From Candidatus Peregrinibacteria bacterium CG11_big_fil_rev_8_21_14_0_20_49_14 (lineage in GTDB: Bacteria > Patescibacteriota > Gracilibacteria > Peribacterales > Peribacteraceae): a stretch of DNA of 59,430 bases. Made by a program: the position numbers and the translations under genes. Positions 1 to 59,430 of the stretch are shown here, one piece after another. The stretch is from contig PCVP01000018.1 in the NCBI GenBank assembly GCA_002787035.1, positions 208 to 59,637 on the forward strand, written 5' to 3'. Under the pieces are notes generated by a model. It was not told the origin of the DNA, ran no database searches, and saw only the letters and a list, made by a program, of their open reading frames with translations. Each line of letters begins with the position of its first letter. Within the stretch, counting starts at the first letter, position 1.

Positions 1-726
1 GTGAAATCCAGTAAGAATCAGATAGATGATATTACGAAAGAAATTAACGAGGCTATCGCCCGCGGTGAGCGTGTGCTCATTACGACTCTCACCAAAAAAA
101 TGTCGGAGAAGCTCAACGACTATCTTGTGGAGCAAGACTTTAAGGTGCGCTACTTGCACAGCGATATAGAAACCATGGAACGCATAGAAATACTTCGGCA
201 GCTTCGTACGGGAGAAATAGATATTGTCGTCGGAATCAATCTTCTTCGTGAGGGATTGGATCTGCCGGAAGTAAGTTTTATCGCAATTTTGGATGCCGAC
301 AAGCAAGGATTCCTTCGCTCGCGAGACGCGCTCATTCAGACAATCGGTCGTGCGGCGCGCAACCTGCACGGACATGTGACACTGTATGCCACGCCCGACC
401 CGGAAACAGGTGTGCCCAGGCAAACGGATGCCATGAAGCAGGCGATAGATGAAACGTATCGTCGTCGGGCCATTCAAGAGGCGTATAACAAAAAACACGG
501 CATTACGCCGAAATCAATCGAGAAGGCAGTGCACGATATCTCCGAAGAGCAACGCAAAATTGAATTGCGCAGACCAAAGAGGAATCACGACAAAATTCCC
601 GCCGATGAACGCAAGCGGCTCATGGAAGAACTGGAACAACAAATGGATCTTGCTTCTCAGAATTTGGAATTTGAAAAAGCAGCGGATTTGCGCGATGAAA
701 TAGAGCTTCTGAGACGAGGAAAGTAA
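1..726 (+). CDS. uvrB: UvrB, excinuclease ABC subunit B, C-terminal part
   Basis: UvrB is the helicase-like damage-verifying subunit of the UvrABC nucleotide excision repair nuclease; UvrA loads it and it then recruits UvrC. Only the last 241 residues are here. The frame is open at base 1 and the GTG there is an internal valine, so the true start lies before the window. Visible are helicase motif V (LLREGLDLPEV, about residues 81-91), motif VI (QTIGRAARN, about 113-121) and a C-terminal UVR domain (about 207-240), which in this family contacts UvrC. It ends 12 bases before the next gene on the same strand. Identification is secure. Confidence 0.97.
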   Translation: MKSSKNQIDDITKEINEAIARGERVLITTLTKKMSEKLNDYLVEQDFKVRYLHSDIETMERIEILRQLRTGEIDIVVGINLLREGLDLPEVSFIAILDADKQGFLRSRDALIQTIGRAARNLHGHVTLYATPDPETGVPRQTDAMKQAIDETYRRRAIQEAYNKKHGITPKSIEKAVHDISEEQRKIELRRPKRNHDKIPADERKRLMEELEQQMDLASQNLEFEKAADLRDEIELLRRGK

Positions 727-738
727 TAGAAAACTCTC

Positions 739-1137
739 ATGGCAGAAATTCCGCAAAATCTCATTCGGGCGATTGTAAAAGCAGGAATTACTGCAGATCC
801 CTCCTGTGCGCAATTTCGTGAAGTTGCGGAACGTGTAGAGGAGATTATTCGTCAGCAGGCGAGAGAGGCACACAGAGCAACCGGGAAGAGTGAGGCAATA
901 CTATACGGTCTGCTTATTGCGGAAGTCGGTGAGACGACGGTAAGTTTCTTGTATCAAAATGCCGAGCCTGACCGTATTTTGGGGTCCATAGAAGTTTTTA
1001 GTTTTGCCATACGGAGACGTGCATCGGAAATTATCACGGAGTTCAACAGACAGAAGCATGGATCTGCGGATGCGCCTTTGCCACCGGTGCACGAGAGAAG
1101 ACCTATAAAAGGCACGAAAGGCAGAAAGAAGTTTTAA
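739..1137 (+). CDS. Unknown 132-aa protein downstream of uvrB
   Basis: I do not recognise this protein. It begins ATG 12 bases after the uvrB stop and reads through 132 residues with no membrane segment or signal peptide. It looks mainly helical, with an acidic and amphipathic first half (about residues 20-50) and a strongly basic tail rich in K, R and G after residue 110. Tight spacing suggests co-transcription with uvrB. There is no Shine-Dalgarno sequence before the start. The basic tail is compatible with nucleic-acid contact, but that is a guess. Confidence 0.75.
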   Translation: MAEIPQNLIRAIVKAGITADPSCAQFREVAERVEEIIRQQAREAHRATGKSEAILYGLLIAEVGETTVSFLYQNAEPDRILGSIEVFSFAIRRRASEIITEFNRQKHGSADAPLPPVHERRPIKGTKGRKKF

Positions 1138-1166
1138 CGGTGCCAATTGTTAGATATATCTATATA

Positions 1167-1175
1167 TGGTATAAT
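1167..1175 (+). promoter_or_regulatory. Extended -10 element TGGTATAAT
   Basis: A perfect extended -10 (TG at 1167-1168, TATAAT at 1170-1175) lies 5 bases before a GTG (1181) and 11 bases before an ATG (1187). Transcription should start around 1181-1183, so the mRNA of the next gene has almost no leader. This is the cleanest consensus example of the arrangement seen across the window. Confidence 0.75.
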
Positions 1176-1186
1176 AATAAGTGAAA

Positions 1187-1624
1187 ATGGCACAAATACA
1201 AAAAGACAACACTGCCGCGCAGTTTCCTGCGGAGCTCCCTCCCCTTCCGGCAAGCGGAGTGGAGTTATACGACTCCATCATGCAACGCATAGAGCCGGAG
1301 TTGGTTTCCGCGGAACTTCCGAACGTGCGCAAGAGGCTGCAAAATGCGAAGCCCGAAACACTGAAGATGCAGGCAAAAAAGTATCTCGCTGCTTTCGGAA
1401 AGTTTCAGGAAATTCTCGCACTCAGTGAAAAGAGAATGAGCGAAGAAGTGCGCGTATTTGCGCATACGACGTATGCGGCACTCGAGAAAATTGCGGCATC
1501 CATAGACGCAGATGTCATTGTCTCCTTGGAGAAAGAGTTTGCAAGAACCGAAGACGTAAAACAGAAAACACCCGAAGACATTCTGGCAGAGGAAACAGCT
1601 CCTCCCGCGCCCAACGTTCTATGA
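1187..1624 (+). CDS. Unknown 145-aa helical protein
   Basis: Unrecognised soluble protein, apparently all-helical, with an N-terminal proline-rich stretch (about residues 15-25) and an acidic, proline-containing tail (about 125-145). GTG at 1181 is an alternative start two codons upstream. ATG at 1187 is preferred because a TGGTATAAT extended -10 ends at 1175, which would make either a leaderless or nearly leaderless message. Its TGA stop overlaps the next ATG in an ATGA arrangement, so the following gene is probably translationally coupled and works in the same process. Confidence 0.75.
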   Translation: MAQIQKDNTAAQFPAELPPLPASGVELYDSIMQRIEPELVSAELPNVRKRLQNAKPETLKMQAKKYLAAFGKFQEILALSEKRMSEEVRVFAHTTYAALEKIAASIDADVIVSLEKEFARTEDVKQKTPEDILAEETAPPAPNVL

Positions 1625-2511
1625 GGTATTTCTTCACTGCTCTCGGCTCTGAAAAAGAAGCACGTCTTCTGAATTTTATGGGAGCGGGGGGCGGACCTGA
1701 AATGCGTAGCAATACTCCCGAACCCATAGATACGAAGGACGTACCTCTGAACGATATTGAGCAATCGTTGGCGGAGAGCGAGGGATTGCTGGAGTCTATC
1801 GATGAAAATATAGAAGGAGCTGCCGATGTGATTGCAGATCGTGTGGAGGACATGGCAAAGGTATCGCAGGAAGCGTCCGACACGGCGGTGCAGCGAACCA
1901 ACGAGTACCTTCTCGACCAAGTGGAAGGAGGAAAGCGCACCATACAGGTACTTATTGCGGAGCTGCTGGATATGAATGCCGATGCGCAGCGCAATGTTGA
2001 GGAGCAACGTAACGTCAATGTGACAGATCCTCGTGCAGAGGAGCTCTCTCGCCAGGGACTTTCCATGTCTGAAATGTCTCTCCGCCTCACGGAACTTATG
2101 GGGCGACAGGTGGACAAGCACATTGCCACAGGAGGTGCGTTGGACGCCGCACTGGAAGACCAGGAGGGTACGGGACGTTCAAAGACGTGGCATAAAGTCG
2201 AAGGAGGTACGGAGCAGCAGAAGGAAGCAGTTACTCAAAATCAGCGTACCGAATCTGCCACATACGTACCCGATGCCTCTTTGGAACAGCCTGCACGAGA
2301 TATTCTCCTTGCCATGCAAATTGCGGAAGGCAACACGACGGGAGACGTAAACGGACCGGAAGCATACAGACAGCTTGCAGCGCAATTTACGGATATGGAA
2401 CCCGAGGATCAAAAAGCATTCATCACATGGATGAACGATACAATCGGATCGTTGCCATACGAGGCGACATCGGATATCGCCGGCACGTTGCATATCGACC
2501 GTACGGCATAG
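1621..2511 (+). CDS. Unknown 296-aa acidic helical protein
   Basis: Unrecognised. The protein is highly acidic and glutamine-rich, with a long region of predicted helix or coiled coil between about residues 35 and 190. No signal peptide or membrane segment is visible. The start ATG overlaps the previous stop (ATGA), which argues for translational coupling. An internal ATG at 1678 would give a shorter form beginning MGAGGGPEM. The gene is followed at once by a small membrane protein with its own promoter. Function cannot be inferred. Confidence 0.75.
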   Translation: MRYFFTALGSEKEARLLNFMGAGGGPEMRSNTPEPIDTKDVPLNDIEQSLAESEGLLESIDENIEGAADVIADRVEDMAKVSQEASDTAVQRTNEYLLDQVEGGKRTIQVLIAELLDMNADAQRNVEEQRNVNVTDPRAEELSRQGLSMSEMSLRLTELMGRQVDKHIATGGALDAALEDQEGTGRSKTWHKVEGGTEQQKEAVTQNQRTESATYVPDASLEQPARDILLAMQIAEGNTTGDVNGPEAYRQLAAQFTDMEPEDQKAFITWMNDTIGSLPYEATSDIAGTLHIDRTA

Positions 2512-2531
2512 AGAGTGCTACTCTTGCGGGT

Positions 2532-2975
2532 ATGTCCCTGTCCCCTTTTGCAGTTCGGAAGGCATCTTCTGCCATGCAGTGTAATATTCTCGCTGTTGCG
2601 ATGGGGTACGTTACCGCAGTCATACTCGTTGTACTCAGTTTCGGAATACTCTCTCGCGTGTCTCCGAATTTTGTGCCGAGCACGTCACAAAATACGTCTC
2701 TCAGTACAACATTACTTTTGGTCACTCTTGCGCTCAGTCTTCTTGCGGCGATTGCAGGGGGGTTTGTAACGGCATTGCTCTCAAAGAGTTCCAGAATCCG
2801 ACTCGCCGAAGCATTGGGTGGTTTCATGATTCTTCTCGGTATTCTCACCATGATGATGGAACATGGTACAAAACCTCTCTGGTGGCATATCACACTCTTT
2901 TTCTTTCTAATTCCCAGTACCGTGAGTGGAGCATGGCTTCATGCTGCCGTGACAAAGAAGCACAAGAAGTGGTAG
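2532..2975 (+). CDS. Small four-helix membrane protein
   Basis: A 147-residue integral membrane protein with about four hydrophobic segments (near residues 17-40, 60-82, 92-112 and 117-138) and a lysine-rich C-terminus KKHKKW. I cannot name a family. The frame runs open further upstream, but ATG 2532 is chosen because an extended -10 (TGC then TACTCT, ending 2524) lies 7 bases before it, giving a leaderless mRNA that starts at the codon. The upstream extension would overlap the previous gene heavily. Confidence 0.7.
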   Translation: MSLSPFAVRKASSAMQCNILAVAMGYVTAVILVVLSFGILSRVSPNFVPSTSQNTSLSTTLLLVTLALSLLAAIAGGFVTALLSKSSRIRLAEALGGFMILLGILTMMMEHGTKPLWWHITLFFFLIPSTVSGAWLHAAVTKKHKKW

Positions 2976-3047
2976 TCTTTGTAGAGCCACAGAGCTTGTC
3001 AATACACACGCGATTGCCTCAGTGCATATGCGCGCTAGTATGGGCAG

Positions 3048-3563
3048 GTGCGAATTTTGAGAATCTTAAAAGACCTCTGTCTTTTCCAGGGATGGATATT
3101 CATAGCCGCGGCAGTCATCATCTGCTGGCAGTCCGTGCGTACCATCGCGTGGCCGACAACAGAGGGAACAGTATCGAGGTCCTATGTGGCCTACCAAGAA
3201 GTCATGGGCAAAACATGGTACTGGCCGAAGGTTTGGTACGACTACGAAGTGGAAGACAGAAAGCTCAGTGCGGAAAATATCGCTTTCTTTGGTATGGCTC
3301 CCTTCGGAGCACGAATATTCCCGACGTGGGAAGAGGCGAATGTAGTGTTGCAGAGCCAGTACGCCGAAGAGAGAACAGTGACCGTTCGGTATAATCCAAG
3401 TAATCCTCTCAATGCATTTCTCGTCGTGCGGGTGATGAGTGCGGATTTTATTTTTGTGCTTGTAGCGGGCATTATTTTGTTGCTGGCGGGTTGGCTTTGT
3501 ACTCTCACTCTCCGCGGAAAAACACAACCTGTTATTGCCACAAGGCAAGTGCGCCGATCTTGA
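3048..3563 (+). CDS. DUF3592-like membrane protein
   Basis: A 171-residue protein with two membrane segments (about residues 12-32 and 132-153) flanking a soluble beta-rich domain containing the V-Y-Y-x-V-x-x-x-x-x-x-x-x-N-I-x-F pattern and a late RYNPSNP motif, as in DUF3592 proteins. The role of that family is not established. The start is GTG 3048; TAGTAT ends at 3041, 6 bases upstream, so the message is probably leaderless. It is followed by an independently promoted secreted protein. Confidence 0.72.
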   Translation: MRILRILKDLCLFQGWIFIAAAVIICWQSVRTIAWPTTEGTVSRSYVAYQEVMGKTWYWPKVWYDYEVEDRKLSAENIAFFGMAPFGARIFPTWEEANVVLQSQYAEERTVTVRYNPSNPLNAFLVVRVMSADFIFVLVAGIILLLAGWLCTLTLRGKTQPVIATRQVRRS

Positions 3564-3587
3564 CATCCGAAGAGAGAAGATTAGCCT
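3560..3587 (+). promoter_or_regulatory. Promoter TTGACA / TAGCCT
   Basis: TTGACA at 3560-3565 and TAGCCT at 3582-3587 are separated by 16 bases. The -10 ends 9 bases before ATG 3597, so the transcript would begin at or just before the start codon. The -35 overlaps the stop codon region of the preceding gene. Confidence 0.6.
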
Positions 3588-3596
3588 ATGCCTCCT

Positions 3597-3998
3597 ATGA
3601 AAAAATTATTTTTCGCATTGGCACCGGCTTTCATTATCGGATGTATTGCAGTAAGTATGCCAATTGAAGTTCGCGCGGAAGGCGAAGGTGTTCATCCTTG
3701 GGATTCCTACCAACGCTCATACAGATACCGCATTTCACAGCGTCACAATCGTACAGTCGACAGAAGTGATCCGTACTTCATGCGTACCGAAACGCACGCA
3801 TTGCACCCGTACTACAGGAATAACTATCACACATTCCTGGATGTCGACTCATCGAACGTCACAAGCTTCCAGCGTGAACTCTTTTTATCGGGCTTTCCGT
3901 ACTATCGGGTTCCCGACACATCGACATGTCGTAACCACAGCTACTACAGACCGAACTACCGCACACCTCCGAGCGACTTTCGGTGCATAGCGCACTGA
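3597..3998 (+). CDS. Secreted tyrosine- and arginine-rich small protein
   Basis: Unrecognised 133-residue protein with a clear N-terminal signal peptide (hydrophobic core about residues 5-23, likely cleavage near residue 30 after VRA) followed by a polar domain rich in Y, R, H, N and S. Two cysteines near the C-terminus could form a disulfide. ATG 3597 is preferred over ATG 3588 because a TTGACA/TAGCCT promoter ends 9 bases before it. It is convergent with galU. Likely exported; function unknown. Confidence 0.72.
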   Translation: MKKLFFALAPAFIIGCIAVSMPIEVRAEGEGVHPWDSYQRSYRYRISQRHNRTVDRSDPYFMRTETHALHPYYRNNYHTFLDVDSSNVTSFQRELFLSGFPYYRVPDTSTCRNHSYYRPNYRTPPSDFRCIAH

Positions 3999-4832
3999 TT
4001 ATTCTTCCACCGAGAAAATACTGACCGCCTTGGCGTACCCTTCCGGGTGTCCCGTATCTATGCGCTTTCCGGTGCACTCGTAGCCATAAATGGGAATGGA
4101 GTTCAGTTGTTTCGTCAGTGCGTCTATGAGGCGAATTTCTCCTCCGTGACCTGTTTCCACTTCAGGAAGCACGTCGATGACTGAGCGGGGAATGAGGTAC
4201 CGCCCAACGATTCCAAGATCGGAAGGTGCAAATTGCGGTTCCGGTTTTTCCACCAAACCTTTTATTTTTTTTAAATTCGACGATGAGGGGTGCTCACTTT
4301 CCACTTCCACTATGCCGTAACGCAGCGTGTCTTCCGGAGGAATTTTTTCCAGTGCCACTATCGCACCGCGCTCATCTTCCGTGAGCTTTTCGTATGCGCG
4401 TATCATTTGCTGCAGTGCGGATTGAGGACCGGTAAAAAGATCATCTCCGAACAGAATCGCTATGGTGCCATCCCCCACCCAATCTGCCGCCTGCAAAATT
4501 GCATGACCGTCTCCGTGCTGTTCGTCTTGGTACACCGTGTGGAAATTGACGGAGTCATACCGCATCAGCTCTTCCACCAAATGAAATTTTCCGCGCTTCT
4601 TCAGTTCTTCTTCGAGCGCAGGTTCAATTGTAAAATATGCAGGAATAGATTCCTTCCCTTTGCTTATGACAAAGCAGATGTCTGTAATGCCAACATCCAG
4701 ACACTCATGGACAAGATGAGCAATAATCGGCTGATTTCCGAGAGGGAGCATCTCTTTGGGCACTGCCTTCGTCCAAGGCATGAAACGCGTTCCAAGCCCT
4801 GCCACGGGGAGAATAGCTTGCGAAATCTTCAT
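3999..4832 (-). CDS. galU: UTP-glucose-1-phosphate uridylyltransferase
   Basis: GalU makes UDP-glucose from UTP and glucose-1-phosphate, the sugar donor for surface glycans. The 277-residue protein has the N-terminal nucleotide-binding signature LPVAGLGTRFMPWTKAVPKE (about residues 8-27), the FGDDLF metal/nucleotide motif near residue 127 and VEKPEP near 205, all typical of GalU; length is also typical. It ends one base after the convergent upstream gene. In this window it fits with the glycosyltransferase and envelope genes further on. Confidence 0.95.
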   Translation of the reverse strand: MKISQAILPVAGLGTRFMPWTKAVPKEMLPLGNQPIIAHLVHECLDVGITDICFVISKGKESIPAYFTIEPALEEELKKRGKFHLVEELMRYDSVNFHTVYQDEQHGDGHAILQAADWVGDGTIAILFGDDLFTGPQSALQQMIRAYEKLTEDERGAIVALEKIPPEDTLRYGIVEVESEHPSSSNLKKIKGLVEKPEPQFAPSDLGIVGRYLIPRSVIDVLPEVETGHGGEIRLIDALTKQLNSIPIYGYECTGKRIDTGHPEGYAKAVSIFSVEE

Positions 4833-4906
4833 GAAATATTCGGATGAATTGGTACGTCAGTGTATGTCGACACTCTACCACTTAGAAGCGGTTACAATAA
4901 CAAGAT

Positions 4907-4935
4907 TTGACAAATAATGAAAAAGTTACTAAAAT
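4907..4935 (+). promoter_or_regulatory. Strong promoter TTGACA-17-TAAAAT
   Basis: TTGACA at 4907-4912 and TAAAAT at 4930-4935 with a 17-base spacer form one of the best sigma-70-type promoters in the window. Transcription should start near 4942, giving a leader of about 25 bases before ATG 4967. Because this leader lies inside the open frame upstream of 4967, it supports choosing the later start. Confidence 0.75.
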
Positions 4936-4966
4936 AGGTACGAACACTCTCTTCACACACAAACAT

Positions 4967-5293
4967 ATGTCAAAAGCAAAGCAGTCTTCCGGTCTTGCAA
5001 CAGTGCACAATCTTTATGTGATGCAGTTCCAGCTTATGGAGTATCTCCAGAGAGGCATACGAACTGAAAACCAAGCGAAAGAAGCAAAGCAATGTCTTCG
5101 TGAATTTTCAAATCTGCTGGGTGTGGCAAATCCGGATTATATGGGCGGGGAAGATGTCTACGAGACCTTGGAAAAAATTCAGCATGAAATGTCCTCACGC
5201 CTGAAAGAGAAGTCCGTGAAGTCTCGTACCGCAAAGAAGGTCACTGCGACAGCGGTCAAAGTGAAGAAGGTCGCGAACCAAAAGAAGAAGTAG
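4967..5293 (+). CDS. Small protein with lysine-rich, histone H1-like tail
   Basis: A 108-residue protein with a mainly helical N-terminal domain (about residues 8-72) and a C-terminal tail (about 77-108) made almost entirely of K, A, V, T and S. Such tails occur in bacterial histone H1-like and some ribosome or nucleoid proteins, so DNA or RNA binding is a reasonable inference. I do not recognise the N-terminal domain. The frame extends upstream to an ATG at 4907, but the strong promoter at 4907-4935 makes 4967 the likely start. It is convergent with the hsp20 gene, two bases apart. Confidence 0.75.
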   Translation: MSKAKQSSGLATVHNLYVMQFQLMEYLQRGIRTENQAKEAKQCLREFSNLLGVANPDYMGGEDVYETLEKIQHEMSSRLKEKSVKSRTAKKVTATAVKVKKVANQKKK

Positions 5294-5295
5294 CA

Positions 5296-5775
5296 CTAAG
5301 CGCTTTCGTTGATCCGTACAATTTTTACTTTCTCTTCCTTTGGAATCAGAATTTTTAAGATGGAATCTTTGCTGAAGGTTGCTTTTACTTTCTTGGGGTC
5401 TATGGCCGTCGGCATGGTAATACTCCTGCTGAACTCACCCCAAAAACATTCCTGTACGTAATACTGCTGTTCCGAAATGTCATCTCCTAAAGTGCGCTCA
5501 CCGCGTATCGTAATTACTTTGCCATCGACTTCTATATCCAAATCCGCAAGTCGTACGCCTGCTATGGGTGCGCGAATGATGTAGTAGTTATCCAACTCGT
5601 AGATGTCCACCGTAATTTGCCCTCCTTGCTGAGGGGGGTTGGACGGTGCGGATTCCGTGTCTCCTTGCGAAACTTCCTTTTCCAAGTGCAGATTACCCGG
5701 CAAACCTGCAAGGGGTGCAGATCCGTGTTCCTGATTAAAGGCGCTGAAGATTCCGTGGAACGGTGAGGGGGTCAT
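5296..5775 (-). CDS. Hsp20 / alpha-crystallin small heat shock protein
   Basis: A 159-residue small heat shock protein that holds unfolding proteins in the cytoplasm. The alpha-crystallin domain covers about residues 55-148, with the typical beta strands ending in A-F-x-x-G/S-I-L-x-I-x-I-P-K (here ATFSKDSILKILIPK, about 132-146). The N-terminal arm is glutamine- and proline-rich. The C-terminal IVRINE may serve as the I-x-I contact motif. A TACGAT hexamer ends 8 bases before the ATG, predicting a leaderless message; no heat-shock operator such as CIRCE is evident. Confidence 0.93.
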   Translation of the reverse strand: MTPSPFHGIFSAFNQEHGSAPLAGLPGNLHLEKEVSQGDTESAPSNPPQQGGQITVDIYELDNYYIIRAPIAGVRLADLDIEVDGKVITIRGERTLGDDISEQQYYVQECFWGEFSRSITMPTAIDPKKVKATFSKDSILKILIPKEEKVKIVRINESA

Positions 5776-5881
5776 TAACGTGCATCGTACAGAATCCCCT
5801 TCCTGTTGTGCAAATCTCGATTGTCATCCGAGAGTTGCGGAGTGTTTTTAAATCTCGTCAAACCGACTATAGTGCTTCAGC

Positions 5882-6811
5882 ATGTCCGCAGCTCCGGAGC
5901 ACATTCGCAGCGTACGAGATTACCGCAATTTACTTCTGCGGGGATGTTGCATGGGTGCCGCAGACATTGTTCCCGGTGTATCTGGTGGCACAATGGCGTT
6001 TATTCTCGGTATCTATGAAGAGCTCATAGATTCCATCCGAACATTCGGCACCGCACAATTTTTAGGTGCGGTGGCACACCTGCGTTTGCGTCAGGCATTT
6101 GCCATGATCAATGTAAAATTTCTGCTCGCCGTTGGTGCAGGAATAGTGCTTGCTGTACTCACATTATCCCACGCATTGGAGTACGCATTGGAGCAGTACC
6201 CCATCGTTGTGTGGAGTTTCTTTTTCGGATTGGTTCTCGCCTCCGTGCATGTTGTTTCTCGGAGAGTACGATCGTGGAATGTTCTGCTGGGTACTGCGAC
6301 TGCCATCGGCTTACTTGGAGCGTACGCGTTGGTAGGATTGGTTCCCGTTGAAACACCGGATGCACCTTGGTTCTTGGTGCTGTGCGGTGCGGTGGCAATT
6401 TGCGCTATGATTCTTCCCGGCATATCGGGATCATTTCTTCTGGTATTGCTTGGGAAGTATGAATTTATTTTACGTGCGGTGAATGAGCGAGATATCGTCA
6501 GTGTGGGATACGTGGGAGTGGGTGCCGTGGTAGGCATCGTGGCTTTCTCTCAGGTGCTCAGCTGGTTGCTGCACAAACATCACGACATCACTGTCGCATT
6601 TCTCACGGGACTCATGATAGGAAGCCTGCGAAAAATTTGGCCGTGGAAAATATCTGCCGGAGTGTCGGGAGAGCACAACGTACTTCCGCATATGTTTGTG
6701 CAAGGTCACATAAACACGGATCTGTTCTCGGGTATTGCACTTCTGCTCATCGGCTTTATGGTCGTCATCATCCTGGAGCATCTGGCAAGCAGGGGTGAAG
6801 AAGGCAAATAA
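5882..6811 (+). CDS. DUF368 membrane protein, polyprenyl-phosphate translocase (PopT-like)
   Basis: A 309-residue polytopic membrane protein with the DUF368 signature near its N-terminus (GAADIVPGVSGGTMAF, about residues 22-37) and the internal repeat of it, ILPGISGSFLLV (about 178-189). DUF368 proteins are reported to return undecaprenyl phosphate across the membrane for reuse. The neighbour 36 bases downstream is uppP, which dephosphorylates the same lipid carrier, so context agrees. TATAGT ends 8 bases before ATG 5882, suggesting a leaderless message. Confidence 0.9.
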   Translation: MSAAPEHIRSVRDYRNLLLRGCCMGAADIVPGVSGGTMAFILGIYEELIDSIRTFGTAQFLGAVAHLRLRQAFAMINVKFLLAVGAGIVLAVLTLSHALEYALEQYPIVVWSFFFGLVLASVHVVSRRVRSWNVLLGTATAIGLLGAYALVGLVPVETPDAPWFLVLCGAVAICAMILPGISGSFLLVLLGKYEFILRAVNERDIVSVGYVGVGAVVGIVAFSQVLSWLLHKHHDITVAFLTGLMIGSLRKIWPWKISAGVSGEHNVLPHMFVQGHINTDLFSGIALLLIGFMVVIILEHLASRGEEGK

Positions 6812-6847
6812 GTTCGTATTACACACACGCTGAGTTATGCTGAGCAT

Positions 6848-7639
6848 GTGACTGTATTTCAGGCATTTGTGCTCGGCTTGCTGCAGGGGATTACGGAATT
6901 TCTTCCCGTTTCGAGTTCGGGACACTTGGTGCTTGCGGAATCAGTTTTTCGATTTTCCATCGATCCGCTGAGCATGCAGAGTTTTAATGTGCTGCTGCAC
7001 GCAGGGACACTTCTTGCTCTTCTGTTTTGTTACAGGGATCGTTGGTACAGACTTCTTCTTTCGCTCTTCACCAACGATACGGCACACAGGCGATTACTTT
7101 TCTTTCTCATCCTTGCCACCATTCCCGGTGCGGTGGCAGGAGTACTTTTTGAAGATGTCATAGCCAACGAGTTCAGTACGCGCACATCCGTAGCTGTTGC
7201 ATTTCTTGTAACCGCAGCAGTATTGGTGGTCGGAGAGCGTGCAGAGCAGCACAGGCGGATGGAGCATCTTTCTGTTGGCAAAGTTCTTTTGGTCGGCCTG
7301 GCACAGGCATTCGCGCTCCTCCCCGGACTGTCACGTTCCGGACTTACCATAAGCGCAGCACGCATTATGCAAACAGACAGATCCGAGGCATTGGATTTTT
7401 CGTTTCTTATGGCAGTTCCTATTATTGCAGGTGCAAGTGCCATGGCCTTACGGAGTCTTGTTACCGGTACGATATCGCTGCCATCTTCTTCTGTTGTCGG
7501 CATCGGATTTTTCAGTTCGTTTGTTGCCAGCGTACTCGCCATTCGTTTCTTGAGAGCATTTGTAGTCCGGCATAGTCTTGCGTGGTTTTCCCTGTATCTT
7601 GTTACTGCAAGCATGCTTCTTCTGCTTCTGGATCTCTGA
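6848..7639 (+). CDS. uppP: Undecaprenyl-diphosphate phosphatase
   Basis: UppP (BacA) removes one phosphate from undecaprenyl diphosphate so the lipid carrier can be used again in wall and surface-glycan synthesis. The 263-residue multi-pass protein carries the two family signatures GITEFLPVSSSGHLVL (about residues 14-29) and PGLSRSGLT (about 158-166). Start is GTG 6848; an overlapping upstream ATG is followed directly by TGA. TATGCT ends 6 bases before the GTG. Lies just after the DUF368 translocase, making a lipid-carrier recycling pair. Confidence 0.96.
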   Translation: MTVFQAFVLGLLQGITEFLPVSSSGHLVLAESVFRFSIDPLSMQSFNVLLHAGTLLALLFCYRDRWYRLLLSLFTNDTAHRRLLFFLILATIPGAVAGVLFEDVIANEFSTRTSVAVAFLVTAAVLVVGERAEQHRRMEHLSVGKVLLVGLAQAFALLPGLSRSGLTISAARIMQTDRSEALDFSFLMAVPIIAGASAMALRSLVTGTISLPSSSVVGIGFFSSFVASVLAIRFLRAFVVRHSLAWFSLYLVTASMLLLLLDL

Positions 7640-7685
7640 AACGAAAGGCAAAGAAAAGTAGTACGTAATACTATGACTTTTCTTC

Positions 7686-7713
7686 TTGAACAATTCTGAA
7701 TGCTAAGTAGAAT
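7686..7713 (+). promoter_or_regulatory. Possible promoter TTGAAC / TAGAAT
   Basis: TTGAAC at 7686-7691 and TAGAAT at 7708-7713, 16 bases apart, lie 33 bases before ATG 7747. This would give the small regulator a conventional leader of roughly 25 bases, unlike most genes here. Moderate match only. Confidence 0.4.
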
Positions 7714-7746
7714 GCCCCAACCTACCTCTCTTTACTGCCCACAATC

Positions 7747-7971
7747 ATGTCCGGTCCAGCCCTAAAAAACAGCATCCGTAAATTACGTTTCGACAAGAGC
7801 ATGACTCAAGAAGAGCTTGCTTTGCGTACGGGAGTGAGTCGCCAGACCATCATGAGCATAGAGCGTGGGCAGACAAATCCGTCTGTGTTGCTTGCGTACA
7901 AAATTGCTGCGGCACTGAACGAAGACGTGACCGTAGTGTTTCAGATGGAAGGAAATCTGGTACCTGTCTAG
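7747..7971 (+). CDS. XRE-family helix-turn-helix regulator
   Basis: A 74-residue single-domain DNA-binding protein. The HTH_3/XRE fold spans about residues 8-62, with the recognition signature MTQEELALRTGVSRQTIMSI (about 19-38) followed by ERGQTNPS. Proteins of this size and sequence type (YozG/TIGR-like XRE) usually act as dimeric repressors. No partner gene such as a toxin is adjacent. It overlaps recJ tail-to-tail by 4 bases (7968-7971). Confidence 0.92.
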   Translation: MSGPALKNSIRKLRFDKSMTQEELALRTGVSRQTIMSIERGQTNPSVLLAYKIAAALNEDVTVVFQMEGNLVPV

Positions 7972-9590
7972 ACAGCGACTTTTGTGGCTGCAGGAACGTG
8001 GATCGCCTCTGTTTTTGTTGCACGCATATCCTCTATAAGCAGCTGCGGTTGTGTGTTCCCGTTCCAGTGATTTTTTTGTACGCAACAAATAATATCGAAA
8101 GGTATTCCCGTGCGTATGTCCTTCATTCCCAACCCGAAGCCGACTGCTTTTGTGCCGGCCACCGTACATTGCAAATGCGCACCGTCCGTACCGACACGTC
8201 GAACATCGCCAAGCAGGACGCTCTGCAATAAAAAGCGAGGCTCCGCATTTCCGGCTCCAAACGGTTCCAGTGTGTCGATTGCGTTGCATAAATCCAGAGA
8301 AATGTGATGCGGGGAAAGCAGGGCGTCCACCTGTATGGTCGGCAGTAAGTCCTCATCACATGTGCGCTCTTCTATGTCGGCCTTCAATCTGTCTTGCAGT
8401 TCTTCCAGTGCGCTGAGGGGAAAATTGCATCCTGCCGCCTGCGCATGTCCCCCGAAACGCGTGAGTAGATCCGAGCAGCGTTGCAAGCCTTCCACTACCG
8501 AATAGCATGCGGGACTGCGTAACGATGCCGTGCACTCCGTGCCGCGTATACCAACGACACAACTTGGCTTCCCTGAAGCTTCTGTCAGTCTGCCTGCGAC
8601 AAGTCCTATCATTCCATTCGGATAGTTCTCGTCCGCCGCAAAGAGCAACGGTGAGCGAAAGTCCACGCGAACAACTGCATCTTCGTACAAATCGCGACTT
8701 AACTGTTGTCTTTTTGTATTGAGCTCTTCTATTTCCGCTATGGCATCGCCTCCGGAAAGCAGTGCTTTCAGTGCGAGATCCGGTTCCCCCATTCTTCCCG
8801 CGGCATTAATGCGTGGCGCAATACGAAAGGCGATATCCGTACTTGTACGTGCCTTCGTACTTTCGCGCAGGAGTGCCAACGGTTCGCCTGTCACCTTTTC
8901 AAGTGCAGAAAGCCCCTGGGAGACGAGTTGCCTGTTGAACCCCCGAAGACCCACGAGATCTGCCACAGTTCCGCACATGGCCAATACGCAATCCTCAGCC
9001 TGCTCCTGCCACGGACCTGCCTCCAATGCCTGTACGAGCAGGTATGCCACACCTGCGCCGGAAGGGTGCGGCTCGTTGGCACCGGCTAATGCGGGATGCA
9101 AAATTGCGTATGCGTTTGGCACGCCCTCGCCGAGAGCATGGTGGTCTGTGACAATAACATCCATACCGCCCTGCGTTGCCAGTGCCACTTCTTGCAGTGC
9201 GGATATTCCGTTATCCACCGTAATGAGCAGGGTTACTTTCGATTGTATGAACTCATCTATAATTGCCGAACTCAGACCATATCCGTCGCGCTCTCTGTGA
9301 GGAAGTCGTACGAGAGGATTCATTCCTCTTCGGTTGAAATAACGCACGAGTAACGCAGTGGCCGTAATGCCATCGCAATCATAGTCACCGAAAATTGCCA
9401 CGTGTTCCCTGCATGAAACGGCACGATGTATTCTATCCACCGATTTTTCCATATCGGTAAACGAGGGTTCCGTAACCGGGGCATGCAATTGTCTTTGTCG
9501 GAGAAGTGTCTCGACCATATGTTTTGCATCGAGCTCCGTATGCTCAGGCAAAAGCCATCGTTTTCCCAAAAGAGAGACATTCTCAAACAT
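7968..9590 (-). CDS. recJ: Single-stranded-DNA-specific exonuclease RecJ
   Basis: RecJ degrades single-stranded DNA 5' to 3' in recombination and repair. The 540-residue protein shows the DHH phosphoesterase motifs GDYDCDGITA (about residues 68-77) and VTDHH (about 145-149), and a DHHA1 domain with GGHAQAAG (about 378-385), followed by an OB-like C-terminal domain. Length is typical of the bacterial core enzyme. An extended -10 (TGG then TATTCT) ends 9 bases before ATG 9590, so the message is probably leaderless. Confidence 0.96.
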   Translation of the reverse strand: MFENVSLLGKRWLLPEHTELDAKHMVETLLRQRQLHAPVTEPSFTDMEKSVDRIHRAVSCREHVAIFGDYDCDGITATALLVRYFNRRGMNPLVRLPHRERDGYGLSSAIIDEFIQSKVTLLITVDNGISALQEVALATQGGMDVIVTDHHALGEGVPNAYAILHPALAGANEPHPSGAGVAYLLVQALEAGPWQEQAEDCVLAMCGTVADLVGLRGFNRQLVSQGLSALEKVTGEPLALLRESTKARTSTDIAFRIAPRINAAGRMGEPDLALKALLSGGDAIAEIEELNTKRQQLSRDLYEDAVVRVDFRSPLLFAADENYPNGMIGLVAGRLTEASGKPSCVVGIRGTECTASLRSPACYSVVEGLQRCSDLLTRFGGHAQAAGCNFPLSALEELQDRLKADIEERTCDEDLLPTIQVDALLSPHHISLDLCNAIDTLEPFGAGNAEPRFLLQSVLLGDVRRVGTDGAHLQCTVAGTKAVGFGLGMKDIRTGIPFDIICCVQKNHWNGNTQPQLLIEDMRATKTEAIHVPAATKVAV

Positions 9591-9617
9591 AGGAAAGCCA
9601 GAATACCAGAACCATCC

Positions 9618-10199
9618 TTACGCTCCTACTCTCGTGATTTGTTCCGCTTTTTGTGCACGTCGCATTGTCCAGAGAACCGCTCCTATCATTGTCATTGCAG
9701 CCAATGCTCCGCCTGCGCCCGTCGGAGGCAACGGAGGTGCTCCGCCATGCAGAAACTCAGGACGACTTCCGTAGTACTCCAACGTTTGCTGGTTGGTTTG
9801 TACGCGGTCTACAAGTCTGTTTTCTCTGGTTTGCAACAGTCGAACCGTTTCCAGAAGCTTGAGGTCACTCGCATCCAATCCTCCGAGAGACTGTGCGGTC
9901 GGGGCGGCGGCACGAAGTGTTTCATCGGACCCGATGACAGATTGCAGAAGATCCGCATCATCCAACGCAGAAGCAGTTTCGGGGGTTTGTCGTACCATAA
10001 GAAGTGCTTGCTCGCGCTCGCGACGCTCGGCACTGCGGTCTACCTGATTTGCAATACGAGTCTCCGTTTCTCTGCTGGACGGCGGAAGGAAAAATTCCTT
10101 ACTGAGCAGTACGTCTTCCGGAGTGAAATAGGCAACTGCCTGCAGCGGCAGGAGCATTGCCAGGAGGAGGCCGATAACGTGAGTTTGTTTGCGATTCAT
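9618..10199 (-). CDS. LPxTG-anchored secreted protein
   Basis: A 193-residue exported protein. It has an N-terminal signal peptide (hydrophobic about residues 6-20, ending near AVAYF), a polar helical middle, and a sortase-type C-terminus: LPPTG about 30 residues from the end, a hydrophobic stretch of about 18 residues, then RR. This is the LPxTG cell-wall sorting layout. The frame is open further upstream but TACAAT ends 6 bases before ATG 10199, and a start farther up would run into the previous gene. It follows a calcium-repeat protein on the same strand. No sortase gene is in this window. Confidence 0.8.
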   Translation of the reverse strand: MNRKQTHVIGLLLAMLLPLQAVAYFTPEDVLLSKEFFLPPSSRETETRIANQVDRSAERREREQALLMVRQTPETASALDDADLLQSVIGSDETLRAAAPTAQSLGGLDASDLKLLETVRLLQTRENRLVDRVQTNQQTLEYYGSRPEFLHGGAPPLPPTGAGGALAAMTMIGAVLWTMRRAQKAEQITRVGA

Positions 10200-10227
10200 C
10201 AGAGTATTGTACAGTAAATTTAACATA

Positions 10228-11235
10228 TTAGCAATCCTTTCCTCTGCGTAGCAGGCAGTTAAAGTACTCCTGTTCATCCAAAATACCGTCTCCGTCAGTA
10301 TCTTTTTTCCGTGGATCTGTTTCATTTTTATCCACCAGTCCGTTGAGGTTTTTATCTTCGCCTCGCAGTTCCGTGCCTTTGTTGACCAGACAGAGTCCGT
10401 CACACAGTCCGTCACGATCGCTGTCCCATTCGCGAGGATTCGTTTCATTGTCCTCTATTCTTCCGTTGCGATTGGCGTCTTCTATACCGTCTATGAGTCC
10501 GTCACCGTCGGTATCACGCTTGGTTGGCATGGTTTGAAGACGGAATATTTCCAGTCCGTCCAGTATGCCGTCACCGTCGGAGTCGGAATTGTTCGGGTCC
10601 GACATGAATTCGTTTTCCACCGCCGTGTTCGCACCGTCACCGTCGTTATCCGTTCCTATGGGCAAGGGTTCTTCCGTCATGATGTAACAAGACTCCCCTC
10701 CCTCAAATATTTCTTTCTGATGCCGAATAGTACCTCGCACTTCTCTCACACGATTTAAATCTCTGTCATTCAGATTTTTTGTCACTGAGAATTTTTCTGT
10801 CCTGTTACTTATACTTATTTTATCTCGTTCCTCGCGCTCGCGCTCGGAGAGGAACATCACTCCCGGAAAGCCCTGTTTACGCAGTGCTTGTGCTTCATCA
10901 TAATTCTGAGGAAAGCAGTATCCCCAGTATCGAACCCTTTCTCCGCGTCGTCCGAAAAGAGTGCGACGAGTAATACGAGTGATTTCCTCGGGAATATGAA
11001 TAATGACATTCGTATGCGATGGCATGCTCCGTCCCTCTCGGATTTGCTCCACTGTTATGGTTACCCACTGCTGCTCACGCTGCAAATGGCTCGGAAGTAA
11101 TCTTCCGCTTAATTGCTCTCCTCCTTGTTGGTTGGTACCGAATGCAAACACAATCAGAGCAAGTGAACTTATACCAAGTCCCGTTGTACTCCACTTGAGG
11201 ATTGTATTGATATGAGTGTTTTTTTGCAGAACCAT
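10228..11235 (-). CDS. Membrane-anchored protein with thrombospondin type 3 calcium repeats
   Basis: A 335-residue protein with one N-terminal membrane segment (about residues 15-33), an extracellular beta-type region and, from about residue 200 to the end, a run of aspartate-rich repeats of the form D-x-D-G-D-G-x-x-D (SDSDGDGILDG, DTDGDGLIDG, DTDGDGILDE). These are thrombospondin type 3-like calcium-binding repeats, common in secreted surface proteins. Start at ATG 11235 is set by a perfect TGGTATAAT ending 6 bases upstream. It diverges from dnaJ with the two promoters about 40 bases apart. Confidence 0.85.
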   Translation of the reverse strand: MVLQKNTHINTILKWSTTGLGISSLALIVFAFGTNQQGGEQLSGRLLPSHLQREQQWVTITVEQIREGRSMPSHTNVIIHIPEEITRITRRTLFGRRGERVRYWGYCFPQNYDEAQALRKQGFPGVMFLSEREREERDKISISNRTEKFSVTKNLNDRDLNRVREVRGTIRHQKEIFEGGESCYIMTEEPLPIGTDNDGDGANTAVENEFMSDPNNSDSDGDGILDGLEIFRLQTMPTKRDTDGDGLIDGIEDANRNGRIEDNETNPREWDSDRDGLCDGLCLVNKGTELRGEDKNLNGLVDKNETDPRKKDTDGDGILDEQEYFNCLLRRGKDC

Positions 11236-11298
11236 CAAAATATTATACCAATTTTCCTGTTTCATTGCTAGGCGGCATTTCGCTATCCTCTTGTGCGC

Positions 11299-12369
11299 AT
11301 GGCGAAGGATTATTATCAGATACTGGGTGTACAAAGAAATGCTTCCGCAGAGGAGGTAAAAAAAGCGTACAGAAAAATGAGCAAAGAACTGCATCCGGAT
11401 AAGCACAAGGGCGATAAAGACGTTGAACAGCGCTTTAAAGAGATAAATGAGGCATATGAAGTATTGGGAAATCCCAAGAAAAAGCAGACCTATGACCAGT
11501 TTGGAACCGCAAGCGGGCCGGGAGGAGGAGCAGGTTTTGAAGGGTTTCAGGGCTTTGGAAACGGTGATTTTTCAGGATTTGCCGATATTTTTGAAAGTTT
11601 TTTCGGTGGCGGTGCGGGTGGAGGCGGCGGAAAAAGAAAGCGAAATCGCGGTGAAGATATGGAAGTTGGCATTTCACTTGAATTGAAGGATCTCGTAGAA
11701 GACGCGGAACGCACGATAGAAATTCAAAAAATGGTGGCCTGTGCGGATTGCGACGGGTCCGGCATGGAGAAGGGGTCGAAGAAAATCACATGTAAAGAGT
11801 GTTCGGGAACGGGACAGGTTACAAGGCAGCAGCAATCCTTCTTCGGTACCATTGCGCAGCGCTTTGTGTGTCCGGATTGCCAGGGTGCAGGAGAAGTTCC
11901 CGAAAAAAAATGCGAACACTGCGGTGCCGAAGGCAGAAAGCAGGAGAAGGTTCGTGTAAACATACTTGTCCCCGCAGGCATTCGAGACGGCCAAACTTTG
12001 CGCATTCGTGGGCAGGGCAATGCGGGTCGCCTCGGCGATGAGCCGGGAGATTTGTACGTTCATATTTCCGTACGATCGGATAAGCGTTTCACTCGTGACG
12101 GAGATGATATTCGCAGCGATACGACTATCGCCGTTATCGATGCGATTCTCGGCACACAAATACGAGTCGAAACAGTGCGAGGTCCTGTGGATTTAAAAAT
12201 TCCGGAAGGCACACAGCCCGAACAAACATTGCGGCTGAAAGAGAAGGGGATGCCCGTTGCGGGTTCGAGTCGCAGTGGAAACCACTACGTCAAAATTCAT
12301 GTGGAAATACCTAAAAAATTGTCACGTACGGAAAAAAAGATCATGGAAGAATGGAGAAGTACAAGATAA
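11299..12369 (+). CDS. dnaJ: Chaperone DnaJ (Hsp40)
   Basis: DnaJ stimulates the ATPase of DnaK and delivers unfolded clients. The 356-residue protein has an N-terminal J domain with the HPD tripeptide (about residues 34-36), a Gly/Phe-rich linker (about 70-115), a zinc-binding region with four CxxC motifs (about 150-210: CADCDGSG, CKECSGTG, CPDCQGAG, CEHC), and the C-terminal substrate domains. GTG 11293 is possible, but ATG 11299 is preferred: TATCCT ends 9 bases before it. DnaK and GrpE are not in this window. Confidence 0.96.
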   Translation: MAKDYYQILGVQRNASAEEVKKAYRKMSKELHPDKHKGDKDVEQRFKEINEAYEVLGNPKKKQTYDQFGTASGPGGGAGFEGFQGFGNGDFSGFADIFESFFGGGAGGGGGKRKRNRGEDMEVGISLELKDLVEDAERTIEIQKMVACADCDGSGMEKGSKKITCKECSGTGQVTRQQQSFFGTIAQRFVCPDCQGAGEVPEKKCEHCGAEGRKQEKVRVNILVPAGIRDGQTLRIRGQGNAGRLGDEPGDLYVHISVRSDKRFTRDGDDIRSDTTIAVIDAILGTQIRVETVRGPVDLKIPEGTQPEQTLRLKEKGMPVAGSSRSGNHYVKIHVEIPKKLSRTEKKIMEEWRSTR

Positions 12370-12377
12370 ACAGAAAT

Positions 12378-12929
12378 TTATATATCCAAATTCTCCAGTC
12401 CGTCCTCGTCTTCTATGACGGGTGAAAGCTCTTCTCCTACTTCCGTATTCGTGCGTGCGGCACTTTCATCTTTTAATCGAAGCACAATTTGTCTGTAGTC
12501 GCCTTCTCCGGTGCTTTCGGTGGTAAGGTCTGCCAATGACGGCGTGGCGGCAATGTGCAGGTGCACAATACGTCGGAAGTACGGGCTCATGGGGGCGAGT
12601 GCCACACGAGTACCGGTACGACGAACGAAGTCTGCCTTCTGTTCGGCTATTTTTCGTACCTTGTCTTCTTGCACCCTTCTGTACCCGTCCACATCCAACA
12701 CGATGAACGGACTGCGCTCGAGCTTTTCATGAGATCGAATAATGGCCTTTATAAGGTGCTGCAGCGAGTTGAGTGTTTCACCGTGCCATCCGATTATCTT
12801 ATTCGCTTGCGGCGAATCCATATCCACACGGACTATATCTCCTTCTTCCGTAATCGTAATGCCGTTGCACGGGAGTTCCAATTGTGTGAGGAGCTCCTGA
12901 AGAGTGCTTTCAATCAATGCGGTATCCAT
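12378..12929 (-). CDS. Jag/KhpB-type KH-R3H RNA-binding protein
   Basis: A 183-residue protein with a KH domain carrying I-I-G-W-H-G-E-T-L (about residues 41-49) and a C-terminal R3H domain with R-R-I-V-H (about 115-119), the Jag/KhpB layout. Family members bind RNA and affect cell-wall synthesis and division. Genes for these proteins often sit after yidC; here yidC is about 36 kb away. A TGC-TACGCT extended -10 ends 9 bases before ATG 12929, so the TTG three codons upstream is rejected. The C-terminal tail is acidic. Confidence 0.9.
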   Translation of the reverse strand: MDTALIESTLQELLTQLELPCNGITITEEGDIVRVDMDSPQANKIIGWHGETLNSLQHLIKAIIRSHEKLERSPFIVLDVDGYRRVQEDKVRKIAEQKADFVRRTGTRVALAPMSPYFRRIVHLHIAATPSLADLTTESTGEGDYRQIVLRLKDESAARTNTEVGEELSPVIEDEDGLENLDI

Positions 12930-12981
12930 CGGAAGCAAAGCGTAGCAGTGAGCACGGCTTTTTGAAAACTTCTTTTATCAT

Positions 12982-13009
12982 AAAAAAAGCCTCCGTCGTA
13001 ACGAAAGCC
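12982..13009 (-). terminator. Rho-independent terminator after the HU gene
   Basis: Read on the minus strand, an 8-bp stem (13008-13001 with 12996-12989, including two G-U pairs) closes a 4-base loop and runs straight into seven T residues (12988-12982). The G-U pairs would be mismatches on the plus strand, so the element works for minus-strand transcription from the HU gene. Confidence 0.8.
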
Positions 13010-13035
13010 TTTTTCTCTGCATTAAAAACTCCCGA

Positions 13036-13311
13036 TTAGCGTACAGCGTCCTTGAGAGTCTTACCGGCCTTAAAGGAAGGAACCTTCATGGCAGGGATGG
13101 AAATCCTCTGTGTGGGATTGCGAGGGTTTACACCGGTGCGAGCTTTGCGGTTGCTCACCTTGAAAGTACCGAAACCGGTAATGGTGACGGACTCACCCTT
13201 TTTCAGCTGCTTGGTAATGGTAGAAATAAGTGCATCCAGAGCATCTGCTGCAGCGCGCTTTGTAATACCTGATGCATCTGCGATCGAATTGATCAGATCT
13301 TGTTTAGTCAT
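13036..13311 (-). CDS. HU-family DNA-binding protein
   Basis: A 91-residue histone-like protein that bends and compacts DNA. It has the family's N-terminal helix pair starting MTKQDLINSIADASGITK and the DNA-contact arm motif G-F-G-T-F-K-V-S-N-R-K-A-R-x-G-x-N-P (about residues 47-64). The frame is open 20 codons further upstream, but ATG 13311 gives the standard 90-residue length. A strong minus-strand terminator follows the gene, so it is a monocistronic unit. Confidence 0.96.
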   Translation of the reverse strand: MTKQDLINSIADASGITKRAAADALDALISTITKQLKKGESVTITGFGTFKVSNRKARTGVNPRNPTQRISIPAMKVPSFKAGKTLKDAVR

Positions 13312-13596
13312 ATCGCAGGGGGGGAAAAGAATATGACAACCGCAGTTTACGCCGGCACTTCGCTTGTGCAAGCCAAAAAGTATGTTTTACCATGCTATTT
13401 TACAGCTTGTTTCCGTTAAAATGGCTTACAGAAGCCAAAAAAACTGATCACCAAAGGTAGTCATGAATTCTATACAAAGTGCTGTTTTACGTACGTAGAA
13501 TGCACTCAATCGACAGATTTGTATTCCAATGCCCCCGGAAGAAAGAAGGAATACAATTTTGACAATCTCTTCCTTTCGCCTCTAGTCTCTGGCTCG

Positions 13597-15951
13597 ATGC
13601 CAAAACATCTCGTTATCGTAGAGAGTCCGACAAAGGCGAAGACAATCAAAAGATTTTTGGGAAAAGATTATTCCGTGCATGCGAGCATGGGACACGTACG
13701 AGACCTTCCCAGCCGCACGTTGGCCGTGGACATAGAAAATAATTTCGAAGCGGTCTACGAAGTACCCAAAGACAAAGAGACTGTGGTGAAGAATTTACAG
13801 AAAGAATTGAACGATTCGGAAGACCTTTGGATAGCGACGGATGAAGATCGTGAAGGAGAAGCCATAGGTTGGCATCTTGTGGAAGTGCTGAAACGCAAAA
13901 AAAAGCAGCCCGTGAAGCGTATTGCGTTCCATGAAATTACAGAGACCGCCATTAGGGAAGCCATGGCGAATCCGCGTGAGTTGGATGCAAGCCTTGTGGA
14001 AGCGCAGCAGGCTCGTCGTATTCTCGATAGGTTGGTCGGGTACACTCTCTCCCCTTTTCTCTGGAAGAAGGTGTACAGGGGCCTTTCTGCCGGACGTGTG
14101 CAGTCGGTTGCCGTCCGCATAATCGTAGACAGAGAACGGGAGATTCAGGCGTTTAACGCCGAAGAATACTGGACGGTGGAAGCGCATTTGGAAACAGACA
14201 AAAGCGAAAGTTTCATTGCGCAACTCAAGGAATATGAAGGCAAAAAATGTGCTCCTACCAATAAGAAAGAAGCGCAGCAGGTTCTCGACGGAACAACAGA
14301 CCGTGAATTTTCCGTGGCTGCCATAGAAGAGAAAGAGCTGAAAAAAAATCCTCCCGCTCCGTTTACCACTTCCACATTGCAACAAGAAGCGGGGCGCAAG
14401 CTGAGCTTTTCTGTTAAACAGACCATGGTGGTGGCACAGCAGTTGTACGAAGGAGTGAGCCTTGGAAAGGGGCAAGGGCAGTCGGGTCTCATAACCTACA
14501 TGAGAACAGACAGCGTGAATCTAAGCTCGAAGGCACTGGAGGACGCTGCTCGTACCATCGAAAAATTGTACGGTCGTGAGTACGTTCTTTCCGAACCGCG
14601 AAAATACAAGACAAAAAATAAGTCGGCACAAGAGGCTCATGAAGCAATACGTCCGACCGAAATGGAGCGAACGCCGGAGTCATTGAGCGATGTGTTGGAT
14701 CATCAGCAACTTAAGCTCTACACACTCATATGGAATAGAACCATGGCCACACAAATGGCCTCTGCGGAGCTCAAGAGGGTGGGTGCGGATATAACTGCAG
14801 GTGCGTACACGTTTCGTGCCACAGGCCAAACAATTCTTTTCGACGGTTTCATGCGTGTGTACAGAGAAGATCGCGATGAGCCGGAAGAAGATGAGCGCTC
14901 AGAATCAAAAGAAGCCGACGATGGAGAGAAGTTCCTGCCTCCTCTTTCCGAGGGGCAGCGACTCAAGTGCGACGACATCATTCCGGAGCAGCACTTCACC
15001 AAGCCCCCGCCACGATACACGGAGGCAAGCTTGGTAAAGAAGTTGGAAGAAGAGGGTATCGGTCGTCCGAGTACGTACGCTCCCACTATCAGTACGGTGC
15101 AGCAGCGAGGATACATTACCAAAGAGGGAAAGCAGCTTCTCCCGCAAGATATTGCCTTTACAGTGACAGATCTCCTCGCAGAGCATTTCAGCGATATTGT
15201 TGATCTTAAATTCACGGCGAATATGGAGCAGTCTCTGGATAATATTGCGGAAGGCTCTCAAGATCGTGCGGCATTTTTGGGAGGATTTTACGGTCCTTTT
15301 CAGGCGCTTGTTGCCAAGAAGGGTGACGAAGTAAAAAAAGAAGATGTACTCAAGGAGCGAGAACTGGGCATAGACCCTAAAACAAGCCTGGCGGTCGTGG
15401 TGCGTACGGGACGGTTCGGACCGTACGTGCAACTCGGCAGATTGGAAGATCTTACGGAGGAGGAGAAGAAAAAGAAGGTAAAGCCCAAGAGTGCATCTCT
15501 CCCCGACGGTGTACATAAAGATGAAATTACGTTGGATCAAGCAATGAAATTGTTCGATCTTCCACGAGAGCTTGCCACCATGGAGGGTGAAAAATTGATA
15601 GTGAACACGGGACGATTCGGACCATACTTGCGTCTCGGAAAATTCACATTGTCTCTGCCCAAAGAACTCGATCCGTATTCTGTGACCGGCGAAGAGGCCA
15701 AGGAACTCATAAAAGAAGGGCGAGAAAAAGCCAAAAAAGCGGCAGAGCCACTGAAATCTTTGGGAAAAGACCCTGAAACAGGCGGCGAAATTCAGCTGAA
15801 AGACGGTCGGTACGGTCCGTATGTCTCAGATGGAAAAACCAATGCGTCCCTCGGTAAAAAGTACGGTCCGGATGACATTACATTTGCCATCGCAGTCGAA
15901 CTGCTTGAAAAGAAGCGAAAAAGGCCTCCGCGAAAGTTTAAGAAGAAGTAA
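13597..15951 (+). CDS. topA: DNA topoisomerase I
   Basis: TopA relaxes negative supercoils through a 5'-phosphotyrosine link. The 784-residue protein starts with the TOPRIM domain (KHLVIVESPTKAKTI, residues 3-17), and has the acidic DEDREGE motif (about 84-90) and the active-site tyrosine in GLITYMRTDS (Tyr301). Instead of cysteine zinc ribbons the C-terminus has topoisomerase repeats recognisable by G-R-F/Y-G-P-Y (three copies, about residues 606-760) and a basic tail. ATG 13597 is chosen because TAGTCT ends 8 bases before it; the upstream in-frame extension has no homologous look. Confidence 0.97.
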   Translation: MPKHLVIVESPTKAKTIKRFLGKDYSVHASMGHVRDLPSRTLAVDIENNFEAVYEVPKDKETVVKNLQKELNDSEDLWIATDEDREGEAIGWHLVEVLKRKKKQPVKRIAFHEITETAIREAMANPRELDASLVEAQQARRILDRLVGYTLSPFLWKKVYRGLSAGRVQSVAVRIIVDREREIQAFNAEEYWTVEAHLETDKSESFIAQLKEYEGKKCAPTNKKEAQQVLDGTTDREFSVAAIEEKELKKNPPAPFTTSTLQQEAGRKLSFSVKQTMVVAQQLYEGVSLGKGQGQSGLITYMRTDSVNLSSKALEDAARTIEKLYGREYVLSEPRKYKTKNKSAQEAHEAIRPTEMERTPESLSDVLDHQQLKLYTLIWNRTMATQMASAELKRVGADITAGAYTFRATGQTILFDGFMRVYREDRDEPEEDERSESKEADDGEKFLPPLSEGQRLKCDDIIPEQHFTKPPPRYTEASLVKKLEEEGIGRPSTYAPTISTVQQRGYITKEGKQLLPQDIAFTVTDLLAEHFSDIVDLKFTANMEQSLDNIAEGSQDRAAFLGGFYGPFQALVAKKGDEVKKEDVLKERELGIDPKTSLAVVVRTGRFGPYVQLGRLEDLTEEEKKKKVKPKSASLPDGVHKDEITLDQAMKLFDLPRELATMEGEKLIVNTGRFGPYLRLGKFTLSLPKELDPYSVTGEEAKELIKEGREKAKKAAEPLKSLGKDPETGGEIQLKDGRYGPYVSDGKTNASLGKKYGPDDITFAIAVELLEKKRKRPPRKFKKK

Positions 15952-16447
15952 AGAATCGTCCTATCCAAGACTTCTTCTCCGTAGATTCTTCCTCTTTTTC
16001 TTCGCTGCGAGCCTCCGGCAATGCCAGATGCTGCTGCAAAGAGGCCATAAGCACATTCCCCTCTCGCATACGCTCATTGAGCGACTGCACTATTTCGGTA
16101 AGAGCCTTAATTTGCTCGTCTTTTATCTGCAGTTGCCCCTCTTTGCTTTGCAGTTCTCTCTGCAGCGTCTCAGACATACCTATATTTGCTTTGGAGGACA
16201 TTCCTGCCTTCTTCACAGAGCTTTCATCTTGAGTGTAGTGCTTCTCTATCAGTTCATCTGCTATTTTCCATGAGAAAGGTTGCTTACGCTTCTTTAAATC
16301 TTGTACCTCTGCCGCCGTAGGCCGGATGAGTTTGCGCTTGGGGGATCGTGTTTGTTCTTTCACCACAGATTGAACGAATCTTCGGATGGTAATTTCTGCT
16401 TTGCCTGCGCGGTCGGCAGCTTCTTTTATGGTGAGGTATGTCGGCAT
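15938..16447 (-). CDS. Helix-turn-helix / coiled-coil DNA-binding protein
   Basis: A 169-residue protein with an excisionase/MerR-like helix-turn-helix at the N-terminus (YLTIKEAADRAGKAEITIRR, about residues 4-23), a basic linker (about 32-60), a coiled coil (about 95-135, rich in Q, E and L) and a C-terminal W-I-G-R-F-F tail that could be an amphipathic membrane-contact helix. This layout resembles RacA and KfrA, which bind arrays of DNA sites, but I see no direct homology proof. Its upstream DNA contains six TGATCA palindromes. It overlaps the topA end by 14 bases. Confidence 0.8.
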   Translation of the reverse strand: MPTYLTIKEAADRAGKAEITIRRFVQSVVKEQTRSPKRKLIRPTAAEVQDLKKRKQPFSWKIADELIEKHYTQDESSVKKAGMSSKANIGMSETLQRELQSKEGQLQIKDEQIKALTEIVQSLNERMREGNVLMASLQQHLALPEARSEEKEEESTEKKSWIGRFFTSS

Positions 16448-16464
16448 GGTGAGAATGGGAATGA

Positions 16465-16774
16465 GTATGATCAGATCACGTACTGAGTATGATCATTATA
16501 CGCACGATATCCGTGGGTACTCTTGCGTATGATCATCTGTGATTAAGAGTATGCTCTATTTATACATGGAATGAGTAGGCAGAAGCACTGTTCAGAGAAG
16601 TAAAAATGTTTTTTGACTTCTTTTAGGGCTCGATCAAATTTCAAATACTGAAAATACATCGATCATCCACACCCTATGATCAGGAGTGTGTATTTATCAT
16701 GAGTATGGTCATGAGTATCATCATGTTCTTCGAAATATTTCGGTGTGATCAGATCATGAGCATAGTCATGATCA
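16465..16774. promoter_or_regulatory. Cluster of six TGATCA palindromes
   Basis: TGATCA occurs at 16468, 16490, 16530, 16677, 16746 and 16769 (first base). The first four are preceded by TA, and the first two by GAGTA, so the consensus is GAGTATGATCA. Partial copies (GAGTATG, GATCA) fill the gaps. About 0.1 would be expected by chance in this length. The cluster lies directly upstream of the helix-turn-helix gene at 15938-16447 and is probably its binding array. No gene is credible in 16448-16860. Confidence 0.7.
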
Positions 16775-16860
16775 CTGTCTGCATTACTCATGCATTTACA
16801 TCGAAAGAGCATATTTTCCATTCTCAATACCGATAATCTGAAGTACGCTTGCAGCCGTAA

Positions 16861-16936
16861 AGGCGCGTAGCTCAGCTGGTAGAGCACTGGTCTCCAAAAC
16901 CAGGGGTCGCAGGTTCGAGCCCTGCCGCGCCTGCCA
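16861..16936 (+). tRNA. tRNA-Trp (CCA anticodon)
   Basis: A full cloverleaf: acceptor AGGCGCG pairs with CGCGCCT, D arm GCTC/GAGC, anticodon stem CTGGT/ACCAG with loop CTCCAAA (anticodon CCA, Trp), T arm GCAGG/CCTGC with TTCGAGC loop, discriminator G and an encoded CCA. Its 3' end is repeated twice downstream. Confidence 0.97.
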
Positions 16937-17015
16937 ATAATAACTGATAGACAGAAGGTCTCTCGGTTGATTTCGAGCTGAGGAACGAAGCCGAAAGCAA
17001 GCGATGCCCTGTGGG

Positions 17016-17059
17016 TACAAAACCGGGGGTCGTAGGTTCGAGTCCTACCGCGCCTGCCA
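17016..17059 (+). repeat. Degenerate copy of the tRNA-Trp 3' half
   Basis: From the anticodon loop remnant to the terminal CCA this stretch repeats the 3' half of the tRNA-Trp gene, with compensating changes in the T stem (GTAGG/CCTAC). There is no matching 5' half, so it is not a working tRNA. It looks like an attachment-site remnant left by integration at the tRNA 3' end. Confidence 0.75.
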
Positions 17060-17108
17060 TATCTCTAAATACCTCATTAGCGTTCTGATTACTAAGTAGG
17101 ATGAGAAG

Positions 17109-17142
17109 TTTATCCTGAGCGAGCGTAGCGAGCCGAAGGGAG
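17109..17142 (+). repeat. Intergenic palindromic repeat
   Basis: A stretch reading TTTATCCTGAGCGAGCG then TAGCGAGCCGAAGGGA contains the inverted halves CTGAGCGAG / GCGAGCCGAAG often seen as dispersed intergenic elements. It lies between two copies of the tRNA-Trp 3' end. Function unknown. Confidence 0.4.
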
Positions 17143-17159
17143 TCCTACCGCGCCTGCCA
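17140..17159 (+). repeat. Second 20-bp copy of the tRNA-Trp 3' end
   Basis: Twenty bases (GAGTCCTACCGCGCCTGCCA) match 17040-17059 exactly, 100 bases downstream of it, and match the tRNA-Trp 3' end with two changes. Taken with the copy at 17016-17059 it marks a serial integration hotspot. Bases 17160-17237 hold nothing else I can identify. Confidence 0.7.
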
Positions 17160-17237
17160 CATTGGACACATGACCTGTTTGCCTTTGCGGCACAGGGTTC
17201 GGTGAAGTCCAGTTTAATATGTTACTCTAGAATATAA

Positions 17238-17549
17238 ATGACGATCACAGCGATTATCATCGCGGCTGCCTTCTATTTTTTCCTTGGATATACCATCCTA
17301 AATGGACGACATTCAAAATCAGGGATCGGAGAAAAGCCCTTGATTTACTCAAGCGTTATTGTGCAGTTTTTCCTAAATATTAATCTGCTGCTATTTCTTG
17401 GACTCTCATTGTTTTTAGTTTTTTATGATTGGAAATTCTTACTTATTTTACTCGGTACATCATTTATTCTTGAGCCCTTCATTATTGTTCCGTTTTTGGA
17501 GAAGTTATTAGCGCTTATTTGCAACGCTTTTATCAAAAAAGGCCATTAG
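17238..17549 (+). CDS. Small hydrophobic membrane protein
   Basis: A 103-residue, very hydrophobic protein with three membrane segments (about residues 3-19, 37-62 and 68-92) and a short basic tail. I do not recognise a family. TAGAAT (17228-17233) lies just before ATG 17238. Base composition is clearly AT-richer than the genes before 16.4 kb, and it is the first gene after the repeated tRNA-Trp ends, so it is probably acquired DNA. Confidence 0.6.
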   Translation: MTITAIIIAAAFYFFLGYTILNGRHSKSGIGEKPLIYSSVIVQFFLNINLLLFLGLSLFLVFYDWKFLLILLGTSFILEPFIIVPFLEKLLALICNAFIKKGH

Positions 17550-17619
17550 CAGCACCCCTATGAAATTGCTTACTATTATAAAATATGCATGCGGCTTGAG
17601 TTGGTGAATCATAAAAGAA

Positions 17620-17793
17620 CTACAACTCCGTCTCATTACCAAGGAGTTCGGCTAAGGAATCTATCGGAGATAGTTGTGGCTTTTCCGTGAGGATTTCGTC
17701 AAGGATCTCCTGCGCTGATTTTTCTTTCTCTAGGGTTAGAAGCCGATGAAGAAACTCGTTCTGGTTGCAAGTGGTATTTGATGCAAGTTTCAT
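17620..17793 (-). CDS. Possible 57-aa small protein
   Basis: A 57-codon minus-strand frame (ATG 17793, TAG ending 17620) encodes a soluble, acidic, helical peptide beginning MKLASNTTCNQNEF and ending LAELLGNETEL. The amino-acid composition is protein-like and leucine/glutamate heptads suggest a helix. There is no strong ribosome-binding site. It sits alone in an otherwise empty region of the AT-rich patch. It could be a small antitoxin-like or regulatory peptide, but nothing proves it. Confidence 0.35.
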   Translation of the reverse strand: MKLASNTTCNQNEFLHRLLTLEKEKSAQEILDEILTEKPQLSPIDSLAELLGNETEL

Positions 17794-18129
17794 AGATGTT
17801 TTTTAACGAAGGAAAATAAAAACTTATGTAGAAGTCCACTGCGGATCTACATGGATGCTATCATTAATGATAGACTTGTCCGATGTACTCTTATGCCACA
17901 GGCATTTTTTGTGTGATTAAAGCTATGATTCGGATCACCCACTTGTGACACAAAAGTTGCTACGTTAGAGTAACTTCGCACTCAGATCACACGAGCGGTT
18001 GCTCGTATTGCCCAATTACGGAAGAAGCCGGCACTTCGTTCGGTTTCAACGTCCGTAAAAGGGCAACTTCAAGCAGTTTGTTGAGTGCGCCGGCGGAGTG
18101 CCGATTTGTACTTCTACTATCTGATGAAT
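17794..18129. other. Intergenic region with short hairpins
   Basis: No convincing gene. It contains an inverted repeat TATCATTAATGATA near 17859-17872 and a weak terminator-like hairpin on the plus strand at 17893-17910 (ATGCC, loop ACA, GGCAT, then Ts). A TACTAT hexamer at 18115-18120 probably belongs to the promoter of the next small gene. Confidence 0.45.
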
Positions 18130-18300
18130 ATGAGCCCAAGTGATGAAGAGCTCATCGAACTGTCTGATCCCAAGGTGAAGCCATCACAGGATTGGAACTG
18201 GGTCTGGATACTTCTCGCTTTCTTTTTATTTGGTCTCCTTATCTGGGGGTCTCCGCCAGAACTAGGAATGGAGAGTGTAGTGCCTAGTCCATATTTCTAA
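18130..18300 (+). CDS. Small single-pass membrane protein
   Basis: A 56-residue protein: an acidic N-terminal part (MSPSDEELIELSDPK), one membrane helix (about residues 24-41, WNWVWILLAFFLFGLLIW region) and a short outside tail. TACTAT ends 9 bases before ATG 18130, which is why I prefer it over the ATG at 18124 and the longer upstream frame. It is followed directly by another small membrane protein. Function unknown. Confidence 0.5.
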   Translation: MSPSDEELIELSDPKVKPSQDWNWVWILLAFFLFGLLIWGSPPELGMESVVPSPYF

Positions 18301-18339
18301 TTGAATTTAGCCCTAAGCTTTCATGTCTCCCAAATCATT

Positions 18340-18621
18340 ATGAAAAATTTCTCACGATGGCTTCCAACTTTGTACTCCGGAAAATGGCTGAAGAGGATTG
18401 TTTTTCTTTGCATACTCTTTCTCACAGGTTTTGCACTTATTGGAAAAATAAATATTCTTTATCCCTTCGTACGTTTTAAATGTGGACAGAGGTACTACCA
18501 GGATTGTTACGAGTGGAAATGGTTCATAGATTGGGAACCACTGGTATTATTTTTACTCTTAGTTTTTGTTGGGATTTTTGCCTGGTCTTTCTGGGATGAG
18601 TACCAAGAGAAAAAGAGATAA
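18340..18621 (+). CDS. Small two-helix membrane protein
   Basis: A 93-residue protein with two membrane segments (about residues 19-39 and 65-84) separated by a loop holding two cysteines (KCGQRYYQDCYEW), which could form a disulfide outside the cell. The start ATG 18340 follows a short gap after the previous gene; a TTG at 18301 would add 13 residues. Not recognised. Part of the row of small membrane proteins in the AT-rich patch. Confidence 0.55.
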   Translation: MKNFSRWLPTLYSGKWLKRIVFLCILFLTGFALIGKINILYPFVRFKCGQRYYQDCYEWKWFIDWEPLVLFLLLVFVGIFAWSFWDEYQEKKR

Positions 18622-18642
18622 TCATTACCGCCTCCCCCTTAC

Positions 18643-19136
18643 ATGGAAAACTTCTTCACAAATTATGCAGCCGCGACATCTTCGGGTTCTATCGTAGCAA
18701 TAGCAGTAGTGACGCTTGTTCTAATTGGGATAATTCTAGCCTACATCTGTCCTATTGTCGGTTTGTATTGGTATGCAAGATGCTGGCACGCAGGCAAAAA
18801 TATCGAAGACCTTGCGATAGAGCAAAAGGAATCAAAGCATTTAGCTGCTAAGCTTCTGCAAAAGACATGGGTGGTGTATTACGTATACGTGATGTCATGG
18901 GTAGCTTTGACTTTTTTCTATCGGTAGCTTTTGAAGCTTCTCTCTGGTTTCTACCAGAATCTTGGGGTGGATATGACGTTGAATCAGATCAATTTATATC
19001 TGCTCAAGAGGGATGGGCACGAACTATGGCGATCATTTCCAGTCTCTGCATACTTTGGTATATGTCCCTCGCGCTAAAGGCAAGAATAGCGCAGGTGAAA
19101 TCAAAAGGAGAAAAACCTGATAATTATTTCAACTGA
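18643..19136 (+). pseudogene. Membrane protein split by a -1 frameshift at T-TTT-TTC
   Basis: Two overlapping frames (18643-18927 and the frame ending 19136) join into one 164-residue protein if the ribosome slips back one base at 18912-18918, sequence T TTT TTC, a classical slippery heptamer. The zero frame stops at TAG 18925. Hairpins (23-27 with 51-55 and 26-30 with 34-38 in 189xx) lie just downstream. The joined protein has membrane segments near residues 17-40, 74-98 and 131-147. It may be a programmed frameshift, a broken gene or a homopolymer sequencing error. Family unknown. Confidence 0.55.
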
Positions 19137-19429
19137 TTTTTTTTACCAAACACTCGCAGACTCGCAAATAGCAGAATCGCTCCCACCAGATTAAACAACA
19201 TCCATATCTCCTTCGTAAGATGTGCCGGAATAAAAGGATTGAAGAGCAATGCCGTAAGACCGAAAGCCCATACCCATTCAGTCTTTTTCAATTCATACGC
19301 TTTATACGCGCTGTACGCACCTACTGCGCACACAACGACACGTAATAACATATAATACGGGTAAGGATTCGGTGCAATAGCCCACAGGAGCATCAGGGCT
19401 GCCGTTAGACGAGCGAGGAACCAGATCAT
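19124..19429 (-). CDS. DUF6804-like small membrane protein
   Basis: A 101-residue protein with four membrane segments and the pattern of DUF6804 proteins: PYPYYMLLRVVVC near residue 22, A-Y-x-A-Y-E near 40, and L-L-F-N-P-F-I-P near 61. The function of the family is not known to me. TACAAT ends 7 bases before ATG 19429, so it is probably leaderless. The 3' end overlaps the end of the frameshifted gene on the other strand by 13 bases. Confidence 0.7.
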   Translation of the reverse strand: MIWFLARLTAALMLLWAIAPNPYPYYMLLRVVVCAVGAYSAYKAYELKKTEWVWAFGLTALLFNPFIPAHLTKEIWMLFNLVGAILLFASLRVFGKKNQLK

Positions 19430-19434
19430 CTACT

Positions 19435-19662
19435 TCATTGTACCTGAATTTCCAATGCTTCTAAGTGCGTTTTCGCGTCATCCCAGTCCACACTCTCAAC
19501 CTCCTCCTGCGACATAACCAGCGCGGTAATTCCACTGACATCCACCTGTTGCTCGAATCTCGGTGAAAACTCCTCCCTTCTTTTCCGTTCCAGATACTTC
19601 AAAGCCAGCCCGCCATCGTTCTCCATTTTCTCGATAACAATCCTCCGTTGCCTCACTAACAA
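19435..19662 (-). pseudogene. C-terminal remnant of a phage terminase-small-subunit-like protein
   Basis: A 75-codon frame without a good start carries M-E-N-D-G-G-L-A-L-K-Y-L-E-R-K-R-R-E-E-F-S-P-R, the pattern (A-x-x-W/Y-L-x-R-R-x-x-E-x-F) found at the end of phage terminase small subunits and related phBC6A51-type helix-turn-helix proteins. The DNA-binding N-terminus is absent. I read it as a decayed fragment of a mobile element, in keeping with the nearby tRNA-Trp repeats. The identification is by pattern only. Confidence 0.45.
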
Positions 19663-19717
19663 GCATCGACCGCGCTGGAGCGCCGAGGGTTCGGATAGTA
19701 TCCAATAGCCCTACCAC

Positions 19718-20689
19718 TCAAAACCACCTCGAAGGCGTTTGTTTCCAGTAAATCAATATACCGTCACCATAGTTGGTGGTTCTGGTCTGAAAAAAGACCT
19801 GATTTGAACCTTGAGTCGTTACTTCATCTCCGCCGACTCCCTCATTTTCATTCCCATCGAACGGGTTTTCGCAATCATTCGGTGCGATGTCGTTTTCCAC
19901 GTGCTCCACCGTGGCATGCTCGAAGCTGATGTACGCATCCACCACTTCTTTTCCTCCGTTATCCAGGCCTCCTTGCGCAACGATGCGTACGTATTCCGCA
20001 TGCCGCTCCACGGCCAGTCCTCGGGCATTCTGCAGAAAGTCCGTATCGGTGTGCAGTACGCTATTGGTGATGAGAGGAATCCACTCTCCGTCGTCGTACT
20101 CGATGGCGTTCTCACCGACATATACTTCGGCTTCCGCACTGCCATTACCGCTGTTTTTTATACGGGCGAAATCTATGCGCATGCGCACATCTTCACCGGG
20201 AATCACAACTGTCTGTTCACCCGAAAGCCCCGCTCGCACTGTCACTTCTCCTGTCTCACCGTTTAGGGCCGTAAATGTTATAACTCCGGTCGCACTAGGT
20301 TCCCCGTATAGTGTGGAAAACGTCACTTCCGTCATTCCGGAGACTGCAAGAGTCGGTGAAAAGGGATAGTGTTCATCGTACAGGGGGTCACGAGTCGCGA
20401 AGCTCGTACCTTTAAACAGTATTCCGCTGCCGGCATGCACACCCCACATGCTGTTTTCTTCACCGGATTGCGACAGGAATTGTGCGCGACGAAGCATTTG
20501 CTCTGTCTGCGTTACCGCCAAATGCAAGTCGCTTCGTATGTGATACACTCGGTAGTGTGGCACCGTGAAAGCAGAAATAACGGCTATGACGCCGATAACC
20601 AGCAGGATCTCGAACATACTGAATCCTCTCTTGCAATGTCGCAGTTGCTCGTATGACATACGAAGTGCATGATAGAGAGTCCGCTTCAT
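19718..20689 (-). CDS. Type IV pilin-like / GspH-type pseudopilin
   Basis: A 323-residue protein with a class III signal: basic leader, cleavage after glycine in CKRG|FSMFE, glutamate at +5, then a hydrophobic helix (about residues 22-45 after ATG 20689). The rest is a large extracellular domain rich in beta structure with several acidic patches. Such proteins are cut by PilD and built into type IV pili or related filaments. No other pilus gene is in the window. A start 13 codons further up is possible. It diverges from the kinase-like gene. Confidence 0.82.
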   Translation of the reverse strand: MKRTLYHALRMSYEQLRHCKRGFSMFEILLVIGVIAVISAFTVPHYRVYHIRSDLHLAVTQTEQMLRRAQFLSQSGEENSMWGVHAGSGILFKGTSFATRDPLYDEHYPFSPTLAVSGMTEVTFSTLYGEPSATGVITFTALNGETGEVTVRAGLSGEQTVVIPGEDVRMRIDFARIKNSGNGSAEAEVYVGENAIEYDDGEWIPLITNSVLHTDTDFLQNARGLAVERHAEYVRIVAQGGLDNGGKEVVDAYISFEHATVEHVENDIAPNDCENPFDGNENEGVGGDEVTTQGSNQVFFQTRTTNYGDGILIYWKQTPSRWF

Positions 20690-20743
20690 ATGCTCTATTG
20701 CGCAGAATGCCAATGTGATACATTTCATGCAGAAGTCAGGGTA

Positions 20744-20774
20744 TTGACAAATTAATTTAATCTATCATTATAAT
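20744..20774 (+). promoter_or_regulatory. Promoter TTGACA / TATAAT, leaderless
   Basis: TTGACA (20744-20749) and TATAAT (20769-20774) both match consensus; the spacer is 19 bases. ATG 20778 begins only 3 bases after the -10, so transcription would start at or within the first codon. Confidence 0.7.
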
Positions 20775-20777
20775 ACA

Positions 20778-21461
20778 ATGCGACGCACACTCTCTACGGC
20801 AGACAGAAAGCATCTTTCCGATTGCGGGCTTTGTCACGACAATGTCGGTAAATGGTGCGGTGCGGGTGCGGGTCATGATGTGTTTGAATATGGCGAATCT
20901 CATGTCGTAAAAGTGCCGAAAATTCGATGGCTGAAAGATAAGCTTTCCATTATTACGGCGGACGATGCACAGCACAGCTTGGAGATTATTGAAGAGCACT
21001 TTTTGCAGTACAGTTTGCCGGCTCGTATTCATAGAAGTGCATCCGACTCTTCGTACTGCATTGTACAGAAGAGATTGTACCTCTTTGAAAATCTCACAAG
21101 TGTGCATCTGCGAACAAACGTATCACTTGCCAGACAACTGTCGGAAATCATGCGTCGAAACAGAAAACTGGTGAAAGATCACAACCTTGCCCTCGATTTC
21201 TTTGGGAAAGAAGGGTGCATTCAGTCGGTGCTCTCGTCCATTTCGTTCGGTACGGCACAGATGTCGAATCTCGTTGTGACGGGCGCAGGAGATTCGGCTC
21301 GCATTGTCATAGTGGATTCCAATGTGTTTTCCATTAACAGAGCGGATGAAACATTGCTGCAACGTAAGCTGATGAATGACGCGGGGAAGTGCAGTCATGT
21401 ACTCAATGAATTTCTGGTGAAGCGGACATTTGACCGTGCATCCGCCGGTACACAGGCGTAG
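20778..21461 (+). CDS. Kinase-like fold protein
   Basis: A 227-residue cytoplasmic protein. I see protein-kinase-like landmarks: a glycine loop GAGAGHDVFEYG (about residues 28-39), an invariant-type lysine in V-V-K-V-P-K (about 42-47), a catalytic-loop-like N-L-A-L-D-F-F-G followed by S-N-L-V-V-T (about 137-165) and I-V-D-S-N-V-F (about 176-182) in place of DFG. This fits the YrbL/PhoP_reg-type small kinases, but activity is inference. A strong consensus promoter sits right at the start. The next gene follows 41 bases later with its own -10. Confidence 0.6.
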   Translation: MRRTLSTADRKHLSDCGLCHDNVGKWCGAGAGHDVFEYGESHVVKVPKIRWLKDKLSIITADDAQHSLEIIEEHFLQYSLPARIHRSASDSSYCIVQKRLYLFENLTSVHLRTNVSLARQLSEIMRRNRKLVKDHNLALDFFGKEGCIQSVLSSISFGTAQMSNLVVTGAGDSARIVIVDSNVFSINRADETLLQRKLMNDAGKCSHVLNEFLVKRTFDRASAGTQA

Positions 21462-21502
21462 CGTTCTGGTCGCAGGGTCTTTATTCTGCTATACTAATGG
21501 GA

Positions 21503-22408
21503 ATGTATTTGTCCGTACAAAAACGTCGGCGCCTCTGCGTTTCCTTGTTGCTGATTACAGTGGTGGCGGGTGGTATGGGGTATGCGTCTCTCTCCGGTAC
21601 GACTTCTGTGACTTCGGCAACGGCATTTTTGCATGCCGCAGGAGGAGGCAATCCGCGCGAGATCGCACAGGAAGTTCAGGAGACGGAAAGCACGGTGCGA
21701 AGTCTTCGTGCGACACAGGCGGTACTGAGCAGAAGAGAGGAAATTTTGCGTTACGAACTCCGTCAATTGGAAGAAGAGCGCAGTCGCAATGGCATTGCAA
21801 TGTCTCCGCGTCTTCGCGAAGACCTTCGCAAGAGCAGAAATACGTTGGTTGTTTTACTGAGAGATCAGCAGGAGACGGACAAGAAGGTGACACAATACTT
21901 GCAGCAGATGTGGGAAGCCGAAGGGCGCGTACGAGTTGCGACCATGGGTATGAATCCCGACAATATTTCTGTGCTGATTTCTTGGCCCATTGAACCTGTG
22001 AACGGAATTTCTGCCGGCTTCAAAGATACGGAATACGAGTCGCTTTTCGGTATGGTTCACAATGCCATAGACATTCCGACCCTACAGGGAACGGAAGTGC
22101 GCGCAGCGGCATCCGGCACCATACAAACCGTTGCCAACAACGGCATGGGCTACAACTATGTCATTATCATGCACGAAGGATTTGCGACGCTGTATGGTCA
22201 TGTGAACTCGTTTCTCGTGAAAGAAGGGCAGAAAGTAACGGAGGGTGAAGTAATCGCTCTCTCCGGAGGAACGCCCGATACGCCCGGTGCGGGAGTAGTA
22301 TCCACAGGTCCACATCTTCATTTCGAGCTGAACGTTGCCGGAGATCATAAAGATCCCCTGGCGTACCTTCCGTTCATATCGGACTTGGAAATTGCAGGAG
22401 TTCGTTAG
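21503..22408 (+). CDS. M23 peptidase with coiled coil (EnvC/NlpD-like)
   Basis: A 301-residue exported protein that should cut or regulate cutting of peptidoglycan. It has an N-terminal membrane segment or signal (about residues 9-30), a coiled coil (about 55-125) and a C-terminal M23/LytM domain with the zinc ligand motif H-N-A-I-D (about 188-192) and H-L-H-F-E (about 272-276), both intact. The extended -10 TGC-TATACT ends 7 bases before ATG 21503; ATG 21497 would sit too close. Convergent with dgt. Confidence 0.92.
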   Translation: MYLSVQKRRRLCVSLLLITVVAGGMGYASLSGTTSVTSATAFLHAAGGGNPREIAQEVQETESTVRSLRATQAVLSRREEILRYELRQLEEERSRNGIAMSPRLREDLRKSRNTLVVLLRDQQETDKKVTQYLQQMWEAEGRVRVATMGMNPDNISVLISWPIEPVNGISAGFKDTEYESLFGMVHNAIDIPTLQGTEVRAAASGTIQTVANNGMGYNYVIIMHEGFATLYGHVNSFLVKEGQKVTEGEVIALSGGTPDTPGAGVVSTGPHLHFELNVAGDHKDPLAYLPFISDLEIAGVR

Positions 22409-22414
22409 GTGGTG

Positions 22415-23512
22415 CTACAGCAGTCCGCTTTCCTCCGCTTGTGCCGTGGCGTAGTGGTCTGTCATGCCGGAGACATAGTCTTTTACTGCTTCTTCCAGGG
22501 CTCCGTTTGAATTCTGTTGGAACGAGAGAACCTTGGCAGTCGGGTGTGCGTAGAGGTGAGTACACAGTGCTTGTACCATCTCTTTGCCCCGGATGCTCTT
22601 TGCTCGCACATCCGGGTGCAGATACATCCGATTCCATAGGAACTCCCGCAGCTCCGCCAGCTTATCGTCCATGGTTTGCGAGAATGCGATGAGAGGGGTT
22701 TTTGCACCGTAAACGCCGCTGAGATCGGAAACACTCTCAAGTCGCTTCTCGGAGCATTTATAGAGGTCTGAGACCAGAAGATGTATCAACGCTCCGCGCA
22801 GTGAGGTTCCTCTTTCGGCGGAATGTTCATACGCTTCGGCGACAAGGGCGACATTCAGAATATCTTCTTTCAAAAAAAGTTCGGCGTGCATGCCGTCATC
22901 GCAGTCGTGTCCCGTGTAGGCAATTTCATCGGCCAGATTCACAGCTTGCGCTTCCAGTGACGGACTGCGAGCAACGGTGATTTTCGGAGCATCGTGCGCG
23001 GTGCGGTGCTTTAACAGTCCCTCGAGTATTTCCGTATTCACATTCAGCCCGGCATACACGGAGCTGCGGCTTTCGAGCAAAGACACAATGCGATGTGATT
23101 GCTGGTTGTGTTCAAATTCCCTGCCGTACTGCCGCATCCACGTATTCAACGCTTCCTCACCGCTGTGGCCGAACGGCGGGTGACCGAGGTCGTGCGCGAG
23201 CGCTATGCACTCGGCGAGGTCTTCGTTGAGACTCAATGTACGTGCGATATCTCTTCCGATCTGCGCCACCTCCATGGTGTGCGTGAGTCGTGTTCTGTAG
23301 TGATCCCCTTGTCCGGTTACAAATACCTGTGTTTTTCCCTTCAGCCGTCGAAATGCTTGCGTATGAATAATTCTGTCGCGATCTCTCTGAAACGGAAATC
23401 GCGAATCGTCGTCGAGCTCTTTCGTGGCACGACCCAATGTTCCCTCGTACGGAACCGCGTACGGTGCGAGGAGGGAATTAAAATTTGCCAGGCGTTGCTG
23501 CAAGCTTTTCAT
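22415..23512 (-). CDS. dgt: Deoxyguanosinetriphosphate triphosphohydrolase-like protein
   Basis: A 365-residue HD-domain enzyme that hydrolyses dNTPs to nucleoside and triphosphate, thereby controlling nucleotide pools. It carries Q-x-F-R-R-L-K-x-K-T-Q-V (about residues 54-65), the metal-binding R-L-T-H-T-x-E-V (about 77-84) and HDLGHPPFGHSGE (about 108-120), all typical of the dGTPase family. ATG 23512 is preferred over TTG 23533 because TACAAT ends 9 bases before it. Confidence 0.94.
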   Translation of the reverse strand: MKSLQQRLANFNSLLAPYAVPYEGTLGRATKELDDDSRFPFQRDRDRIIHTQAFRRLKGKTQVFVTGQGDHYRTRLTHTMEVAQIGRDIARTLSLNEDLAECIALAHDLGHPPFGHSGEEALNTWMRQYGREFEHNQQSHRIVSLLESRSSVYAGLNVNTEILEGLLKHRTAHDAPKITVARSPSLEAQAVNLADEIAYTGHDCDDGMHAELFLKEDILNVALVAEAYEHSAERGTSLRGALIHLLVSDLYKCSEKRLESVSDLSGVYGAKTPLIAFSQTMDDKLAELREFLWNRMYLHPDVRAKSIRGKEMVQALCTHLYAHPTAKVLSFQQNSNGALEEAVKDYVSGMTDHYATAQAEESGLL

Positions 23513-23580
23513 GGAGTCTGCATTGTAGAGCAATACCCGTATGAATACAGAATGTTCTACGTATATGGCAGACTCATGTG

Positions 23581-23915
23581 ACGTCGATCATGGTCTTCCT
23601 GACAGCCGTCGAGTAGGTACGCTCGTCCCTGGTCTTGCCAGGTGGGTGACCGCAACTGAGATCCACAGACCGCAGCGATTAAGTCTCCCGTAACGAACTG
23701 ATAGAGAAGAAACGTAACTACCCTAACGAGAGGTCGAGATGAGGCACACTCTACCAGCCCCTACCGAAATCTAACCAGTCTTACAGCTTGCATCAGCCTT
23801 TTGAGCATGTCTTGTCACAAGGTGACCAGTGTAAGTTTCATATGAGAAACTTCACATATTGTGAAGAATAAGTTACATGCCTCATGTCACTGCATAGACA
23901 GAGTCTGCAGACAAA
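23581..23915. other. Gene-free region with strong secondary-structure potential
   Basis: No credible gene between dgt and the YfiH-type gene. Hairpins are dense: CCTGG/CCAGG (23628-23642), CTTG/CAAG (23811-23821), AAGTTTC/GAAACTT (23833-23852), TTCACA/TGTGAA (23851-23865), an enclosing long-range helix GAGCATGT with ACATGCCTC (23803-23810 with 23875-23883), and CTGC/GCAG (23890-23910). It may encode a structured RNA or hold the 3' end of the next gene's transcript. It does not match tmRNA, RNase P RNA or SRP RNA signatures that I know. Confidence 0.45.
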
Positions 23916-23930
23916 ATGTCGTCGGGTCTG

Positions 23931-24602
23931 CTACAGCAGTACGCAGCTGAGCCTGTTGACGTACCCTTCTTGCACGTGCTCGCGGTCTCCGCCGCGATAT
24001 GTCCAGTACTGTTCGGGGTGACATCGTGTGCAGTCCGAGTGTCTCTCGAAGCGGTCCGGCCGCACACCGAGATTCAACAGTTCTGCCCGTGCAACAGCCT
24101 GAAGATCGACACATTTTCCATGTATGAATTCAGCGGGGATAGTTGGCAGTTCCTCTTCGGGATTACTGAAGTCCGCGCACGCTCTGCACAGAGACGGTCC
24201 TGCGCCAACCAGTACATCCTCAGCTTCTATGGCATATTCGTTGTGAAGCATGCGAAAAAATTCCGGAATCGCTCCCGCAATGAGCCCTCGCCACCCCGCA
24301 TGAAGCAGCCCCACTACGTGCTTTTCCGGTTCGTATATTATAAAATTCTGACAGTCTGCCCAGCGAATGCACAGTGGCAAATGGGCGACGGAAGTAAGCA
24401 TGCCATCGGCACGTACCTCGGGTCCGTGTGCTTTGGTAATAACCACCGTCGTATTGCCATGTACCTGATGCAAACTCGCTCCCTCGTACCCAAAAAGCGC
24501 ATGTGCCGCACTGTCTGAGTCCACAGTGTCTTGCTTTGTGTACATACAAACGTGAAGGCGATCTTCGTACGGTTGAAGAATGTTAAACGGCTGAGAGATC
24601 AT
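23931..24602 (-). CDS. YfiH/LACC1-family protein (polyphenol oxidase / purine nucleoside phosphorylase)
   Basis: A 223-residue laccase-domain (DUF152) protein. Family members were first described as polyphenol oxidases and later as purine nucleoside phosphorylases/adenosine deaminases. Metal-binding motifs are intact: H-Q-V-H-G (about residues 45-49), A-D-C-Q (about 83-86), L-H-A-G-W-R-G (about 102-108) and G-P-S-L-C (about 138-142). ATG 24602 lies inside the end of nnrD (20-base overlap), so the two genes are probably transcribed together; a longer frame exists but would overlap nnrD much more. Confidence 0.9.
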   Translation of the reverse strand: MISQPFNILQPYEDRLHVCMYTKQDTVDSDSAAHALFGYEGASLHQVHGNTTVVITKAHGPEVRADGMLTSVAHLPLCIRWADCQNFIIYEPEKHVVGLLHAGWRGLIAGAIPEFFRMLHNEYAIEAEDVLVGAGPSLCRACADFSNPEEELPTIPAEFIHGKCVDLQAVARAELLNLGVRPDRFERHSDCTRCHPEQYWTYRGGDREHVQEGYVNRLSCVLL

Positions 24603-25371
24603 GGAAGAGCAGAGAGGGGATTCGCCGTATAATATCGGCTGTGGTGTAGGAGTATCCGACTTCTTTTGCCAGCGTGTCTCCCGCATGTTTTATGAGTGTG
24701 CTCGCAGTTGAGCATGCGTTCACATGGTCCATCCCCTGCGCCACAAGTCCTGCGATACAGCCGGCAAGTGCGTCTCCTGTTCCTCCCACAGTCAATCCCG
24801 CATTGCCTCCCTTTACTTCCGTAAGCGTGCCGTCTTGCGAGGCAATGGTGTCCGTATGCCCTTTCAGCAGTATGGTTGCTTGCGCGTTTTTCGCGCTGTC
24901 TTGCAGGGTCTCGAGTGTGACTCCCATGCGTTCCAGTTCTCCCAGATGCGGTGTGAGAATGACATGTTTGCCTCGCACCGTGTTGAGTGTGTGTTCCTGC
25001 AATGCAGTGGCATCCAGCACCAACGTACATGATGACTCCGCAATAATATCGAGTAACACTCGCATGCTTTCTTCTGTTCTTGCAATACCCGGACCCAACA
25101 CCGCGACGTCCATGGTGGCAAGCAATTCCAAAATCGGCTCTTTGTCTTCGGGGGATAATTCATTGTGTGCAAACGCATGCACTTGGAAATTAAGACTCTG
25201 TGATTTTGCCACTTCTTTGTGGCAGGCAGGCAGGCAGACATACACCAAATCCGTACCCATAGCTTCGGCGGCCAGAGCAGAGAAGAGGGGAGCTCCGTGC
25301 ATGTGTGCGGATCCTCCGACAACAGCAACCTTGCCGTTATCCCCTTTGTGAGAATGCGAATCTCGTTTCAT
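24583..25371 (-). CDS. nnrD: ADP-dependent NAD(P)H-hydrate dehydratase
   Basis: NnrD repairs hydrated NAD(P)H. The 262-residue protein is the ribokinase-like dehydratase domain alone, without the N-terminal epimerase (NnrE) domain that many bacteria have fused. Signatures: GKVAVVGGSAHMHGAP (about residues 12-27), L-G-P-G-I (about 95-99), L-T-P-H-x-G-E (about 147-153) and the N-A-G-L-T-V-G-G-T-G-D-A-L-A-G motif (about 207-221). ATG 25371 is fixed by TATCAT ending 6 bases upstream; the open frame further up overlaps the divergent gene. Confidence 0.92.
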   Translation of the reverse strand: MKRDSHSHKGDNGKVAVVGGSAHMHGAPLFSALAAEAMGTDLVYVCLPACHKEVAKSQSLNFQVHAFAHNELSPEDKEPILELLATMDVAVLGPGIARTEESMRVLLDIIAESSCTLVLDATALQEHTLNTVRGKHVILTPHLGELERMGVTLETLQDSAKNAQATILLKGHTDTIASQDGTLTEVKGGNAGLTVGGTGDALAGCIAGLVAQGMDHVNACSTASTLIKHAGDTLAKEVGYSYTTADIIRRIPSLLFHDLSAV

Positions 25372-25432
25372 ACGGTTATGATACTTCGTTTCTCTAGTTT
25401 GAGCCATTGTTGTTCTGCTACCATTGCGTGCG

Positions 25433-26746
25433 ATGCATATGAGAACCGAGCTATCTGCTGCAAAGTATTTGTTTTTCTGGGGAACCATGTTGAGCATGGT
25501 GGTTATAGGTACGGAGGCTTTTTCGTACATTCTTCTCTCCGGTACGGAATGGAAGGCATCGGTTATCGCCGCAGATCTGCGTTCCGATTCAGGAGAAAAA
25601 AATGCGGAAGAGAAAGTAGGGGATTCCGCGCTCTTCACTCCGGACGGACAAGTGCTTCATCCGTATCTTGGGTCCGTTATTCCCGACTCCGGTGCGCATG
25701 CACAGTTGCCAAACGGGTGGGACTGGCTTGCCAATTACGGCTTCGGAGACGATGCGGGACCGCTTGTTCGTAAGCGTAGTCCCGACAAAGTGGTGGTGGG
25801 AGTGTTCGGCGGTTCCGTTGCCAGACAATTCGTAACACATGGAGATGCGGATATTTTTTTGAACGAACTGAAAAAACTCCCCCAGTTTGCAGGGAAAGAA
25901 TTCATAGTCACGTTGCCCTTAAATTACGGGTACAAACAGCCGCAAGCAGCACTCACATTGCAGTATCTCCTCACGCTCGGTGCAAAGTTTGATCTCATAG
26001 TTTTACTTGATGGCTTCAATGATATCGCGATGCCCGAGCCGGAAAATTATTCGTTGGGAGTGTTTCCGTTTTATCCGCGTTCATGGAATTTGCGTATGCA
26101 AGATATAGATCACGCACCCGCCATGAGAAAAGCGATTGCACGCGTGGCGGAGTACAGAGACGAGTACGATGCAATGACGCAATACGAGAGCAAATCCCTG
26201 TTGGGAAAATTGTTTACCGCAAAGCTACTTGCTTCCATACGCCAGGAGCGTTTGGCTTCCAAAATCGCACAAGCCGAAGAGGAACTGCATTCCATCGCAG
26301 CCAACGAACAATCCGGTTACATCGTGCGCGGACCGCAGCGATATTATTCCTCACGTACGGATCTTCTCAAAGATGCTGCGTCCGTGTGGGAAGAGAGTTC
26401 ACGCCAAATGCACATGACTGCTCGTGCAAATAACATTGCCTTCCTGCATTTCTTGCAACCGAATCAATATGATCCCGGGTCGAAGCCTATGACGGCCGCA
26501 GAGAAAAAAATTGCTCTTGTTGAAAACAATCCCCAGAGTTACGGAGTCATAAACGGGTACCCGCTCCTGCGCGAGGCCGGCGAAAGATTACGACAAGACG
26601 GAGTACATTTTTACGATATGAGTATGGCTTTCGCAGACACCCAAGAAGAGTTTTATGTCGATAATTGCTGCCATATAAATCATGCGGGAAATGTGTATAT
26701 TGCACGTAAAATGGCAGAGGCGGTACTTTCCGGATTCGTGCCGTAA
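25433..26746 (+). CDS. Membrane-anchored SGNH-hydrolase-like protein, copy 1
   Basis: A 437-residue protein with an N-terminal membrane anchor (about residues 10-34) and an extracytoplasmic SGNH/GDSL-like domain: nucleophile block FGGSVA with the serine about residue 125, block III DGFND (about 190-194) and a C-terminal D-N-C-C-H carrying the Asp/His pair (about 409-413). Family substrates are ester- or acyl-modified glycans. It is the first of three tandem paralogues and shares with them NYG(F/Y), QPNQY and YPLLR motifs. TGC-TACCAT ends 8 bases before ATG 25433. Confidence 0.8.
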   Translation: MHMRTELSAAKYLFFWGTMLSMVVIGTEAFSYILLSGTEWKASVIAADLRSDSGEKNAEEKVGDSALFTPDGQVLHPYLGSVIPDSGAHAQLPNGWDWLANYGFGDDAGPLVRKRSPDKVVVGVFGGSVARQFVTHGDADIFLNELKKLPQFAGKEFIVTLPLNYGYKQPQAALTLQYLLTLGAKFDLIVLLDGFNDIAMPEPENYSLGVFPFYPRSWNLRMQDIDHAPAMRKAIARVAEYRDEYDAMTQYESKSLLGKLFTAKLLASIRQERLASKIAQAEEELHSIAANEQSGYIVRGPQRYYSSRTDLLKDAASVWEESSRQMHMTARANNIAFLHFLQPNQYDPGSKPMTAAEKKIALVENNPQSYGVINGYPLLREAGERLRQDGVHFYDMSMAFADTQEEFYVDNCCHINHAGNVYIARKMAEAVLSGFVP

Positions 26747-26786
26747 ACGACGTGCGCAGTCATTCTTTCTGCTACTATCTGTTTCC

Positions 26787-28118
26787 ATGCTTTTCAGTCC
26801 GTTATCTTCATCGCAACATGCCGGTATGCCACGCGTAAAACATCTGTGTTTTTCCGTGGTACCGGTACTTCTGATTGTCGTATCGGTGGAGATGTTTTCG
26901 TTGTTCGCACTTCAATTTTTAAACGGTATGTCACCTGCCATGAGACTCAATGCAAACGTAGTTTCTTCTTATGGTCAGGCGGGTGAAACGGGAGATCAGG
27001 CACTCGCCTCCACAGACGATCAGGTGCCGCATCCGTACATCGGTGCCGCACACCCTCCCACGACGGTGCGCAAGCCGGAAATAAGAGATCCGGATTTTCT
27101 GGAGAACTATGGATTCGGTCCTAACACAGGCCCATTTCCGCGAGAGAAAAAAGATAACGAGGCAGTCGTTGCTATTTTCGGCGGATCGGTGGCAAAACAA
27201 TTCGCACTTACCGCCCCCATGGATACACTGGCTGCAGCACTGAAGCAACTTCCGGAGTATGCCGATAAAGATATTGTGTTCACGGTGCCTTCGAATTACG
27301 GATTTAAGCAGCCGCAACAATTACTCACACTCAATTATCTGATGTCCATCGGTGCGAAGTTCGATGCGATCATAGTCATAGACGGATTTAACGATGTGGC
27401 TATGCCATTCGAAGAGGACTATACACTCAATGTGTTTCCGTTCTATCCGCGCTTCTGGAACGTGCGTATGCAGAGCCTGAACACAGCGCCTGAAATGCGT
27501 CACATAATAGGGCGCATTGGTCTTATGCAAGAGCGACAAAAGAATGCCGCACGCATCATGCAATATTCTCCGCTGCGTATCAGCATGACTGCTCAGCTTG
27601 TATGGCAACTCTACGACAAAGATTTGGAAGCGAAAATACTGGAGGATGAAAAATTGCTGTTCGAGCAGCAGGCAGACGAGCAATCCGGCTACATTGTTAC
27701 GGGTCCCAGTCGTGTGTACGACAATAGCGATCAATTCTTCGGTGACCTTGTATCCAACTGGAAAGAGAGCTCGCTACTCATGCACCAGATCGCGAAAGCC
27801 AACGGTATGCGTTACTTCCACATTCTTCAGCCTAATCAGTACGTACCGAATTCAAAGCAAATGGGACCCGCGGAAAAAGCCGTGGCTTTTCGGGAAAATC
27901 ATTATTACCGAGACGATGTCGAAATGGGATATCCGCTGTTACGGCAGGCCGGAAAAGAGCTGCGGGAGCAGGGCGTGCAATTTTACGATATGACTTTGAT
28001 ATTCGAACATGTCAATGAACAGACGTACATAGATGATTGCTGCCACCTGACAGTGTACGGATACAACCTTTTTAATGACGCCATCGCAGAGGCAATCACT
28101 TCCGATTCAAATCGATAA
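26787..28118 (+). CDS. Membrane-anchored SGNH-hydrolase-like protein, copy 2
   Basis: Second of three tandem paralogues, 443 residues. N-terminal anchor about residues 20-45, FGGSVAKQF nucleophile block near 132-140, DGFNDVAMP near 196-204, YIDDCCH near 413-419. The start is placed at ATG 26787 because the extended -10 TGC-TACTAT ends 8 bases before it, just after the stop of copy 1; the open frame before that overlaps copy 1. A shorter start at ATG 26826 (MPRVKH) cannot be excluded. It probably has its own leaderless transcript. Confidence 0.8.
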   Translation: MLFSPLSSSQHAGMPRVKHLCFSVVPVLLIVVSVEMFSLFALQFLNGMSPAMRLNANVVSSYGQAGETGDQALASTDDQVPHPYIGAAHPPTTVRKPEIRDPDFLENYGFGPNTGPFPREKKDNEAVVAIFGGSVAKQFALTAPMDTLAAALKQLPEYADKDIVFTVPSNYGFKQPQQLLTLNYLMSIGAKFDAIIVIDGFNDVAMPFEEDYTLNVFPFYPRFWNVRMQSLNTAPEMRHIIGRIGLMQERQKNAARIMQYSPLRISMTAQLVWQLYDKDLEAKILEDEKLLFEQQADEQSGYIVTGPSRVYDNSDQFFGDLVSNWKESSLLMHQIAKANGMRYFHILQPNQYVPNSKQMGPAEKAVAFRENHYYRDDVEMGYPLLRQAGKELREQGVQFYDMTLIFEHVNEQTYIDDCCHLTVYGYNLFNDAIAEAITSDSNR

Positions 28119-28130
28119 TTTCTCTCTTTC

Positions 28131-29477
28131 ATGCCTTCCCTCACTCAGCACAGCACAGAGCTTTCCAAGGCAAAACGCATCGTCTTCGGACTGGTGACAG
28201 TGGGTATTGTTTTCGGAGTGACAGAAGCATTTTCGGCGACCGCTCTCACCGTGTTGAGAAGAGGATCGAACGTTGTCGTTGCGGATATCATAAGCGGTAG
28301 CGGGTCCATTTACAGATTACATCCGTTGTTGGTTGTGGATCCGACACAAAATTCTCCCGATTCATTCAATCAAATCGTGCATCCGTACCTCGGTGCGGTG
28401 CTGGAGCCGATTGAAAAGAAAACAGTGCAGTTTGGCAGTGCGGATGACACCATGGAAAACTACGGATTCGGTCCGTATTCGGGTCCGTTTATTCATGAAT
28501 ATCAGCCCGATACCATTTCGGTTGCAGTTGTGGGAGGGTCTGTGGCAAAGCAGTTTGTGACACATGGTCATCCTGATATTCTCTTTAAAAAGTTAGCTGA
28601 ACTTCCGAAGTACCAAGGAAAGAAATTCATTGTTTCTGTGCCCACAAATTACGGATACAAACAACCGCAGCAGCTTCTTGCCATTAACTACTTACTGAGT
28701 ATCGGAGCACATTTCGATATGATTATAAATCTCGATGGCTTTAACGAAGTCGCCATGCCGTTTCCGGAAAATTACGTGCAGAATATTTCACCGTACTATC
28801 CTCGTTCCTGGAATCTGCGCATGCAAAATCTGGATCTCGCCCCCGAAATGAGACGCATTATCGGACGAGTCGGTTTTTACCGCAAAGAGCAAGATATGCT
28901 TCATGAGAAACAGAAGCACTCTCCGTTGCGCAGATTTTTCACCGCACAGTTACTATGGGAAATGTCGGATCAGAGACTGAAGAAGAAAATAGACAGCGGC
29001 CAACAGGAACTGCTCTCGCAGAAGGCCAATGAGCGTTCGGGATACATAGTTACCGGACCGGGCAGAACGTACACGGGTGATACGGATTTCCTGGACGACG
29101 TCGTTTCCGTATGGAAACAGAGTTCAGTAATGTTGAATCAAATAGCAACGGCACGAGGTATCGATTACTTCCACGCACTGCAGCCGAATCAGTACGTGGA
29201 AGGCTCCAAGCCTATGGGCCCCGAAGAGCTTGCCGCCACGGTAAATCCACAAAGTCACTTCCGGCAGGGGGCAATATCCGGTTATCCGCTTTTGCGCAGT
29301 GTCGGGCAGGAATTACGCAATGAGGGAGTGCATTTTTATGATATGACAATGGTATTTGCAGATCAGCCCCAACGGCTCTACATAGATGATTGCTGTCATA
29401 TGCTCCCTGAAGGCAGTGCGATTCTGGCAGAGAGATTGGGCGAAGCAATCGTGGCTGATCTCAGCCAAAATCCGTAA
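28131..29477 (+). CDS. Membrane-anchored SGNH-hydrolase-like protein, copy 3
   Basis: Third tandem paralogue, 448 residues. It has the same N-terminal anchor (about residues 15-40), V-G-G-S-V-A-K-Q-F nucleophile block (about 137-145), D-G-F-N-E in place of DGFND (about 201-205) and YIDDCCHM (about 418-425). The Asp-to-Glu change in block III does not touch the Asn-bearing position. It starts 12 bases after copy 2; GATAAT lies 11 bases before the ATG. The three copies differ most in their N-terminal 100 residues, suggesting divergence in targeting or substrate. Confidence 0.8.
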   Translation: MPSLTQHSTELSKAKRIVFGLVTVGIVFGVTEAFSATALTVLRRGSNVVVADIISGSGSIYRLHPLLVVDPTQNSPDSFNQIVHPYLGAVLEPIEKKTVQFGSADDTMENYGFGPYSGPFIHEYQPDTISVAVVGGSVAKQFVTHGHPDILFKKLAELPKYQGKKFIVSVPTNYGYKQPQQLLAINYLLSIGAHFDMIINLDGFNEVAMPFPENYVQNISPYYPRSWNLRMQNLDLAPEMRRIIGRVGFYRKEQDMLHEKQKHSPLRRFFTAQLLWEMSDQRLKKKIDSGQQELLSQKANERSGYIVTGPGRTYTGDTDFLDDVVSVWKQSSVMLNQIATARGIDYFHALQPNQYVEGSKPMGPEELAATVNPQSHFRQGAISGYPLLRSVGQELRNEGVHFYDMTMVFADQPQRLYIDDCCHMLPEGSAILAERLGEAIVADLSQNP

Positions 29478-29576
29478 GTAATTCCAAGGTTTTGGAGCGA
29501 AAGTGGGGTATAATGGTTTTGTCTTGAAAGAAGAACCTCCGCAACCGTCGCCCGTATCAATTCGAATACTTTCGTA

Positions 29577-30548
29577 ATGCGACTTGCTCTGCTTATTGTG
29601 GGCATTTTGGTGTCTTCCGGTTTCTTTTCGGGCGCCGAAGCGGCGTTGCTGAGCGTGACCGATGCGGAAGTGGAAGATATGAGCCATCGCGGAAAGAAGG
29701 GGTGGAAGCTTCTCAAGCGAATTAAAGCAGATATAAACAGGTCGATGATCGCCATTGTCATTATGAACAATGTGGTGAATATCGTCGGTTCCATATTGGT
29801 CGGGCAAATGGTTATCGCACTCTTCGGAAACGCAATACTTGCCGTTACAACAACCGCACTGACATTCGGAGTCATAGTCTTTTCCGAAATACTGCCGAAG
29901 AGTCTCGGCATTCATTATGCGCCCCGCATTGCTCCTGCGGTTGCTCCGGTCATATGGGTTATCACCGTTTTATTTTACCCTTTCATCGTAGTGCTGGAAG
30001 TTCTTACAAACCTTTTAAAAAAGGGAGAGAGACACATAGGAACGGAAGCGCAAATCCGTGCGTTGGTAAAAATAGGACACCGAGCGGGTCACATAGAAAG
30101 TGATGAAGGACAGCTCATTCACAGGGCGTTTATTCTCAACGACAAAACGGCAGCGGATGTTATGACCCCCCTGAAAGATATCATCGGATTGCAGAGTGAT
30201 GCGACCATTCGAGAGGCGGCGGAGAAAGTCTTTTTAAGCACGCATTCTCGGTACCCTGTCTTCGGAAATTCCATTCATGATGTGCAGGGAATCGTGATGA
30301 GTCACAATATTCTGGAATTACTTGCGGAAGGAAAAGACGATACGCCCATCATGGAGATACTCAGGGATTCTCTTGTGGTCGATGTGAACAGTCGAAGCGA
30401 TAAATTACTGATGTTGTTTCGAGACAAGCATATTCATTTGGCTGTGGTACAAGAGCACGGAAAAACTGTGGGGCTTGTGACTCTCGAAGACGTGCTCGAA
30501 GAACTGGTCGGAGAAATAGAAGATGAAACCGATGTGGAGGAGAGTTAG
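29577..30548 (+). CDS. CNNM/CorC-type membrane transporter with CBS pair
   Basis: A 323-residue protein of the hemolysin C/CNNM (DUF21-CBS) family, linked to magnesium or other divalent cation export. The DUF21 membrane domain (about residues 1-135) contains [11 protein letters not shown] (about 17-27) and I-V-F-S-E-I-L-P-K (about 99-107); the CBS pair lies at about 180-320 with V-M-T-P-L-K-D (about 194-200) and the closing [13 protein letters not shown]. The usual CorC_HlyC C-terminal domain is missing. It overlaps the convergent glycosyltransferase by 4 bases. Confidence 0.92.
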
Positions 30549-31669
30549 GTGAACCTGTGCGGAGCTGCTTTTTCCACGACGGAAGATATTTGAGAGCGAA
30601 ATTTCTCCGAAGCAAACTGTTTTGCATGTATACGAATTTCTTGAGGATCAAACGTCATCGTAGAAAATTCATCCAGTGTGTTTCGAAGAGAGTCGACGCT
30701 TTGTTGTTCGAAGAAAATGCCGGTCTTGCCTTTTTTTACCGTATCTAATGCCCCTCCTTTTCCAAGTGCGATAACCGGAGTACCGCACGCCTGTGCTTCC
30801 AACGGCGCGACTCCCGCATCTTCAAGTTGCGGGAAAAGAAACGCTTTTGCATATCCGTACAAATCGGGAAGCAGAGCATCGGGAACGTATCCCAACAGTT
30901 CCACAGTCGGACCTGCCATTGCACTGAGTCGTGAAAAATCTTGTCCCGTTCCCGCAATTTTTAATGGGATGCCCAGAGCATTCGCTGTGTCTATGAGCAG
31001 GTCAAACCGCTTATACGGCACCAGTCTTCCCAGCGCCAAGAAGTACTCTTTTCTCTCGGATTGCTTGCGTACGGGTGCACTGAACAAATGCCGGCTCACC
31101 GGCGGATATACCACATGACTTTTTCGCCCGTAAATTCGTTCTATGCGCTCTTGCACGGTGGTGGAATTGGCCAAAAATACATCGGTGCGATTTGCAGTCG
31201 TAAGGTCCCACCTGCGGAGTTTTCTCAGTTGGCCGCGCACTGTTTTTTGCATGCGCTTGGGTATGCGAAAATCTTGCAGGTACTCATTTTCCATTTCCCA
31301 TGCGTAACGCATGGGCGTGTGGCAGTAACAGATGTGTACCGCCGTAGGTGGCACAATAATACCTTTGGCTACCGCATGCGAAGAGCTGATCACCACATCA
31401 AATTCCCTCAGGTCTATTTGTTCCATGGCTCGCGGCATAAGCGGAAGAAGCACTTTGTGATTTCCGCACAGCGTATAGAGACGTTGCAAAGAGGTTGTAC
31501 GAATATCTGCATTATCCAGAGGACCAAGTTTCCCGTGATTTGCTATGCTGGTGTACAGCGGTGCGTCCGGCCACAGTGCACAGAACTCAGCTATGACATG
31601 TTCTGCGCCCCCGAAAGTGGGGAGCCAGTCTGCTACGATTGCAATGCGAGGAGTAGAGCGGTGAGTCAC
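30545..31669 (-). CDS. GT4-family glycosyltransferase
   Basis: A 374-residue GT-B glycosyltransferase that should move a sugar from a nucleotide donor to a surface glycan or lipid carrier. Visible are F-G-G-A-E (about residues 20-24) in the acceptor domain and the GT4 donor motifs L-G-R-L-V-P-Y-K-R (about 215-223) and [17 protein letters not shown] (about 281-297). It resembles mannosyltransferases such as WbaZ. The start is GTG 31669: TATGAT ends 6 bases before it; the frame upstream has no likely start. Confidence 0.88.
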
Positions 31670-31740
31670 CGTGGCATCATACCTTCTTTGCTCGCATATC
31701 TCGATGTTCCTGCGCACCTGCACTATTATGCCTTGGCCCT

Positions 31741-32655
31741 ATGCCACTTAAGCCTTCAGCACGCCTTCCGAAGAGATATAACCGTCGTGTCACCAAACAG
31801 ACTCGTTCCATTGTGGATCGTCGGTATGAGCGGAAACCTCAGCTTCGGAAAGAGCGCATGCGTCGCACTATGCGTCGCACGCACCAGCTTGCGAAGCAGT
31901 GGCGCAGCAGCGTGTTGCGATGGATGCTTGTGTTCGGCGTACTCAGCGCGTTGCTCGCTGTGGGTTTAGTCCTTTTTTCACCCTTACTTGAAGTCCGTGA
32001 AATTACGGTGCGCAGGTTAAGTCCGCGCTTGGATATAGAAAGCGTGCAAAGAGTTATGTCTCCTCTGTTCGGTTCACATTTACTTTTTCTTACCAACGCG
32101 GAAGTACGGTCGCTTTTGCATGAAAATATCAACGATATTGAGAGTGTTGAGGTCGGGAAAATGTATCCTTCCGAACTGGTGGTTACCATCCGGTTGCACC
32201 CCTTGGTTTCTCGTCTGGAAATCGTGGATCCCGATTCGCAGGAACATTCTTCCACTGCCACGGGTTCCGGTATGGATTTTCTCACGCAGGAAGGAGTGTA
32301 TGTTCATACGCTCGGTGCCGTAGATACGAATGCATTGCCCGTTATTCGACTGGTGGATTGGGCCGTTCGTCCCACACCCGGTACCGTACTTGTTCCTCCG
32401 GAACTGCTACGTCGAGTCTTTGATACGGAAGAAGCACTCAAGCTTCAGTTCGGTCATACCATCGAAGTGCGCACCATATATCTTCGTGGGCAGGAGTACC
32501 ATGTTCTTGCGGATGGCATAAGTCTTTGGTTCGATATGCGCAGTTCCATAGAGAGACATTTGCAGCGATACAGAGTATTGCTTCAGTCGGTTTCGCGTGA
32601 TGATGTACGACAATACATAGATCTGAGACTCACGGATCGTATTGTGTATCAGTAA
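31741..32655 (+). CDS. FtsQ/DivIB-like cell division protein
   Basis: A 304-residue protein with a very basic cytoplasmic tail (about residues 1-52, R/K-rich), one membrane helix (about 59-80), a POTRA-like domain starting V-R-E-I-T-V (about 85-155) and a beta domain ending Y-I-D-L-R-L-T-D-R-I-V-Y, the standard FtsQ ending. FtsQ bridges FtsB/FtsL with the late divisome outside the membrane. Unlike many bacteria it is not beside ftsA/ftsZ or mur genes here; it heads a group of peptidoglycan genes. Confidence 0.85.
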   Translation: MPLKPSARLPKRYNRRVTKQTRSIVDRRYERKPQLRKERMRRTMRRTHQLAKQWRSSVLRWMLVFGVLSALLAVGLVLFSPLLEVREITVRRLSPRLDIESVQRVMSPLFGSHLLFLTNAEVRSLLHENINDIESVEVGKMYPSELVVTIRLHPLVSRLEIVDPDSQEHSSTATGSGMDFLTQEGVYVHTLGAVDTNALPVIRLVDWAVRPTPGTVLVPPELLRRVFDTEEALKLQFGHTIEVRTIYLRGQEYHVLADGISLWFDMRSSIERHLQRYRVLLQSVSRDDVRQYIDLRLTDRIVYQ

Positions 32656-32738
32656 GCCAAAATGACATGTCGTGTTCTTGCCATGAAATAGCAGTCTGAA
32701 CACTTCACTTTGGGGTGAAAAAGCTTATCCTGTACGGG

Positions 32739-33617
32739 ATGTATCATTCCATATTATCCGCGCTCTTCCTGGGGCTCTTTCCCGCTGTTACACCGGTGGT
32801 GTTACCTGCGCAGGTTATGGACATCAGCATCGCTGCGCCTGCGGAACGCAATGTTGCCATAGAAGACAGAATTTCTGCGTCCGGCGTTGTTATTTTGGAT
32901 CTTGAAAGCGGACAGCAACTGTACGGACGACAGGAAACGGTTCGACGTCCCATGGCAAGCATCACAAAACTTATGACCGCCCTGATTATTGCGGAAAACC
33001 ATGACATGGATGAACAGGTTCGTATTCCGGATGACATCGGAACCGTGAAGGGCAATGTTGTAAATTTAAAATCCGGAGAAACATTCACAGTGGGTGATTT
33101 GCTTTCCGCACTTCTCATAGCGTCCGCCAACGATGCCGCATACACCTTGGCATTGCATCACTCCGCGACAGAATCTTCCTTTATTTACGATATGAACATT
33201 CGTGCCGAGGCACTCGGCATGAAAAGCACATCATTTGCCAACGCATCAGGCTTGGATCACCCGCGTCAGTGGTCCACTCCCCAAGACATTGCCTGGCTGA
33301 CGATGTTCGCGTTGAAATATCCTGAAATTCGCGGCCGCATGAGCACGGAAAGTGACGTTGTCTACAGTCGTCAAGGCTCACAGGTTTCACTCTCGCATAC
33401 GCATGCGTTACTGCATGCCAAGAATGCGGTGTGGGGAGGAAAAACCGGCACCACAGATGCAGCCGGCCAATGTCTTGTGTCACTCGTGAAGTATGAAGGC
33501 AGAGAGTATGTGGTCGTTTTGCTCAACTCGTTGCAACGCTACAGAGATATGAACAGCATTCTCCATGCCATAGCGCCGTCACCGATAGTGACTGCCGCAC
33601 GGTCTTCATCCATTTAA
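32739..33617 (+). CDS. D-alanyl-D-alanine carboxypeptidase (peptidase S11)
   Basis: A 292-residue exported penicillin-binding protein that trims the terminal D-Ala from peptidoglycan stems. All three active-site motifs are present: S-I-T-K (about residues 78-81), S-A-N (about 133-135) and K-T-G (about 239-241). There is an N-terminal signal sequence. ATG 32739 is chosen because TATCCT ends 7 bases upstream; GTG 32715 would add 8 residues (MKKLILYG) and a more usual charged signal, so it remains a real alternative. Followed by the LysM-M23 gene, 9 bases on. Confidence 0.92.
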   Translation: MYHSILSALFLGLFPAVTPVVLPAQVMDISIAAPAERNVAIEDRISASGVVILDLESGQQLYGRQETVRRPMASITKLMTALIIAENHDMDEQVRIPDDIGTVKGNVVNLKSGETFTVGDLLSALLIASANDAAYTLALHHSATESSFIYDMNIRAEALGMKSTSFANASGLDHPRQWSTPQDIAWLTMFALKYPEIRGRMSTESDVVYSRQGSQVSLSHTHALLHAKNAVWGGKTGTTDAAGQCLVSLVKYEGREYVVVLLNSLQRYRDMNSILHAIAPSPIVTAARSSSI

Positions 33618-33626
33618 TAATTTGTT

Positions 33627-34700
33627 GTGGCTTCTTCCGCACAATCCACTCGCCATTGGCTTTCCATACGAGTTCGCATCCTGTGTGTATTGGTATTTTT
33701 GGGAGGTTCCATGTTGCCACCCTACGTTCCCAAAGCTGCAATGGCTCGTCCGGAAGCCAGCATAGCCCAGCAGCAGTTTCTTCTTGTGGAGGAGGGTTTT
33801 CTTATGAAGTCTTCTCCTCTTACAAGACAAGGTGCTCGCAGGGCCTACGCGAAGGGAATCGTTCACACAGTGAAAGAAGGCGAAAACCTGGAACGTCTTG
33901 CCAGGCGATACGATATCTCCGTAGACACATTGCGATGGGCAAATGAATTGTCCGCAGGAACGGCCATACAGCCGGGAGATGAATTGCTTGTGCTTCCCGT
34001 GGACGGCGTACTGCATAACGTCAGCCGCGGTCAGACACTGCTGCGAATCGCAGAGCTGTACAACGTGAATGCCGAGGATATCATCAGTCAAAACGAGTTG
34101 GAGAGTTCGTTTATTCTTGCCGGTCAGGAACTCATTATTCCGGGGGCAAGTCCTATTGTCAGAAAGACAGTGGTGGCTTCGGCAGATCTTCCTCCGAGAG
34201 GCATATCTACGGATGTTCCCATATCCCCTCCGGTCGGAACCGTACCTGCAGTGCAGCCTCCTCCTCCGATTCCCGGTACGGTCATACAAACATCGCAGGA
34301 AATCGCCGCAGCAGATATTACCTACGGCGTGCTGCAAAAACCCTGCTCTTCCGATTGTTTTGTAACGCAGTATTTTCACCCCGGGCACTACGCACTGGAT
34401 CTTCAGGAGAAGGGTGGAGGAAACGTGTATGCGGCCGAAGCCGGTACAGTTATACGTGCGGATTACGGGTGGAACGGAGGATATGGAAACGTGATAGAGG
34501 TGGATCACGGTAACGGTCTTGTAACGCTATATGCGCACAGTAAAGAGCTGTACGTTCAAAAGGGTCAACAGGTCCGAAGAGGTGCTCTTATATCTTTTAT
34601 GGGTAATACAGGACGTGTGTACGGGGCTACAGGAATTCATGTTCACTTCGAAGTGCGTCTGAAGGGAGAAAAGAAGAATCCGATGCTCTACATTCAATAG
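33627..34700 (+). CDS. LysM-LysM-M23 peptidoglycan hydrolase
   Basis: A 357-residue exported protein. After a signal or anchor (about residues 16-38) come two LysM domains (about 79-124, starting H-T-V-K-E-G-E-N-L, and 129-173), a proline-rich linker (about 190-215) and an M23 domain with H-Y-A-L-D (about 252-256) and H-V-H-F-E (about 339-343) zinc ligands. It should bind glycan strands and cut peptide cross-links. Start is GTG 33627, 9 bases after the carboxypeptidase gene. Confidence 0.93.
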   Translation: MASSAQSTRHWLSIRVRILCVLVFLGGSMLPPYVPKAAMARPEASIAQQQFLLVEEGFLMKSSPLTRQGARRAYAKGIVHTVKEGENLERLARRYDISVDTLRWANELSAGTAIQPGDELLVLPVDGVLHNVSRGQTLLRIAELYNVNAEDIISQNELESSFILAGQELIIPGASPIVRKTVVASADLPPRGISTDVPISPPVGTVPAVQPPPPIPGTVIQTSQEIAAADITYGVLQKPCSSDCFVTQYFHPGHYALDLQEKGGGNVYAAEAGTVIRADYGWNGGYGNVIEVDHGNGLVTLYAHSKELYVQKGQQVRRGALISFMGNTGRVYGATGIHVHFEVRLKGEKKNPMLYIQ

Positions 34701-34757
34701 CGCATATTTTCGTTGTCATGTATTTCCATGACTGTTACTGTTTCGCAGCCCATACAA

Positions 34758-34776
34758 GGGGCTGTAGCTCAGCTGG
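34758..34776 (+). repeat. Isolated 5' fragment of a tRNA-Asp-like gene
   Basis: The 19 bases GGGGCTGTAGCTCAGCTGG copy the acceptor 5' strand and D-arm start of the tRNA-Asp at 34848, after which similarity ends in an unrelated hairpin (CGGTGC, loop GTAA, GCACCG). It has no 3' half and is not a working tRNA. Confidence 0.65.
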
Positions 34777-34847
34777 CTTCGGTGCGTAAGCACCGTATAG
34801 ACAAAACGTGACGCGCTGATGCTACAAAGAACTGTTTCCCCCAAAGT

Positions 34848-34924
34848 GGGGTTGTAGCTCAGCTGGTTAGAGCGTCCGCCTGTCACGCGGAAGGTCGCGG
34901 GTTCGAGTCCCGTCAGCCCCGCCA
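34848..34924 (+). tRNA. tRNA-Asp (GTC anticodon)
   Basis: Full cloverleaf: acceptor GGGGTTG/CAGCCCC with one G-U pair, D arm GCTC/GAGC, anticodon stem TCCGC/GCGGA with loop CTGTCAC (anticodon GTC, Asp), T arm GCGGG/CCCGT, discriminator G and encoded CCA. Its last nine bases belong to a ~95-bp direct repeat that recurs at 37750. Confidence 0.97.
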
Positions 34925-35011
34925 CGCCTCACATGTGAGGCGTGGCCCGCCAGTCTCCTTTTTCATGTGAGGCGTGGCCCGACCCGCCTGACATGTCAGG
35001 CGAGTCCCGCC
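34916..35011 (+). repeat. Left ~95-bp direct repeat at the tRNA-Asp 3' end
   Basis: Starting in the last nine bases of tRNA-Asp, this block contains the palindrome CGCCTCACATGTGAGGCG, a second half GCCTGACATGTCAGGC, and CCGCCAGTC spacers. Nearly the same block recurs at 37750-37844. A partial third unit follows to about 35036. Together they look like attachment sites bounding the 2.8-kb segment between them. Confidence 0.75.
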
Positions 35012-35030
35012 AGTCTCCTTTTTCATGTGA

Positions 35031-35234
35031 GGCGAGTCAGAGTATCAAATAATCAAAGCAGAATGCTTGGAAGACTGGCCAAACGATTTTGAAATGCAGG
35101 CTTACTGTGAAAATAACCAGTACGACGCTGTGCGTACACTTGATGCAACCAGCACGTCTGCCTCGGTTCGTAGCCAGTGTGCATCAGAATGGCCTCGTGA
35201 TTATGAAATGAGGGTATACTGTGAAAAACAGTAG
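35031..35234 (+). pseudogene. 5'-truncated remnant of a WPxDYEMxxYC repeat protein
   Basis: An open frame of 67 codons with no start codon runs straight out of the palindromic repeat and ends at TAG 35232. It contains two copies of a cysteine repeat: W-P-N-D-F-E-M-Q-A-Y-C-E and W-P-R-D-Y-E-M-R-V-Y-C-E, a pattern I have seen at the ends of short uncharacterised bacterial proteins. The coding sequence is cut exactly at the repeat boundary, which supports a recombination junction there. Confidence 0.6.
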
Positions 35235-35239
35235 TCTAA

Positions 35240-36226
35240 ATGCCACTTTTCTTTAAACGCATCGGTCAGTTCATATTTGCTGTCTCTAGCGAGTACATCA
35301 CCATATTTGGTGTGATTGTGAGCTTTGTCTATTACATTAGTGCATTGTACATTGAGCAATTACAAGGCACCGAGGAGCTAACAGTAGCAATACTTGCAGT
35401 GGTGATTTTTCCAATAGCGTGCTATAGTGCTTGGCTAAAAGAACGCAACAAACTAGAAGATATGCAGGAGCTAATGCGAAGCCCTGTTGATTACGAACTT
35501 ACTGCAACTATTGAGAAGATTAATTTTGATTTAATTAGAGAGAGTTATGAAATTACAGATGAGGATATCGCAAGAGCCAATGAGCTGATTAATTTTTGGA
35601 GACAATCAGAAGGAATATTAAGTACAGAAGAATATCAGAAGCGACTCACAGAAGGTTCCTTACCAACGCCGCAGCAATGCCAAGAGTTTCTTAATTCAGT
35701 TGATGCGTATATGAGAGAGTTGAATGATTTTAGCCAGAAAATCAAAAATTGTTATACTGTAAATTTTTTTATTAAGAATGTTGGTAGAGAAGTAGATGAA
35801 GAGATTGATGTCCACGTAGAATCTGCGGAAAATGTGCGGCAGGAGTATGATTGTTACAAAAATGTTGAAGACTTATGCAAACTACCGAGAAAACCAAGTT
35901 ATGTGCATGACATAATGCTTGGCAGAGCCGATGTCTTACATGAGAGGCTTCTGTGGGGCATTAAACAAGGCTCCCCACCCGAAAGATGGATGAGACAGAG
36001 CGTCATTGGTCGTCACATCAATTCTGAAATAGATAAACTCAAAGCGGGTACTGGTTGTAGCCTCATGTGGGAAGAAACAGTGTTTAAAACAGAAGCCGAA
36101 ATATTAGAGTTGGAGTATTGGGTAGCTTCAAACAAAACAACTGGTGTTCACCAAAAGAAGCTCACATTGGATTTGACCACAGCTAGAGAGTGGGGCACTC
36201 CGTTAGAAACGGCGTCAGACGTTTGA
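35240..36226 (+). CDS. Unknown membrane protein of the tRNA-Asp island
   Basis: A 328-residue protein: two membrane segments near the N-terminus (about residues 18-38 and 47-65), then a large cytoplasmic helical region (about 70-328) with no motif I know. The short loop between the helices and the long inside domain recall two-helix membrane effectors, but that is only shape. It starts 5 bases after the truncated remnant. Codon and base composition are AT-richer than the envelope genes to the left. No homologous family recognised. Confidence 0.7.
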   Translation: MPLFFKRIGQFIFAVSSEYITIFGVIVSFVYYISALYIEQLQGTEELTVAILAVVIFPIACYSAWLKERNKLEDMQELMRSPVDYELTATIEKINFDLIRESYEITDEDIARANELINFWRQSEGILSTEEYQKRLTEGSLPTPQQCQEFLNSVDAYMRELNDFSQKIKNCYTVNFFIKNVGREVDEEIDVHVESAENVRQEYDCYKNVEDLCKLPRKPSYVHDIMLGRADVLHERLLWGIKQGSPPERWMRQSVIGRHINSEIDKLKAGTGCSLMWEETVFKTEAEILELEYWVASNKTTGVHQKKLTLDLTTAREWGTPLETASDV

Positions 36227-36281
36227 TAGATTCGGTTTATCTTTGTCTTGGATTTTAAAGACAAATTCACCGAATAACGGT

Positions 36282-36287
36282 ATAATA
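36282..36287 (+). promoter_or_regulatory. TATAAT -10 upstream of the zinc-ribbon gene
   Basis: A perfect TATAAT lies 23 bases before ATG 36311, so the second and third island genes can be transcribed separately from the first with a leader of about 16 bases. No good -35 is visible. Confidence 0.5.
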
Positions 36288-36310
36288 TGGCTAAAATTCC
36301 CTAAATTTAT

Positions 36311-36574
36311 ATGAGCGATAAGGAATACAGAGAAATAGAAGCTGTGCATGAGAGAGACTTGCCAAATCTTTTGTCAAAATTTGGTGTCTTTGAAAAATTC
36401 AGAGCCGGTGAGATGAAATGTAAATTTTGTAAGGAGCAAGTTACGTCCGCAAATATCCATTCTGTATTGCCAGAGTCGGGAGCAGTTCACTTTATTTGCG
36501 ATAAACCGGACTGCATAATTAACTTTTCAGAATATATTGTAGAAAAGAATAAGGGTTCCACAAATGACTCATGA
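36311..36574 (+). CDS. Small zinc-ribbon-like protein of the island
   Basis: An 87-residue protein with a four-cysteine pattern, C-K-F-C at about residues 37-40 and C-D-K-P-D-C at about 66-71, likely a zinc ribbon. The first 30 residues are acidic and helical. The TGA stop overlaps the start of the next gene (ATGA at 36571), so the pair is probably made in fixed proportion and acts together. Function unknown; nucleic-acid or protein binding is possible. Confidence 0.7.
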   Translation: MSDKEYREIEAVHERDLPNLLSKFGVFEKFRAGEMKCKFCKEQVTSANIHSVLPESGAVHFICDKPDCIINFSEYIVEKNKGSTNDS

Positions 36575-37665
36575 ATTTGGCAATTTATATCTATCAATGG
36601 TTCGGGTTCCCTCTTGGGGTAGCCATAGCAATATCTGTAGCAGTCTTTTTTATTAAGAACCCTGAAAAGTTTGAAAAATGGGCAAGCATGATTGCGTGGC
36701 TAGTATCTCGTATTTATACAAACGCCGATTATTTTGCTACCAAAGCAGAACTACAAGCGAAATTAAACTCATTTGTTGGCTCACTAGAGAGTCATAGTTC
36801 TGCCGTTTTCCCAAGAGTAAAAATTAAATGGAAGGCAAAAGGGAATGATGAAGTTGTATGGGAGGAGGGTAACGCAATTATTGTGATGAGAGACCGGAAA
36901 CATCGTAATAAGAATTTAGTAAATGCATCATATCGTTTTACTTCTGAAATATTGCTTCGGAAAGCCTCTCGCCATTTATCCAAGACACAGAAGCTCGCAT
37001 TGGATTTGTTTGCTACTCAACAAATCCTACAGCAGGAAAGTAGGGCTGCACTTGAGCAATTTATGAGCGATTTTTACGTTCCTGAAATTGATAAAAGAGA
37101 AGCAGTGAGAGGATTAACACAGCAATATTTAAAAATAGCAAAAGTTGGACTATTTTTCCCTACGCTAGTGCAAGAATTGGTCTATTTGGGTAGTAAGGTT
37201 TTTTTAGCAAAGCCATCGCAAGAAATCATTGAAGAAGTTAAGAAGTTGACAGACTTTTTGGAAAAGTTTTCAGAGCGTGAAGTTGGAGACATGGATACGC
37301 CAAACACATTTTCTGGTAAGTACACACGCTGCACAATTAGAATTGTTGCATCAAGGGCAGCAAGAGAAAAGGGGGATATTACTAATCATAAAGAAGGAAT
37401 TAACTACTACATACGAAACAAAATTGAAAACGTCTACATTATTGGAAGTGGAGAAGTAAAAAATAAGAAATTTATGAATGAGGTAACAAGCGCAGTTCTA
37501 GAGGAGAATACAGTAGTTGAAGAGGTAAAAAAGTATTCGTTTAGAGGTAGAATTAAACTCAACGGAGAATGGGTATCTGTAAAAACATATTTGATTCACC
37601 TCCGTAACCCACAAGCAATAAAACATTTGTATGAAGAGAATGATATTGAGTTAAGTGAAGAGTAG
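36571..37665 (+). CDS. Unknown membrane-anchored protein of the island
   Basis: A 364-residue protein with one or two N-terminal membrane segments (about residues 10-30, with an amphipathic stretch to 48), a helical middle (about 55-230, including K-H-R-N-K-N-L-V-N-A-S and a Q-Q-I-L-Q-Q-E segment) and a beta-rich C-terminal third ending in acidic residues. Translationally coupled to the zinc-ribbon gene. I cannot name a family. Composition is AT-rich. The right boundary repeat begins 85 bases after its stop. Confidence 0.7.
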   Translation: MNLAIYIYQWFGFPLGVAIAISVAVFFIKNPEKFEKWASMIAWLVSRIYTNADYFATKAELQAKLNSFVGSLESHSSAVFPRVKIKWKAKGNDEVVWEEGNAIIVMRDRKHRNKNLVNASYRFTSEILLRKASRHLSKTQKLALDLFATQQILQQESRAALEQFMSDFYVPEIDKREAVRGLTQQYLKIAKVGLFFPTLVQELVYLGSKVFLAKPSQEIIEEVKKLTDFLEKFSEREVGDMDTPNTFSGKYTRCTIRIVASRAAREKGDITNHKEGINYYIRNKIENVYIIGSGEVKNKKFMNEVTSAVLEENTVVEEVKKYSFRGRIKLNGEWVSVKTYLIHLRNPQAIKHLYEENDIELSEE

Positions 37666-37749
37666 AACTAGCCCATTGTAGTGAAGCAAGGCAGTCGTAC
37701 GTCCTTGATTGCATGGTAGATGCTACTTAGTTCTGAAAACAACCACTCT

Positions 37750-37844
37750 GCCCCGCCACGCCTCACATGTGAGGCGTGACCCGCCAGTCCTCCTTTCATG
37801 TGAGGCGTGGCCCGACCCGCCTGACATGTCAGGCGGGTCCCGCC
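37750..37844 (+). repeat. Right ~95-bp direct repeat of the island
   Basis: Repeats 34916-35011 with only a few differences, including the nine-base tRNA-Asp end GCCCCGCCA and the palindromes CGCCTCACATGTGAGGCG and CGCCTGACATGTCAGGCG. Recombination between the two copies would remove about 2.83 kb and leave tRNA-Asp intact. Confidence 0.75.
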
Positions 37845-37884
37845 GTAAGCGTTCGGTTTCCGGGTAAGCGTTCGGTTTCCGGGA
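37844..37884 (+). repeat. Two tandem 20-bp repeats
   Basis: GTAAGCGTTCGGTTTCCGGG occurs twice head to tail just beyond the right island repeat. Its role is unknown; it may belong to the original tRNA-Asp downstream flank. The stretch 37666-37951 holds only this and the right repeat. Confidence 0.6.
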
Positions 37885-37951
37885 GAGCGTTTCATTTTGG
37901 GCGCCTTTTTTTCATATCGGAAAGGAGGTTTTTGTGTACAATATGCTACCT

Positions 37952-38209
37952 ATGTGGTACTTCTATGTGCTCCAGAGTCTCAAGAATCCCAACTGGTTTT
38001 ACAAAGGCTCTACAAATGATTTACGCAGAAGATTTAACGAACACCAAAACAAAAAGGTTACTGCAACAAGTCCATATCATCCTTTACGTCTTGTCTACTA
38101 CGAGGCGTATACCAATGAGCAAGCTGCCAGAGAAAGGGAAGCAATGGTGAAAAAGAGTGGATCATCATGGGGTGCTTTGATGAAACGTGTCAAAGAGAGC
38201 CTTGTGTAA
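37952..38209 (+). CDS. GIY-YIG nuclease-domain protein
   Basis: An 85-residue single GIY-YIG domain, similar to the YhbQ/UPF0213 group: W-Y-F-Y-V-L-Q-S at the start, F-Y-K-G-S-T-N-D-L-R-R-R-F-N-E-H (about residues 16-31) and a C-terminal E-R-E with K-K-S-G-S-S-W. Small stand-alone members have unclear roles, perhaps DNA repair or processing. TACAAT ends 9 bases before ATG 37952, but GTG 37934 has a good AAGGAGG upstream, so the start is uncertain. It overlaps the convergent gene by 45 bases. Confidence 0.85.
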   Translation: MWYFYVLQSLKNPNWFYKGSTNDLRRRFNEHQNKKVTATSPYHPLRLVYYEAYTNEQAAREREAMVKKSGSSWGALMKRVKESLV

Positions 38210-40168
38210 CGTCACAACTCCCTTATCCGCATCCACCTCAATGTAGTCACCATCCGCAATGGTGAGAGTTGCAACCTTTGTGTTCATGACACAGGGCTTT
38301 TTGAGTTCTCTTGAAATAACAGCAGCGTGGCAAGAGATGCCACCTTCATCTGTAACAATGGCAGCACACTTATGAATGAGTGGCATCATCGTAGGGCTTG
38401 AGCAAATGGTGACAAGAATATCCCCCTCATCAAACTCTTCTCCTTCACCACTACCAACAACAACTCGCGCTCTTCCTCGTACAAGCCCTTCATATGCAAT
38501 GTTGCCTTTCAGTTGAATACCTGTAGAAGCAAACTCTTCTGTGGATACGTTCTCCATTTCAAGCACCAGTTCGTGCATTTTCTTTGGATGTATCCACCAA
38601 TCATCCTCTTTTCCATCAATGCACTGATAGACAAAATGATTCCCCTTATCCAGTTCCCCTTTTCGTCGATCAAGTTGCGATACATCTCCCGCAAATAACT
38701 CTTTCAGAGTTATAAGGTGCACCATGTTTTCAGCATCCTCAACTCCAAGCTCCTTGAGCGTTTTGATCACAAGGGGAATGAAGATTTGCTTTGTGAGTTT
38801 AGGGTAATAGGAGACCGCACGAAGCTTTTCACAGAGTTCATGTAAGTCGTGTCTTTCAGGTTCAATTTCTGCAAGCAGAGGAAAGGAGATGTTGGGAAGT
38901 GTCGTGGCATGAATGGGCACTTCCACCATGAATTCAAACGTCTGCTGAAGACTACCATCGCCATATACGCCTGCTTTCAAGCAGGCTTCGGCTTCATCGT
39001 TGAGTTTGAAAGCTCGTTTCAGCAGCGCTTCGTAACGTTCAATATCATCTTTGATGAGTGACTCCATGGCACCCCACAAAATTTTTCGCTCTTCCATCCC
39101 CCAGTAAAAACGAACGACATGTCTATGCTCTTCAAAGAACAAAGTTTTTTGAATATTGATATTGTAGAGTTCACGTATCCGCTCACTGCCGTACCATCCA
39201 CTCCAAAGCGTTGCACCAAAGAGGCTGAATGGTCTTGTGTGAAACAATTTCCATTCAACATTCTGACTATATGGCACAATAGGCTTTTCTTTGACAGCAA
39301 GAGTGGTAATCGGTCTTGCCTGCAGGAAATATGTCGTGCCATCTTTTCGTGCCCATTCAATATCCATGGGTAGAGCAAAATGCTCTTCAATGCGAACGAT
39401 GTCTTTCCCCATAGACACAATCACATCGTTTTTCATGAGCTGCTTGTCCCCGGATACATTTACATCAATAAGTTTCCATGCATCTTTATCCACCACGTAG
39501 GTATCGGGTGTAACAGAGCCGGACACCAACTTGTCTCCCAACCCTGGCACGGCCTCAATCAGCAGCTGTGTCCTATCTTCCGTGACGGGATGCACGGAGA
39601 AGGCAACACCTGCTGCGTCGCTCTCCACCATTTCCTGCACAACAACAGCAACGGAAATATTTTTGACGTCTTTGGCCATCTTTGCGCGATAGAAGATAGC
39701 CCGTGGCGAAAATAGGGAAGCAAAGCAGCGTTGAATTTTCCAAATAAGTGAATCATTATCGGTATGCAAGTAGGTTTCCAACTGCCCTGCCCATGCCGCC
39801 ATGGTGCTGTCTTCCGCGGTGGCACTGGAACGCACGGCTACTTGTTTCACACCCAAGGACTCAAATGCTTGTTGTACTTCTTCCGCGATGTCATCGGGCA
39901 TCTTGGCATTGGTAATCAGTGCATGAATCTTTTCGCCGGCCTCCTCTACCGTGTGCATTTTTTTGATGTCCACCGTGCTCAGTGTCGCATCCACCTCCAC
40001 ATTGATATCCGTAGCCTCCAAGAATGTATCAAACGCTCCTGCAAGGAGAACAAATCCCTTGGGAACAGCAAAACCCGCCTGAATTAATTCTCCCAATCCC
40101 GCCCCTTTTCCTCCTGCAATAGCGGCATCCTTTTTACCGATTTCTCGTAAATCTTTCACAAATTTCAT
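38165..40168 (-). CDS. PEP-synthase-like phosphotransferase lacking the C-terminal PEP domain
   Basis: A 667-residue protein with an ATP-grasp pyruvate-dikinase N-terminal domain (about residues 1-305; G-G-K-G-A-G-L-G-E-L near 18, V-R-S-S-A-T-A-E-D near 111, D-I-E-W-A near 284, Q-A-R-P near 296) and the swivelling phosphohistidine domain at the very end (D-E-G-G-I-S-C-H-A-A, His about 614). Where PEP synthase has a C-terminal TIM barrel there is nothing; instead about 250 residues of unknown type lie between the domains, as in rifampin phosphotransferase. TGG-TACCAT ends 6 bases before ATG 40168. Confidence 0.85.
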   Translation of the reverse strand: MKFVKDLREIGKKDAAIAGGKGAGLGELIQAGFAVPKGFVLLAGAFDTFLEATDINVEVDATLSTVDIKKMHTVEEAGEKIHALITNAKMPDDIAEEVQQAFESLGVKQVAVRSSATAEDSTMAAWAGQLETYLHTDNDSLIWKIQRCFASLFSPRAIFYRAKMAKDVKNISVAVVVQEMVESDAAGVAFSVHPVTEDRTQLLIEAVPGLGDKLVSGSVTPDTYVVDKDAWKLIDVNVSGDKQLMKNDVIVSMGKDIVRIEEHFALPMDIEWARKDGTTYFLQARPITTLAVKEKPIVPYSQNVEWKLFHTRPFSLFGATLWSGWYGSERIRELYNINIQKTLFFEEHRHVVRFYWGMEERKILWGAMESLIKDDIERYEALLKRAFKLNDEAEACLKAGVYGDGSLQQTFEFMVEVPIHATTLPNISFPLLAEIEPERHDLHELCEKLRAVSYYPKLTKQIFIPLVIKTLKELGVEDAENMVHLITLKELFAGDVSQLDRRKGELDKGNHFVYQCIDGKEDDWWIHPKKMHELVLEMENVSTEEFASTGIQLKGNIAYEGLVRGRARVVVGSGEGEEFDEGDILVTICSSPTMMPLIHKCAAIVTDEGGISCHAAVISRELKKPCVMNTKVATLTIADGDYIEVDADKGVVTLHKALFDTFHQSTP

Positions 40169-40354
40169 TCTTGCATGGTACCACAATTGTCGCGATCTCT
40201 TCACATTCCGTGGTGCGAGAGTGCGTGTGGTTACAGTGCAACCAGCTCATTGGCTGTGGAATAATCGTATCCGTTCAAATATGCCTCGCATGCGAAGATT
40301 TTTATTTCCATTTTGGTGGAAAAAATTCACTGCATTGGTCTAGAATCGAAACGG

Positions 40355-41304
40355 TGTATACATGAATTCTAATCAATAGCTTTGCATCACTTCTTGTGGT
40401 GTTTGCATTTCAATACCCATATGAGGTCTCTCTGTATTGTAGAAATGAACGTAGTCTGAGATAGATTTGGAATAAGCTTCTAATGTCTTTGGAACCCTTT
40501 GCAGACACTCTTCTTGAAGAGTGCGATTGAATCTTTCCAGATGCCCATTCTCCGTTGGTGACCGTATGTGTGTATGTCGATGCTGGATGTCATGTGCTTT
40601 GAGTTGTTTTTGAAGTGTTTCGAGAACTCCGGACCATGATCGGATTGTAGTAACTGAAGATGGAATGGAAATTGTGGTTGAGCTCTTTGTACAACATCCC
40701 AGCTGCATTCAGCACTAATACGAAGACAAGGAAATGCATATGCCCAACGCGAACAGACATCAATCATGGTGTATATATACAATCGATCATCATGTGCCCC
40801 ATCATGGATAGTATCAATTTCTACGAGAATACCTGGTTTCTCAGGCAATGGGCGTGGTTCGTACTGATGCCACTTCTTCCACTTGCTGTACCGTGTCATG
40901 CCGTTTCTCCTCAGTACACGTTTGATGCTTGAGAGACTAACGACGTAACCATCCTTCTGTAGTAGGTGGTGTAATACTTCAGCACAGCGACGATGTTTGA
41001 TGCGGTAATCCAAGATCAGCTGGATCATTGCAGGGGAGAGTTGCTTAGGATGTGCATGTGGTCTGGAGCTCTTGGTAGGAATGGTATGACCTATATTGTG
41101 GGTCTTAGCATAATTCACCCAACGCACGACGGTGCTCTGGTTAAACCCGGTATGTCTGGCTACTTGACGGGTGCTCCAGCCCTCTTTGAGAACCAGATTT
41201 GCTGCCTGTAGACGTATACGAGGAAGATGAGGATTTTGGGTATATGGCATGTTCATACCTTAGCGGGGGGGGGTGATGCGAAGGTATTGAACCATTACAA
41301 TACA
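40355..41304 (-). mobile_element. IS481-like insertion sequence
   Basis: About 950 bp containing one transposase gene. Ends beginning TGTAT on both sides (40355 inward, and 41304 inward on the other strand) are imperfectly matched, as expected for a family whose ends start TGT. I see no clear target duplication, so exact boundaries are tentative. A run of nine or more Gs lies just before the transposase start (about 41265-41274). Confidence 0.6.
40373..41256 (-). pseudogene. Transposase (DDE, IS481-like), frame-split
   Basis: An N-terminal helix-turn-helix (about residues 10-45), then a DDE integrase core: first Asp in V-E-I-D-T-I-H-D (about residue 145), second in S-D-H-G-P-E-F (about 203), and the Glu in N-G-H-L-E-R-F-N-R-T-L. 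The second Asp and the Glu are in different frames: the frame shifts by -1 near 40595-40615, around C-AAA-AAC. Joined, the protein is about 293 residues, with the order and spacing of an intact enzyme. It may be decayed or may need ribosomal slippage. Confidence 0.75.
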
Positions 41305-41346
41305 TTGACATTGTTTAATATTAGTTTATATTAATACACCACTCTC

Positions 41347-43242
41347 ATGCGCAAACCAAGCGAACCGTACGGCGGAATCGTAGATACCTTGGCTCAAGGG
41401 TCGCAGTTTAACAGTAGCGGACCCGCAGAACCAGAAGCGCATCCGCCAAAAGGCAAAAGCTGCTTGGCGTTTTCGGAAGCGGAAGATGCCGCGTTCGCAT
41501 TCATAGAGAATGATATGCGCACCCACTTACGTGGGTATGGTCTGCGTGAAGCCGAAGACTTTGTACTGGAAACAGATGCCGCCGGTAATTTGTATGTGAC
41601 CTACTTCGGAGAAGACAGAGGCACAACTGTGCTTTACCATTCACATGTGGACTCCGTGCCGGATGGCGGTTCACTCGACGGTGTGTGGGGCGTGGATATT
41701 GCTCGAGATCTTCTGCTGAAGCTTGCAGAGTTTCGTACGAATACCGACGCGAAAACAAAGAACAGTGTAACGATGGTCGTATGGAGAGCGGAGGAATCCA
41801 GTATGACGGGCAGAGCGTGTGTGGGAAGTGCCATAGCCACGGGAGAGCTTACTCCCGAAAAACTGAATGCCATGCACTACGGGAAAAACGGGAACGAGAA
41901 CACATTGCAGGAGCACTGGGAGAGGTATGCGCAGCAGGGAAAATCGTGGGAAGACGTTGTGCAACTGGCTGCAAATCCCATCATCCGAGATGACGGTACG
42001 GGAACAGGTATGTTGGAGCTGGAGCTGCCTAGCGGACTGAAAAAAATTGCTCTGGCGGAAGAGGGGCACATTGCACAGTCTCTGCTTCAGCAGGTTACGG
42101 GGAACAACGTGCACATTGCCGAAGGCGGAATAGGGGGTTCCATACGGGAAGATCTCGTCATAGACCCGGAGCACATCACCACGCACAGCCATGAAGTTGG
42201 GGCAGGTACGCATAAAATTATTGAAATAGAAGTTGTGGGTCAGGAGGCACATACGGGAGGCACAGTGCATAATCTCAATGAAAAAAAGTCACAAGGTGGT
42301 CTGTGGTTCAGGAGAGATGCTTTGGTCGGTTCATACGTGTTGTTTCGTGAACTCTTTGGCAAAGGAGATGAAAATGCAGGAGTACATGTGCTTTCTGTTG
42401 AGCCGGACGAACTCACGGGTTATACAAAAGTACCGCGTCGTATGAACATACGACTGCTCGTATCTTCACAACATGCCAACGATTTTTGCACGGGAACTCT
42501 CGAGGCTTGCAGCAGAACGCTGCGTGACTCCAAAGATCTCGATATGAGATGGAACATACAAGATGCCGACAATGGCACTCAGACTTCCATAGATAAAAAA
42601 CAGGCGGTAAGCCTGCTCTCCATTCCCGCACGTATGGAAGGGGCGGCACGGAAAACGGACACGCACGAAAATGCGCCTCGCGTCGTGTTTGCAGTCACAT
42701 CCACGGGAGCCGATTTCGTGCTGACTCCGGCACACGGATTTTCCATGAAAATGGATTTCCGTTTTACGGATACCGCACACTTAAATCGGCTCAGACAACA
42801 TATGGCAGACGAGGTACAAGAGCGCGTATTTAACAGGTCGTTTCCGGCAATGTCTTTTGCCGAGCATCGTACGGAACGTTCTCGTGCGGCATCCGGTACG
42901 GTGAGCACCATGGTAGCGGAGCAAAAAATGGAGATCGCGCGTTGTCTTGGCTACTCCGCACTGCGTGCTCCCGTGTTGCCCGGTCACGACAGCAACACGC
43001 TCGCAAAGGCCAAACGCGGTCCTGCGGATTCCGGTACGCACATAAGCATGACAATGGCCAGAGATAACGGTACGAGTCACAACCCTCATGAATCTGCGGA
43101 AGAGTCCGATTTACGTGCGGCACAACTCCTCAGTCAGGAGACGGTGGTGCATTGGCTGGAGTTGCAGGGAGAGGGAATTGCAGACAGATTCTTGGGTGTA
43201 CTGCAAAGACAAAGACAGCACAGAGAGCCTGTGGCGTTGTAG
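41347..43242 (+). CDS. M20-family metallopeptidase / amidase
   Basis: A 631-residue protein of the M20 (ArgE/DapE/hydantoinase-carbamoylase) group that hydrolyses amide bonds with a two-metal centre. Metal motifs: Y-H-S-H-V-D-S-V-P-D-G-G (about residues 97-108), W-R-A-E-E-S-S (about 141-147) and a late H-N-P-H-E (about 578-582). It is longer than usual M20 enzymes; the extra length is spread between about residues 150 and 260. No signal peptide. The substrate is unknown. It sits immediately beside the IS element. Confidence 0.82.
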   Translation: MRKPSEPYGGIVDTLAQGSQFNSSGPAEPEAHPPKGKSCLAFSEAEDAAFAFIENDMRTHLRGYGLREAEDFVLETDAAGNLYVTYFGEDRGTTVLYHSHVDSVPDGGSLDGVWGVDIARDLLLKLAEFRTNTDAKTKNSVTMVVWRAEESSMTGRACVGSAIATGELTPEKLNAMHYGKNGNENTLQEHWERYAQQGKSWEDVVQLAANPIIRDDGTGTGMLELELPSGLKKIALAEEGHIAQSLLQQVTGNNVHIAEGGIGGSIREDLVIDPEHITTHSHEVGAGTHKIIEIEVVGQEAHTGGTVHNLNEKKSQGGLWFRRDALVGSYVLFRELFGKGDENAGVHVLSVEPDELTGYTKVPRRMNIRLLVSSQHANDFCTGTLEACSRTLRDSKDLDMRWNIQDADNGTQTSIDKKQAVSLLSIPARMEGAARKTDTHENAPRVVFAVTSTGADFVLTPAHGFSMKMDFRFTDTAHLNRLRQHMADEVQERVFNRSFPAMSFAEHRTERSRAASGTVSTMVAEQKMEIARCLGYSALRAPVLPGHDSNTLAKAKRGPADSGTHISMTMARDNGTSHNPHESAEESDLRAAQLLSQETVVHWLELQGEGIADRFLGVLQRQRQHREPVAL

Positions 43243-43255
43243 AGGCAATTGGTGG

Positions 43256-44047
43256 CTACCAAGACATCACACCGTGAGCACTCTCGCCCCTGAGGAACGC
43301 ATAGAGTTCTTGCAGGTATTGCGCAGAATGTTCCTGCTCCACGGTGTCTTGGTCTTCGCGATCTCGCAGTAACCTGCACAGCACTCTGCGATACTCAGCT
43401 ATTTCTTCCGCAGTCAGTAACAGTACGTTCTGCAAAACCTTCCTATTGGCGGTGCGTATGCGCGCATTTTCCATTCCCGTTGCAATGCAGTACGGAGGAA
43501 TATCTCTTCGCACGGCACTTCTTCCTCCGGTCATAACGCCGTCTCCGATTCGCACCTTTTGCTGCACGGCGGTCTCCGCATACAGCGTGGAGTGGCTTCC
43601 TACCTGCACGTAACCTGCCAACATGGAGCGGTTTGAGATGGTCGTGTGTTCACCGACGACGGCATCGTGGCCGACGTGTGCCTCTTGCATGATTACTGTG
43701 TTGCTTCCCACGCGCGTCGTATTGCCGTGACTTCCCCTGTTCACGGTGACTCCACCGCTGAGGGAAACGTTATCGCCTATCTGTACTTTTCCGCTCTCGA
43801 CGGTTTCTTTACGATTTTGTGCCCACTGTCCCAGTACGGCAAACGAGCCGACTCTGCAGTCGGTGCCCAGTTCCACGCCGTGGTCTATGACCACATGTGG
43901 CTTCAGTACGGTACCTGCCCCAATTCGCACGTTGGCTTCTATGACGCAGTAGGGGCCCACCGAGCATCCTTCGCCGATTTCTGCGGAGCTATCCACCACT
44001 GCCGTGGGGTGAATAACGGTTTCCCTGCGAATATTCGTGGATGACAT
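43256..44047 (-). CDS. LpxA-like acyl-ACP--UDP-sugar O-acyltransferase
   Basis: A 263-residue left-handed beta-helix protein with many hexapeptide repeats (about residues 7-195) and a helical C-terminal domain after D-I-P-P-Y-C-I-A-T-G, like LpxA. A-H-V-G-H-D keeps the histidine pair corresponding to His122/His125 of E. coli LpxA, while L-A-G-Y-V replaces LAGHV. LpxA starts lipid A synthesis, but no other lipid A gene is here, so the true acceptor may be another UDP-sugar. Start ATG 44047 (MSSTNIRR) preferred to 44068. Confidence 0.8.
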   Translation of the reverse strand: MSSTNIRRETVIHPTAVVDSSAEIGEGCSVGPYCVIEANVRIGAGTVLKPHVVIDHGVELGTDCRVGSFAVLGQWAQNRKETVESGKVQIGDNVSLSGGVTVNRGSHGNTTRVGSNTVIMQEAHVGHDAVVGEHTTISNRSMLAGYVQVGSHSTLYAETAVQQKVRIGDGVMTGGRSAVRRDIPPYCIATGMENARIRTANRKVLQNVLLLTAEEIAEYRRVLCRLLRDREDQDTVEQEHSAQYLQELYAFLRGESAHGVMSW

Positions 44048-44120
44048 GGCGTGCGTAAAGCAAACCATACTAATGGTTTCATGGCATGAATCAATCGCTT
44101 CCGTGTGAAAATCAATGCTC

Positions 44121-45221
44121 TTACACCGTAAAATTTTTATCGTAGAAGTAGAAATACATCACTGCCATGGCATCGATGTTTGTTGCGGACGTGTTGTTGT
44201 ATGTCGCACGCAGTTCATACTCGTGATCCGTGTACATGGGTATGCCCTCGGCACCGGAGTACTCCGTCATATTCATAACGTGCGTATTGCGACTGTCCGT
44301 CGTCGCGTTGCTGCGAAACAGCATGACGTTCTCTGTGGTGTCCCAGAGTTCAATGGATGTTCCGTAGGGGTGTAAGTGTGCCGAAATGTGGTGCAGTGTC
44401 GTATCGAACGGCAGTTGGTCCGCGCCACGGAATCGTTGCTTGTATGTATAGGTTCCAGGTGCCACAAAGAAGTGAGGGGTGGTGAGTGTGCCATCTTTTT
44501 CTCTGGCCTCCAGAGAGACAGACTTGGCAAACGTTACGACGCCGTCTGCGTCCGTTACGGAGCAGCTGTGTTCACTTCCTTCCGCGGGAGCATCGCCCAG
44601 TACGGGAAGCCGTACCGCAACACCAAAGCGCCCCAGAGCTCTGGGAGGTTCCGGAAGATCATCGTCTTTGAAGTACGAGAGATCAGTCCGTAACTTTATG
44701 TCGAAAGGCTGAAAATCCGGATTTTGATTCAGCGCCATGGTCATAGCCTGCAGCGGTTCGTCTGAGTACATGGGGAGTGCGAATCCTTCGGGGAAATGAA
44801 TGGAGCTCTTCCCCGGTACGGCCACAAACCATTTGGGTGGCAGATTGCGACTTCCTCCGAAGAGACGATTGTTTTTCTTTCGAAACAAATCATTATTTTC
44901 GTACATGATTTGTGCGTGGCAGAAGTACTGTTGCGAAGAGAGAGGTTCGTTCTCTTCATCTACGACTGTCACATCGTAGTCGGTAAGCCAGAGCAACTCG
45001 CGCTTACCGTTTTGCGATAAATCGATATGTCGAATGTCATACGGTCCCTGCATGGAGGCATACGGTTTATCTATATGCAGCAGATCCGAAAAAAACTGTG
45101 TCGTGTACTTCCGGTTTTCCGTCGTGGTAATGCCCGACTCTCTCCGCGGTGTCGAGACCATATGCCCGATTCCGCTTATCCCCATGGCAAGCACAATGGC
45201 AAGAAGTGCGAGTTTCTTCAT
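44121..45221 (-). CDS. Exported protein with copper type II monooxygenase-like C-terminal domain
   Basis: A 366-residue exported protein with a signal peptide (about residues 3-20). The C-terminal part shows H-H-I-S-A-H-L-H-P-Y-G-T-S (about 275-287) and later Y-N-N-T-S-A-T-N and an M-A-V-M-Y-F-Y ending, which follow the plan of the second domain of copper type II ascorbate-dependent monooxygenases (PHM/DBH). The first domain is not obvious. Activity and copper binding are inference. TAGAAT ends 8 bases before ATG 45221. Confidence 0.55.
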   Translation of the reverse strand: MKKLALLAIVLAMGISGIGHMVSTPRRESGITTTENRKYTTQFFSDLLHIDKPYASMQGPYDIRHIDLSQNGKRELLWLTDYDVTVVDEENEPLSSQQYFCHAQIMYENNDLFRKKNNRLFGGSRNLPPKWFVAVPGKSSIHFPEGFALPMYSDEPLQAMTMALNQNPDFQPFDIKLRTDLSYFKDDDLPEPPRALGRFGVAVRLPVLGDAPAEGSEHSCSVTDADGVVTFAKSVSLEAREKDGTLTTPHFFVAPGTYTYKQRFRGADQLPFDTTLHHISAHLHPYGTSIELWDTTENVMLFRSNATTDSRNTHVMNMTEYSGAEGIPMYTDHEYELRATYNNTSATNIDAMAVMYFYFYDKNFTV

Positions 45222-45272
45222 CGAATACTATTCTACAGGAGCACAGACGCCGTGAGTACGTTTCTTTTTGTT

Positions 45273-46373
45273 CTACAGTAATTTCCGTATTGTCTCCGCA
45301 AGACTCTCGGCGGTAATACGGTGTCCTTTCAGGCTCAAATGCGGGTCGTTCTTCAGGTAGAGAGGGTCTGTATCGGGATCGGATTTTTCGAAGACCGTAC
45401 GCAGATTCAGGATGTGAAATCCGTCTTTGCGCAGAATGGAGTCTGTCATACGTAGCAGCCCGTGAACTTCCCAGTACTCCTTCGGAAATTCTTGCTTCGC
45501 TATGTATTCCTCACGCCAGTTGTTTTGTATTTCCAGTGCGCCGGGCATAAGGGCAACGAGCAGCGTTGCACCGTCTGTTTCCACATCCGTACGCAGGGTT
45601 TTTATCAGTGCTCTGAGTACTTGCATTCTGCCTTCTCCCAGCACATCGTACTGACCCTGCCTGGTGTACCAGTAGTAATCTCCAAGTGTCTCCGCGGCCG
45701 TTTTGGAGTCCGTGTTTTGCTTGCGCAAACCGTGGTACAAGTGTCGCGCAAGTGTGCTGTGTTTAAGCACCTTACACTTCCATGCGCAGGGGGGAGGAGG
45801 TTCCACCCAAATGTCTGTGAGCACCAAGTCGTTGCCTGCCGGCTCGAGAGTGTACGGGCCTTCCATGGGAAGCAGATCATTCTCGGGGAACAGTACGTGC
45901 ACCACGATGTCCGGATGAAAATCTCGGCCGATAGTACGGTAGTACAGCAGAGCAAGTGCGGGGTTCGAACCCCCCACGGCAAGTGCGCGTGTAGTCACGT
46001 TCTTATGCAGGGCATCTGCAAGGAGGGCTGCGGACTGCTCCACAAAGCGATCCTGCTCTTGCACTTGTTTCGCTTCCACAAAAGAATCACCCAAAAACAG
46101 AATGCGCAGTTCGTCTTCCGCTTTCGGTTCCGCAGGCATTTCTGGTCCGCGGAATCCCAGCGAATTCGTGCGTATGGAAGTGGTGTACTCCTCCTTGCGA
46201 ATAGTCCACTCCGCATTCGGAGGATTCACAAAGCGCAACGTGTCACTGAATACTCTGCCTTTATCTCCGCTTTCGGAAATTATGCTCCATGTTATTTCCG
46301 CCACCGCCAAAGTTCCCGCGACAGACAGCACGGTCAGCAGCACATTGGCAGAGAGACGTCGCAAAGATTTCAT
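45273..46373 (-). CDS. Membrane-anchored SGNH/GDSL hydrolase
   Basis: A 366-residue protein with an N-terminal membrane anchor (about residues 9-31) and an outside SGNH domain: F-L-G-D-S-F-V (about 92-98, nucleophile Ser), G-G-S-N-P-A (about 133-138, block II), F-P-E-N-D (about 162-166, block III) and D-P-H-L-S-x-x-G-H (about 344-352, Asp/His). Probably an esterase acting on an acylated glycan. It begins 3 bases after the gatA stop, so it is likely co-transcribed with gatC-gatA. It is of a different SGNH subgroup from the triplet at 25-29 kb. Confidence 0.88.
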   Translation of the reverse strand: MKSLRRLSANVLLTVLSVAGTLAVAEITWSIISESGDKGRVFSDTLRFVNPPNAEWTIRKEEYTTSIRTNSLGFRGPEMPAEPKAEDELRILFLGDSFVEAKQVQEQDRFVEQSAALLADALHKNVTTRALAVGGSNPALALLYYRTIGRDFHPDIVVHVLFPENDLLPMEGPYTLEPAGNDLVLTDIWVEPPPPCAWKCKVLKHSTLARHLYHGLRKQNTDSKTAAETLGDYYWYTRQGQYDVLGEGRMQVLRALIKTLRTDVETDGATLLVALMPGALEIQNNWREEYIAKQEFPKEYWEVHGLLRMTDSILRKDGFHILNLRTVFEKSDPDTDPLYLKNDPHLSLKGHRITAESLAETIRKLL

Positions 46374-46376
46374 GGT

Positions 46377-47831
46377 TTAGAGAGAAGGTTTTGCCGTATG
46401 CCACGTCGTTGCTTGCTCGTAGGCATGTGCGATTTTCAGAACGTTTTCTTCCTGCCACTGTGGCCCCATTATCTGCAGTCCTATGGGGAGATGTTCTTTT
46501 GAAAATCCGCACGGTACGGACAGCGCGGGAATACCTGCCATAACCTGAGAGTCGAGGAAAATATCTTCCAGATACATGGCAACGGGGTCATTTTCGTGCG
46601 CACCTACGGTGAAAGCGGGGTTCGGAGCAACGGGTGCGATAATAGCATCCACACTTTTAAATGCCGTCGTGAAGTCCTGCAAAATCAACGTACGTACTTT
46701 CTGCGCTTGTCTGTAGTACGCGTCGAAGTACCCGGCAGAGAGCGCGTACGTCCCTATCATGATTCTTCGTTTTACTTCCGGTCCGAATCCGTCACTGCGG
46801 ACATCTTTGTAGTACTCCACAAGGTTCTCTGCGTTCTCGACGGTGTGGCCGTAGCGTATGCCATCGAACCTTGCCATATTCGAACTCACCTCGGACGGAC
46901 AAATAATGTAGTAGGTCGGTGTGGCATAGGCGGTATGCGGTAATGATATTTCTTCCACGGTCGCACCGAGGCTTTCAAACACTTCGGTTGTCGCACGTAC
47001 TGCCGCTTCCGTTTCCGCGTGCATGCCGTCTATGAAGTACTCCTTTGGAAGGCCGAGTTTCATACCCTTGATATTTCCCGTAAGGGCGGCACGGTAGTCT
47101 GGGACCGGTACGTCCGCTGTGGTGGCATCCAGAGGGTCTTTTCCCGCTATCGCTCCGAGCACAATGGCTATGTCTTCTATGCTTTTGCAGAGAGGACCGA
47201 TGGTATCGAGTGAGCTTGCCATACTCATGACGCCGTAACGGCTCGTGCGACCGTACGTCACTCGCAATCCGGTGCAACCGCAGAAGCTCGCAGGCTGTCG
47301 TATGGAGCCTCCCGTGTCCGTACCGAGAGCAAACAGACACTCATCCGCAGCGACTCCCGCGGCACTTCCGCCGGAAGAACCTCCCGCAACTCGTGAGGTA
47401 TCCCACGGACATCGCGTCGTGCCGTAACACGATGTTTCGGTACTTGCTCCCATGGTAAATTCGTCGGTGTTGCTCTTGCCGATACTTATGGCACCGGAAG
47501 CTTTAAGTCGTGCCGTAGTGGTGGAGTCGAACGGCGGCACGTAATCCTTCGCGCGCAGAATGTTACTGCATGCCGTGGTAGGAATTCCCTTCTCGCAGTA
47601 CACATCTTTGGTGAGGTACGGAATGCCCGCAAGCGGGTGTGAAAAATCACCTGCCGAATCTATCTTTTTGGCTTCATTCAGGGCTCTTTCAAAATTTTTG
47701 TAGACCACTGCATTCACCGTGGGATCCACGGACTCAATACGGTCTATGCACGCTTGCACGAGTTCGCTGCTCGAACATTGCTTCGTGCGAAGTTTGTCGT
47801 GTGCCTGCGCGATGGTAAGAGTGTTACCCAT
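46377..47831 (-). CDS. gatA: Asp-tRNA(Asn)/Glu-tRNA(Gln) amidotransferase subunit A
   Basis: GatA is the amidase subunit that frees ammonia from glutamine so that GatCAB can convert mischarged Glu-tRNA(Gln) and Asp-tRNA(Asn). The 484-residue protein has the amidase signature with the Ser-cisSer-Lys set: lysine in Y-L-T-K-D (about residue 75) and G-G-S-S-G-G-S-A-A (about 150-158). Length is normal. It overlaps gatC by 8 bases, and gatB is not in this window. Confidence 0.97.
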   Translation of the reverse strand: MGNTLTIAQAHDKLRTKQCSSSELVQACIDRIESVDPTVNAVVYKNFERALNEAKKIDSAGDFSHPLAGIPYLTKDVYCEKGIPTTACSNILRAKDYVPPFDSTTTARLKASGAISIGKSNTDEFTMGASTETSCYGTTRCPWDTSRVAGGSSGGSAAGVAADECLFALGTDTGGSIRQPASFCGCTGLRVTYGRTSRYGVMSMASSLDTIGPLCKSIEDIAIVLGAIAGKDPLDATTADVPVPDYRAALTGNIKGMKLGLPKEYFIDGMHAETEAAVRATTEVFESLGATVEEISLPHTAYATPTYYIICPSEVSSNMARFDGIRYGHTVENAENLVEYYKDVRSDGFGPEVKRRIMIGTYALSAGYFDAYYRQAQKVRTLILQDFTTAFKSVDAIIAPVAPNPAFTVGAHENDPVAMYLEDIFLDSQVMAGIPALSVPCGFSKEHLPIGLQIMGPQWQEENVLKIAHAYEQATTWHTAKPSL

Positions 47832-48120
47832 GAGCGGACGGTGTCTGAATTTGATTTTCCACTACGGGAAGCGGGCTGCACTCAAGCAGTGCTTCGGGTG
47901 TAATGTCGCTCGGAGCAATGCTGTCTTCTCGAAACGAGTTCGTCAGCCCGGTCACCTGTGCCGTTGGTTCCACTCCTTCCGTATCCACTTCTTGCAGTGT
48001 GTCTATATATGCCAAAATAGACGTGAGTTCTTTCGCATATTTTTCCACCTCCTCATCACTCAGAGTGAGGCGGGCAAGTTTCGCTATGTGCCGTACATCG
48101 TCGTGGCTTAAGGTTGCCAT
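47824..48120 (-). CDS. gatC: Asp-tRNA(Asn)/Glu-tRNA(Gln) amidotransferase subunit C
   Basis: GatC is the small structural subunit that holds GatA to GatB. The 98-residue protein has the family opening L-S-x-x-D-V-R-H-I-A-K-L-A-R-L (about residues 4-18), L-T-S-I-L-A-Y-I-D-T-L-Q-E-V-D-T (about 35-50) and the closing part with S-I-A-P-S. ATG 48120 is set by TATTCT ending 9 bases before it. It leads the gatC-gatA-SGNH unit. Confidence 0.95.
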   Translation of the reverse strand: MATLSHDDVRHIAKLARLTLSDEEVEKYAKELTSILAYIDTLQEVDTEGVEPTAQVTGLTNSFREDSIAPSDITPEALLECSPLPVVENQIQTPSAHG

Positions 48121-48225
48121 ATCGCTCCGAGAATACAGAAGTTCACCTACGCACGTAAGAGAGAACATGCGAGTATCGCAGCTTTTTTCCTTTCCACGGA
48201 TTCATCACAGAAGGATACTGCTCAT

Positions 48226-48594
48226 ATGCAGCTTTCACGTTTGCAAGGCAGAAAAGTATGTGACCACGTTATGCGTAAGGGCAAGGTGTGGAAGGGGAAC
48301 ACGCTCACTATTCGCTGGCTCCCCGGACCTCCGCGTACCAAGTCGGCTGCGGAAGGTTTCTTTGTGGGGTCGTACGCGTCTTCCAAACTGCATAAGTCCG
48401 CCGTGAAAAGAAACCGCATGCGCAGGAGGTGCAGAGAGGCATTACGTACGGTGGTGCGTGACAGGGAAAATTTGCCGACTGTACAGTTGTTACTCAGCCC
48501 GCGTTCCCCTAGTCTGAGTTGCGAATTCAGCGACATCGTATCCGATGTCCACGCGTTTCTCTCTGCTCTCGATTCATGCCTTCCTCCAAAGTAG
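48226..48594 (+). CDS. rnpA: Ribonuclease P protein component
   Basis: RnpA is the protein subunit of RNase P, which cuts the 5' leader off pre-tRNAs. The 122-residue basic protein shows the RNR-type signature K-L-H-K-S-A-V-K-R-N-R-M-R-R-R (about residues 57-71) and G-F-F-V-G-S near 44. Usually rpmH lies just upstream, but between gatC and rnpA there is no room for it and no L34 sequence. The 3' end overlaps yidC by 19 bases, keeping the rnpA-yidC order common in bacteria. Confidence 0.94.
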   Translation: MQLSRLQGRKVCDHVMRKGKVWKGNTLTIRWLPGPPRTKSAAEGFFVGSYASSKLHKSAVKRNRMRRRCREALRTVVRDRENLPTVQLLLSPRSPSLSCEFSDIVSDVHAFLSALDSCLPPK

Positions 48595-49811
48595 ATACTC
48601 GGTTTAAGTTCGCACAGTTCTTCCTTATTTTTGCGTTGGTGTATGTGGGGTCGAAAGTGGTACTCAGTATTATTTTCCCAAGTCAGTTCGGACCCGAAAG
48701 CCAGGTGACAGGTGCGGTGCTCAAACCCGTGGATGCGTCGGTAAAAGGCGGGCATCATCCCGAGCTTACGCTCCTGAACAAAACGGAGGGCGACATCGTG
48801 CTCCCGGACCGTTGCCCCATGCCTCCTGTGGATGTGTTCCGTGTGTCTGAGAGCGGAAAACTGGAACCGCTCTCCACAGATGAAACAGTCGTACCGTGCG
48901 TTCCTCTTACGGAAATTAAGAAAGATGATCGCGCAAAAATAGACCTCTCACCGTGGAAGTATTCGCTGTTTGATGCGTACGGTGAATATGAAGTGCGATT
49001 GCAGCTGGCCAAGCCCGAAGGGCAGGAGCCCGAAACTCTCACCGCTCGCTTTACGATGTACGAACCCGGAGCAATTACCAAAATATTTCGCACGTTCATT
49101 ACCAAGCCGTTTTTAAATTTCCTCATCTTAACGGCGTCCCTTCTGTCGGACCACAACCTTGGTATCGCCATTATCGTACTGACTATTCTCGTGAAACTTG
49201 CGCTGTTCTTCCCGACGCAGCACGCAATGGAAGGGCAGAAGAAATTGCAAAACCTGCAGCCGAAGCTCGATGAAATAAAAAAGAAGCACAAGAGCAATCC
49301 CGAGCAGATGAACAAAGAAATCATGAAGTTATGGAAAGAGCACAAAGTCAATCCCATGCAATCGTGCCTGCCCATGCTCATACAGTTTCCGGTGCTCATA
49401 GGATTGTTTTTCGTCATAAGAGACGGCTCCATACTGGAGCTTTCCAGGCACTTGCTTTACGAACCGTACCGACACATTGCGTGGGGATTCGGTACAAACT
49501 TCTTGGGCTTGAACCTTCTGGAGCCAAGTAAGTACATCTTCCCTCCCATGCTTGTGGTGCTGCAGTTTGTGCAGATGAAATTAACCTTTGCCATCGCAAA
49601 GAAGAAGACCGCAAACAACGGTAAGAAGGAAGAAAAGAAGGGCGAACTCTCTCAGCAGGAGATGCAGCAACGCATGATGCTCTATGGACTTCCCGTTATG
49701 ATAGGAGTCTTCGCATTCCAGTTCCCTGCGGCTGTGGCACTGTATTGGGCCATAAGCACGCTGTTTGCCATCGTGCAGCAGCTCGTTGTAAACCGGAAGG
49801 ATCTCAAATAA
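48576..49811 (+). CDS. yidC: Membrane protein insertase YidC/Oxa1
   Basis: YidC inserts and folds membrane proteins. The 411-residue protein has an N-terminal helix (about residues 11-30), an extracytoplasmic domain of about 130 residues, then the conserved insertase core from about 175: I-T-K-P-F-L-N-F-L, the cytoplasmic coiled-coil hairpin (Q-K-K-L-Q-N-L-Q-P-K, about 220-265) and further membrane helices to about 400. Start ATG 48576 lies inside rnpA, so translation is probably coupled. A terminator follows. Confidence 0.95.
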   Translation: MPSSKVDTRFKFAQFFLIFALVYVGSKVVLSIIFPSQFGPESQVTGAVLKPVDASVKGGHHPELTLLNKTEGDIVLPDRCPMPPVDVFRVSESGKLEPLSTDETVVPCVPLTEIKKDDRAKIDLSPWKYSLFDAYGEYEVRLQLAKPEGQEPETLTARFTMYEPGAITKIFRTFITKPFLNFLILTASLLSDHNLGIAIIVLTILVKLALFFPTQHAMEGQKKLQNLQPKLDEIKKKHKSNPEQMNKEIMKLWKEHKVNPMQSCLPMLIQFPVLIGLFFVIRDGSILELSRHLLYEPYRHIAWGFGTNFLGLNLLEPSKYIFPPMLVVLQFVQMKLTFAIAKKKTANNGKKEEKKGELSQQEMQQRMMLYGLPVMIGVFAFQFPAAVALYWAISTLFAIVQQLVVNRKDLK

Positions 49812-49820
49812 TTTTTCAGT

Positions 49821-49848
49821 GTTCCATAGGAGTAAGGAACTTCTTTTT
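49821..49848 (+). terminator. Terminator after yidC
   Basis: A 5-bp stem GTTCC/GGAAC (49821-49825 with 49836-49840) with a 10-base loop is followed by a T-rich tract TTCTTTTT. It lies 10 bases after the yidC stop and ends the rnpA-yidC unit. Confidence 0.6.
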
Positions 49849-49938
49849 AGGCTTTAGTACGCCAAAAAATAAGAAAGATTTTTTGTTCTACCTGCAAAAC
49901 ACCTCCACCGAAATTCGGTTGCTGAGTAGTGTGATTGC

Positions 49939-50331
49939 ATGACTACATCCTCCACTCCCACCTACACCACCGGCCAACGAGATCTCGCACAAAGGTCCAG
50001 TGCTTTTGCCAGCACAGCTCGCACATTCGTACGCAGGACACCCAAAACCATTGCGAGCATGGGTGACTGCCGCAGGCTCATTCGCTCGTCGGGAGAGATA
50101 GGCTCTTCGTATCTCGATGCGGATCACGCCGTGAGCAAAGAAGCATTTGCGTCTTCCATTATGCAGTGCTGCCGTGAGGCACGGCAGGCACGGCACTGGC
50201 TTGCGTTGCTGGATTCCAACTTGGACGACAAGTCCGAGAAGCTCCATGCAAAGCTTACGCAGGAAGCCAAAGAGCTGGAGAAGATCTTCGGATCCATTCT
50301 CAGCAAAGTCCGTGCGAAGAAGTCCGTGTGA
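49939..50331 (+). CDS. Four-helix bundle protein (23S rRNA intervening-sequence type)
   Basis: A 130-residue all-helical protein of the family first found encoded in 23S rRNA intervening sequences. Signatures are D-L-A-x-R-S-x-A-F-A (about residues 15-24), I-R-S-S-G-E-I-G-S-S-Y-L-D-A-D (about 49-63) and E-A-R-Q-A-R-H-W-L (about 81-89). Members occur stand-alone in many CPR genomes; the role is unknown. TAGTGT ends 6 bases before ATG 49939. A strong terminator follows. Confidence 0.88.
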   Translation: MTTSSTPTYTTGQRDLAQRSSAFASTARTFVRRTPKTIASMGDCRRLIRSSGEIGSSYLDADHAVSKEAFASSIMQCCREARQARHWLALLDSNLDDKSEKLHAKLTQEAKELEKIFGSILSKVRAKKSV

Positions 50332-50339
50332 GCTTCCGT

Positions 50340-50370
50340 AAAAAGGCTGCTTTCTGGCGGCCTTTTTTTT
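50340..50370 (+). terminator. Strong terminator after the four-helix bundle gene
   Basis: A stem GGCTGC/GCGGCC (50345-50350 with 50357-50362, one G-U pair) with a 6-base loop is flanked by A5 and a run of eight Ts, a textbook Rho-independent terminator. Confidence 0.88.
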
Positions 50371-50459
50371 GAGTGTACAGTACTGCATTTCACTTCGCCT
50401 TCGGGCTTCGAATGTTGTCATGATGTCACTGAAATCGCCTGTGTCGTACTATGGCGCAT

Positions 50460-50696
50460 ATGGTTCGCTGGCGAGAGACCAACGGGATAACCGGCGGAAG
50501 AGATGCCGAAGATGAGCACACGCGACAAGTCATGGAACAATTCGACGTGCACGCCCTAGACAGCCCGCACTACGCGCAGGCAGCCGCGTGTGTGCAGGTA
50601 AGCAGTGATAAACGCATGGCATTGCAGCGGCTTTTTCTTACAGTTTTACAAGATGCTCGTAAGCAGACTGTTCGTCGTATACAAGAGTCGAACTAG
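50460..50696 (+). CDS. Unknown 78-aa soluble protein
   Basis: A small helical protein beginning MVRWRETNGITGG and ending with a basic helix. No family recognised. ATG 50460 is preferred over ATG 50451: TACTAT ends at 50452, which would place the first ATG inside the -10, while the second is exactly 7 bases downstream. Convergent with the aldolase gene, 2 bases apart. Confidence 0.6.
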   Translation: MVRWRETNGITGGRDAEDEHTRQVMEQFDVHALDSPHYAQAAACVQVSSDKRMALQRLFLTVLQDARKQTVRRIQESN

Positions 50697-50698
50697 GC

Positions 50699-51766
50699 TT
50701 ACGCAACCGTTACCTCAGGGCAGAGGTACACGTCTTGAATGGCGTTGAGAATCTCTATGCCTTGCTCCAGCGGCTTCTGGAAAGCTTTGCGTCCGGATAT
50801 GAGTCCGGAGCCTCCCGCACGCTTGTTTATGACCGCTGTTTGCACCGCTTGCTGCAAGTCGTTTTCTCCCGATGCACCGCCGGAGTTTATAAGCCCTATG
50901 CGACCCATGTAGCAGTTGGCCACTTGGTAACGACACAAGTCTATGGGGTGGTCTGTCGAGAGCTCCGTGTACATGCGCTCATCCAGTTTTCCGTAGGAGC
51001 TGTTGCCCATGTTCATCGCCGTGAAACCCCCGTTATTCTCGGGCAGTTTCTGCTTAATAATATCGGCTTGTATGGTGACTCCGAGGTGGTTTGCCTGCCC
51101 GGTTAAGTCGGCAGAAACGTGATAATCTTTGTCACTTTTAAACGCACTGTTTCGCAGATAGCACCACAAAACGGTAAACATACCGAGTCTGTGCGCTTCT
51201 GCGAATGCTGCGGCAACCTCCACTATTTGCCTGCTGCTTTCGGGAGATCCGAAGTAGATGGTAGCTCCCACTCCTTTGGCACCCATGTCGTAGGCTTCTT
51301 GAACCGTACCGAACATAATTTGGTTGAACGCGTTGGGGTGTGTGAGCAGTTCGTTGTGATTCATTTTTACAATGAACGGAATCGTATCTGCGTACTTCTT
51401 TGCCACTATTCCCAGGACGCCGTACGTGGATGCCACGGCATTGCAGCCGCCTTCTATGGCGAGTTTTACAATGTTTTCCGGGTCGAAGTAGTCGGGGTTT
51501 TTGGCAAAAGAAGCCCCGCCGGAGTGCTCTATTCCTTGGTCTACGGGCAAGATGGAAAGGTATCCCGTTCCTCCCAACCGTCCGTGACCGTACAGTGCTT
51601 GCAGATTTTGTTGCACAGCTTTGCTGCGGTCAGACTGCGCAAAAATATCGGCAGCTGTTTTTGGCCCCGGAATGTGCAGCCTGTCTTTGGAGATGGTGTC
51701 ACATGTATGACCGAGAAGATCTTCTGCTTGGTCACCGAGGAGTGTTTGAATTGCGCTGTAATCCAT
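50699..51766 (-). CDS. Class I fructose-bisphosphate aldolase (FbaB type)
   Basis: This enzyme cleaves fructose-1,6-bisphosphate through a Schiff base, without metal. The 355-residue protein matches the bacterial/archaeal DhnA/FbaB group: L-P-V-D-Q-G-I-E-H (about residues 72-80), V-K-M-N-H-N-E (about 131-137), [10 protein letters not shown] (about 164-173) and the phosphate-binding I-S-G-R-K-A-F (about 325-331). Length is typical of the longer FbaB form. An 8-bp inverted repeat about 80 bases upstream may regulate it. Confidence 0.92.
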
Positions 51767-51845
51767 AGTGGGGAAGTCGGGAAAGTGTGCACGTAGGCTA
51801 TCACGCGAGCGCCCTCCTTTCTAGGAGAGAGTTCGACTCCGAAGA

Positions 51846-51866
51846 GAAGTATGTAATGCATACTTC
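51846..51866. promoter_or_regulatory. Inverted repeat upstream of the aldolase gene
   Basis: GAAGTATG (51846-51853) and CATACTTC (51859-51866) are perfect inverted 8-bp arms around TAATG. It lies 80 bases upstream of the aldolase start and could be an operator or the first hairpin of its leader. Confidence 0.45.
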
Positions 51867-51923
51867 ACAATGCTGTGATACGTCTCTTCATGTAGGCACA
51901 TACGCAGATATGGGGAGTTTCTC

Positions 51924-51943
51924 TTGTACTGTTTACTGTACAA
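51924..51943. promoter_or_regulatory. Palindromic operator-like site TTGTAC-N8-GTACAA
   Basis: TTGTAC (51924-51929) and GTACAA (51938-51943) form a perfect inverted repeat with an 8-base spacer, the shape of a dimeric repressor site. It lies in the divergent region between the aldolase and the 52120 gene. No regulator gene is adjacent. Confidence 0.45.
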
Positions 51944-52012
51944 ATTCCATGTTTTGTCAAAGACTACGTTATCTGTTCTTTTCAGCATCCTTGTTTTGCA
52001 CTCTGCTGAATG

Positions 52013-52077
52013 GCCCGTTACCCGGGAAGAAAAAAATCTTTCGGGGTGACGGGCTCTTGCATCGGAGTTGAGAGCCC
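52013..52077 (+). promoter_or_regulatory. Two overlapping, mutually exclusive hairpins
   Basis: Hairpin A pairs 52013-52030 with 52037-52054 (about 17 pairs, one mismatch, loop of six As). Hairpin B pairs 52051-52057 with 52071-52077 (GGGCTCT/AGAGCCC). They share 52051-52054, so only one can form. Neither is followed by a T-run. They precede the TACAAT at 52098 by 20-80 bases. This could be an attenuator-like switch if transcription starts upstream, or a strong bidirectional barrier. Confidence 0.45.
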
Positions 52078-52097
52078 AATTTCGTGATGGCACGCAG

Positions 52098-52113
52098 TAC
52101 AATCTAAAGGAGG
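52098..52113 (+). promoter_or_regulatory. TACAAT -10 and Shine-Dalgarno AAAGGAGGT
   Basis: TACAAT (52098-52103) is followed at 52106-52114 by AAAGGAGGT, a full Shine-Dalgarno, 5 bases before GTG 52120. If transcription starts about 7 bases after the -10, the mRNA would begin within the ribosome-binding site. This is one of few starts in the window with a Shine-Dalgarno sequence. Confidence 0.65.
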
Positions 52114-52119
52114 TACGTC

Positions 52120-52341
52120 GTGCAAAAGACTCTCTGTGGTCCTGTTGAGGATATTGTTGTCGGGCAGAGCATCGTGACGGTGCCCACCCCTGCCGGTCCC
52201 GTGGAAATTCTTGTGGCAACAGCCCAAGACGACGAGGTGGAATTCCACCTCGACGGATCTCCCGAGGCCCTTGCCTACGTGAATGCCGAAGCCGACCTTT
52301 TGGTCGGCGATCCCATTTCTTCCGGAAAGGAGGCTGCGTAA
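52120..52341 (+). CDS. Unknown 73-aa acidic protein with strong Shine-Dalgarno
   Basis: A small acidic protein, beta-rich in appearance (V-E-D-I-V-V-G-Q-S-I-V-T-V, P-V-E-I-L-V-A-T), starting with GTG. No family recognised. The ribosome-binding site is perfect, which is unusual here and suggests high or special translation. Another AAAGGAGG lies at its 3' end (about 52326-52333), followed by a GC-rich hairpin that may end the message. Confidence 0.65.
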   Translation: MQKTLCGPVEDIVVGQSIVTVPTPAGPVEILVATAQDDEVEFHLDGSPEALAYVNAEADLLVGDPISSGKEAA

Positions 52342-52386
52342 CCCATGCAATCGGGACGAATGCAGGATGCTGAAGTCAACAGTACC

Positions 52387-52417
52387 GGGGGAGTATGTCA
52401 TGACGACACGCTCCCCC
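52387..52417 (+). terminator. GC-rich hairpin, possible terminator
   Basis: GGGGGAG (52387-52393) and CTCCCCC (52411-52417) form a perfect 7-bp stem. The following T-tract is poor (AAACTTTATGG), so termination strength is doubtful. It separates the 52120 gene from the next one. Confidence 0.45.
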
Positions 52418-52470
52418 AAACTTTATGGTTTTGTTTGCTTCATTGTTCATACGACTTACAATCGTTTGCC

Positions 52471-52863
52471 ATGGCAGAAGCTGCTTCTGATTATTCTGAT
52501 ATCGGCAACACACTCTCAGCGCTCGCGGAGTTGCAGCGCGATCATTTGGACCATCCGTGTCATCCTACGTTTATGCCTGCTTATATCGGTTTGGCTCAGA
52601 GTGCATTGAGTGCCATTCGCGAATGCTTGGAGCAAGACTCTTCCATGGAGTCTGTGCAACGAGAAGGTCTTACCGCATTGCTGCACATATGGGAAACAAA
52701 CTTACTTCCACGGTACATAGAAAGCTCCATAGCAGCACTGATTATGAATGCTCGCCTCTATGCCAAATTGAGCCTCCCACCCGATCAATTTGATGTGTTT
52801 GTTGCGCAGCAAGAAGTGCACATTCGCGCACTGCATGAGGCATTCGAAACAACAGGTGCATAA
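52471..52863 (+). CDS. Unknown 130-aa helical protein
   Basis: A soluble all-helical protein with no recognised family; leucine- and alanine-rich helices throughout, H-L-D-H-P-C-H-P near residue 25. The frame is open back to ATG 52345, which has GGAGG upstream, but that extension would translate through the GC-rich hairpin; TACAAT ending 8 bases before ATG 52471 supports the shorter form. Convergent with the 52871 gene. Confidence 0.6.
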   Translation: MAEAASDYSDIGNTLSALAELQRDHLDHPCHPTFMPAYIGLAQSALSAIRECLEQDSSMESVQREGLTALLHIWETNLLPRYIESSIAALIMNARLYAKLSLPPDQFDVFVAQQEVHIRALHEAFETTGA

Positions 52864-52870
52864 ATACGTG

Positions 52871-53437
52871 CTATTTCCCCGTATCTAACACCGCATGAAA
52901 ACTCATGTGCACGCTTACGAGTTTTTGCATGCATACCAGGGTGATTTTGTTTGCTCGCGGATCATCAACCTGTTTCCATTGCACGATAGTGGGGTTGGCT
53001 ACAATCGGCGGCAGCTCCCCCACATCTTGCAATTGCGCTGCCAGTGCATCTTGCGCCTGCAGAATAATCTCTCGCACATTCAGCTCTTGCAGTGCCTGTT
53101 TTGCCAGCGAGAGTTTCCAGTCTTTGTACGCGTTTAAATCCGTAAGTTGCTTACGTATGATTTCGTGTACATCGGCGGGGTTTGCACCTGCCAATTCCTC
53201 CAGTGAGAACCCCGCCCAATCCAACACCCAGACCATACTCGGACCTACGGGTTTATAGAGAACCGCAGGCAAATTGTTCTCTCGTCTCGGCACGACGAAG
53301 CCCGCCTCTTCGAGCAGTGCCCACAGCTCTTCGTATTCCGCGGCTTTCGGCACAAGCTCGCCTGCCGCAGCGTCGAATTCCGCTATGAGACTTTGGTCAT
53401 CTTGCCCTTCGAATCTGATGGTGAATTTCGGTGCCAT
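52871..53437 (-). CDS. Unknown 188-aa soluble protein
   Basis: Unrecognised. The sequence has an alpha/beta N-terminal half with several tryptophans (about residues 35-80, including W-V-L-D-W-A-G-F) and a helical second half (about 85-140). No signal, membrane helix or metal motif. A long gene-free stretch (53438-53658) follows on the other side. Function cannot be inferred. Confidence 0.7.
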   Translation of the reverse strand: MAPKFTIRFEGQDDQSLIAEFDAAAGELVPKAAEYEELWALLEEAGFVVPRRENNLPAVLYKPVGPSMVWVLDWAGFSLEELAGANPADVHEIIRKQLTDLNAYKDWKLSLAKQALQELNVREIILQAQDALAAQLQDVGELPPIVANPTIVQWKQVDDPRANKITLVCMQKLVSVHMSFHAVLDTGK

Positions 53438-53646
53438 AAGGGAGTATTGTTACATTTGCACACAAGAAAAAACAACCGAATACGGACGTATATATTTGCT
53501 TTTGCATGGTCAAAGCACGTCGGTATTTCTATACTTCTTTCCTGCTCATTTTTCATCGTTTCGTAAGTCCGGCGTAGAGTCGCATTGCATGCGCCTGTAC
53601 CCCCGACTTCTGTTGGAGTCGGGAATATCTTTTTCGTTTTTCACAC

Positions 53647-53651
53647 GGAGG
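53647..53651 (+). promoter_or_regulatory. Shine-Dalgarno GGAGG for the 53659 gene
   Basis: GGAGG lies 7 bases before ATG 53659 in ACACGGAGGATGATGAATGG. A TATCTT about 25 bases further up may be the -10. It is a conventional leadered start and contrasts with most genes in this window. Confidence 0.7.
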
Positions 53652-53658
53652 ATGATGA

Positions 53659-54069
53659 ATGGCGAGTCAAAAACGTCTCACGGTCGTACAGCAATTCGAC
53701 CAAAAAAAGTCAGGTCGCTGGACAGACAAGGTGGCTGCATTCATGCAGGGTTCCGGGTACCGCATAGGTGAGAACATCGAAGTGCGATTTCTCCGAGTCG
53801 ACCCTAAGGGAACGGTGGTCCAACTTTCCACGTCGAAGCATATGGAATTGCAAGGCGGGCAACCCGCCGAGCCGGACCCCGAGCCTCCGTCCGAGGCACA
53901 GGGTACGTGGCTTCGCGAGCGCCTGCTTACGAAACAAGAGTGTACGATGCGCATTGGCGACTACCTCTTTTTGCAGGTGGATGCTGAAACGCAAAGCATT
54001 ACGTTTCGTTTACGGCTGATGGCTGCGTATACCGTCGAATCTTTATCCGACTCCTGTGATGCCGCCTAA
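53659..54069 (+). CDS. Unknown 136-aa beta-rich protein
   Basis: A basic N-terminal segment (MASQKRLTVVQQFDQKKSGR), a beta-rich core (I-E-V-R-F-L-R-V-D-P-K-G-T-V-V-Q-L), a proline/glutamate linker (about residues 71-82) and a second beta segment. No family recognised; the overall look recalls small nucleic-acid-binding beta barrels, but I cannot show that. It has a Shine-Dalgarno sequence and a very strong terminator, suggesting an abundant product. Confidence 0.65.
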   Translation: MASQKRLTVVQQFDQKKSGRWTDKVAAFMQGSGYRIGENIEVRFLRVDPKGTVVQLSTSKHMELQGGQPAEPDPEPPSEAQGTWLRERLLTKQECTMRIGDYLFLQVDAETQSITFRLRLMAAYTVESLSDSCDAA

Positions 54070-54126
54070 ACAGGCGGCAACAAAAGTCGGTAATCGGCGC
54101 CCCGTTATTGCGGGGCGCCTGTTTTT
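54061..54126 (+). terminator. Double hairpin terminator after the 53659 gene
   Basis: A first hairpin GCCGCC/GGCGGC (54061-54078) encloses the stop codon in its loop. A second, perfect 9-bp stem GGCGCCCCG/CGGGGCGCC (54096-54104 with 54111-54119) is followed by TGTTTTTA. The second is a textbook Rho-independent terminator. Confidence 0.88.
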
Positions 54127-54163
54127 ATATGTGTTTGGCGCAGTGCTTCGGTATGATTCCCGT

Positions 54164-55573
54164 ATGTCCCTTACGCTCTACAACACGTTTTCAAACAAGG
54201 ATGAAGAGTTCTCTCCCATAGAGGAGGGGAAAGTGAGTATGTATACCTGCGGTCCGACGGTCTACGGCAGACCGCATATAGGCAATTACTCCTCTTTTCT
54301 TATGGCAGACCTGCTGCGCAGGTGGCTGGAGGTTTCGGGGTACGCAGTCACACATGTCAAAAACATTACGGATGTCGGACATCTGGTAGCAGACGCGGAC
54401 GAAGGGGAAGACAAAATAGAAAAGCAGGCAAAACAAGAAAAAGCAGATCCGCTCGCCATTGCTCGTAAATATACGGAGCAGTATTTGGAAGACGAGAAAG
54501 CACTCAATATGCTGGAGCCTCAGTACCGTCCCAAAGCGACCGAAACAATCGCAGAGATGATCGGTATTATAGAAACACTCGTCGCCGGCGGACATGCGTA
54601 CGAAACGAAGGACGGTGTGTACTTTGCCGTGGAGTCTTTCCCCGACTACGGCAAGCTGTCGGGGAACATACTGAAAAATCTTACTGCCGGTGCGCGTGTG
54701 GAAGTAAAAGAAGAGAAGCGTCATCCCGCAGACTTTGCTCTCTGGAAAAAATGCATAGGGGCAAATGCGCATCACAAGTTGCGGTGGAATTCGCCGTGGG
54801 GAGAAGGCTTTCCCGGTTGGCACATAGAGTGCTCTGCCATGAGTCAGAAGTTTTTGGGCAAGCAAATCGATATTCACACGGGGGGGGAAGACAATATCTT
54901 TCCGCATCACGAGTGCGAGATCGCACAGAGCGAGTGCAGCGGTCCCAAACCCTTTGTACGGTACTGGATCCACAAACGGCGCATAGATATTGGTTCGACA
55001 AGCTCACCACGGGGGGTGCAGAAGATGTCAAAGAGTCTTGGCAATGTGGTAACTATTTCTGACATTCAGGAGATGGGCTACTCTCCGTTGGACCTGCGGT
55101 ACTACCTTCTTTCCGTGCACTACCGCACGCAGTTAAAGTTTACAAAGAAGGGTCTGGATGACGCGAAAAAGGCGCGAAGGAAGATTATGGAATGGATGGC
55201 AGAAGTAGAGCAATCCCCCCGTAGCGATGCAGATATTACGTCGTGGAAGCAAAAATTCAGCTCTGCTATGAATGCGGACATTAATACACCGGAGGCTCTG
55301 GCTTCGGTATTTGATCTCATGGCGTATTCTCGCAATGAGGGTGTTCTTGGTGCGTGCCGTGAAATGGCAGATATCATTCGACGTACGTTCGGCTGTTTCG
55401 ATACGCAGCAGGAACAGGCAATCCCCACAGAAGTATTGGCGTTGGTACAAGAACGCGAGCAAGCGCGCTCAAAGAAGGATTTCGAAGCATCAGACCGCCT
55501 GAGAGACGACATAGCAGCTCTCGGATACGAAGTGCGAGACCTGCCGGAAGGGCAGAAAATAACGCCGATGTGA
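54164..55573 (+). CDS. cysS: Cysteinyl-tRNA synthetase
   Basis: CysS attaches cysteine to tRNA(Cys). The 469-residue class I synthetase has the zinc cysteine and HIGH-type motif in C-G-P-T-V-Y-G-R-P-H-I-G-N (about residues 28-40), further ligands in W-H-I-E-C-S-A-M (about 220-227) and H-H-E-C-E (about 249-253), and K-M-S-K-S-L-G-N (about 287-294). Length is normal. The frame is open upstream, but TATGAT ending 6 bases before ATG 54164 and the family start M-x-L-x-L-Y-N-T decide it. Confidence 0.97.
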   Translation: MSLTLYNTFSNKDEEFSPIEEGKVSMYTCGPTVYGRPHIGNYSSFLMADLLRRWLEVSGYAVTHVKNITDVGHLVADADEGEDKIEKQAKQEKADPLAIARKYTEQYLEDEKALNMLEPQYRPKATETIAEMIGIIETLVAGGHAYETKDGVYFAVESFPDYGKLSGNILKNLTAGARVEVKEEKRHPADFALWKKCIGANAHHKLRWNSPWGEGFPGWHIECSAMSQKFLGKQIDIHTGGEDNIFPHHECEIAQSECSGPKPFVRYWIHKRRIDIGSTSSPRGVQKMSKSLGNVVTISDIQEMGYSPLDLRYYLLSVHYRTQLKFTKKGLDDAKKARRKIMEWMAEVEQSPRSDADITSWKQKFSSAMNADINTPEALASVFDLMAYSRNEGVLGACREMADIIRRTFGCFDTQQEQAIPTEVLALVQEREQARSKKDFEASDRLRDDIAALGYEVRDLPEGQKITPM

Positions 55574-56025
55574 AGCGTCATAAACCACATGTGTATTTTG
55601 TTTTACTTCTTATACAGTTATAAGACAATATAATACAAAACAAGCAAGTATAAATTCGAAAGCAGATATATGGCTTAAACAGCCACTCGAACCAAATTTT
55701 GCAGAAGAAAATCCAAAATAAGCCGTAATATTGCTATCCAAACGCAAGATTCCATTCTGTCTTTCGGTGTAACACTCTCTCCCTTTACCCGTTCTTATGA
55801 GTGCACGGATCAGTGCAACCCTTGCGCTTAGATAGCTCTTCTCGCTAGGATTCTCGCTGATTCAGCTCTCTCTCGGGGGAGTGGGTCCGTGTATATGCTC
55901 TTTCACAGGACGGCAACTTGCCTTTCCATTTCGGAAAGACGAGCATCTCACATTCCTGTACGGAATCGTGCATCTTCTCAAGATATCTGTCTGTAATATT
56001 GTGTCTCACTCTCGTGTTCCCTCTT
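55574..56025. other. Long gene-free region upstream of the S-layer-like gene
   Basis: I see no credible gene. A TATAAT at 55629-55634 could start a transcript. Inverted repeats include GGCTTAAACAGCC near 55673 inside a TTCGA/TCGAA pair, and CTTTCC/GGAAAG near 55923-55938. A frame of 89 codons (55881-56150) lacks a plausible start and protein-like composition. It may carry a long leader or regulatory RNA for the big surface-protein gene. Confidence 0.4.
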
Positions 56026-56077
56026 TATATATAAGGAGAGGAGTGAAGGGTTCTTTTAAGAACCACACTCGCCTCTC
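56026..56077 (+). promoter_or_regulatory. Probable promoter and 5'-terminal stem-loop of the surface-protein mRNA
   Basis: A TATATA tract (56026-56033) is followed at once by a long hairpin: 56036-56041 pairs with 56072-56077, 56042-56045 with 56066-56069, and 56049-56055 with 56058-56064. If transcription starts near 56036, the message begins with this stem-loop and has a 5' leader of about 150 bases, a feature known to stabilise abundant S-layer mRNAs in other bacteria. Confidence 0.5.
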
Positions 56078-56186
56078 ACATCAGAGTAGTGGGATGGGCA
56101 GCGCAGAAATTCTTATCGATTACAGCCATAAACATATTCAACCCTTTTAATCACTTTGTTTTTATTTCTCTTAATCCTTCATTCCT

Positions 56187-59100
56187 ATGGACCTTTCTCG
56201 TTTGAAGAAAGCGTTTGCAGGCGTGTCTGTTGTAGCAATCACCCTTACCCAAGTGGGTACGGCTATTGCTGCGTACAGCGACGTTCCTGCAGGCGTGTGG
56301 TTCGAGGACGCAGTCGACGCCTTTATGGACGCCGGCTACCTCGACTCCACACAAGCGCGCTTCCGCGGTAGCGACCCTGCTAACCGTGCGGAGTTCGTAA
56401 AGCTTGTCGTAGAGCTGAACGGTGGAATTCTTTCCACTCCTCCGGCTGTCGCAAGTTTCAGTGACGTGCCAACCGGCGCATGGTACTACGGGTACCTCGA
56501 AGAAGCCGGTAAAGAAGGATGGGTACGTGGTGACGGCAACTGTTACGGCAGCAGCCCTTGCTACGCTCGTCCGGGCGCAAACATTAACCGTGCTGAAGCA
56601 GCAGCCCTCATCGTTCGTTCATTCGGACTTGAGTGGACAGGCGACGCAGCACAGTTCGTCGACAACCCTGCCGGCCAGTGGTACACCGACGTCATCCAGA
56701 CCGCAGCAGACCACTGTGTGCTGCAGGGTGACGACCGAAGCGGCCGTGTTCGTCCCAGCGACAACATGAACCGTGCGGAAATGGTGGTGATGCTTTACCG
56801 CGTCGACCAAGGTCTCCAGTACGGAGTTGACTGTGGCGAAGAAGACATGACAGGTGAACCTATGCTCACTGACGCCGTGGCTACTTCCGCTACAACTGTC
56901 GAAGTGGAGTTTAACCTCCCTCTCGATGCTGAGTCCGCTGAGGACGCAAGTAACTACACCGTTACCGGTTCTCCGGAGCTTCCTGTAAGTTCCGCTGAAC
57001 TTCTCGGTTCAAGCGTTGTGGAGCTCACGCTCGGCGAAGCTATGGATCCGGGTCACGAGTACACTGTCGCAGTAAGCGATCTTATGACCGAAGAAGGTGT
57101 AACATTCGATGACGCTATGACGTTCCTCGGGTACTCCTCTTTCCAGTCCGGTGACGGAGAATTGGAAGTGTCTCTTTCCGCAAGCAGTCCTGTTGGCGAT
57201 ACTGTGCCAAAGGGTGCTGTGGGAGTAGTGCTTCTCTCCACAGACTTCACAGCGTCTTGTGATGACTCTGTAACCATCGAAAACCTTACCATCCTTCACG
57301 AAGGATTCGGTGCTGTTGCCGATGTAGACGGTGTATACGCAGCCATCAATGGCGCACGTGTAACCCGCAAGCGTACGATCGACTCTGAGGATCAGACTTC
57401 CGATCTTCGCTTCTCCTCGAATCTTGTTCTCGATCCTTGTGAGTCTGTCACAATCGATATTGTCGCAGACTTCTCATCCACTGCTCAGACTTCTGCTGAG
57501 CACAATTTCGTTATCGAGCTGCCTTCCGATGTCTTCGGCAACGCCAAGGACGTGAGTGGCAACTTCCCAATCCGTGGTAGTACATTCCGCGTTGCTGCTG
57601 TTACAAGCGGTATCGTGACTCTTACTTACCGCACTATTTCTCCGGATGAAGTCGAAGTCGGCGACATCGGAGTTGTTATCGGGAAGTTCGAAGTGTCTGT
57701 AAACTCCACGGAGGACCAGACCTTCTACTCCATGACACTGGAGCAGAACAGCTCCGCTTCCGACGGTGACTTCGTAAACATCGCAGCTCGCCGCACAGAC
57801 GGTACTGTTCTTACAAACACAGTCTCACAGACTGTCGGTGACTTCGTGACGGTCGTATTCGACCCTCCGTTTACCGTTTTAGAGGGTGACAAAATCACTC
57901 TTGAAGTAATTGCCGACCTTGTCGGTGGTGCCGGTGATTCCATCATCGTTCACTTCGAAGAGACTTCCGACCTCTTTGCCGTCGGTTCTCTCTACGGTTA
58001 CGGTGTAAACGGACAGCTCTACGGTTCACAGATCGCTCTGCCAACCGAAACAGCTTCTCTCCCGGACACCATTACCATCGACGCCGGTGAATTCACTATC
58101 GGTATCGACGGTCCTGCAACACAGGACTACACACGTGATGACAACGACGCCATTCTCGGAAAAATCGGTTTCCAAACAGGCGGAGAAGACATCGACGTGA
58201 AGGACCTCTTCATTGCCGTACAAGCACAGACCTCCACAGGTGTGTCTCTTGATAACGTGACATCCGGTAGTTACGACCAGATTCACGAGGTATTGGAAGA
58301 TGTAGAAATCCGAAACAAGGCAACCGGTCGTACCATCGACGGTGTTCGTCTGACCGATACATCTGCAAGCGGACAGTCCGCAGGTACTACCCTCGGTACC
58401 TTCCAGATCTACCGCTTCGATGACTTCATCGTCAAGGGTGACGAAACATGGGAATTCCGCGTCGACTTTATCGACAACGGTTCCGGAAACCACCCGGCGA
58501 GCGGAGATAAGTTCCGTATTCACATTTGTGGTGAACCAACGCACATTTTGAGCGCCGGTTCTCTCACGGCAAACACAACCACTTGTGATTTCGGTGGATT
58601 GGTCGCTACCGCAACAACCGCATACCATATGCAGGTAGAAGGTCTTTCAACCGGTGACAAGGTCGGTGATGTTCGTCCACGTGGTAACATTGCCGGTAAC
58701 TTCCACCGTATTGCTGCCGCTACTCTTACCATTGCTGTAAAAGCAATCGGTACGACCGATACGGCGGTAGAAAACGCGAAGAACATTACCCTCTTCCGCT
58801 TCGAGGCTCGTGCCGGTGAAGCAGAGGATATTCTCTTCACGAAGGCTGTTCTCGAGTCGAAGAGTGGATCTCTCCTTAACGGACAGAACTACACTCTCTG
58901 GGTCGATACGGACGGTGACGGTGTCGTAGACACCATTCTTGAGGACGGTGTTGCATCACAGTCTTCTCAGATTCCTTTCTCCGATCTCGCAGGTGGCGGA
59001 TACGTCATTCCTGCAGAAGAGACTGTAATCTTCGAAGTACACGCTGATATTTCATCTACTCTCACAAACGGTGACCTGCAAGTACAGTTCGCTACAGGTT

Positions 59101-59430
59101 CCTCTGTAACCTTCTTGGAAGCAGAAGAGCTGGATGACGGAAGCAACCTTTCCGGTCTTAAGATCAACGGTTCATTCCACAACAGCGTAACGTCTGCAGA
59201 TATCATTGTTACCACCACTGATTCTCAGAGGTGGATCCTCGTCAACCAAGGTGACCTGTTCGTAACGAAGGACTCAACTCCTCTTACAAACCGTCAGCTT
59301 CTTGGCGGATCTCTCGGTGCTGCTGTTCTGCGTTTGCAGTTCCACGCTGAGAACGAGGCTATCGATGTTACAGACCTCCAGATCTACTCTTCTGGATCAA
59401 CGGTCAGCTCTGTTGACCGTCTCGAGCTCT
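56187..59430 (+). CDS. Giant SLH-domain S-layer-like surface protein, N-terminal part
   Basis: The frame stays open from ATG 56187 to the window end (1081 codons), so only the N-terminal part is seen. A signal peptide (residues 1-29, ending A-I-A-A) is followed by three S-layer-homology domains (about 30-80, 91-150 and 157-212; Y-S-D-V-P, F-S-D-V-P, F-V-D-N-P openings and N-R-A-E-F/A/M motifs) that in other bacteria attach the protein to secondary wall polymer. From about residue 226 come repeated Ig-like beta domains with acidic D-x-D-G-D-G-V loops. C-ending Asn, Asp, Phe and Tyr codons dominate, as in highly expressed genes. It is probably the major surface-layer protein. Confidence 0.9.
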   Translation, partial: MDLSRLKKAFAGVSVVAITLTQVGTAIAAYSDVPAGVWFEDAVDAFMDAGYLDSTQARFRGSDPANRAEFVKLVVELNGGILSTPPAVASFSDVPTGAWYYGYLEEAGKEGWVRGDGNCYGSSPCYARPGANINRAEAAALIVRSFGLEWTGDAAQFVDNPAGQWYTDVIQTAADHCVLQGDDRSGRVRPSDNMNRAEMVVMLYRVDQGLQYGVDCGEEDMTGEPMLTDAVATSATTVEVEFNLPLDAESAEDASNYTVTGSPELPVSSAELLGSSVVELTLGEAMDPGHEYTVAVSDLMTEEGVTFDDAMTFLGYSSFQSGDGELEVSLSASSPVGDTVPKGAVGVVLLSTDFTASCDDSVTIENLTILHEGFGAVADVDGVYAAINGARVTRKRTIDSEDQTSDLRFSSNLVLDPCESVTIDIVADFSSTAQTSAEHNFVIELPSDVFGNAKDVSGNFPIRGSTFRVAAVTSGIVTLTYRTISPDEVEVGDIGVVIGKFEVSVNSTEDQTFYSMTLEQNSSASDGDFVNIAARRTDGTVLTNTVSQTVGDFVTVVFDPPFTVLEGDKITLEVIADLVGGAGDSIIVHFEETSDLFAVGSLYGYGVNGQLYGSQIALPTETASLPDTITIDAGEFTIGIDGPATQDYTRDDNDAILGKIGFQTGGEDIDVKDLFIAVQAQTSTGVSLDNVTSGSYDQIHEVLEDVEIRNKATGRTIDGVRLTDTSASGQSAGTTLGTFQIYRFDDFIVKGDETWEFRVDFIDNGSGNHPASGDKFRIHICGEPTHILSAGSLTANTTTCDFGGLVATATTAYHMQVEGLSTGDKVGDVRPRGNIAGNFHRIAAATLTIAVKAIGTTDTAVENAKNITLFRFEARAGEAEDILFTKAVLESKSGSLLNGQNYTLWVDTDGDGVVDTILEDGVASQSSQIPFSDLAGGGYVIPAEETVIFEVHADISSTLTNGDLQVQFATGSSVTFLEAEELDDGSNLSGLKINGSFHNSVTSADIIVTTTDSQRWILVNQGDLFVTKDSTPLTNRQLLGGSLGAAVLRLQFHAENEAIDVTDLQIYSSGSTVSSVDRLEL

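Follow-up and report, generated by a model that had tools for sequence, protein, structure and literature searches.

Leaderless expression is the majority mode in haloarchaea, Shine-Dalgarno (SD) use persists in Actinobacteria, and initiation of the Bacteroidetes type features an A-rich context just before the start codon. The closest described bacterial system is that of the TA-led genes of Deinococcus-Thermus, in which a hexamer TANNNT, termed a "-10-motif adjacent to ORFs," lies ∼12 bp upstream of the start codon counted from its first T, and for which the -10 reading giving leaderless mRNA has been demonstrated experimentally in D. radiodurans, according to two reports (Zheng et al., 2011, PMC3160421; Life Sci Alliance 2025, PMC12340547). 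The same reports give a leaderless maximum of 46.1% of genes in D. radiodurans and an average of ∼30% in Deinococcus-Thermus, the highest among the phyla surveyed (PMC3160421; PMC12340547). It is also reported that up to 40% of transcripts are leaderless in a leaderless group of bacteria (PMC9581028), leaderless genes form a sizeable minority in Actinobacteria such as Mycobacterium and Streptomyces (19.2% mean; Zheng 2011, PMC3160421), and mRNAs of Flavobacterium johnsoniae (Bacteroidetes) lack an SD while its ribosomes keep a conserved anti-SD (PMC6847099). Among the matches listed in open-licence PMC text, the accessible parts of PMC6851277, PMC12641178, PMC7441243, PMC10849945, PMC10434106, PMC12369343, and PMC7550191 do not treat leaderless or SD use in Patescibacteria; PMC7550191 has a supplement on ribosome binding sites of CPR bacteria.

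The DNA analyzed here (the window) is a stretch of 59,430 nt from Candidatus Peregrinibacteria bacterium CG11_big_fil_rev_8_21_14_0_20_49_14 (GCA_002787035.1, contig PCVP01000018.1), which belongs to the Peribacteria (Patescibacteria, candidate phyla radiation). An initial annotation of the window claimed that 29 genes carry TAnnnT shortly before the start codon. The hexamer is present at all 29 starts (17 on the plus and 12 on the minus strand; 26 ATG, 3 GTG), with its first base 12–15 nt before the start codon. The hexamers, with two -35 candidates, are as follows.

2519..2524, plus: putative -10 TACTCT, 13 nt before ATG 2532; TGn present
3036..3041, plus: putative -10 hexamer, 12 nt before GTG 3048
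3560..3565, plus: putative -35 TTGACA (6/6), spacer 16 to the hexamer of 3597
3582..3587, plus: putative -10 hexamer, 15 nt before ATG 3597; gene uncalled by finder
5784..5789, minus: putative -10 hexamer, 14 nt before ATG 5775 (Hsp20)
5868..5873, plus: putative -10 TATAGT, 14 nt before ATG 5882 (PF04018 protein)
6836..6841, plus: putative -10 hexamer, 12 nt before GTG 6848 (BacA)
9600..9605, minus: putative -10 hexamer, 15 nt before ATG 9590 (recJ); TGn present
10206..10211, minus: putative -10 TACAAT, 12 nt before ATG 10199
11242..11247, minus: putative -10 TATAAT, 12 nt before ATG 11235; TGn present; divergent to 11299
11284..11289, plus: putative -10 hexamer, 15 nt before ATG 11299 (DnaJ; J domain match from residue 4)
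12939..12944, minus: putative -10 hexamer, 15 nt before ATG 12929 (KH/R3H protein); TGn present
13559..13564, plus: putative -35 TTGACA (6/6), spacer 18 to the hexamer of topA
13583..13588, plus: putative -10 hexamer, 14 nt before ATG 13597 (topA)
18115..18120, plus: putative -10 hexamer, 15 nt before ATG 18130; gene uncalled by finder
19437..19442, minus: putative -10 TACAAT, 13 nt before ATG 19429 (DUF6804); gene uncalled by finder
21490..21495, plus: putative -10 hexamer, 13 nt before ATG 21503 (M23 peptidase); TGn present
23522..23527, minus: putative -10 TACAAT, 15 nt before ATG 23512 (HD domain protein)
25378..25383, minus: putative -10 hexamer, 12 nt before ATG 25371 (Carb_kinase); divergent to 25433
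25419..25424, plus: putative -10 hexamer, 14 nt before ATG 25433; TGn present
26773..26778, plus: putative -10 hexamer, 14 nt before ATG 26787; TGn present
31676..31681, minus: putative -10 hexamer, 12 nt before GTG 31669 (glycosyltransferase)
32726..32731, plus: putative -10 hexamer, 13 nt before ATG 32739 (peptidase S11)
37937..37942, plus: putative -10 hexamer, 15 nt before ATG 37952 (GIY-YIG match from this Met); gene uncalled by finder
40175..40180, minus: putative -10 hexamer, 12 nt before ATG 40168 (PPDK_N/PEP-utilizers protein); TGn present
45230..45235, minus: putative -10 hexamer, 14 nt before ATG 45221
48130..48135, minus: putative -10 hexamer, 15 nt before ATG 48120 (GatC)
49927..49932, plus: putative -10 hexamer, 12 nt before ATG 49939
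50447..50452, plus: putative -10 hexamer, 13 nt before ATG 50460
52457..52462, plus: putative -10 TACAAT, 14 nt before ATG 52471
54152..54157, plus: putative -10 hexamer, 12 nt before ATG 54164 (cysS)

TGn precedes 8 of the 29 hexamers, slightly short of the "nine-odd" claimed, and the absence of an SD holds for 27, in which none of GGAG, GAGG, AGGA, or AAGG occurs at -18 to -5, but not for 31669, which has AAGG there, or for 48120, which has GGAG. Upstream of ATG 37952 there is also an alternative GTG at 37934 with an SD-like GGAGG. The identities assigned to recJ, topA, cysS, DUF368, uppP, and hsp20 are backed by Pfam, with matches to PF04018 (which we take to be the former DUF368), BacA (presumably a synonym of uppP), and Hsp20; Pfam also supports DnaJ among the listed genes.

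By chance, TAnnnT is found at this distance before 114 of the 2204 ATG trinucleotides of the window (5.2%, both strands, true starts included), and its expected rate in upstream DNA of the source genome is 8.0%. The initial annotation conceded that some starts had been picked with the help of the signal, and the test was therefore repeated with starts chosen blind to it: 14 of 47 such starts in the window carry the strict hexamer (p 1e-5 vs. 8%). The signal thus survives blind choice, but at a strict rate of only 24–30%, so that the list of 29 represents a positive subset. Of the listed starts, 25 fall in genes also called by our gene finder, the genes at 3597, 18130, 19429, and 37952 being uncalled, and the best start is the listed one in 25 of 25, an agreement that is partly circular because the starts were selected with a box model derived from two other genomes; the coding score alone gives 11 exact matches.

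Beyond the window, the analysis covered 577 of the 1437 kb of the source genome (G000) and two family relatives, G028 and G030, using a purpose-written gene finder that passes 51 of 3258 decoy ORFs and taking as the blind start whichever ATG is closest to the start indicated by coding potential without other evidence. Lack of a genome-wide positional peak had been named in advance as evidence against the proposed signal; a sharp peak is observed in all three genomes. At blind starts TANNNT begins at -15 to -12 in 97 of 397 genes in G000 (expected 31.8, p 3e-23), 56 of 254 in G028 (expected 15.9), and 91 of 295 in G030 (expected 20.6), compared with 4 of 80 in the negative control E. coli (expected 4.4) and 15 of 91 in the positive control D. 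radiodurans MP1 (expected 2.8). Blind EM motif discovery (best of 15 random starts) recovers TAcacT at -12 to -16, with a log-likelihood ∼205 above shifted and shuffled controls in G000. A two-motif version put all its weight on low-complexity motifs, and one-motif EM and fixed held-out matrices were used instead. Matrices trained on the relatives and held out from the genome tested assign the motif to 0.63, 0.63, and 0.68 of genes in the three Peribacteria, with nulls of at most 0.07, and a weight of 0.00 to E. coli, where one null reaches 0.15. The strict hexamer accounts for only a 16–24% excess, the 63–68% figure resting on the permissive matrix, and self-trained nulls climb to 0.25–0.28 in G000.

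An artefact of signal-led start choice, or of general base composition near starts, could have produced such a pattern, and the drop to the blind window rate and the enrichment of pyrimidine patterns speak for it. However, blind starts, held-out matrices, and shuffles agree in rejecting start selection, both control species behave as expected, and base composition is rejected by the finding that TANNNT ranks first of 64 XYNNNZ patterns at 3.6-fold, ahead of five pyrimidine patterns at 1.7- to 2.5-fold. An artefact is therefore highly improbable, unless the gene finder should itself favor starts of this kind.

The nature of the hexamer is addressed by indirect evidence, which makes it look like a promoter -10 element. 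The same TANNNT occurs at -19 to -14 before 28 of 54 tRNA genes (7% expected). A -35 element matching at least 5 of 6 positions is found at spacers of 16–18 in 22 of 244 boxed genes, with 0–3 at any other spacer, vs. 39 of 2808 unboxed controls at the same spacers; in most boxed genes no good -35 is present. The frequency of TGn before boxes (57/244) barely exceeds that before other TANNNT (55/314). The box also moves with the start: among orthologs whose ATG is shifted relative to the source genome, it is found at the ortholog's own start in 9 of 12 for cysS and 7 of 11 for recJ, and at the G000-aligned place in 2 each. Among topA orthologs in Peribacteria, 3 of 8 have the strict box and 5 of 8 have TTGACA at 6/6. 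The box share was fitted separately for each gene class, as class means from held-out matrices are drawn toward a common prior. It is 72–79% for divergent genes in the three genomes (0.72 in G000, 0.78 in G028), 56–75% for co-directional genes at least 15 nt behind their neighbor, and 32%, 16%, and 65% in G000, G028, and G030, respectively, for genes less than 15 nt behind, which are thus depleted of the box in G000 and G028 but not in G030. Conserved genes located by tblastn carry the box at -16 to -11 in only 4 of 32 cases, including 2 of the 23 ribosomal-protein genes among them.

SD tetramers at -16 to -5 are at background upstream of G000 starts (27/397 vs. 27/397), whereas the same test in E. 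coli gives 43 of 80 against a background of 7. The initial annotation had proposed inspecting the 16S rRNA 3' end, and there the anti-SD proves to be altered, reading CACUUCC in G000. The core CCTCC is kept in 3 of 31 tails from the family vs. 21 of 24 from the phylum. The anti-SD has drifted, and its pairing with the rRNA trailer is probably preserved by compensatory change. Because the 16S match came in pieces, a contaminant was considered and ruled out, the fragment being 86.7–94.0% identical to all 30 family loci compared. An SD adapted to the altered anti-SD was also rejected: six tetramers, at every offset, reach 0–2% in the all-gene sets of the three genomes, and GGAA and GAAG, which match the altered sequence, show no enrichment. 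Neither factor loss considered is borne out, IF3 being found in 25 of 25 genomes and a strong S1 match in 23 of 25, while G015 has a fragment and G024 no more than a single-domain match; no S1 match reaches the rpsA cut-off, which is itself reached by only 2 of 14 controls.

The best explanation, and in our judgment a very probable one, is that TAnnnT is the -10 element of housekeeping promoters, that most genes with their own promoter are leaderless or nearly so and without an SD, and that the anti-SD has drifted. The element would be so placed that transcription begins at the A of the start codon or no more than ∼3 bases away, and most own-promoter genes would therefore yield leaderless or nearly leaderless mRNAs. 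The ribosome would accept a 5'-terminal AUG or GUG with initiator tRNA instead of SD pairing, and this relaxed use of the SD may have let the anti-SD drift. The reading of leaderless transcription as the rule, put forward in the initial annotation, is thus supported at the level of sequence.

Alternatively, the hexamer might act in translation initiation, as the kind of non-SD ribosome site that has been proposed for Bacteroidetes, on mRNAs with ordinary leaders. Its tie to the start codon, the background level of SD, and the tightly packed genes of G030, which carry it as often as others, are compatible with this. However, the hexamer also stands before tRNA genes, -35 matches lie 16–18 bp from it, it is depleted among tightly packed genes of G000 and G028, and the context at -6 to -1 is pyrimidine-rich (pyrimidine 0.75 at -1 in G000), with A at only 0.17–0.21 in the three genomes; a translation signal is accordingly very unlikely. 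Slightly less improbable, though still unlikely, is that the box is a real -10 but more distant upstream promoters supply the main mRNA, which would be leadered and SD-less, with the leaderless start secondary. Two promoters per gene are possible, and a further population of TANNNT, paired with a -35 at spacer 17, lies at -45 to -24 (18/314); some of the genes concerned may have leaders that are short and SD-less, or their starts may be misplaced. Against upstream promoters as the main source, the -12 to -15 peak exceeds every other offset, and the divergent starts 11235/11299 and 25371/25433 are only 61–63 nt apart, leaving little room for leaders.

It may be, with odds a little short of even, that Peribacteria, and perhaps much of Patescibacteria, dismantled SD initiation and replaced it in two ways, with leaderless mRNAs from promoters fused to start codons in own-promoter genes and a pyrimidine-tract (UUCCC-like) signal in tight clusters, the Peribacteria 16S tail being kept only for the precursor hairpin. 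In a bolder variant, mature 16S would retain the conserved trailer CCAGGGAR, and this would act as an inverted SD by pairing with UUCCC tracts. This variant is highly improbable: TTCCC exceeds CTCCC in all three genomes (41:15, 37:20, 32:16) irrespective of the trailer and thus lends it no support.

Leaderless promoters are already known from Deinococcus and Actinobacteria, and leaderless mRNAs have been described in a few bacterial phyla as the mode of a sizeable minority; what would be new is leaderless initiation as the main mode with the SD undetectable and the anti-SD eroding. If true, a core step of gene expression in a very small bacterium departs from textbook bacteria and provides a natural experiment on ribosomes that start without an SD, their anti-SD free to drift, with implications for whether most of a bacterial genome can be expressed by leaderless initiation. 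In such genomes gene finders that expect an SD may misplace starts, and expression of these genes in E. coli would probably need a new 5' end.

Compared with haloarchaea, which use archaeal TATA-box promoters, Peribacteria would use a bacterial promoter of putative sigma-70 type. Both Bacteroidetes and Peribacteria have SD-less mRNAs, but in Peribacteria the anti-SD core is mostly lost, the signal resembles a promoter box, and the context before the start is not A-rich (A 0.21 at -6 to -1 in G000). Actinobacteria have leaderless genes, as Peribacteria would, but in the latter SD is at background and the anti-SD altered. The likeness is closest to the TA-led genes of Deinococcus, with the same hexamer at a similar distance from the start and the same -10/leaderless reading, and TANNNT exceeds shuffled expectation at the ∼10–12 bp by which Zheng 2011 defines TA-led genes. 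In Deinococcus, however, the hexamer coexists with a GGAG ribosome-binding motif (PMC3160421; PMC12340547), and self-trained weights are 0.31 for TA and 0.69 for SD in D. radiodurans MP1, against 0.70–0.78 and 0.01–0.06, respectively, in the three Peribacteria.

A TAnnnT hexamer (the box), together with the absence of a Shine-Dalgarno (SD) sequence, had been reported in the initial annotation for 29 gene starts, with TGn ahead of the hexamer in nine or so. The hexamer is present at all 29, its first base lying at -15 to -12, and the absence of SD holds for 27, while two starts carry an SD tetramer between -18 and -5; TGn is seen in eight. So that start selection bias was removed, a gene finder using coding potential only was written for the analysis, yielding 449 genes in 577 kb of the host genome G000 (51/3258 decoy ORFs exceeded its threshold), and the ATG closest to each coding-only start was taken as the blind start. 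The genome-wide positional peak of TAnnnT anticipated in the annotation is found at -15 to -12 with these blind starts over the 577 kb. The hexamer occurs at 14/47 blind starts in the window, and in G000 at 106/437 first ATGs per ORF and 81/3019 in-frame internal ATGs. Counts and fitted weights are compared below with those of two Peribacteria relatives (G028 and G030), E. coli and Deinococcus, the last an established example of leaderless genes.

Box and SD signals at start codons. Columns: genome; hexamer at blind starts; SD tetramers at -16 to -5; held-out box weight; self-trained TA/SD weights
G000; 97/397 (31.8 expected); 27/397 (background 27); 0.63; 0.78/0.06 (nulls high: 0.25, 0.28)
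G028; 56/254; 11/254 (background 25); 0.63; 0.74/0.01
G030; 91/295; 12/295 (background 18); 0.68; 0.70/0.02
E. coli K-12; 4/80 (4.4 expected, no excess); 43/80 (background 7); 0.00 (one shifted null 0.15); 0.14/0.86 (TA within range of own nulls, 0.11 and 0.18)
Deinococcus megaplasmid (MP1); 15/91 (2.8 expected); –; 0.15; 0.31/0.69

EM started from random hexamers, with offsets free from -30 to -8, yields TAcacT in the three Peribacteria genomes, for the most part at -12 to -16, and an SD sequence in E. coli and Deinococcus. Held-out weights were obtained for each Peribacteria genome with a matrix trained on the other two, the shifted and shuffled nulls of these genomes being at most 0.07; self-trained weights come from a two-signal model. 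Strict counts and model fits together place the share of genes with the box between 16-24% (strict excess) and about two thirds (model estimate). In the window, the posterior exceeds 0.5 for 40/51 called genes.

The box looks like a promoter -10 element, as judged from sequence. Of 54 tRNA genes, which are untranslated, 28 are preceded by TANNNT at -19 to -14, against 7% expected. A -35 element of at least 5/6 stands at spacers of 16-18 in 22 of 244 boxed genes, against 0-3 at each other spacer from 8 to 29, and at spacers of 16-18 in 39/2808 unboxed controls. The commonest box offset is -12, at which the A of ATG falls where sigma-70 transcription begins, and 71-81% of genes in the three genomes have a pyrimidine at -1, against 50% in E. 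coli; pyrimidine followed by purine is the usual context of a transcription start site. The box also follows the start codon between orthologs. When only ATG was considered (usable loci: cysS 27/29, recJ 20/29), orthologs whose nearest ATG is shifted relative to the G000 start have the box at their own start in 9/12 (cysS) and 7/11 (recJ) cases, and at the G000-aligned position in two cases for each gene. With GTG starts included and G000 counted, the box is found in 21/30 cysS and 18/26 recJ orthologs, from 30 loci per gene, recJ loci being left out where no candidate start was present or the N-terminus could not be aligned. topA is weaker, with the box at 3/8 loci and a perfect TTGACA at 5/8. 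Counting against the promoter reading, TGn is scarcely enriched (57/244 boxed genes, against 55/314).

Box weights fitted by class in G000, G028 and G030 are 0.72, 0.78 and 0.79 for divergent genes, 0.56, 0.65 and 0.57 for co-directional genes at least 60 nt from their neighbour, 0.75, 0.65 and 0.73 at 15-60 nt, and 0.32, 0.16 and 0.65 below 15 nt; the tight-cluster drop, seen in two of the three genomes, also speaks for a promoter. Twenty-five E. coli proteins used as queries gave 32 matches in these genomes, a few of which fall short of the N-terminus; the box is at -16 to -11 in four and an SD tetramer is present in two, and for the 23 ribosomal proteins among them the numbers are two and one. 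These matches run against a simple rule, as do pyrimidine tracts before closely packed genes. Genes less than 15 nt behind a neighbour have a pyrimidine tract (9 of 10 pyrimidines within -24 to -1) in 22/60, 15/41 and 18/48 cases in G000, G028 and G030, against 6, 3 and 5 further upstream; the figures for E. coli and Deinococcus MP1 are 0/25 and 1/27. The tract could serve as a signal of the S1 type or for coupling. The S1 match in G000 spans positions 6-347 of 516 of the rpsA model, and across 25 family genomes the match covers no more than roughly the first two-thirds of that model. bS21 was undetected in G000; a weak match occurs in 8/25 family genomes, and the cut-off is passed in 1/25.

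The 16S 3' end, which the annotation had singled out for inspection, departs from the textbook form: that of G000 terminates in CACTTCCTTA, the canonical sequence being CACCTCCTTA. Among the 48 family genomes in which 16S was matched (loci listed for the best 30), 31 had readable tails; CACCTCC is found in two and the core CCTCC in three, while AAC is followed by ATCTCC in 12 and ACTTCC in 10. In the wider phylum 24/30 tails were located and 21/24 keep CCTCC, which places the erosion of the anti-SD in the family. The family anti-SD is followed by a conserved trailer, CCAGGGAR, in 30/31 rows, and replacement of C by T in the anti-SD is accompanied by that of G by A in the trailer. At pair 6-20, 16 tails have C-G, 14 have T-A and one has C-A, a result matched by 0/10000 shuffles, with kinship uncorrected. 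The L125 tail is without an anti-SD and, by our reading, retains a hairpin in a shifted register. An anti-SD/trailer complement is present in 20/24 phylum tails, and a precursor hairpin of this type is known elsewhere. The compensatory pairs and drifting anti-SD indicate that the pairing is mostly preserved and the SD-reading sequence is not. Tails L165 (G090) and L183 (G075), from further Patescibacteria, have no recognisable anti-SD.

In an improbable variant, the trailer would be kept on mature 16S and pair with UUCCC tracts of mRNAs; if so, mature 16S would retain CCAGGGAA instead of ending ...CUUCCUUA. TTCCC-like tracts are enriched directly before start codons in G000, G028 and G030, most clearly less than 15 nt behind a neighbour; this enrichment is absent in two further genomes, G075 and G068.

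Published work describes TA-led genes in many bacteria, D. radiodurans being highest at 46.1% (Zheng 2011), and a Deinococcus -10 motif adjacent to ORFs whose promoter activity was demonstrated and which coexists with an RBS motif, such genes averaging ~30%, the top of the phyla studied (PMC12340547). Whereas Deinococcus has the box alongside an RBS motif, in Peribacteria it occurs with SD at background. Open-licence literature, in the portions available, yielded no treatment of leaderless or SD use in Patescibacteria. These comparisons would make a -10 box at the start codon a mechanism of an already known kind; what appears new from the sequences is the dominance of the box with a missing SD and a drifting anti-SD.

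The host genome comprises 46 contigs totalling 1.44 Mb. Its topA is 63-68% identical to the eight nearest loci found, seven of which bear the names Peribacter, Peribacteria, Peribacteraceae or Peregrinibacteria. Over at least 1034 bases, the host 16S fragment shares 86.7-94.0% identity with the 30 family loci compared; these identities place the host within Peribacteria, Patescibacteria. The 16S genes L153 (G036) and L154 (G029) align in pieces, which suggests that several hundred bases are inserted towards their 3' ends. Six other Patescibacteria provided 64-107 blind starts each from 111-140 kb. In five, the strict box occurs at 31/107 (14.4 expected), 24/86 (6.8), 32/99 (6.2), 14/64 (6.8) and 31/80 (4.2) starts, the last being G075, where the signal is strong and the 16S tail has no recognisable anti-SD; held-out box weights in these five are 0.13, 0.21, 0.43, 0.16 and 0.60. 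The sixth, G090 (31% GC), has a weak excess (26/102 against 18.4, p 0.04) and fitted weights of zero for box and SD. Among the six, the SD weight is clearly above both nulls only in G074 (0.33 against 0.09 and 0.00). One gene in the window has an SD-like sequence at a second candidate start:
37934, + strand, in-frame GTG of the GIY-YIG gene, 18 bases ahead of the listed ATG and preceded by SD-like AAAGGAGG
37952, + strand, listed ATG, at which the GIY-YIG Pfam domain match starts

Follow-up and report, generated by a model that had tools for sequence, protein, structure and literature searches.

In textbook SGNH enzymes, block V reads DxxH, with the Asp three residues ahead of the His. The motif positions that we used for comparison are those described in PMC9487903; in AlgX and AlgJ the order is permuted, with DxH ahead of the Ser, and block III carries a Tyr (PMC9487903). 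CgnD, an SGNH enzyme with the triad Ser79-Asp325-His328, releases the crocagin core, turns over even its own substrate very slowly and is encoded in the same gene cluster as the carbamoyltransferase CgnI (PMC10070186). The GDSL-like protein SxtL of the saxitoxin clusters is likewise encoded with a carbamoyltransferase, SxtI, and has been proposed to remove carbamoyl groups (PMC3037375).

Here we analyzed three neighbouring genes from a member of the Peribacterales, an order of the candidate phyla radiation, with a tiny genome. We think it probable that they encode three diverged, membrane-anchored extracytoplasmic SGNH serine enzymes, probably made from one transcript, that most likely act on an O-acyl ester, or one of a similar kind, carried by a glycan or glycolipid of the envelope or by a secreted one.

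The three gene copies and their surroundings

The window (the whole stretch of 59,430 nucleotides analyzed) contains three long neighbouring open reading frames on the plus strand, with pairwise identities of 44-48% between their products, which bears out the original prediction of three adjacent paralogues. Copy 1 (25433-26746) codes for 437 amino acids counted from the ATG at 25433, with an in-frame TTG upstream at 25424; its predicted nucleophilic Ser is encoded at 25814-25816 and its D-N-C-C-H block at 26660-26674. Copy 2 most likely starts with the ATG at 26826 and ends at 28118, the mechanically called frame opening at 26682 within copy 1, and its D-D-C-C-H block is located at 28032-28046. 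Copy 3 (28131-29477, 448 amino acids) was used for structure modelling. DGFN and D-x-C-C-H are present in all three copies as had been proposed, but FGGS is found only in copies 1 and 2 and is replaced by VGGS in copy 3.

The triplet was monophyletic in a quick tree (SH-aLRT 98) and is a lineage-specific expansion that arose by tandem duplication. No close strain carrying it was found. It had also been suggested that each copy has its own promoter. This was not borne out: we found no sigma-70-like site on the plus strand between 25200 and 29700, although this consensus may not be that of the lineage, and the stop of copy 2 is only 12 nt from the start of copy 3, with ~79 nt between copies 1 and 2. 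Since the gaps are short and no such site was detected, a single transcript fits the data, and the layout looks operon-like.

Upstream, a divergent gene on the minus strand (24583-25638) encodes an NAD(P)H-hydrate dehydratase (Pfam Carb_kinase, E 3e-48), which we do not count as part of the system; its listed start overlaps copy 1, and the true start is probably near 25407. Downstream, a CNNM/CorC-type membrane protein with CBS domains (29577-30548, plus strand) is followed by a convergent GT4-type glycosyltransferase gene (30545-31723, minus strand), two genes away from the triplet.

A cross-phylum family and its predicted active site

The family has at least 217 members across many bacterial phyla. 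With a profile built on 11 homologues, the relatives from outside loci were mostly recovered at E values of 1e-93 to 1e-172; these values, together with the near-invariant residues in 78-93 relatives, place the family far beyond chance. It is a real cross-phylum family, and no curated model in Pfam or NCBIfam claims the triplet: none of the three copies matched in NCBIfam, and Pfam gave a sub-threshold ALGX match to the last 60 residues of copy 3 only (E 0.14) and no GDSL match. Among 78 relatives, 13 matched ALGX over this region (best 5.6e-5) and 11 matched Lipase_GDSL_2 (best 5.5e-6), all weakly. Sequence-profile searches of the PDB with 11 or 78 rows returned nothing meaningful, and a literature search on GDSL proteins in Peregrinibacteria found nothing relevant.

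The AlphaFold2 model of copy 3 was confident (pLDDT 89.4, pTM 0.87) and has the three-layer alpha/beta/alpha SGNH fold; the best-matching solved structures were SGNH/GDSL hydrolases and transferases. This fold and the weak but consistent GDSL and ALGX matches of the relatives support the assignment of the proteins as SGNH-like. Among viral structures, the matches were confined to SGNH tail and esterase proteins of a general kind. Each copy has a single transmembrane helix at its N-terminus, followed by an SGNH-fold domain; in copy 3 the helix lies within residues 13-43, the domain spans residues ~80-448, and a helical insertion occupies residues ~210-310. An N-terminal hydrophobic segment is present in 77 of 78 relatives, K/R being richer on its N-terminal side (52 versus 12). 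We infer that the SGNH domain is extracytoplasmic and anchored in the membrane.

In the model, the residues predicted for catalysis are placed on the canonical SGNH loops, and they are retained by the homologues, so that the original prediction is not refuted. Ser137 (block I, 28539-28541), the predicted nucleophile, directly follows the strand 128-135, as expected of a block I residue, which should close the first core strand; it forms the N-terminus of the helix 137-144 and is conserved in 92 of 93 relatives. The predicted oxyanion-hole residues are Gly175 of block II (28653-28655; Gly in 90/93), followed by the family motif YKQPQ, and Asn205 of the DGFN in block III (28743-28745; 93/93), directly after the strand 197-202. 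Block V, Asp419-Asp420-Cys421-Cys422-His423 (29385-29399), lies in the loop that leads into the C-terminal helix 426-446, and its conservation in 93 relatives is 91 for D419, 83 for C421, 88 for C422 and 91 for H423. In total, the positions G135, G136, S137, G203, N205, D419 and H423 vary little or not at all across 78-93 relatives. The spacing of block V differs from the textbook, being D-x-x-x-H with the Asp four residues before the His in nearly all members (two relatives, L015 and L077, have the three-residue spacing). The Asp at -4 instead of -3 is a point against the proposed reading.

Probable role and alternative readings

The most likely role of these proteins is that of an extracytoplasmic ester hydrolase or transferase acting on an envelope or secreted glycan. 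In the proposed mechanism, Ser137, activated by His423 that is held by Asp419, would attack the ester carbonyl, with the oxyanion hole formed by the Ser amide, Gly175 and Asn205. The acyl-enzyme would then be resolved by water in a hydrolase or by an acceptor hydroxyl in a transferase. Most likely this ester would be of the O-acyl or a similar type and sit on a glycan or glycolipid, either in the envelope or secreted; the acceptors of the three copies that arose by tandem duplication within the lineage may differ. The editing of acyl groups on a surface glycan, as first suggested, is plausible. The surroundings speak for a glycan: the glycosyltransferase gene two genes from the triplet and, in three Peribacterales, the location of the family gene among GT4 enzymes together with a second GDSL/AlgX-like protein, with an MBOAT gene within ~6 kb. 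However, a Pfam tally of 115 immediate neighbours across phyla was very diverse and had no dominant partner, so the term 'glycan' rests on a minority of contexts.

Known GDSL/SGNH carbohydrate esterases (AlAXEase 7ddy, Axe2, EstL5) share the core fold over ~190 residues (Z 14-17) and the same four catalytic blocks, but the spacing of their block V differs from that of the family, and the triplet has no Pfam GDSL match. Their solved chains have ~200-220 residues and so lack the N-terminal transmembrane helix and the long helical insertion of the family. The closest solved structure was CgnD (8a2n; Z 21.8, 268 of 299 residues, rmsd 3.8; next Z 15.8) and neither AlgX nor PatB, with which a comparison had been proposed. 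CgnD resembles the family in its SGNH fold and overall architecture, with the Ser first and the Asp/His last; it differs in having only 16% identity, DxxH instead of D-x-x-x-H, and a modified precursor peptide as its substrate. That this closest solved relative acts on a peptide and not on a glycan ester counts against the glycan ester reading.

An alternative, which we consider rather unlikely, is a partnership in O-carbamoylation, in which the family would remove, transfer or proofread the carbamoyl esters made by NodU-type O-carbamoyltransferases, or trim the carbamoylated product. The family gene had NodU and/or SxtJ genes in its vicinity in 10 of 80 loci, nine of them with NodU and several directly adjacent, whereas ~0.25 NodU cases would be expected over 80 loci (0.09 for 30). 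PF02543 was detected in all 30 outside genomes inspected, strongly in 28, but these genomes were hand-picked and contain every adjacent case. Among Peribacterales, a NodU-type enzyme was present in 11/11 family-positive versus 28/54 negative genomes (Fisher p 0.002; p 0.03 at the genus level), and in genus g27 NodU was confined to the one genome that carries the SGNH gene. Analogy with CgnD and SxtL points in the same direction, SxtL being, by its literature description, a GDSL-type enzyme encoded with a carbamoyltransferase. Against this reading, the triplet has no adjoining NodU-type gene in the window, unlike nine of the 80 relatives elsewhere; NodU was also not adjacent in seven other Peribacterales neighbourhoods, and the copies of the same genome are on other contigs. 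NodU enzymes are expected to be cytoplasmic, whereas the SGNH domain would be outside. Since MBOAT genes co-occur with the family as well (7/8 positive versus 14/49 negative genomes, p 0.003), the NodU signal may simply mark a rich glycan repertoire. Literature searches on SGNH proteins with SxtJ, and with carbamoyltransferase and glycan, found nothing relevant.

The same co-occurrence, seen in the first sample of positive Peribacterales, could mean that the proteins supply the SGNH member of an MBOAT-SGNH acyltransferase pair of the PatA/PatB or AlgI/AlgJ/AlgX type, which we regard as improbable. One transmembrane helix with a predicted extracytoplasmic SGNH domain would suit such a pair, and in three of these Peribacterales the MBOAT gene is within ~6 kb of the family gene. 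However, there is no MBOAT gene beside the triplet, the single match in the genome being on another contig; none was detected in the 80 outside loci by phmmer with one CPR MBOAT as query, which weakens this partnership as the default reading; and a 97% complete genome (G032) has a family member without MBOAT. The weak ALGX match is a likeness to AlgX/AlgJ, to which the family does not belong, given that Ser137 precedes Asp419/His423, block III retains its Asn and block V is D-x-x-x-H. PatB (DUF459), a peptidoglycan O-acetyltransferase, matched the SGNH domain with Z 13.6 over 182 residues (8tlb), but DUF459 was found in a single relative of 78 (E 0.16).

Finally, we regard a CgnD-like function of the family, with a modified peptide or a lipopeptide as the substrate to be cleaved, as very unlikely: CgnD is the nearest structure by a clear margin, but it gave no sequence-profile match at E up to 10, a common fold does not establish a common substrate, and CgnD is itself slow.

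The cysteine pair and the meaning of the family

The two cysteines between the Asp and the His, from which a redox-sensitive active site had been proposed, are indeed present in all three copies, but they are a trait of the whole family and not of the triplet. Three Peribacterales relatives have Ile/Val-Gly in place of both cysteines and keep the Ser, Asp and His, and some other relatives lack one of the two. Because the triad is retained without the pair, the pair is not essential; judged from these sequences, it is a common, dispensable feature beside the His. The idea of a redox-switched esterase, in which a vicinal disulfide would move the Asp/His loop and turn the enzyme on or off, draws on the location of the pair, which most relatives have, beside the His predicted to be catalytic. 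Apart from the pair, copies 1 and 3 are free of cysteines, so that an intramolecular disulfide in them could only be vicinal. We nevertheless consider this switch highly improbable in view of the relatives without the pair; the structure model is silent on the redox state, and the literature searched brought up no report of a vicinal disulfide in an SGNH enzyme.

The triplet itself is a modest point, namely one enzyme type duplicated within one lineage. Of broader interest is a widespread family that appears catalytically intact and yet has no name in any curated model. We find it unlikely, taken as a whole, that this cross-phylum membrane-anchored family works with NodU-type O-carbamoyltransferases and hydrolyses or transfers carbamoyl esters on glycans of the envelope or on secreted ones, that its cysteine pair in the active-site loop is dispensable, and that the three enzymes of this lineage differ in specificity. 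Should the NodU link hold, an enzyme family that is now an orphan would gain a function open to testing, and the link would suggest that carbamoylation of surface or secreted products is commoner than has been assumed, also among the streamlined bacteria of the candidate phyla.

Organization and surroundings of the triplet

The three adjacent ORFs on the + strand (25433-29477) of this 1.44-Mb genome (46 contigs) are paralogues with pairwise identities of 44-48%, confirming that the tandem triplet is real. DGFN and D-x-C-C-H are common to all three copies, as originally predicted; FGGS, which had been predicted for each copy, was found in copies 1 and 2 and is replaced by VGGS in copy 3. The most likely start of copy 2 is the ATG at 26826, and since copy 3 starts only 12 nt after the end of copy 2, the layout fits an operon. 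Given this spacing and a promoter scan that found no sigma-70-like promoter on the + strand at the triplet, we could not support the proposal that each copy has its own promoter. The suggested search for further copies revealed no close one in the genome; the next-best match (E 0.002) was on contig C27.

In a quick tree, the triplet formed a single clade (SH-aLRT 98). The gene was present in 11 of the 65 sampled genomes of this taxonomic family within the Peribacterales, a branch of the candidate phyla radiation; three copies were found only here, and one other genome had two in tandem. The triplet lies beside a divergent NAD(P)H-hydrate dehydratase gene and a CNNM/CBS membrane protein gene, with a GT4-type glycosyltransferase nearby. 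Elsewhere, the window encodes an IS481-like transposase with an rve integrase core (40480-41256, - strand), and a region of lower GC with few long ORFs (16450-19700), where tRNA-Trp (16861-16936) was the only recognised element and no other Rfam family was found.

Immediate neighbours of the family gene are highly varied across phyla. In three Peribacterales relatives (G011, G012, G044), it adjoins genes for a glycosyltransferase and for a second GDSL/AlgX-like protein, with an MBOAT within ~6 kb; other Peribacterales have RNase J-type nucleases, an ABC-2 transporter, methyltransferases or housekeeping genes next to it. A relative of that second protein is encoded separately in the window, beside an amidase gene (45273-46373, - strand; ALGX E 2e-9, GDSL_2 E 8e-7).

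The SGNH family and its predicted structure

Scanning 84,980 species genomes with two short peptide patterns yielded at least 217 confirmed relatives, of which 80 were kept, from Planctomycetota, Acidobacteriota, Myxococcota, Pseudomonadota, Thermodesulfobacteriota, Bacteroidota, Verrucomicrobiota and several candidate phyla. Conserved in 93 sequences were GGS, G-Y-K-Q-P-Q, DGFN(E), W328, HFLQPNQY and Y-x-D-x-C-C-H...G, as well as HPY(L)G between the TM helix and the core. The orthologues keep the predicted triad (copy 3 numbering): Ser137 in 92/93, Asp419 and His423 in 91/93 each; Asn205 is present in all 93. The sequence lacking Ser137 is a second tandem copy in a planctomycete (locus L054, 11292-12614) with GGA for GGS and no D-x-C-C-H, apparently an inactivated paralogue of the intact gene beside it.

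The AlphaFold2 model of copy 3, built with 78 relatives, was confident (pLDDT 89.4, pTM 0.87). In the predicted secondary structure, Ser137 starts the helix following the first core strand, Asn205 directly follows the third strand, and Asp419 and His423 lie in the loop preceding the last helix. Placement of this kind has been described for SGNH enzymes (PMC9487903), and the putative catalytic residues are predicted to be arranged as in these enzymes. The best solved match was the crocagin leader-peptide hydrolase CgnD (8a2n; Z 21.8, rmsd 3.8, 268 residues), on which Foldseek agreed; the runner-up reached Z 15.8 over 191 residues. CgnD is the closest solved relative, and not AlgX/PatB, with which a comparison had been suggested. 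Its triad is Ser79-Asp325-His328 (PMC10070186); Asp precedes His by three residues in CgnD, but by four in the triplet. We conclude that the originally proposed SGNH fold is right and that the triplet belongs to a real, uncatalogued SGNH family.

A hydrophobic N-terminal segment, strong at the threshold used or near it, was found in 77 of 78 relatives. Of these 77, 52 have more Lys/Arg N-terminal to the segment and 12 have more C-terminal to it, a bias that favours an extracytoplasmic catalytic domain. The three copies in the window show little difference in charge, with copy 1 equal on both sides.

The Cys pair

Cys421 and Cys422 occur in 83/93 and 88/93 sequences, respectively. In G011, G012 and G044, Ile-Gly or Val-Gly replaces the pair and Ser, Asp and His are kept. 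Judged from these sequences, the pair is characteristic of the family but dispensable, and the proposed redox-sensitive active site is not supported. A different SGNH-type membrane protein of the same genome (contig C27, locus L006, 160-1653; match 46527-46664) has neither the KQPQ nor the HFLQPNQY motif, yet its last block contains D-S-C-C-H; a block V with two Cys may thus predate the triplet's family or have arisen twice.

Possible association with carbamoyltransferases

A NodU-type carbamoyltransferase lies within ~6 kb of the family gene, often directly adjoining it, in 9 of 80 outside loci, where an SxtJ-type membrane protein often accompanies it. From genome sizes and NodU counts, ~0.25 such cases would be expected by chance over the 80 loci and 0.09 over the 30 genomes counted. 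PF02543 (NodU-type O-carbamoyltransferase) was found in all 30 outside genomes examined (28 strongly), which were hand-picked and include every case of NodU adjoining the family gene, and in 3 of 14 control genomes. Among the 65 genomes, it occurred in 11/11 with the SGNH gene vs 28/54 lacking it (p 0.002, or 0.03 at the level of genera), with clade structure controlled only crudely and with the caveat that MBOAT also co-occurs with the SGNH gene (p 0.003).

The SGNH/NodU/SxtJ cassette recurs across phyla (loci L030, L058, L059, L060, L087; L056, L069, L091), joined in Desulfamplus by a second GDSL protein. Among three genomes of one genus, only G115 (locus L120) has the SGNH gene and only G115 has the carbamoyltransferase, on different contigs; G051 and G026 have neither.

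For the GDSL enzyme SxtL, encoded with a carbamoyltransferase, the proposed role is removal of the carbamoyl group (PMC3037375), and CgnD is encoded with the carbamoyltransferase CgnI (PMC10070186). We hypothesize that the SGNH family is linked to NodU-type carbamoyltransferases. The interest of the triplet comes mainly from this association and from the wide spread of its unnamed family.
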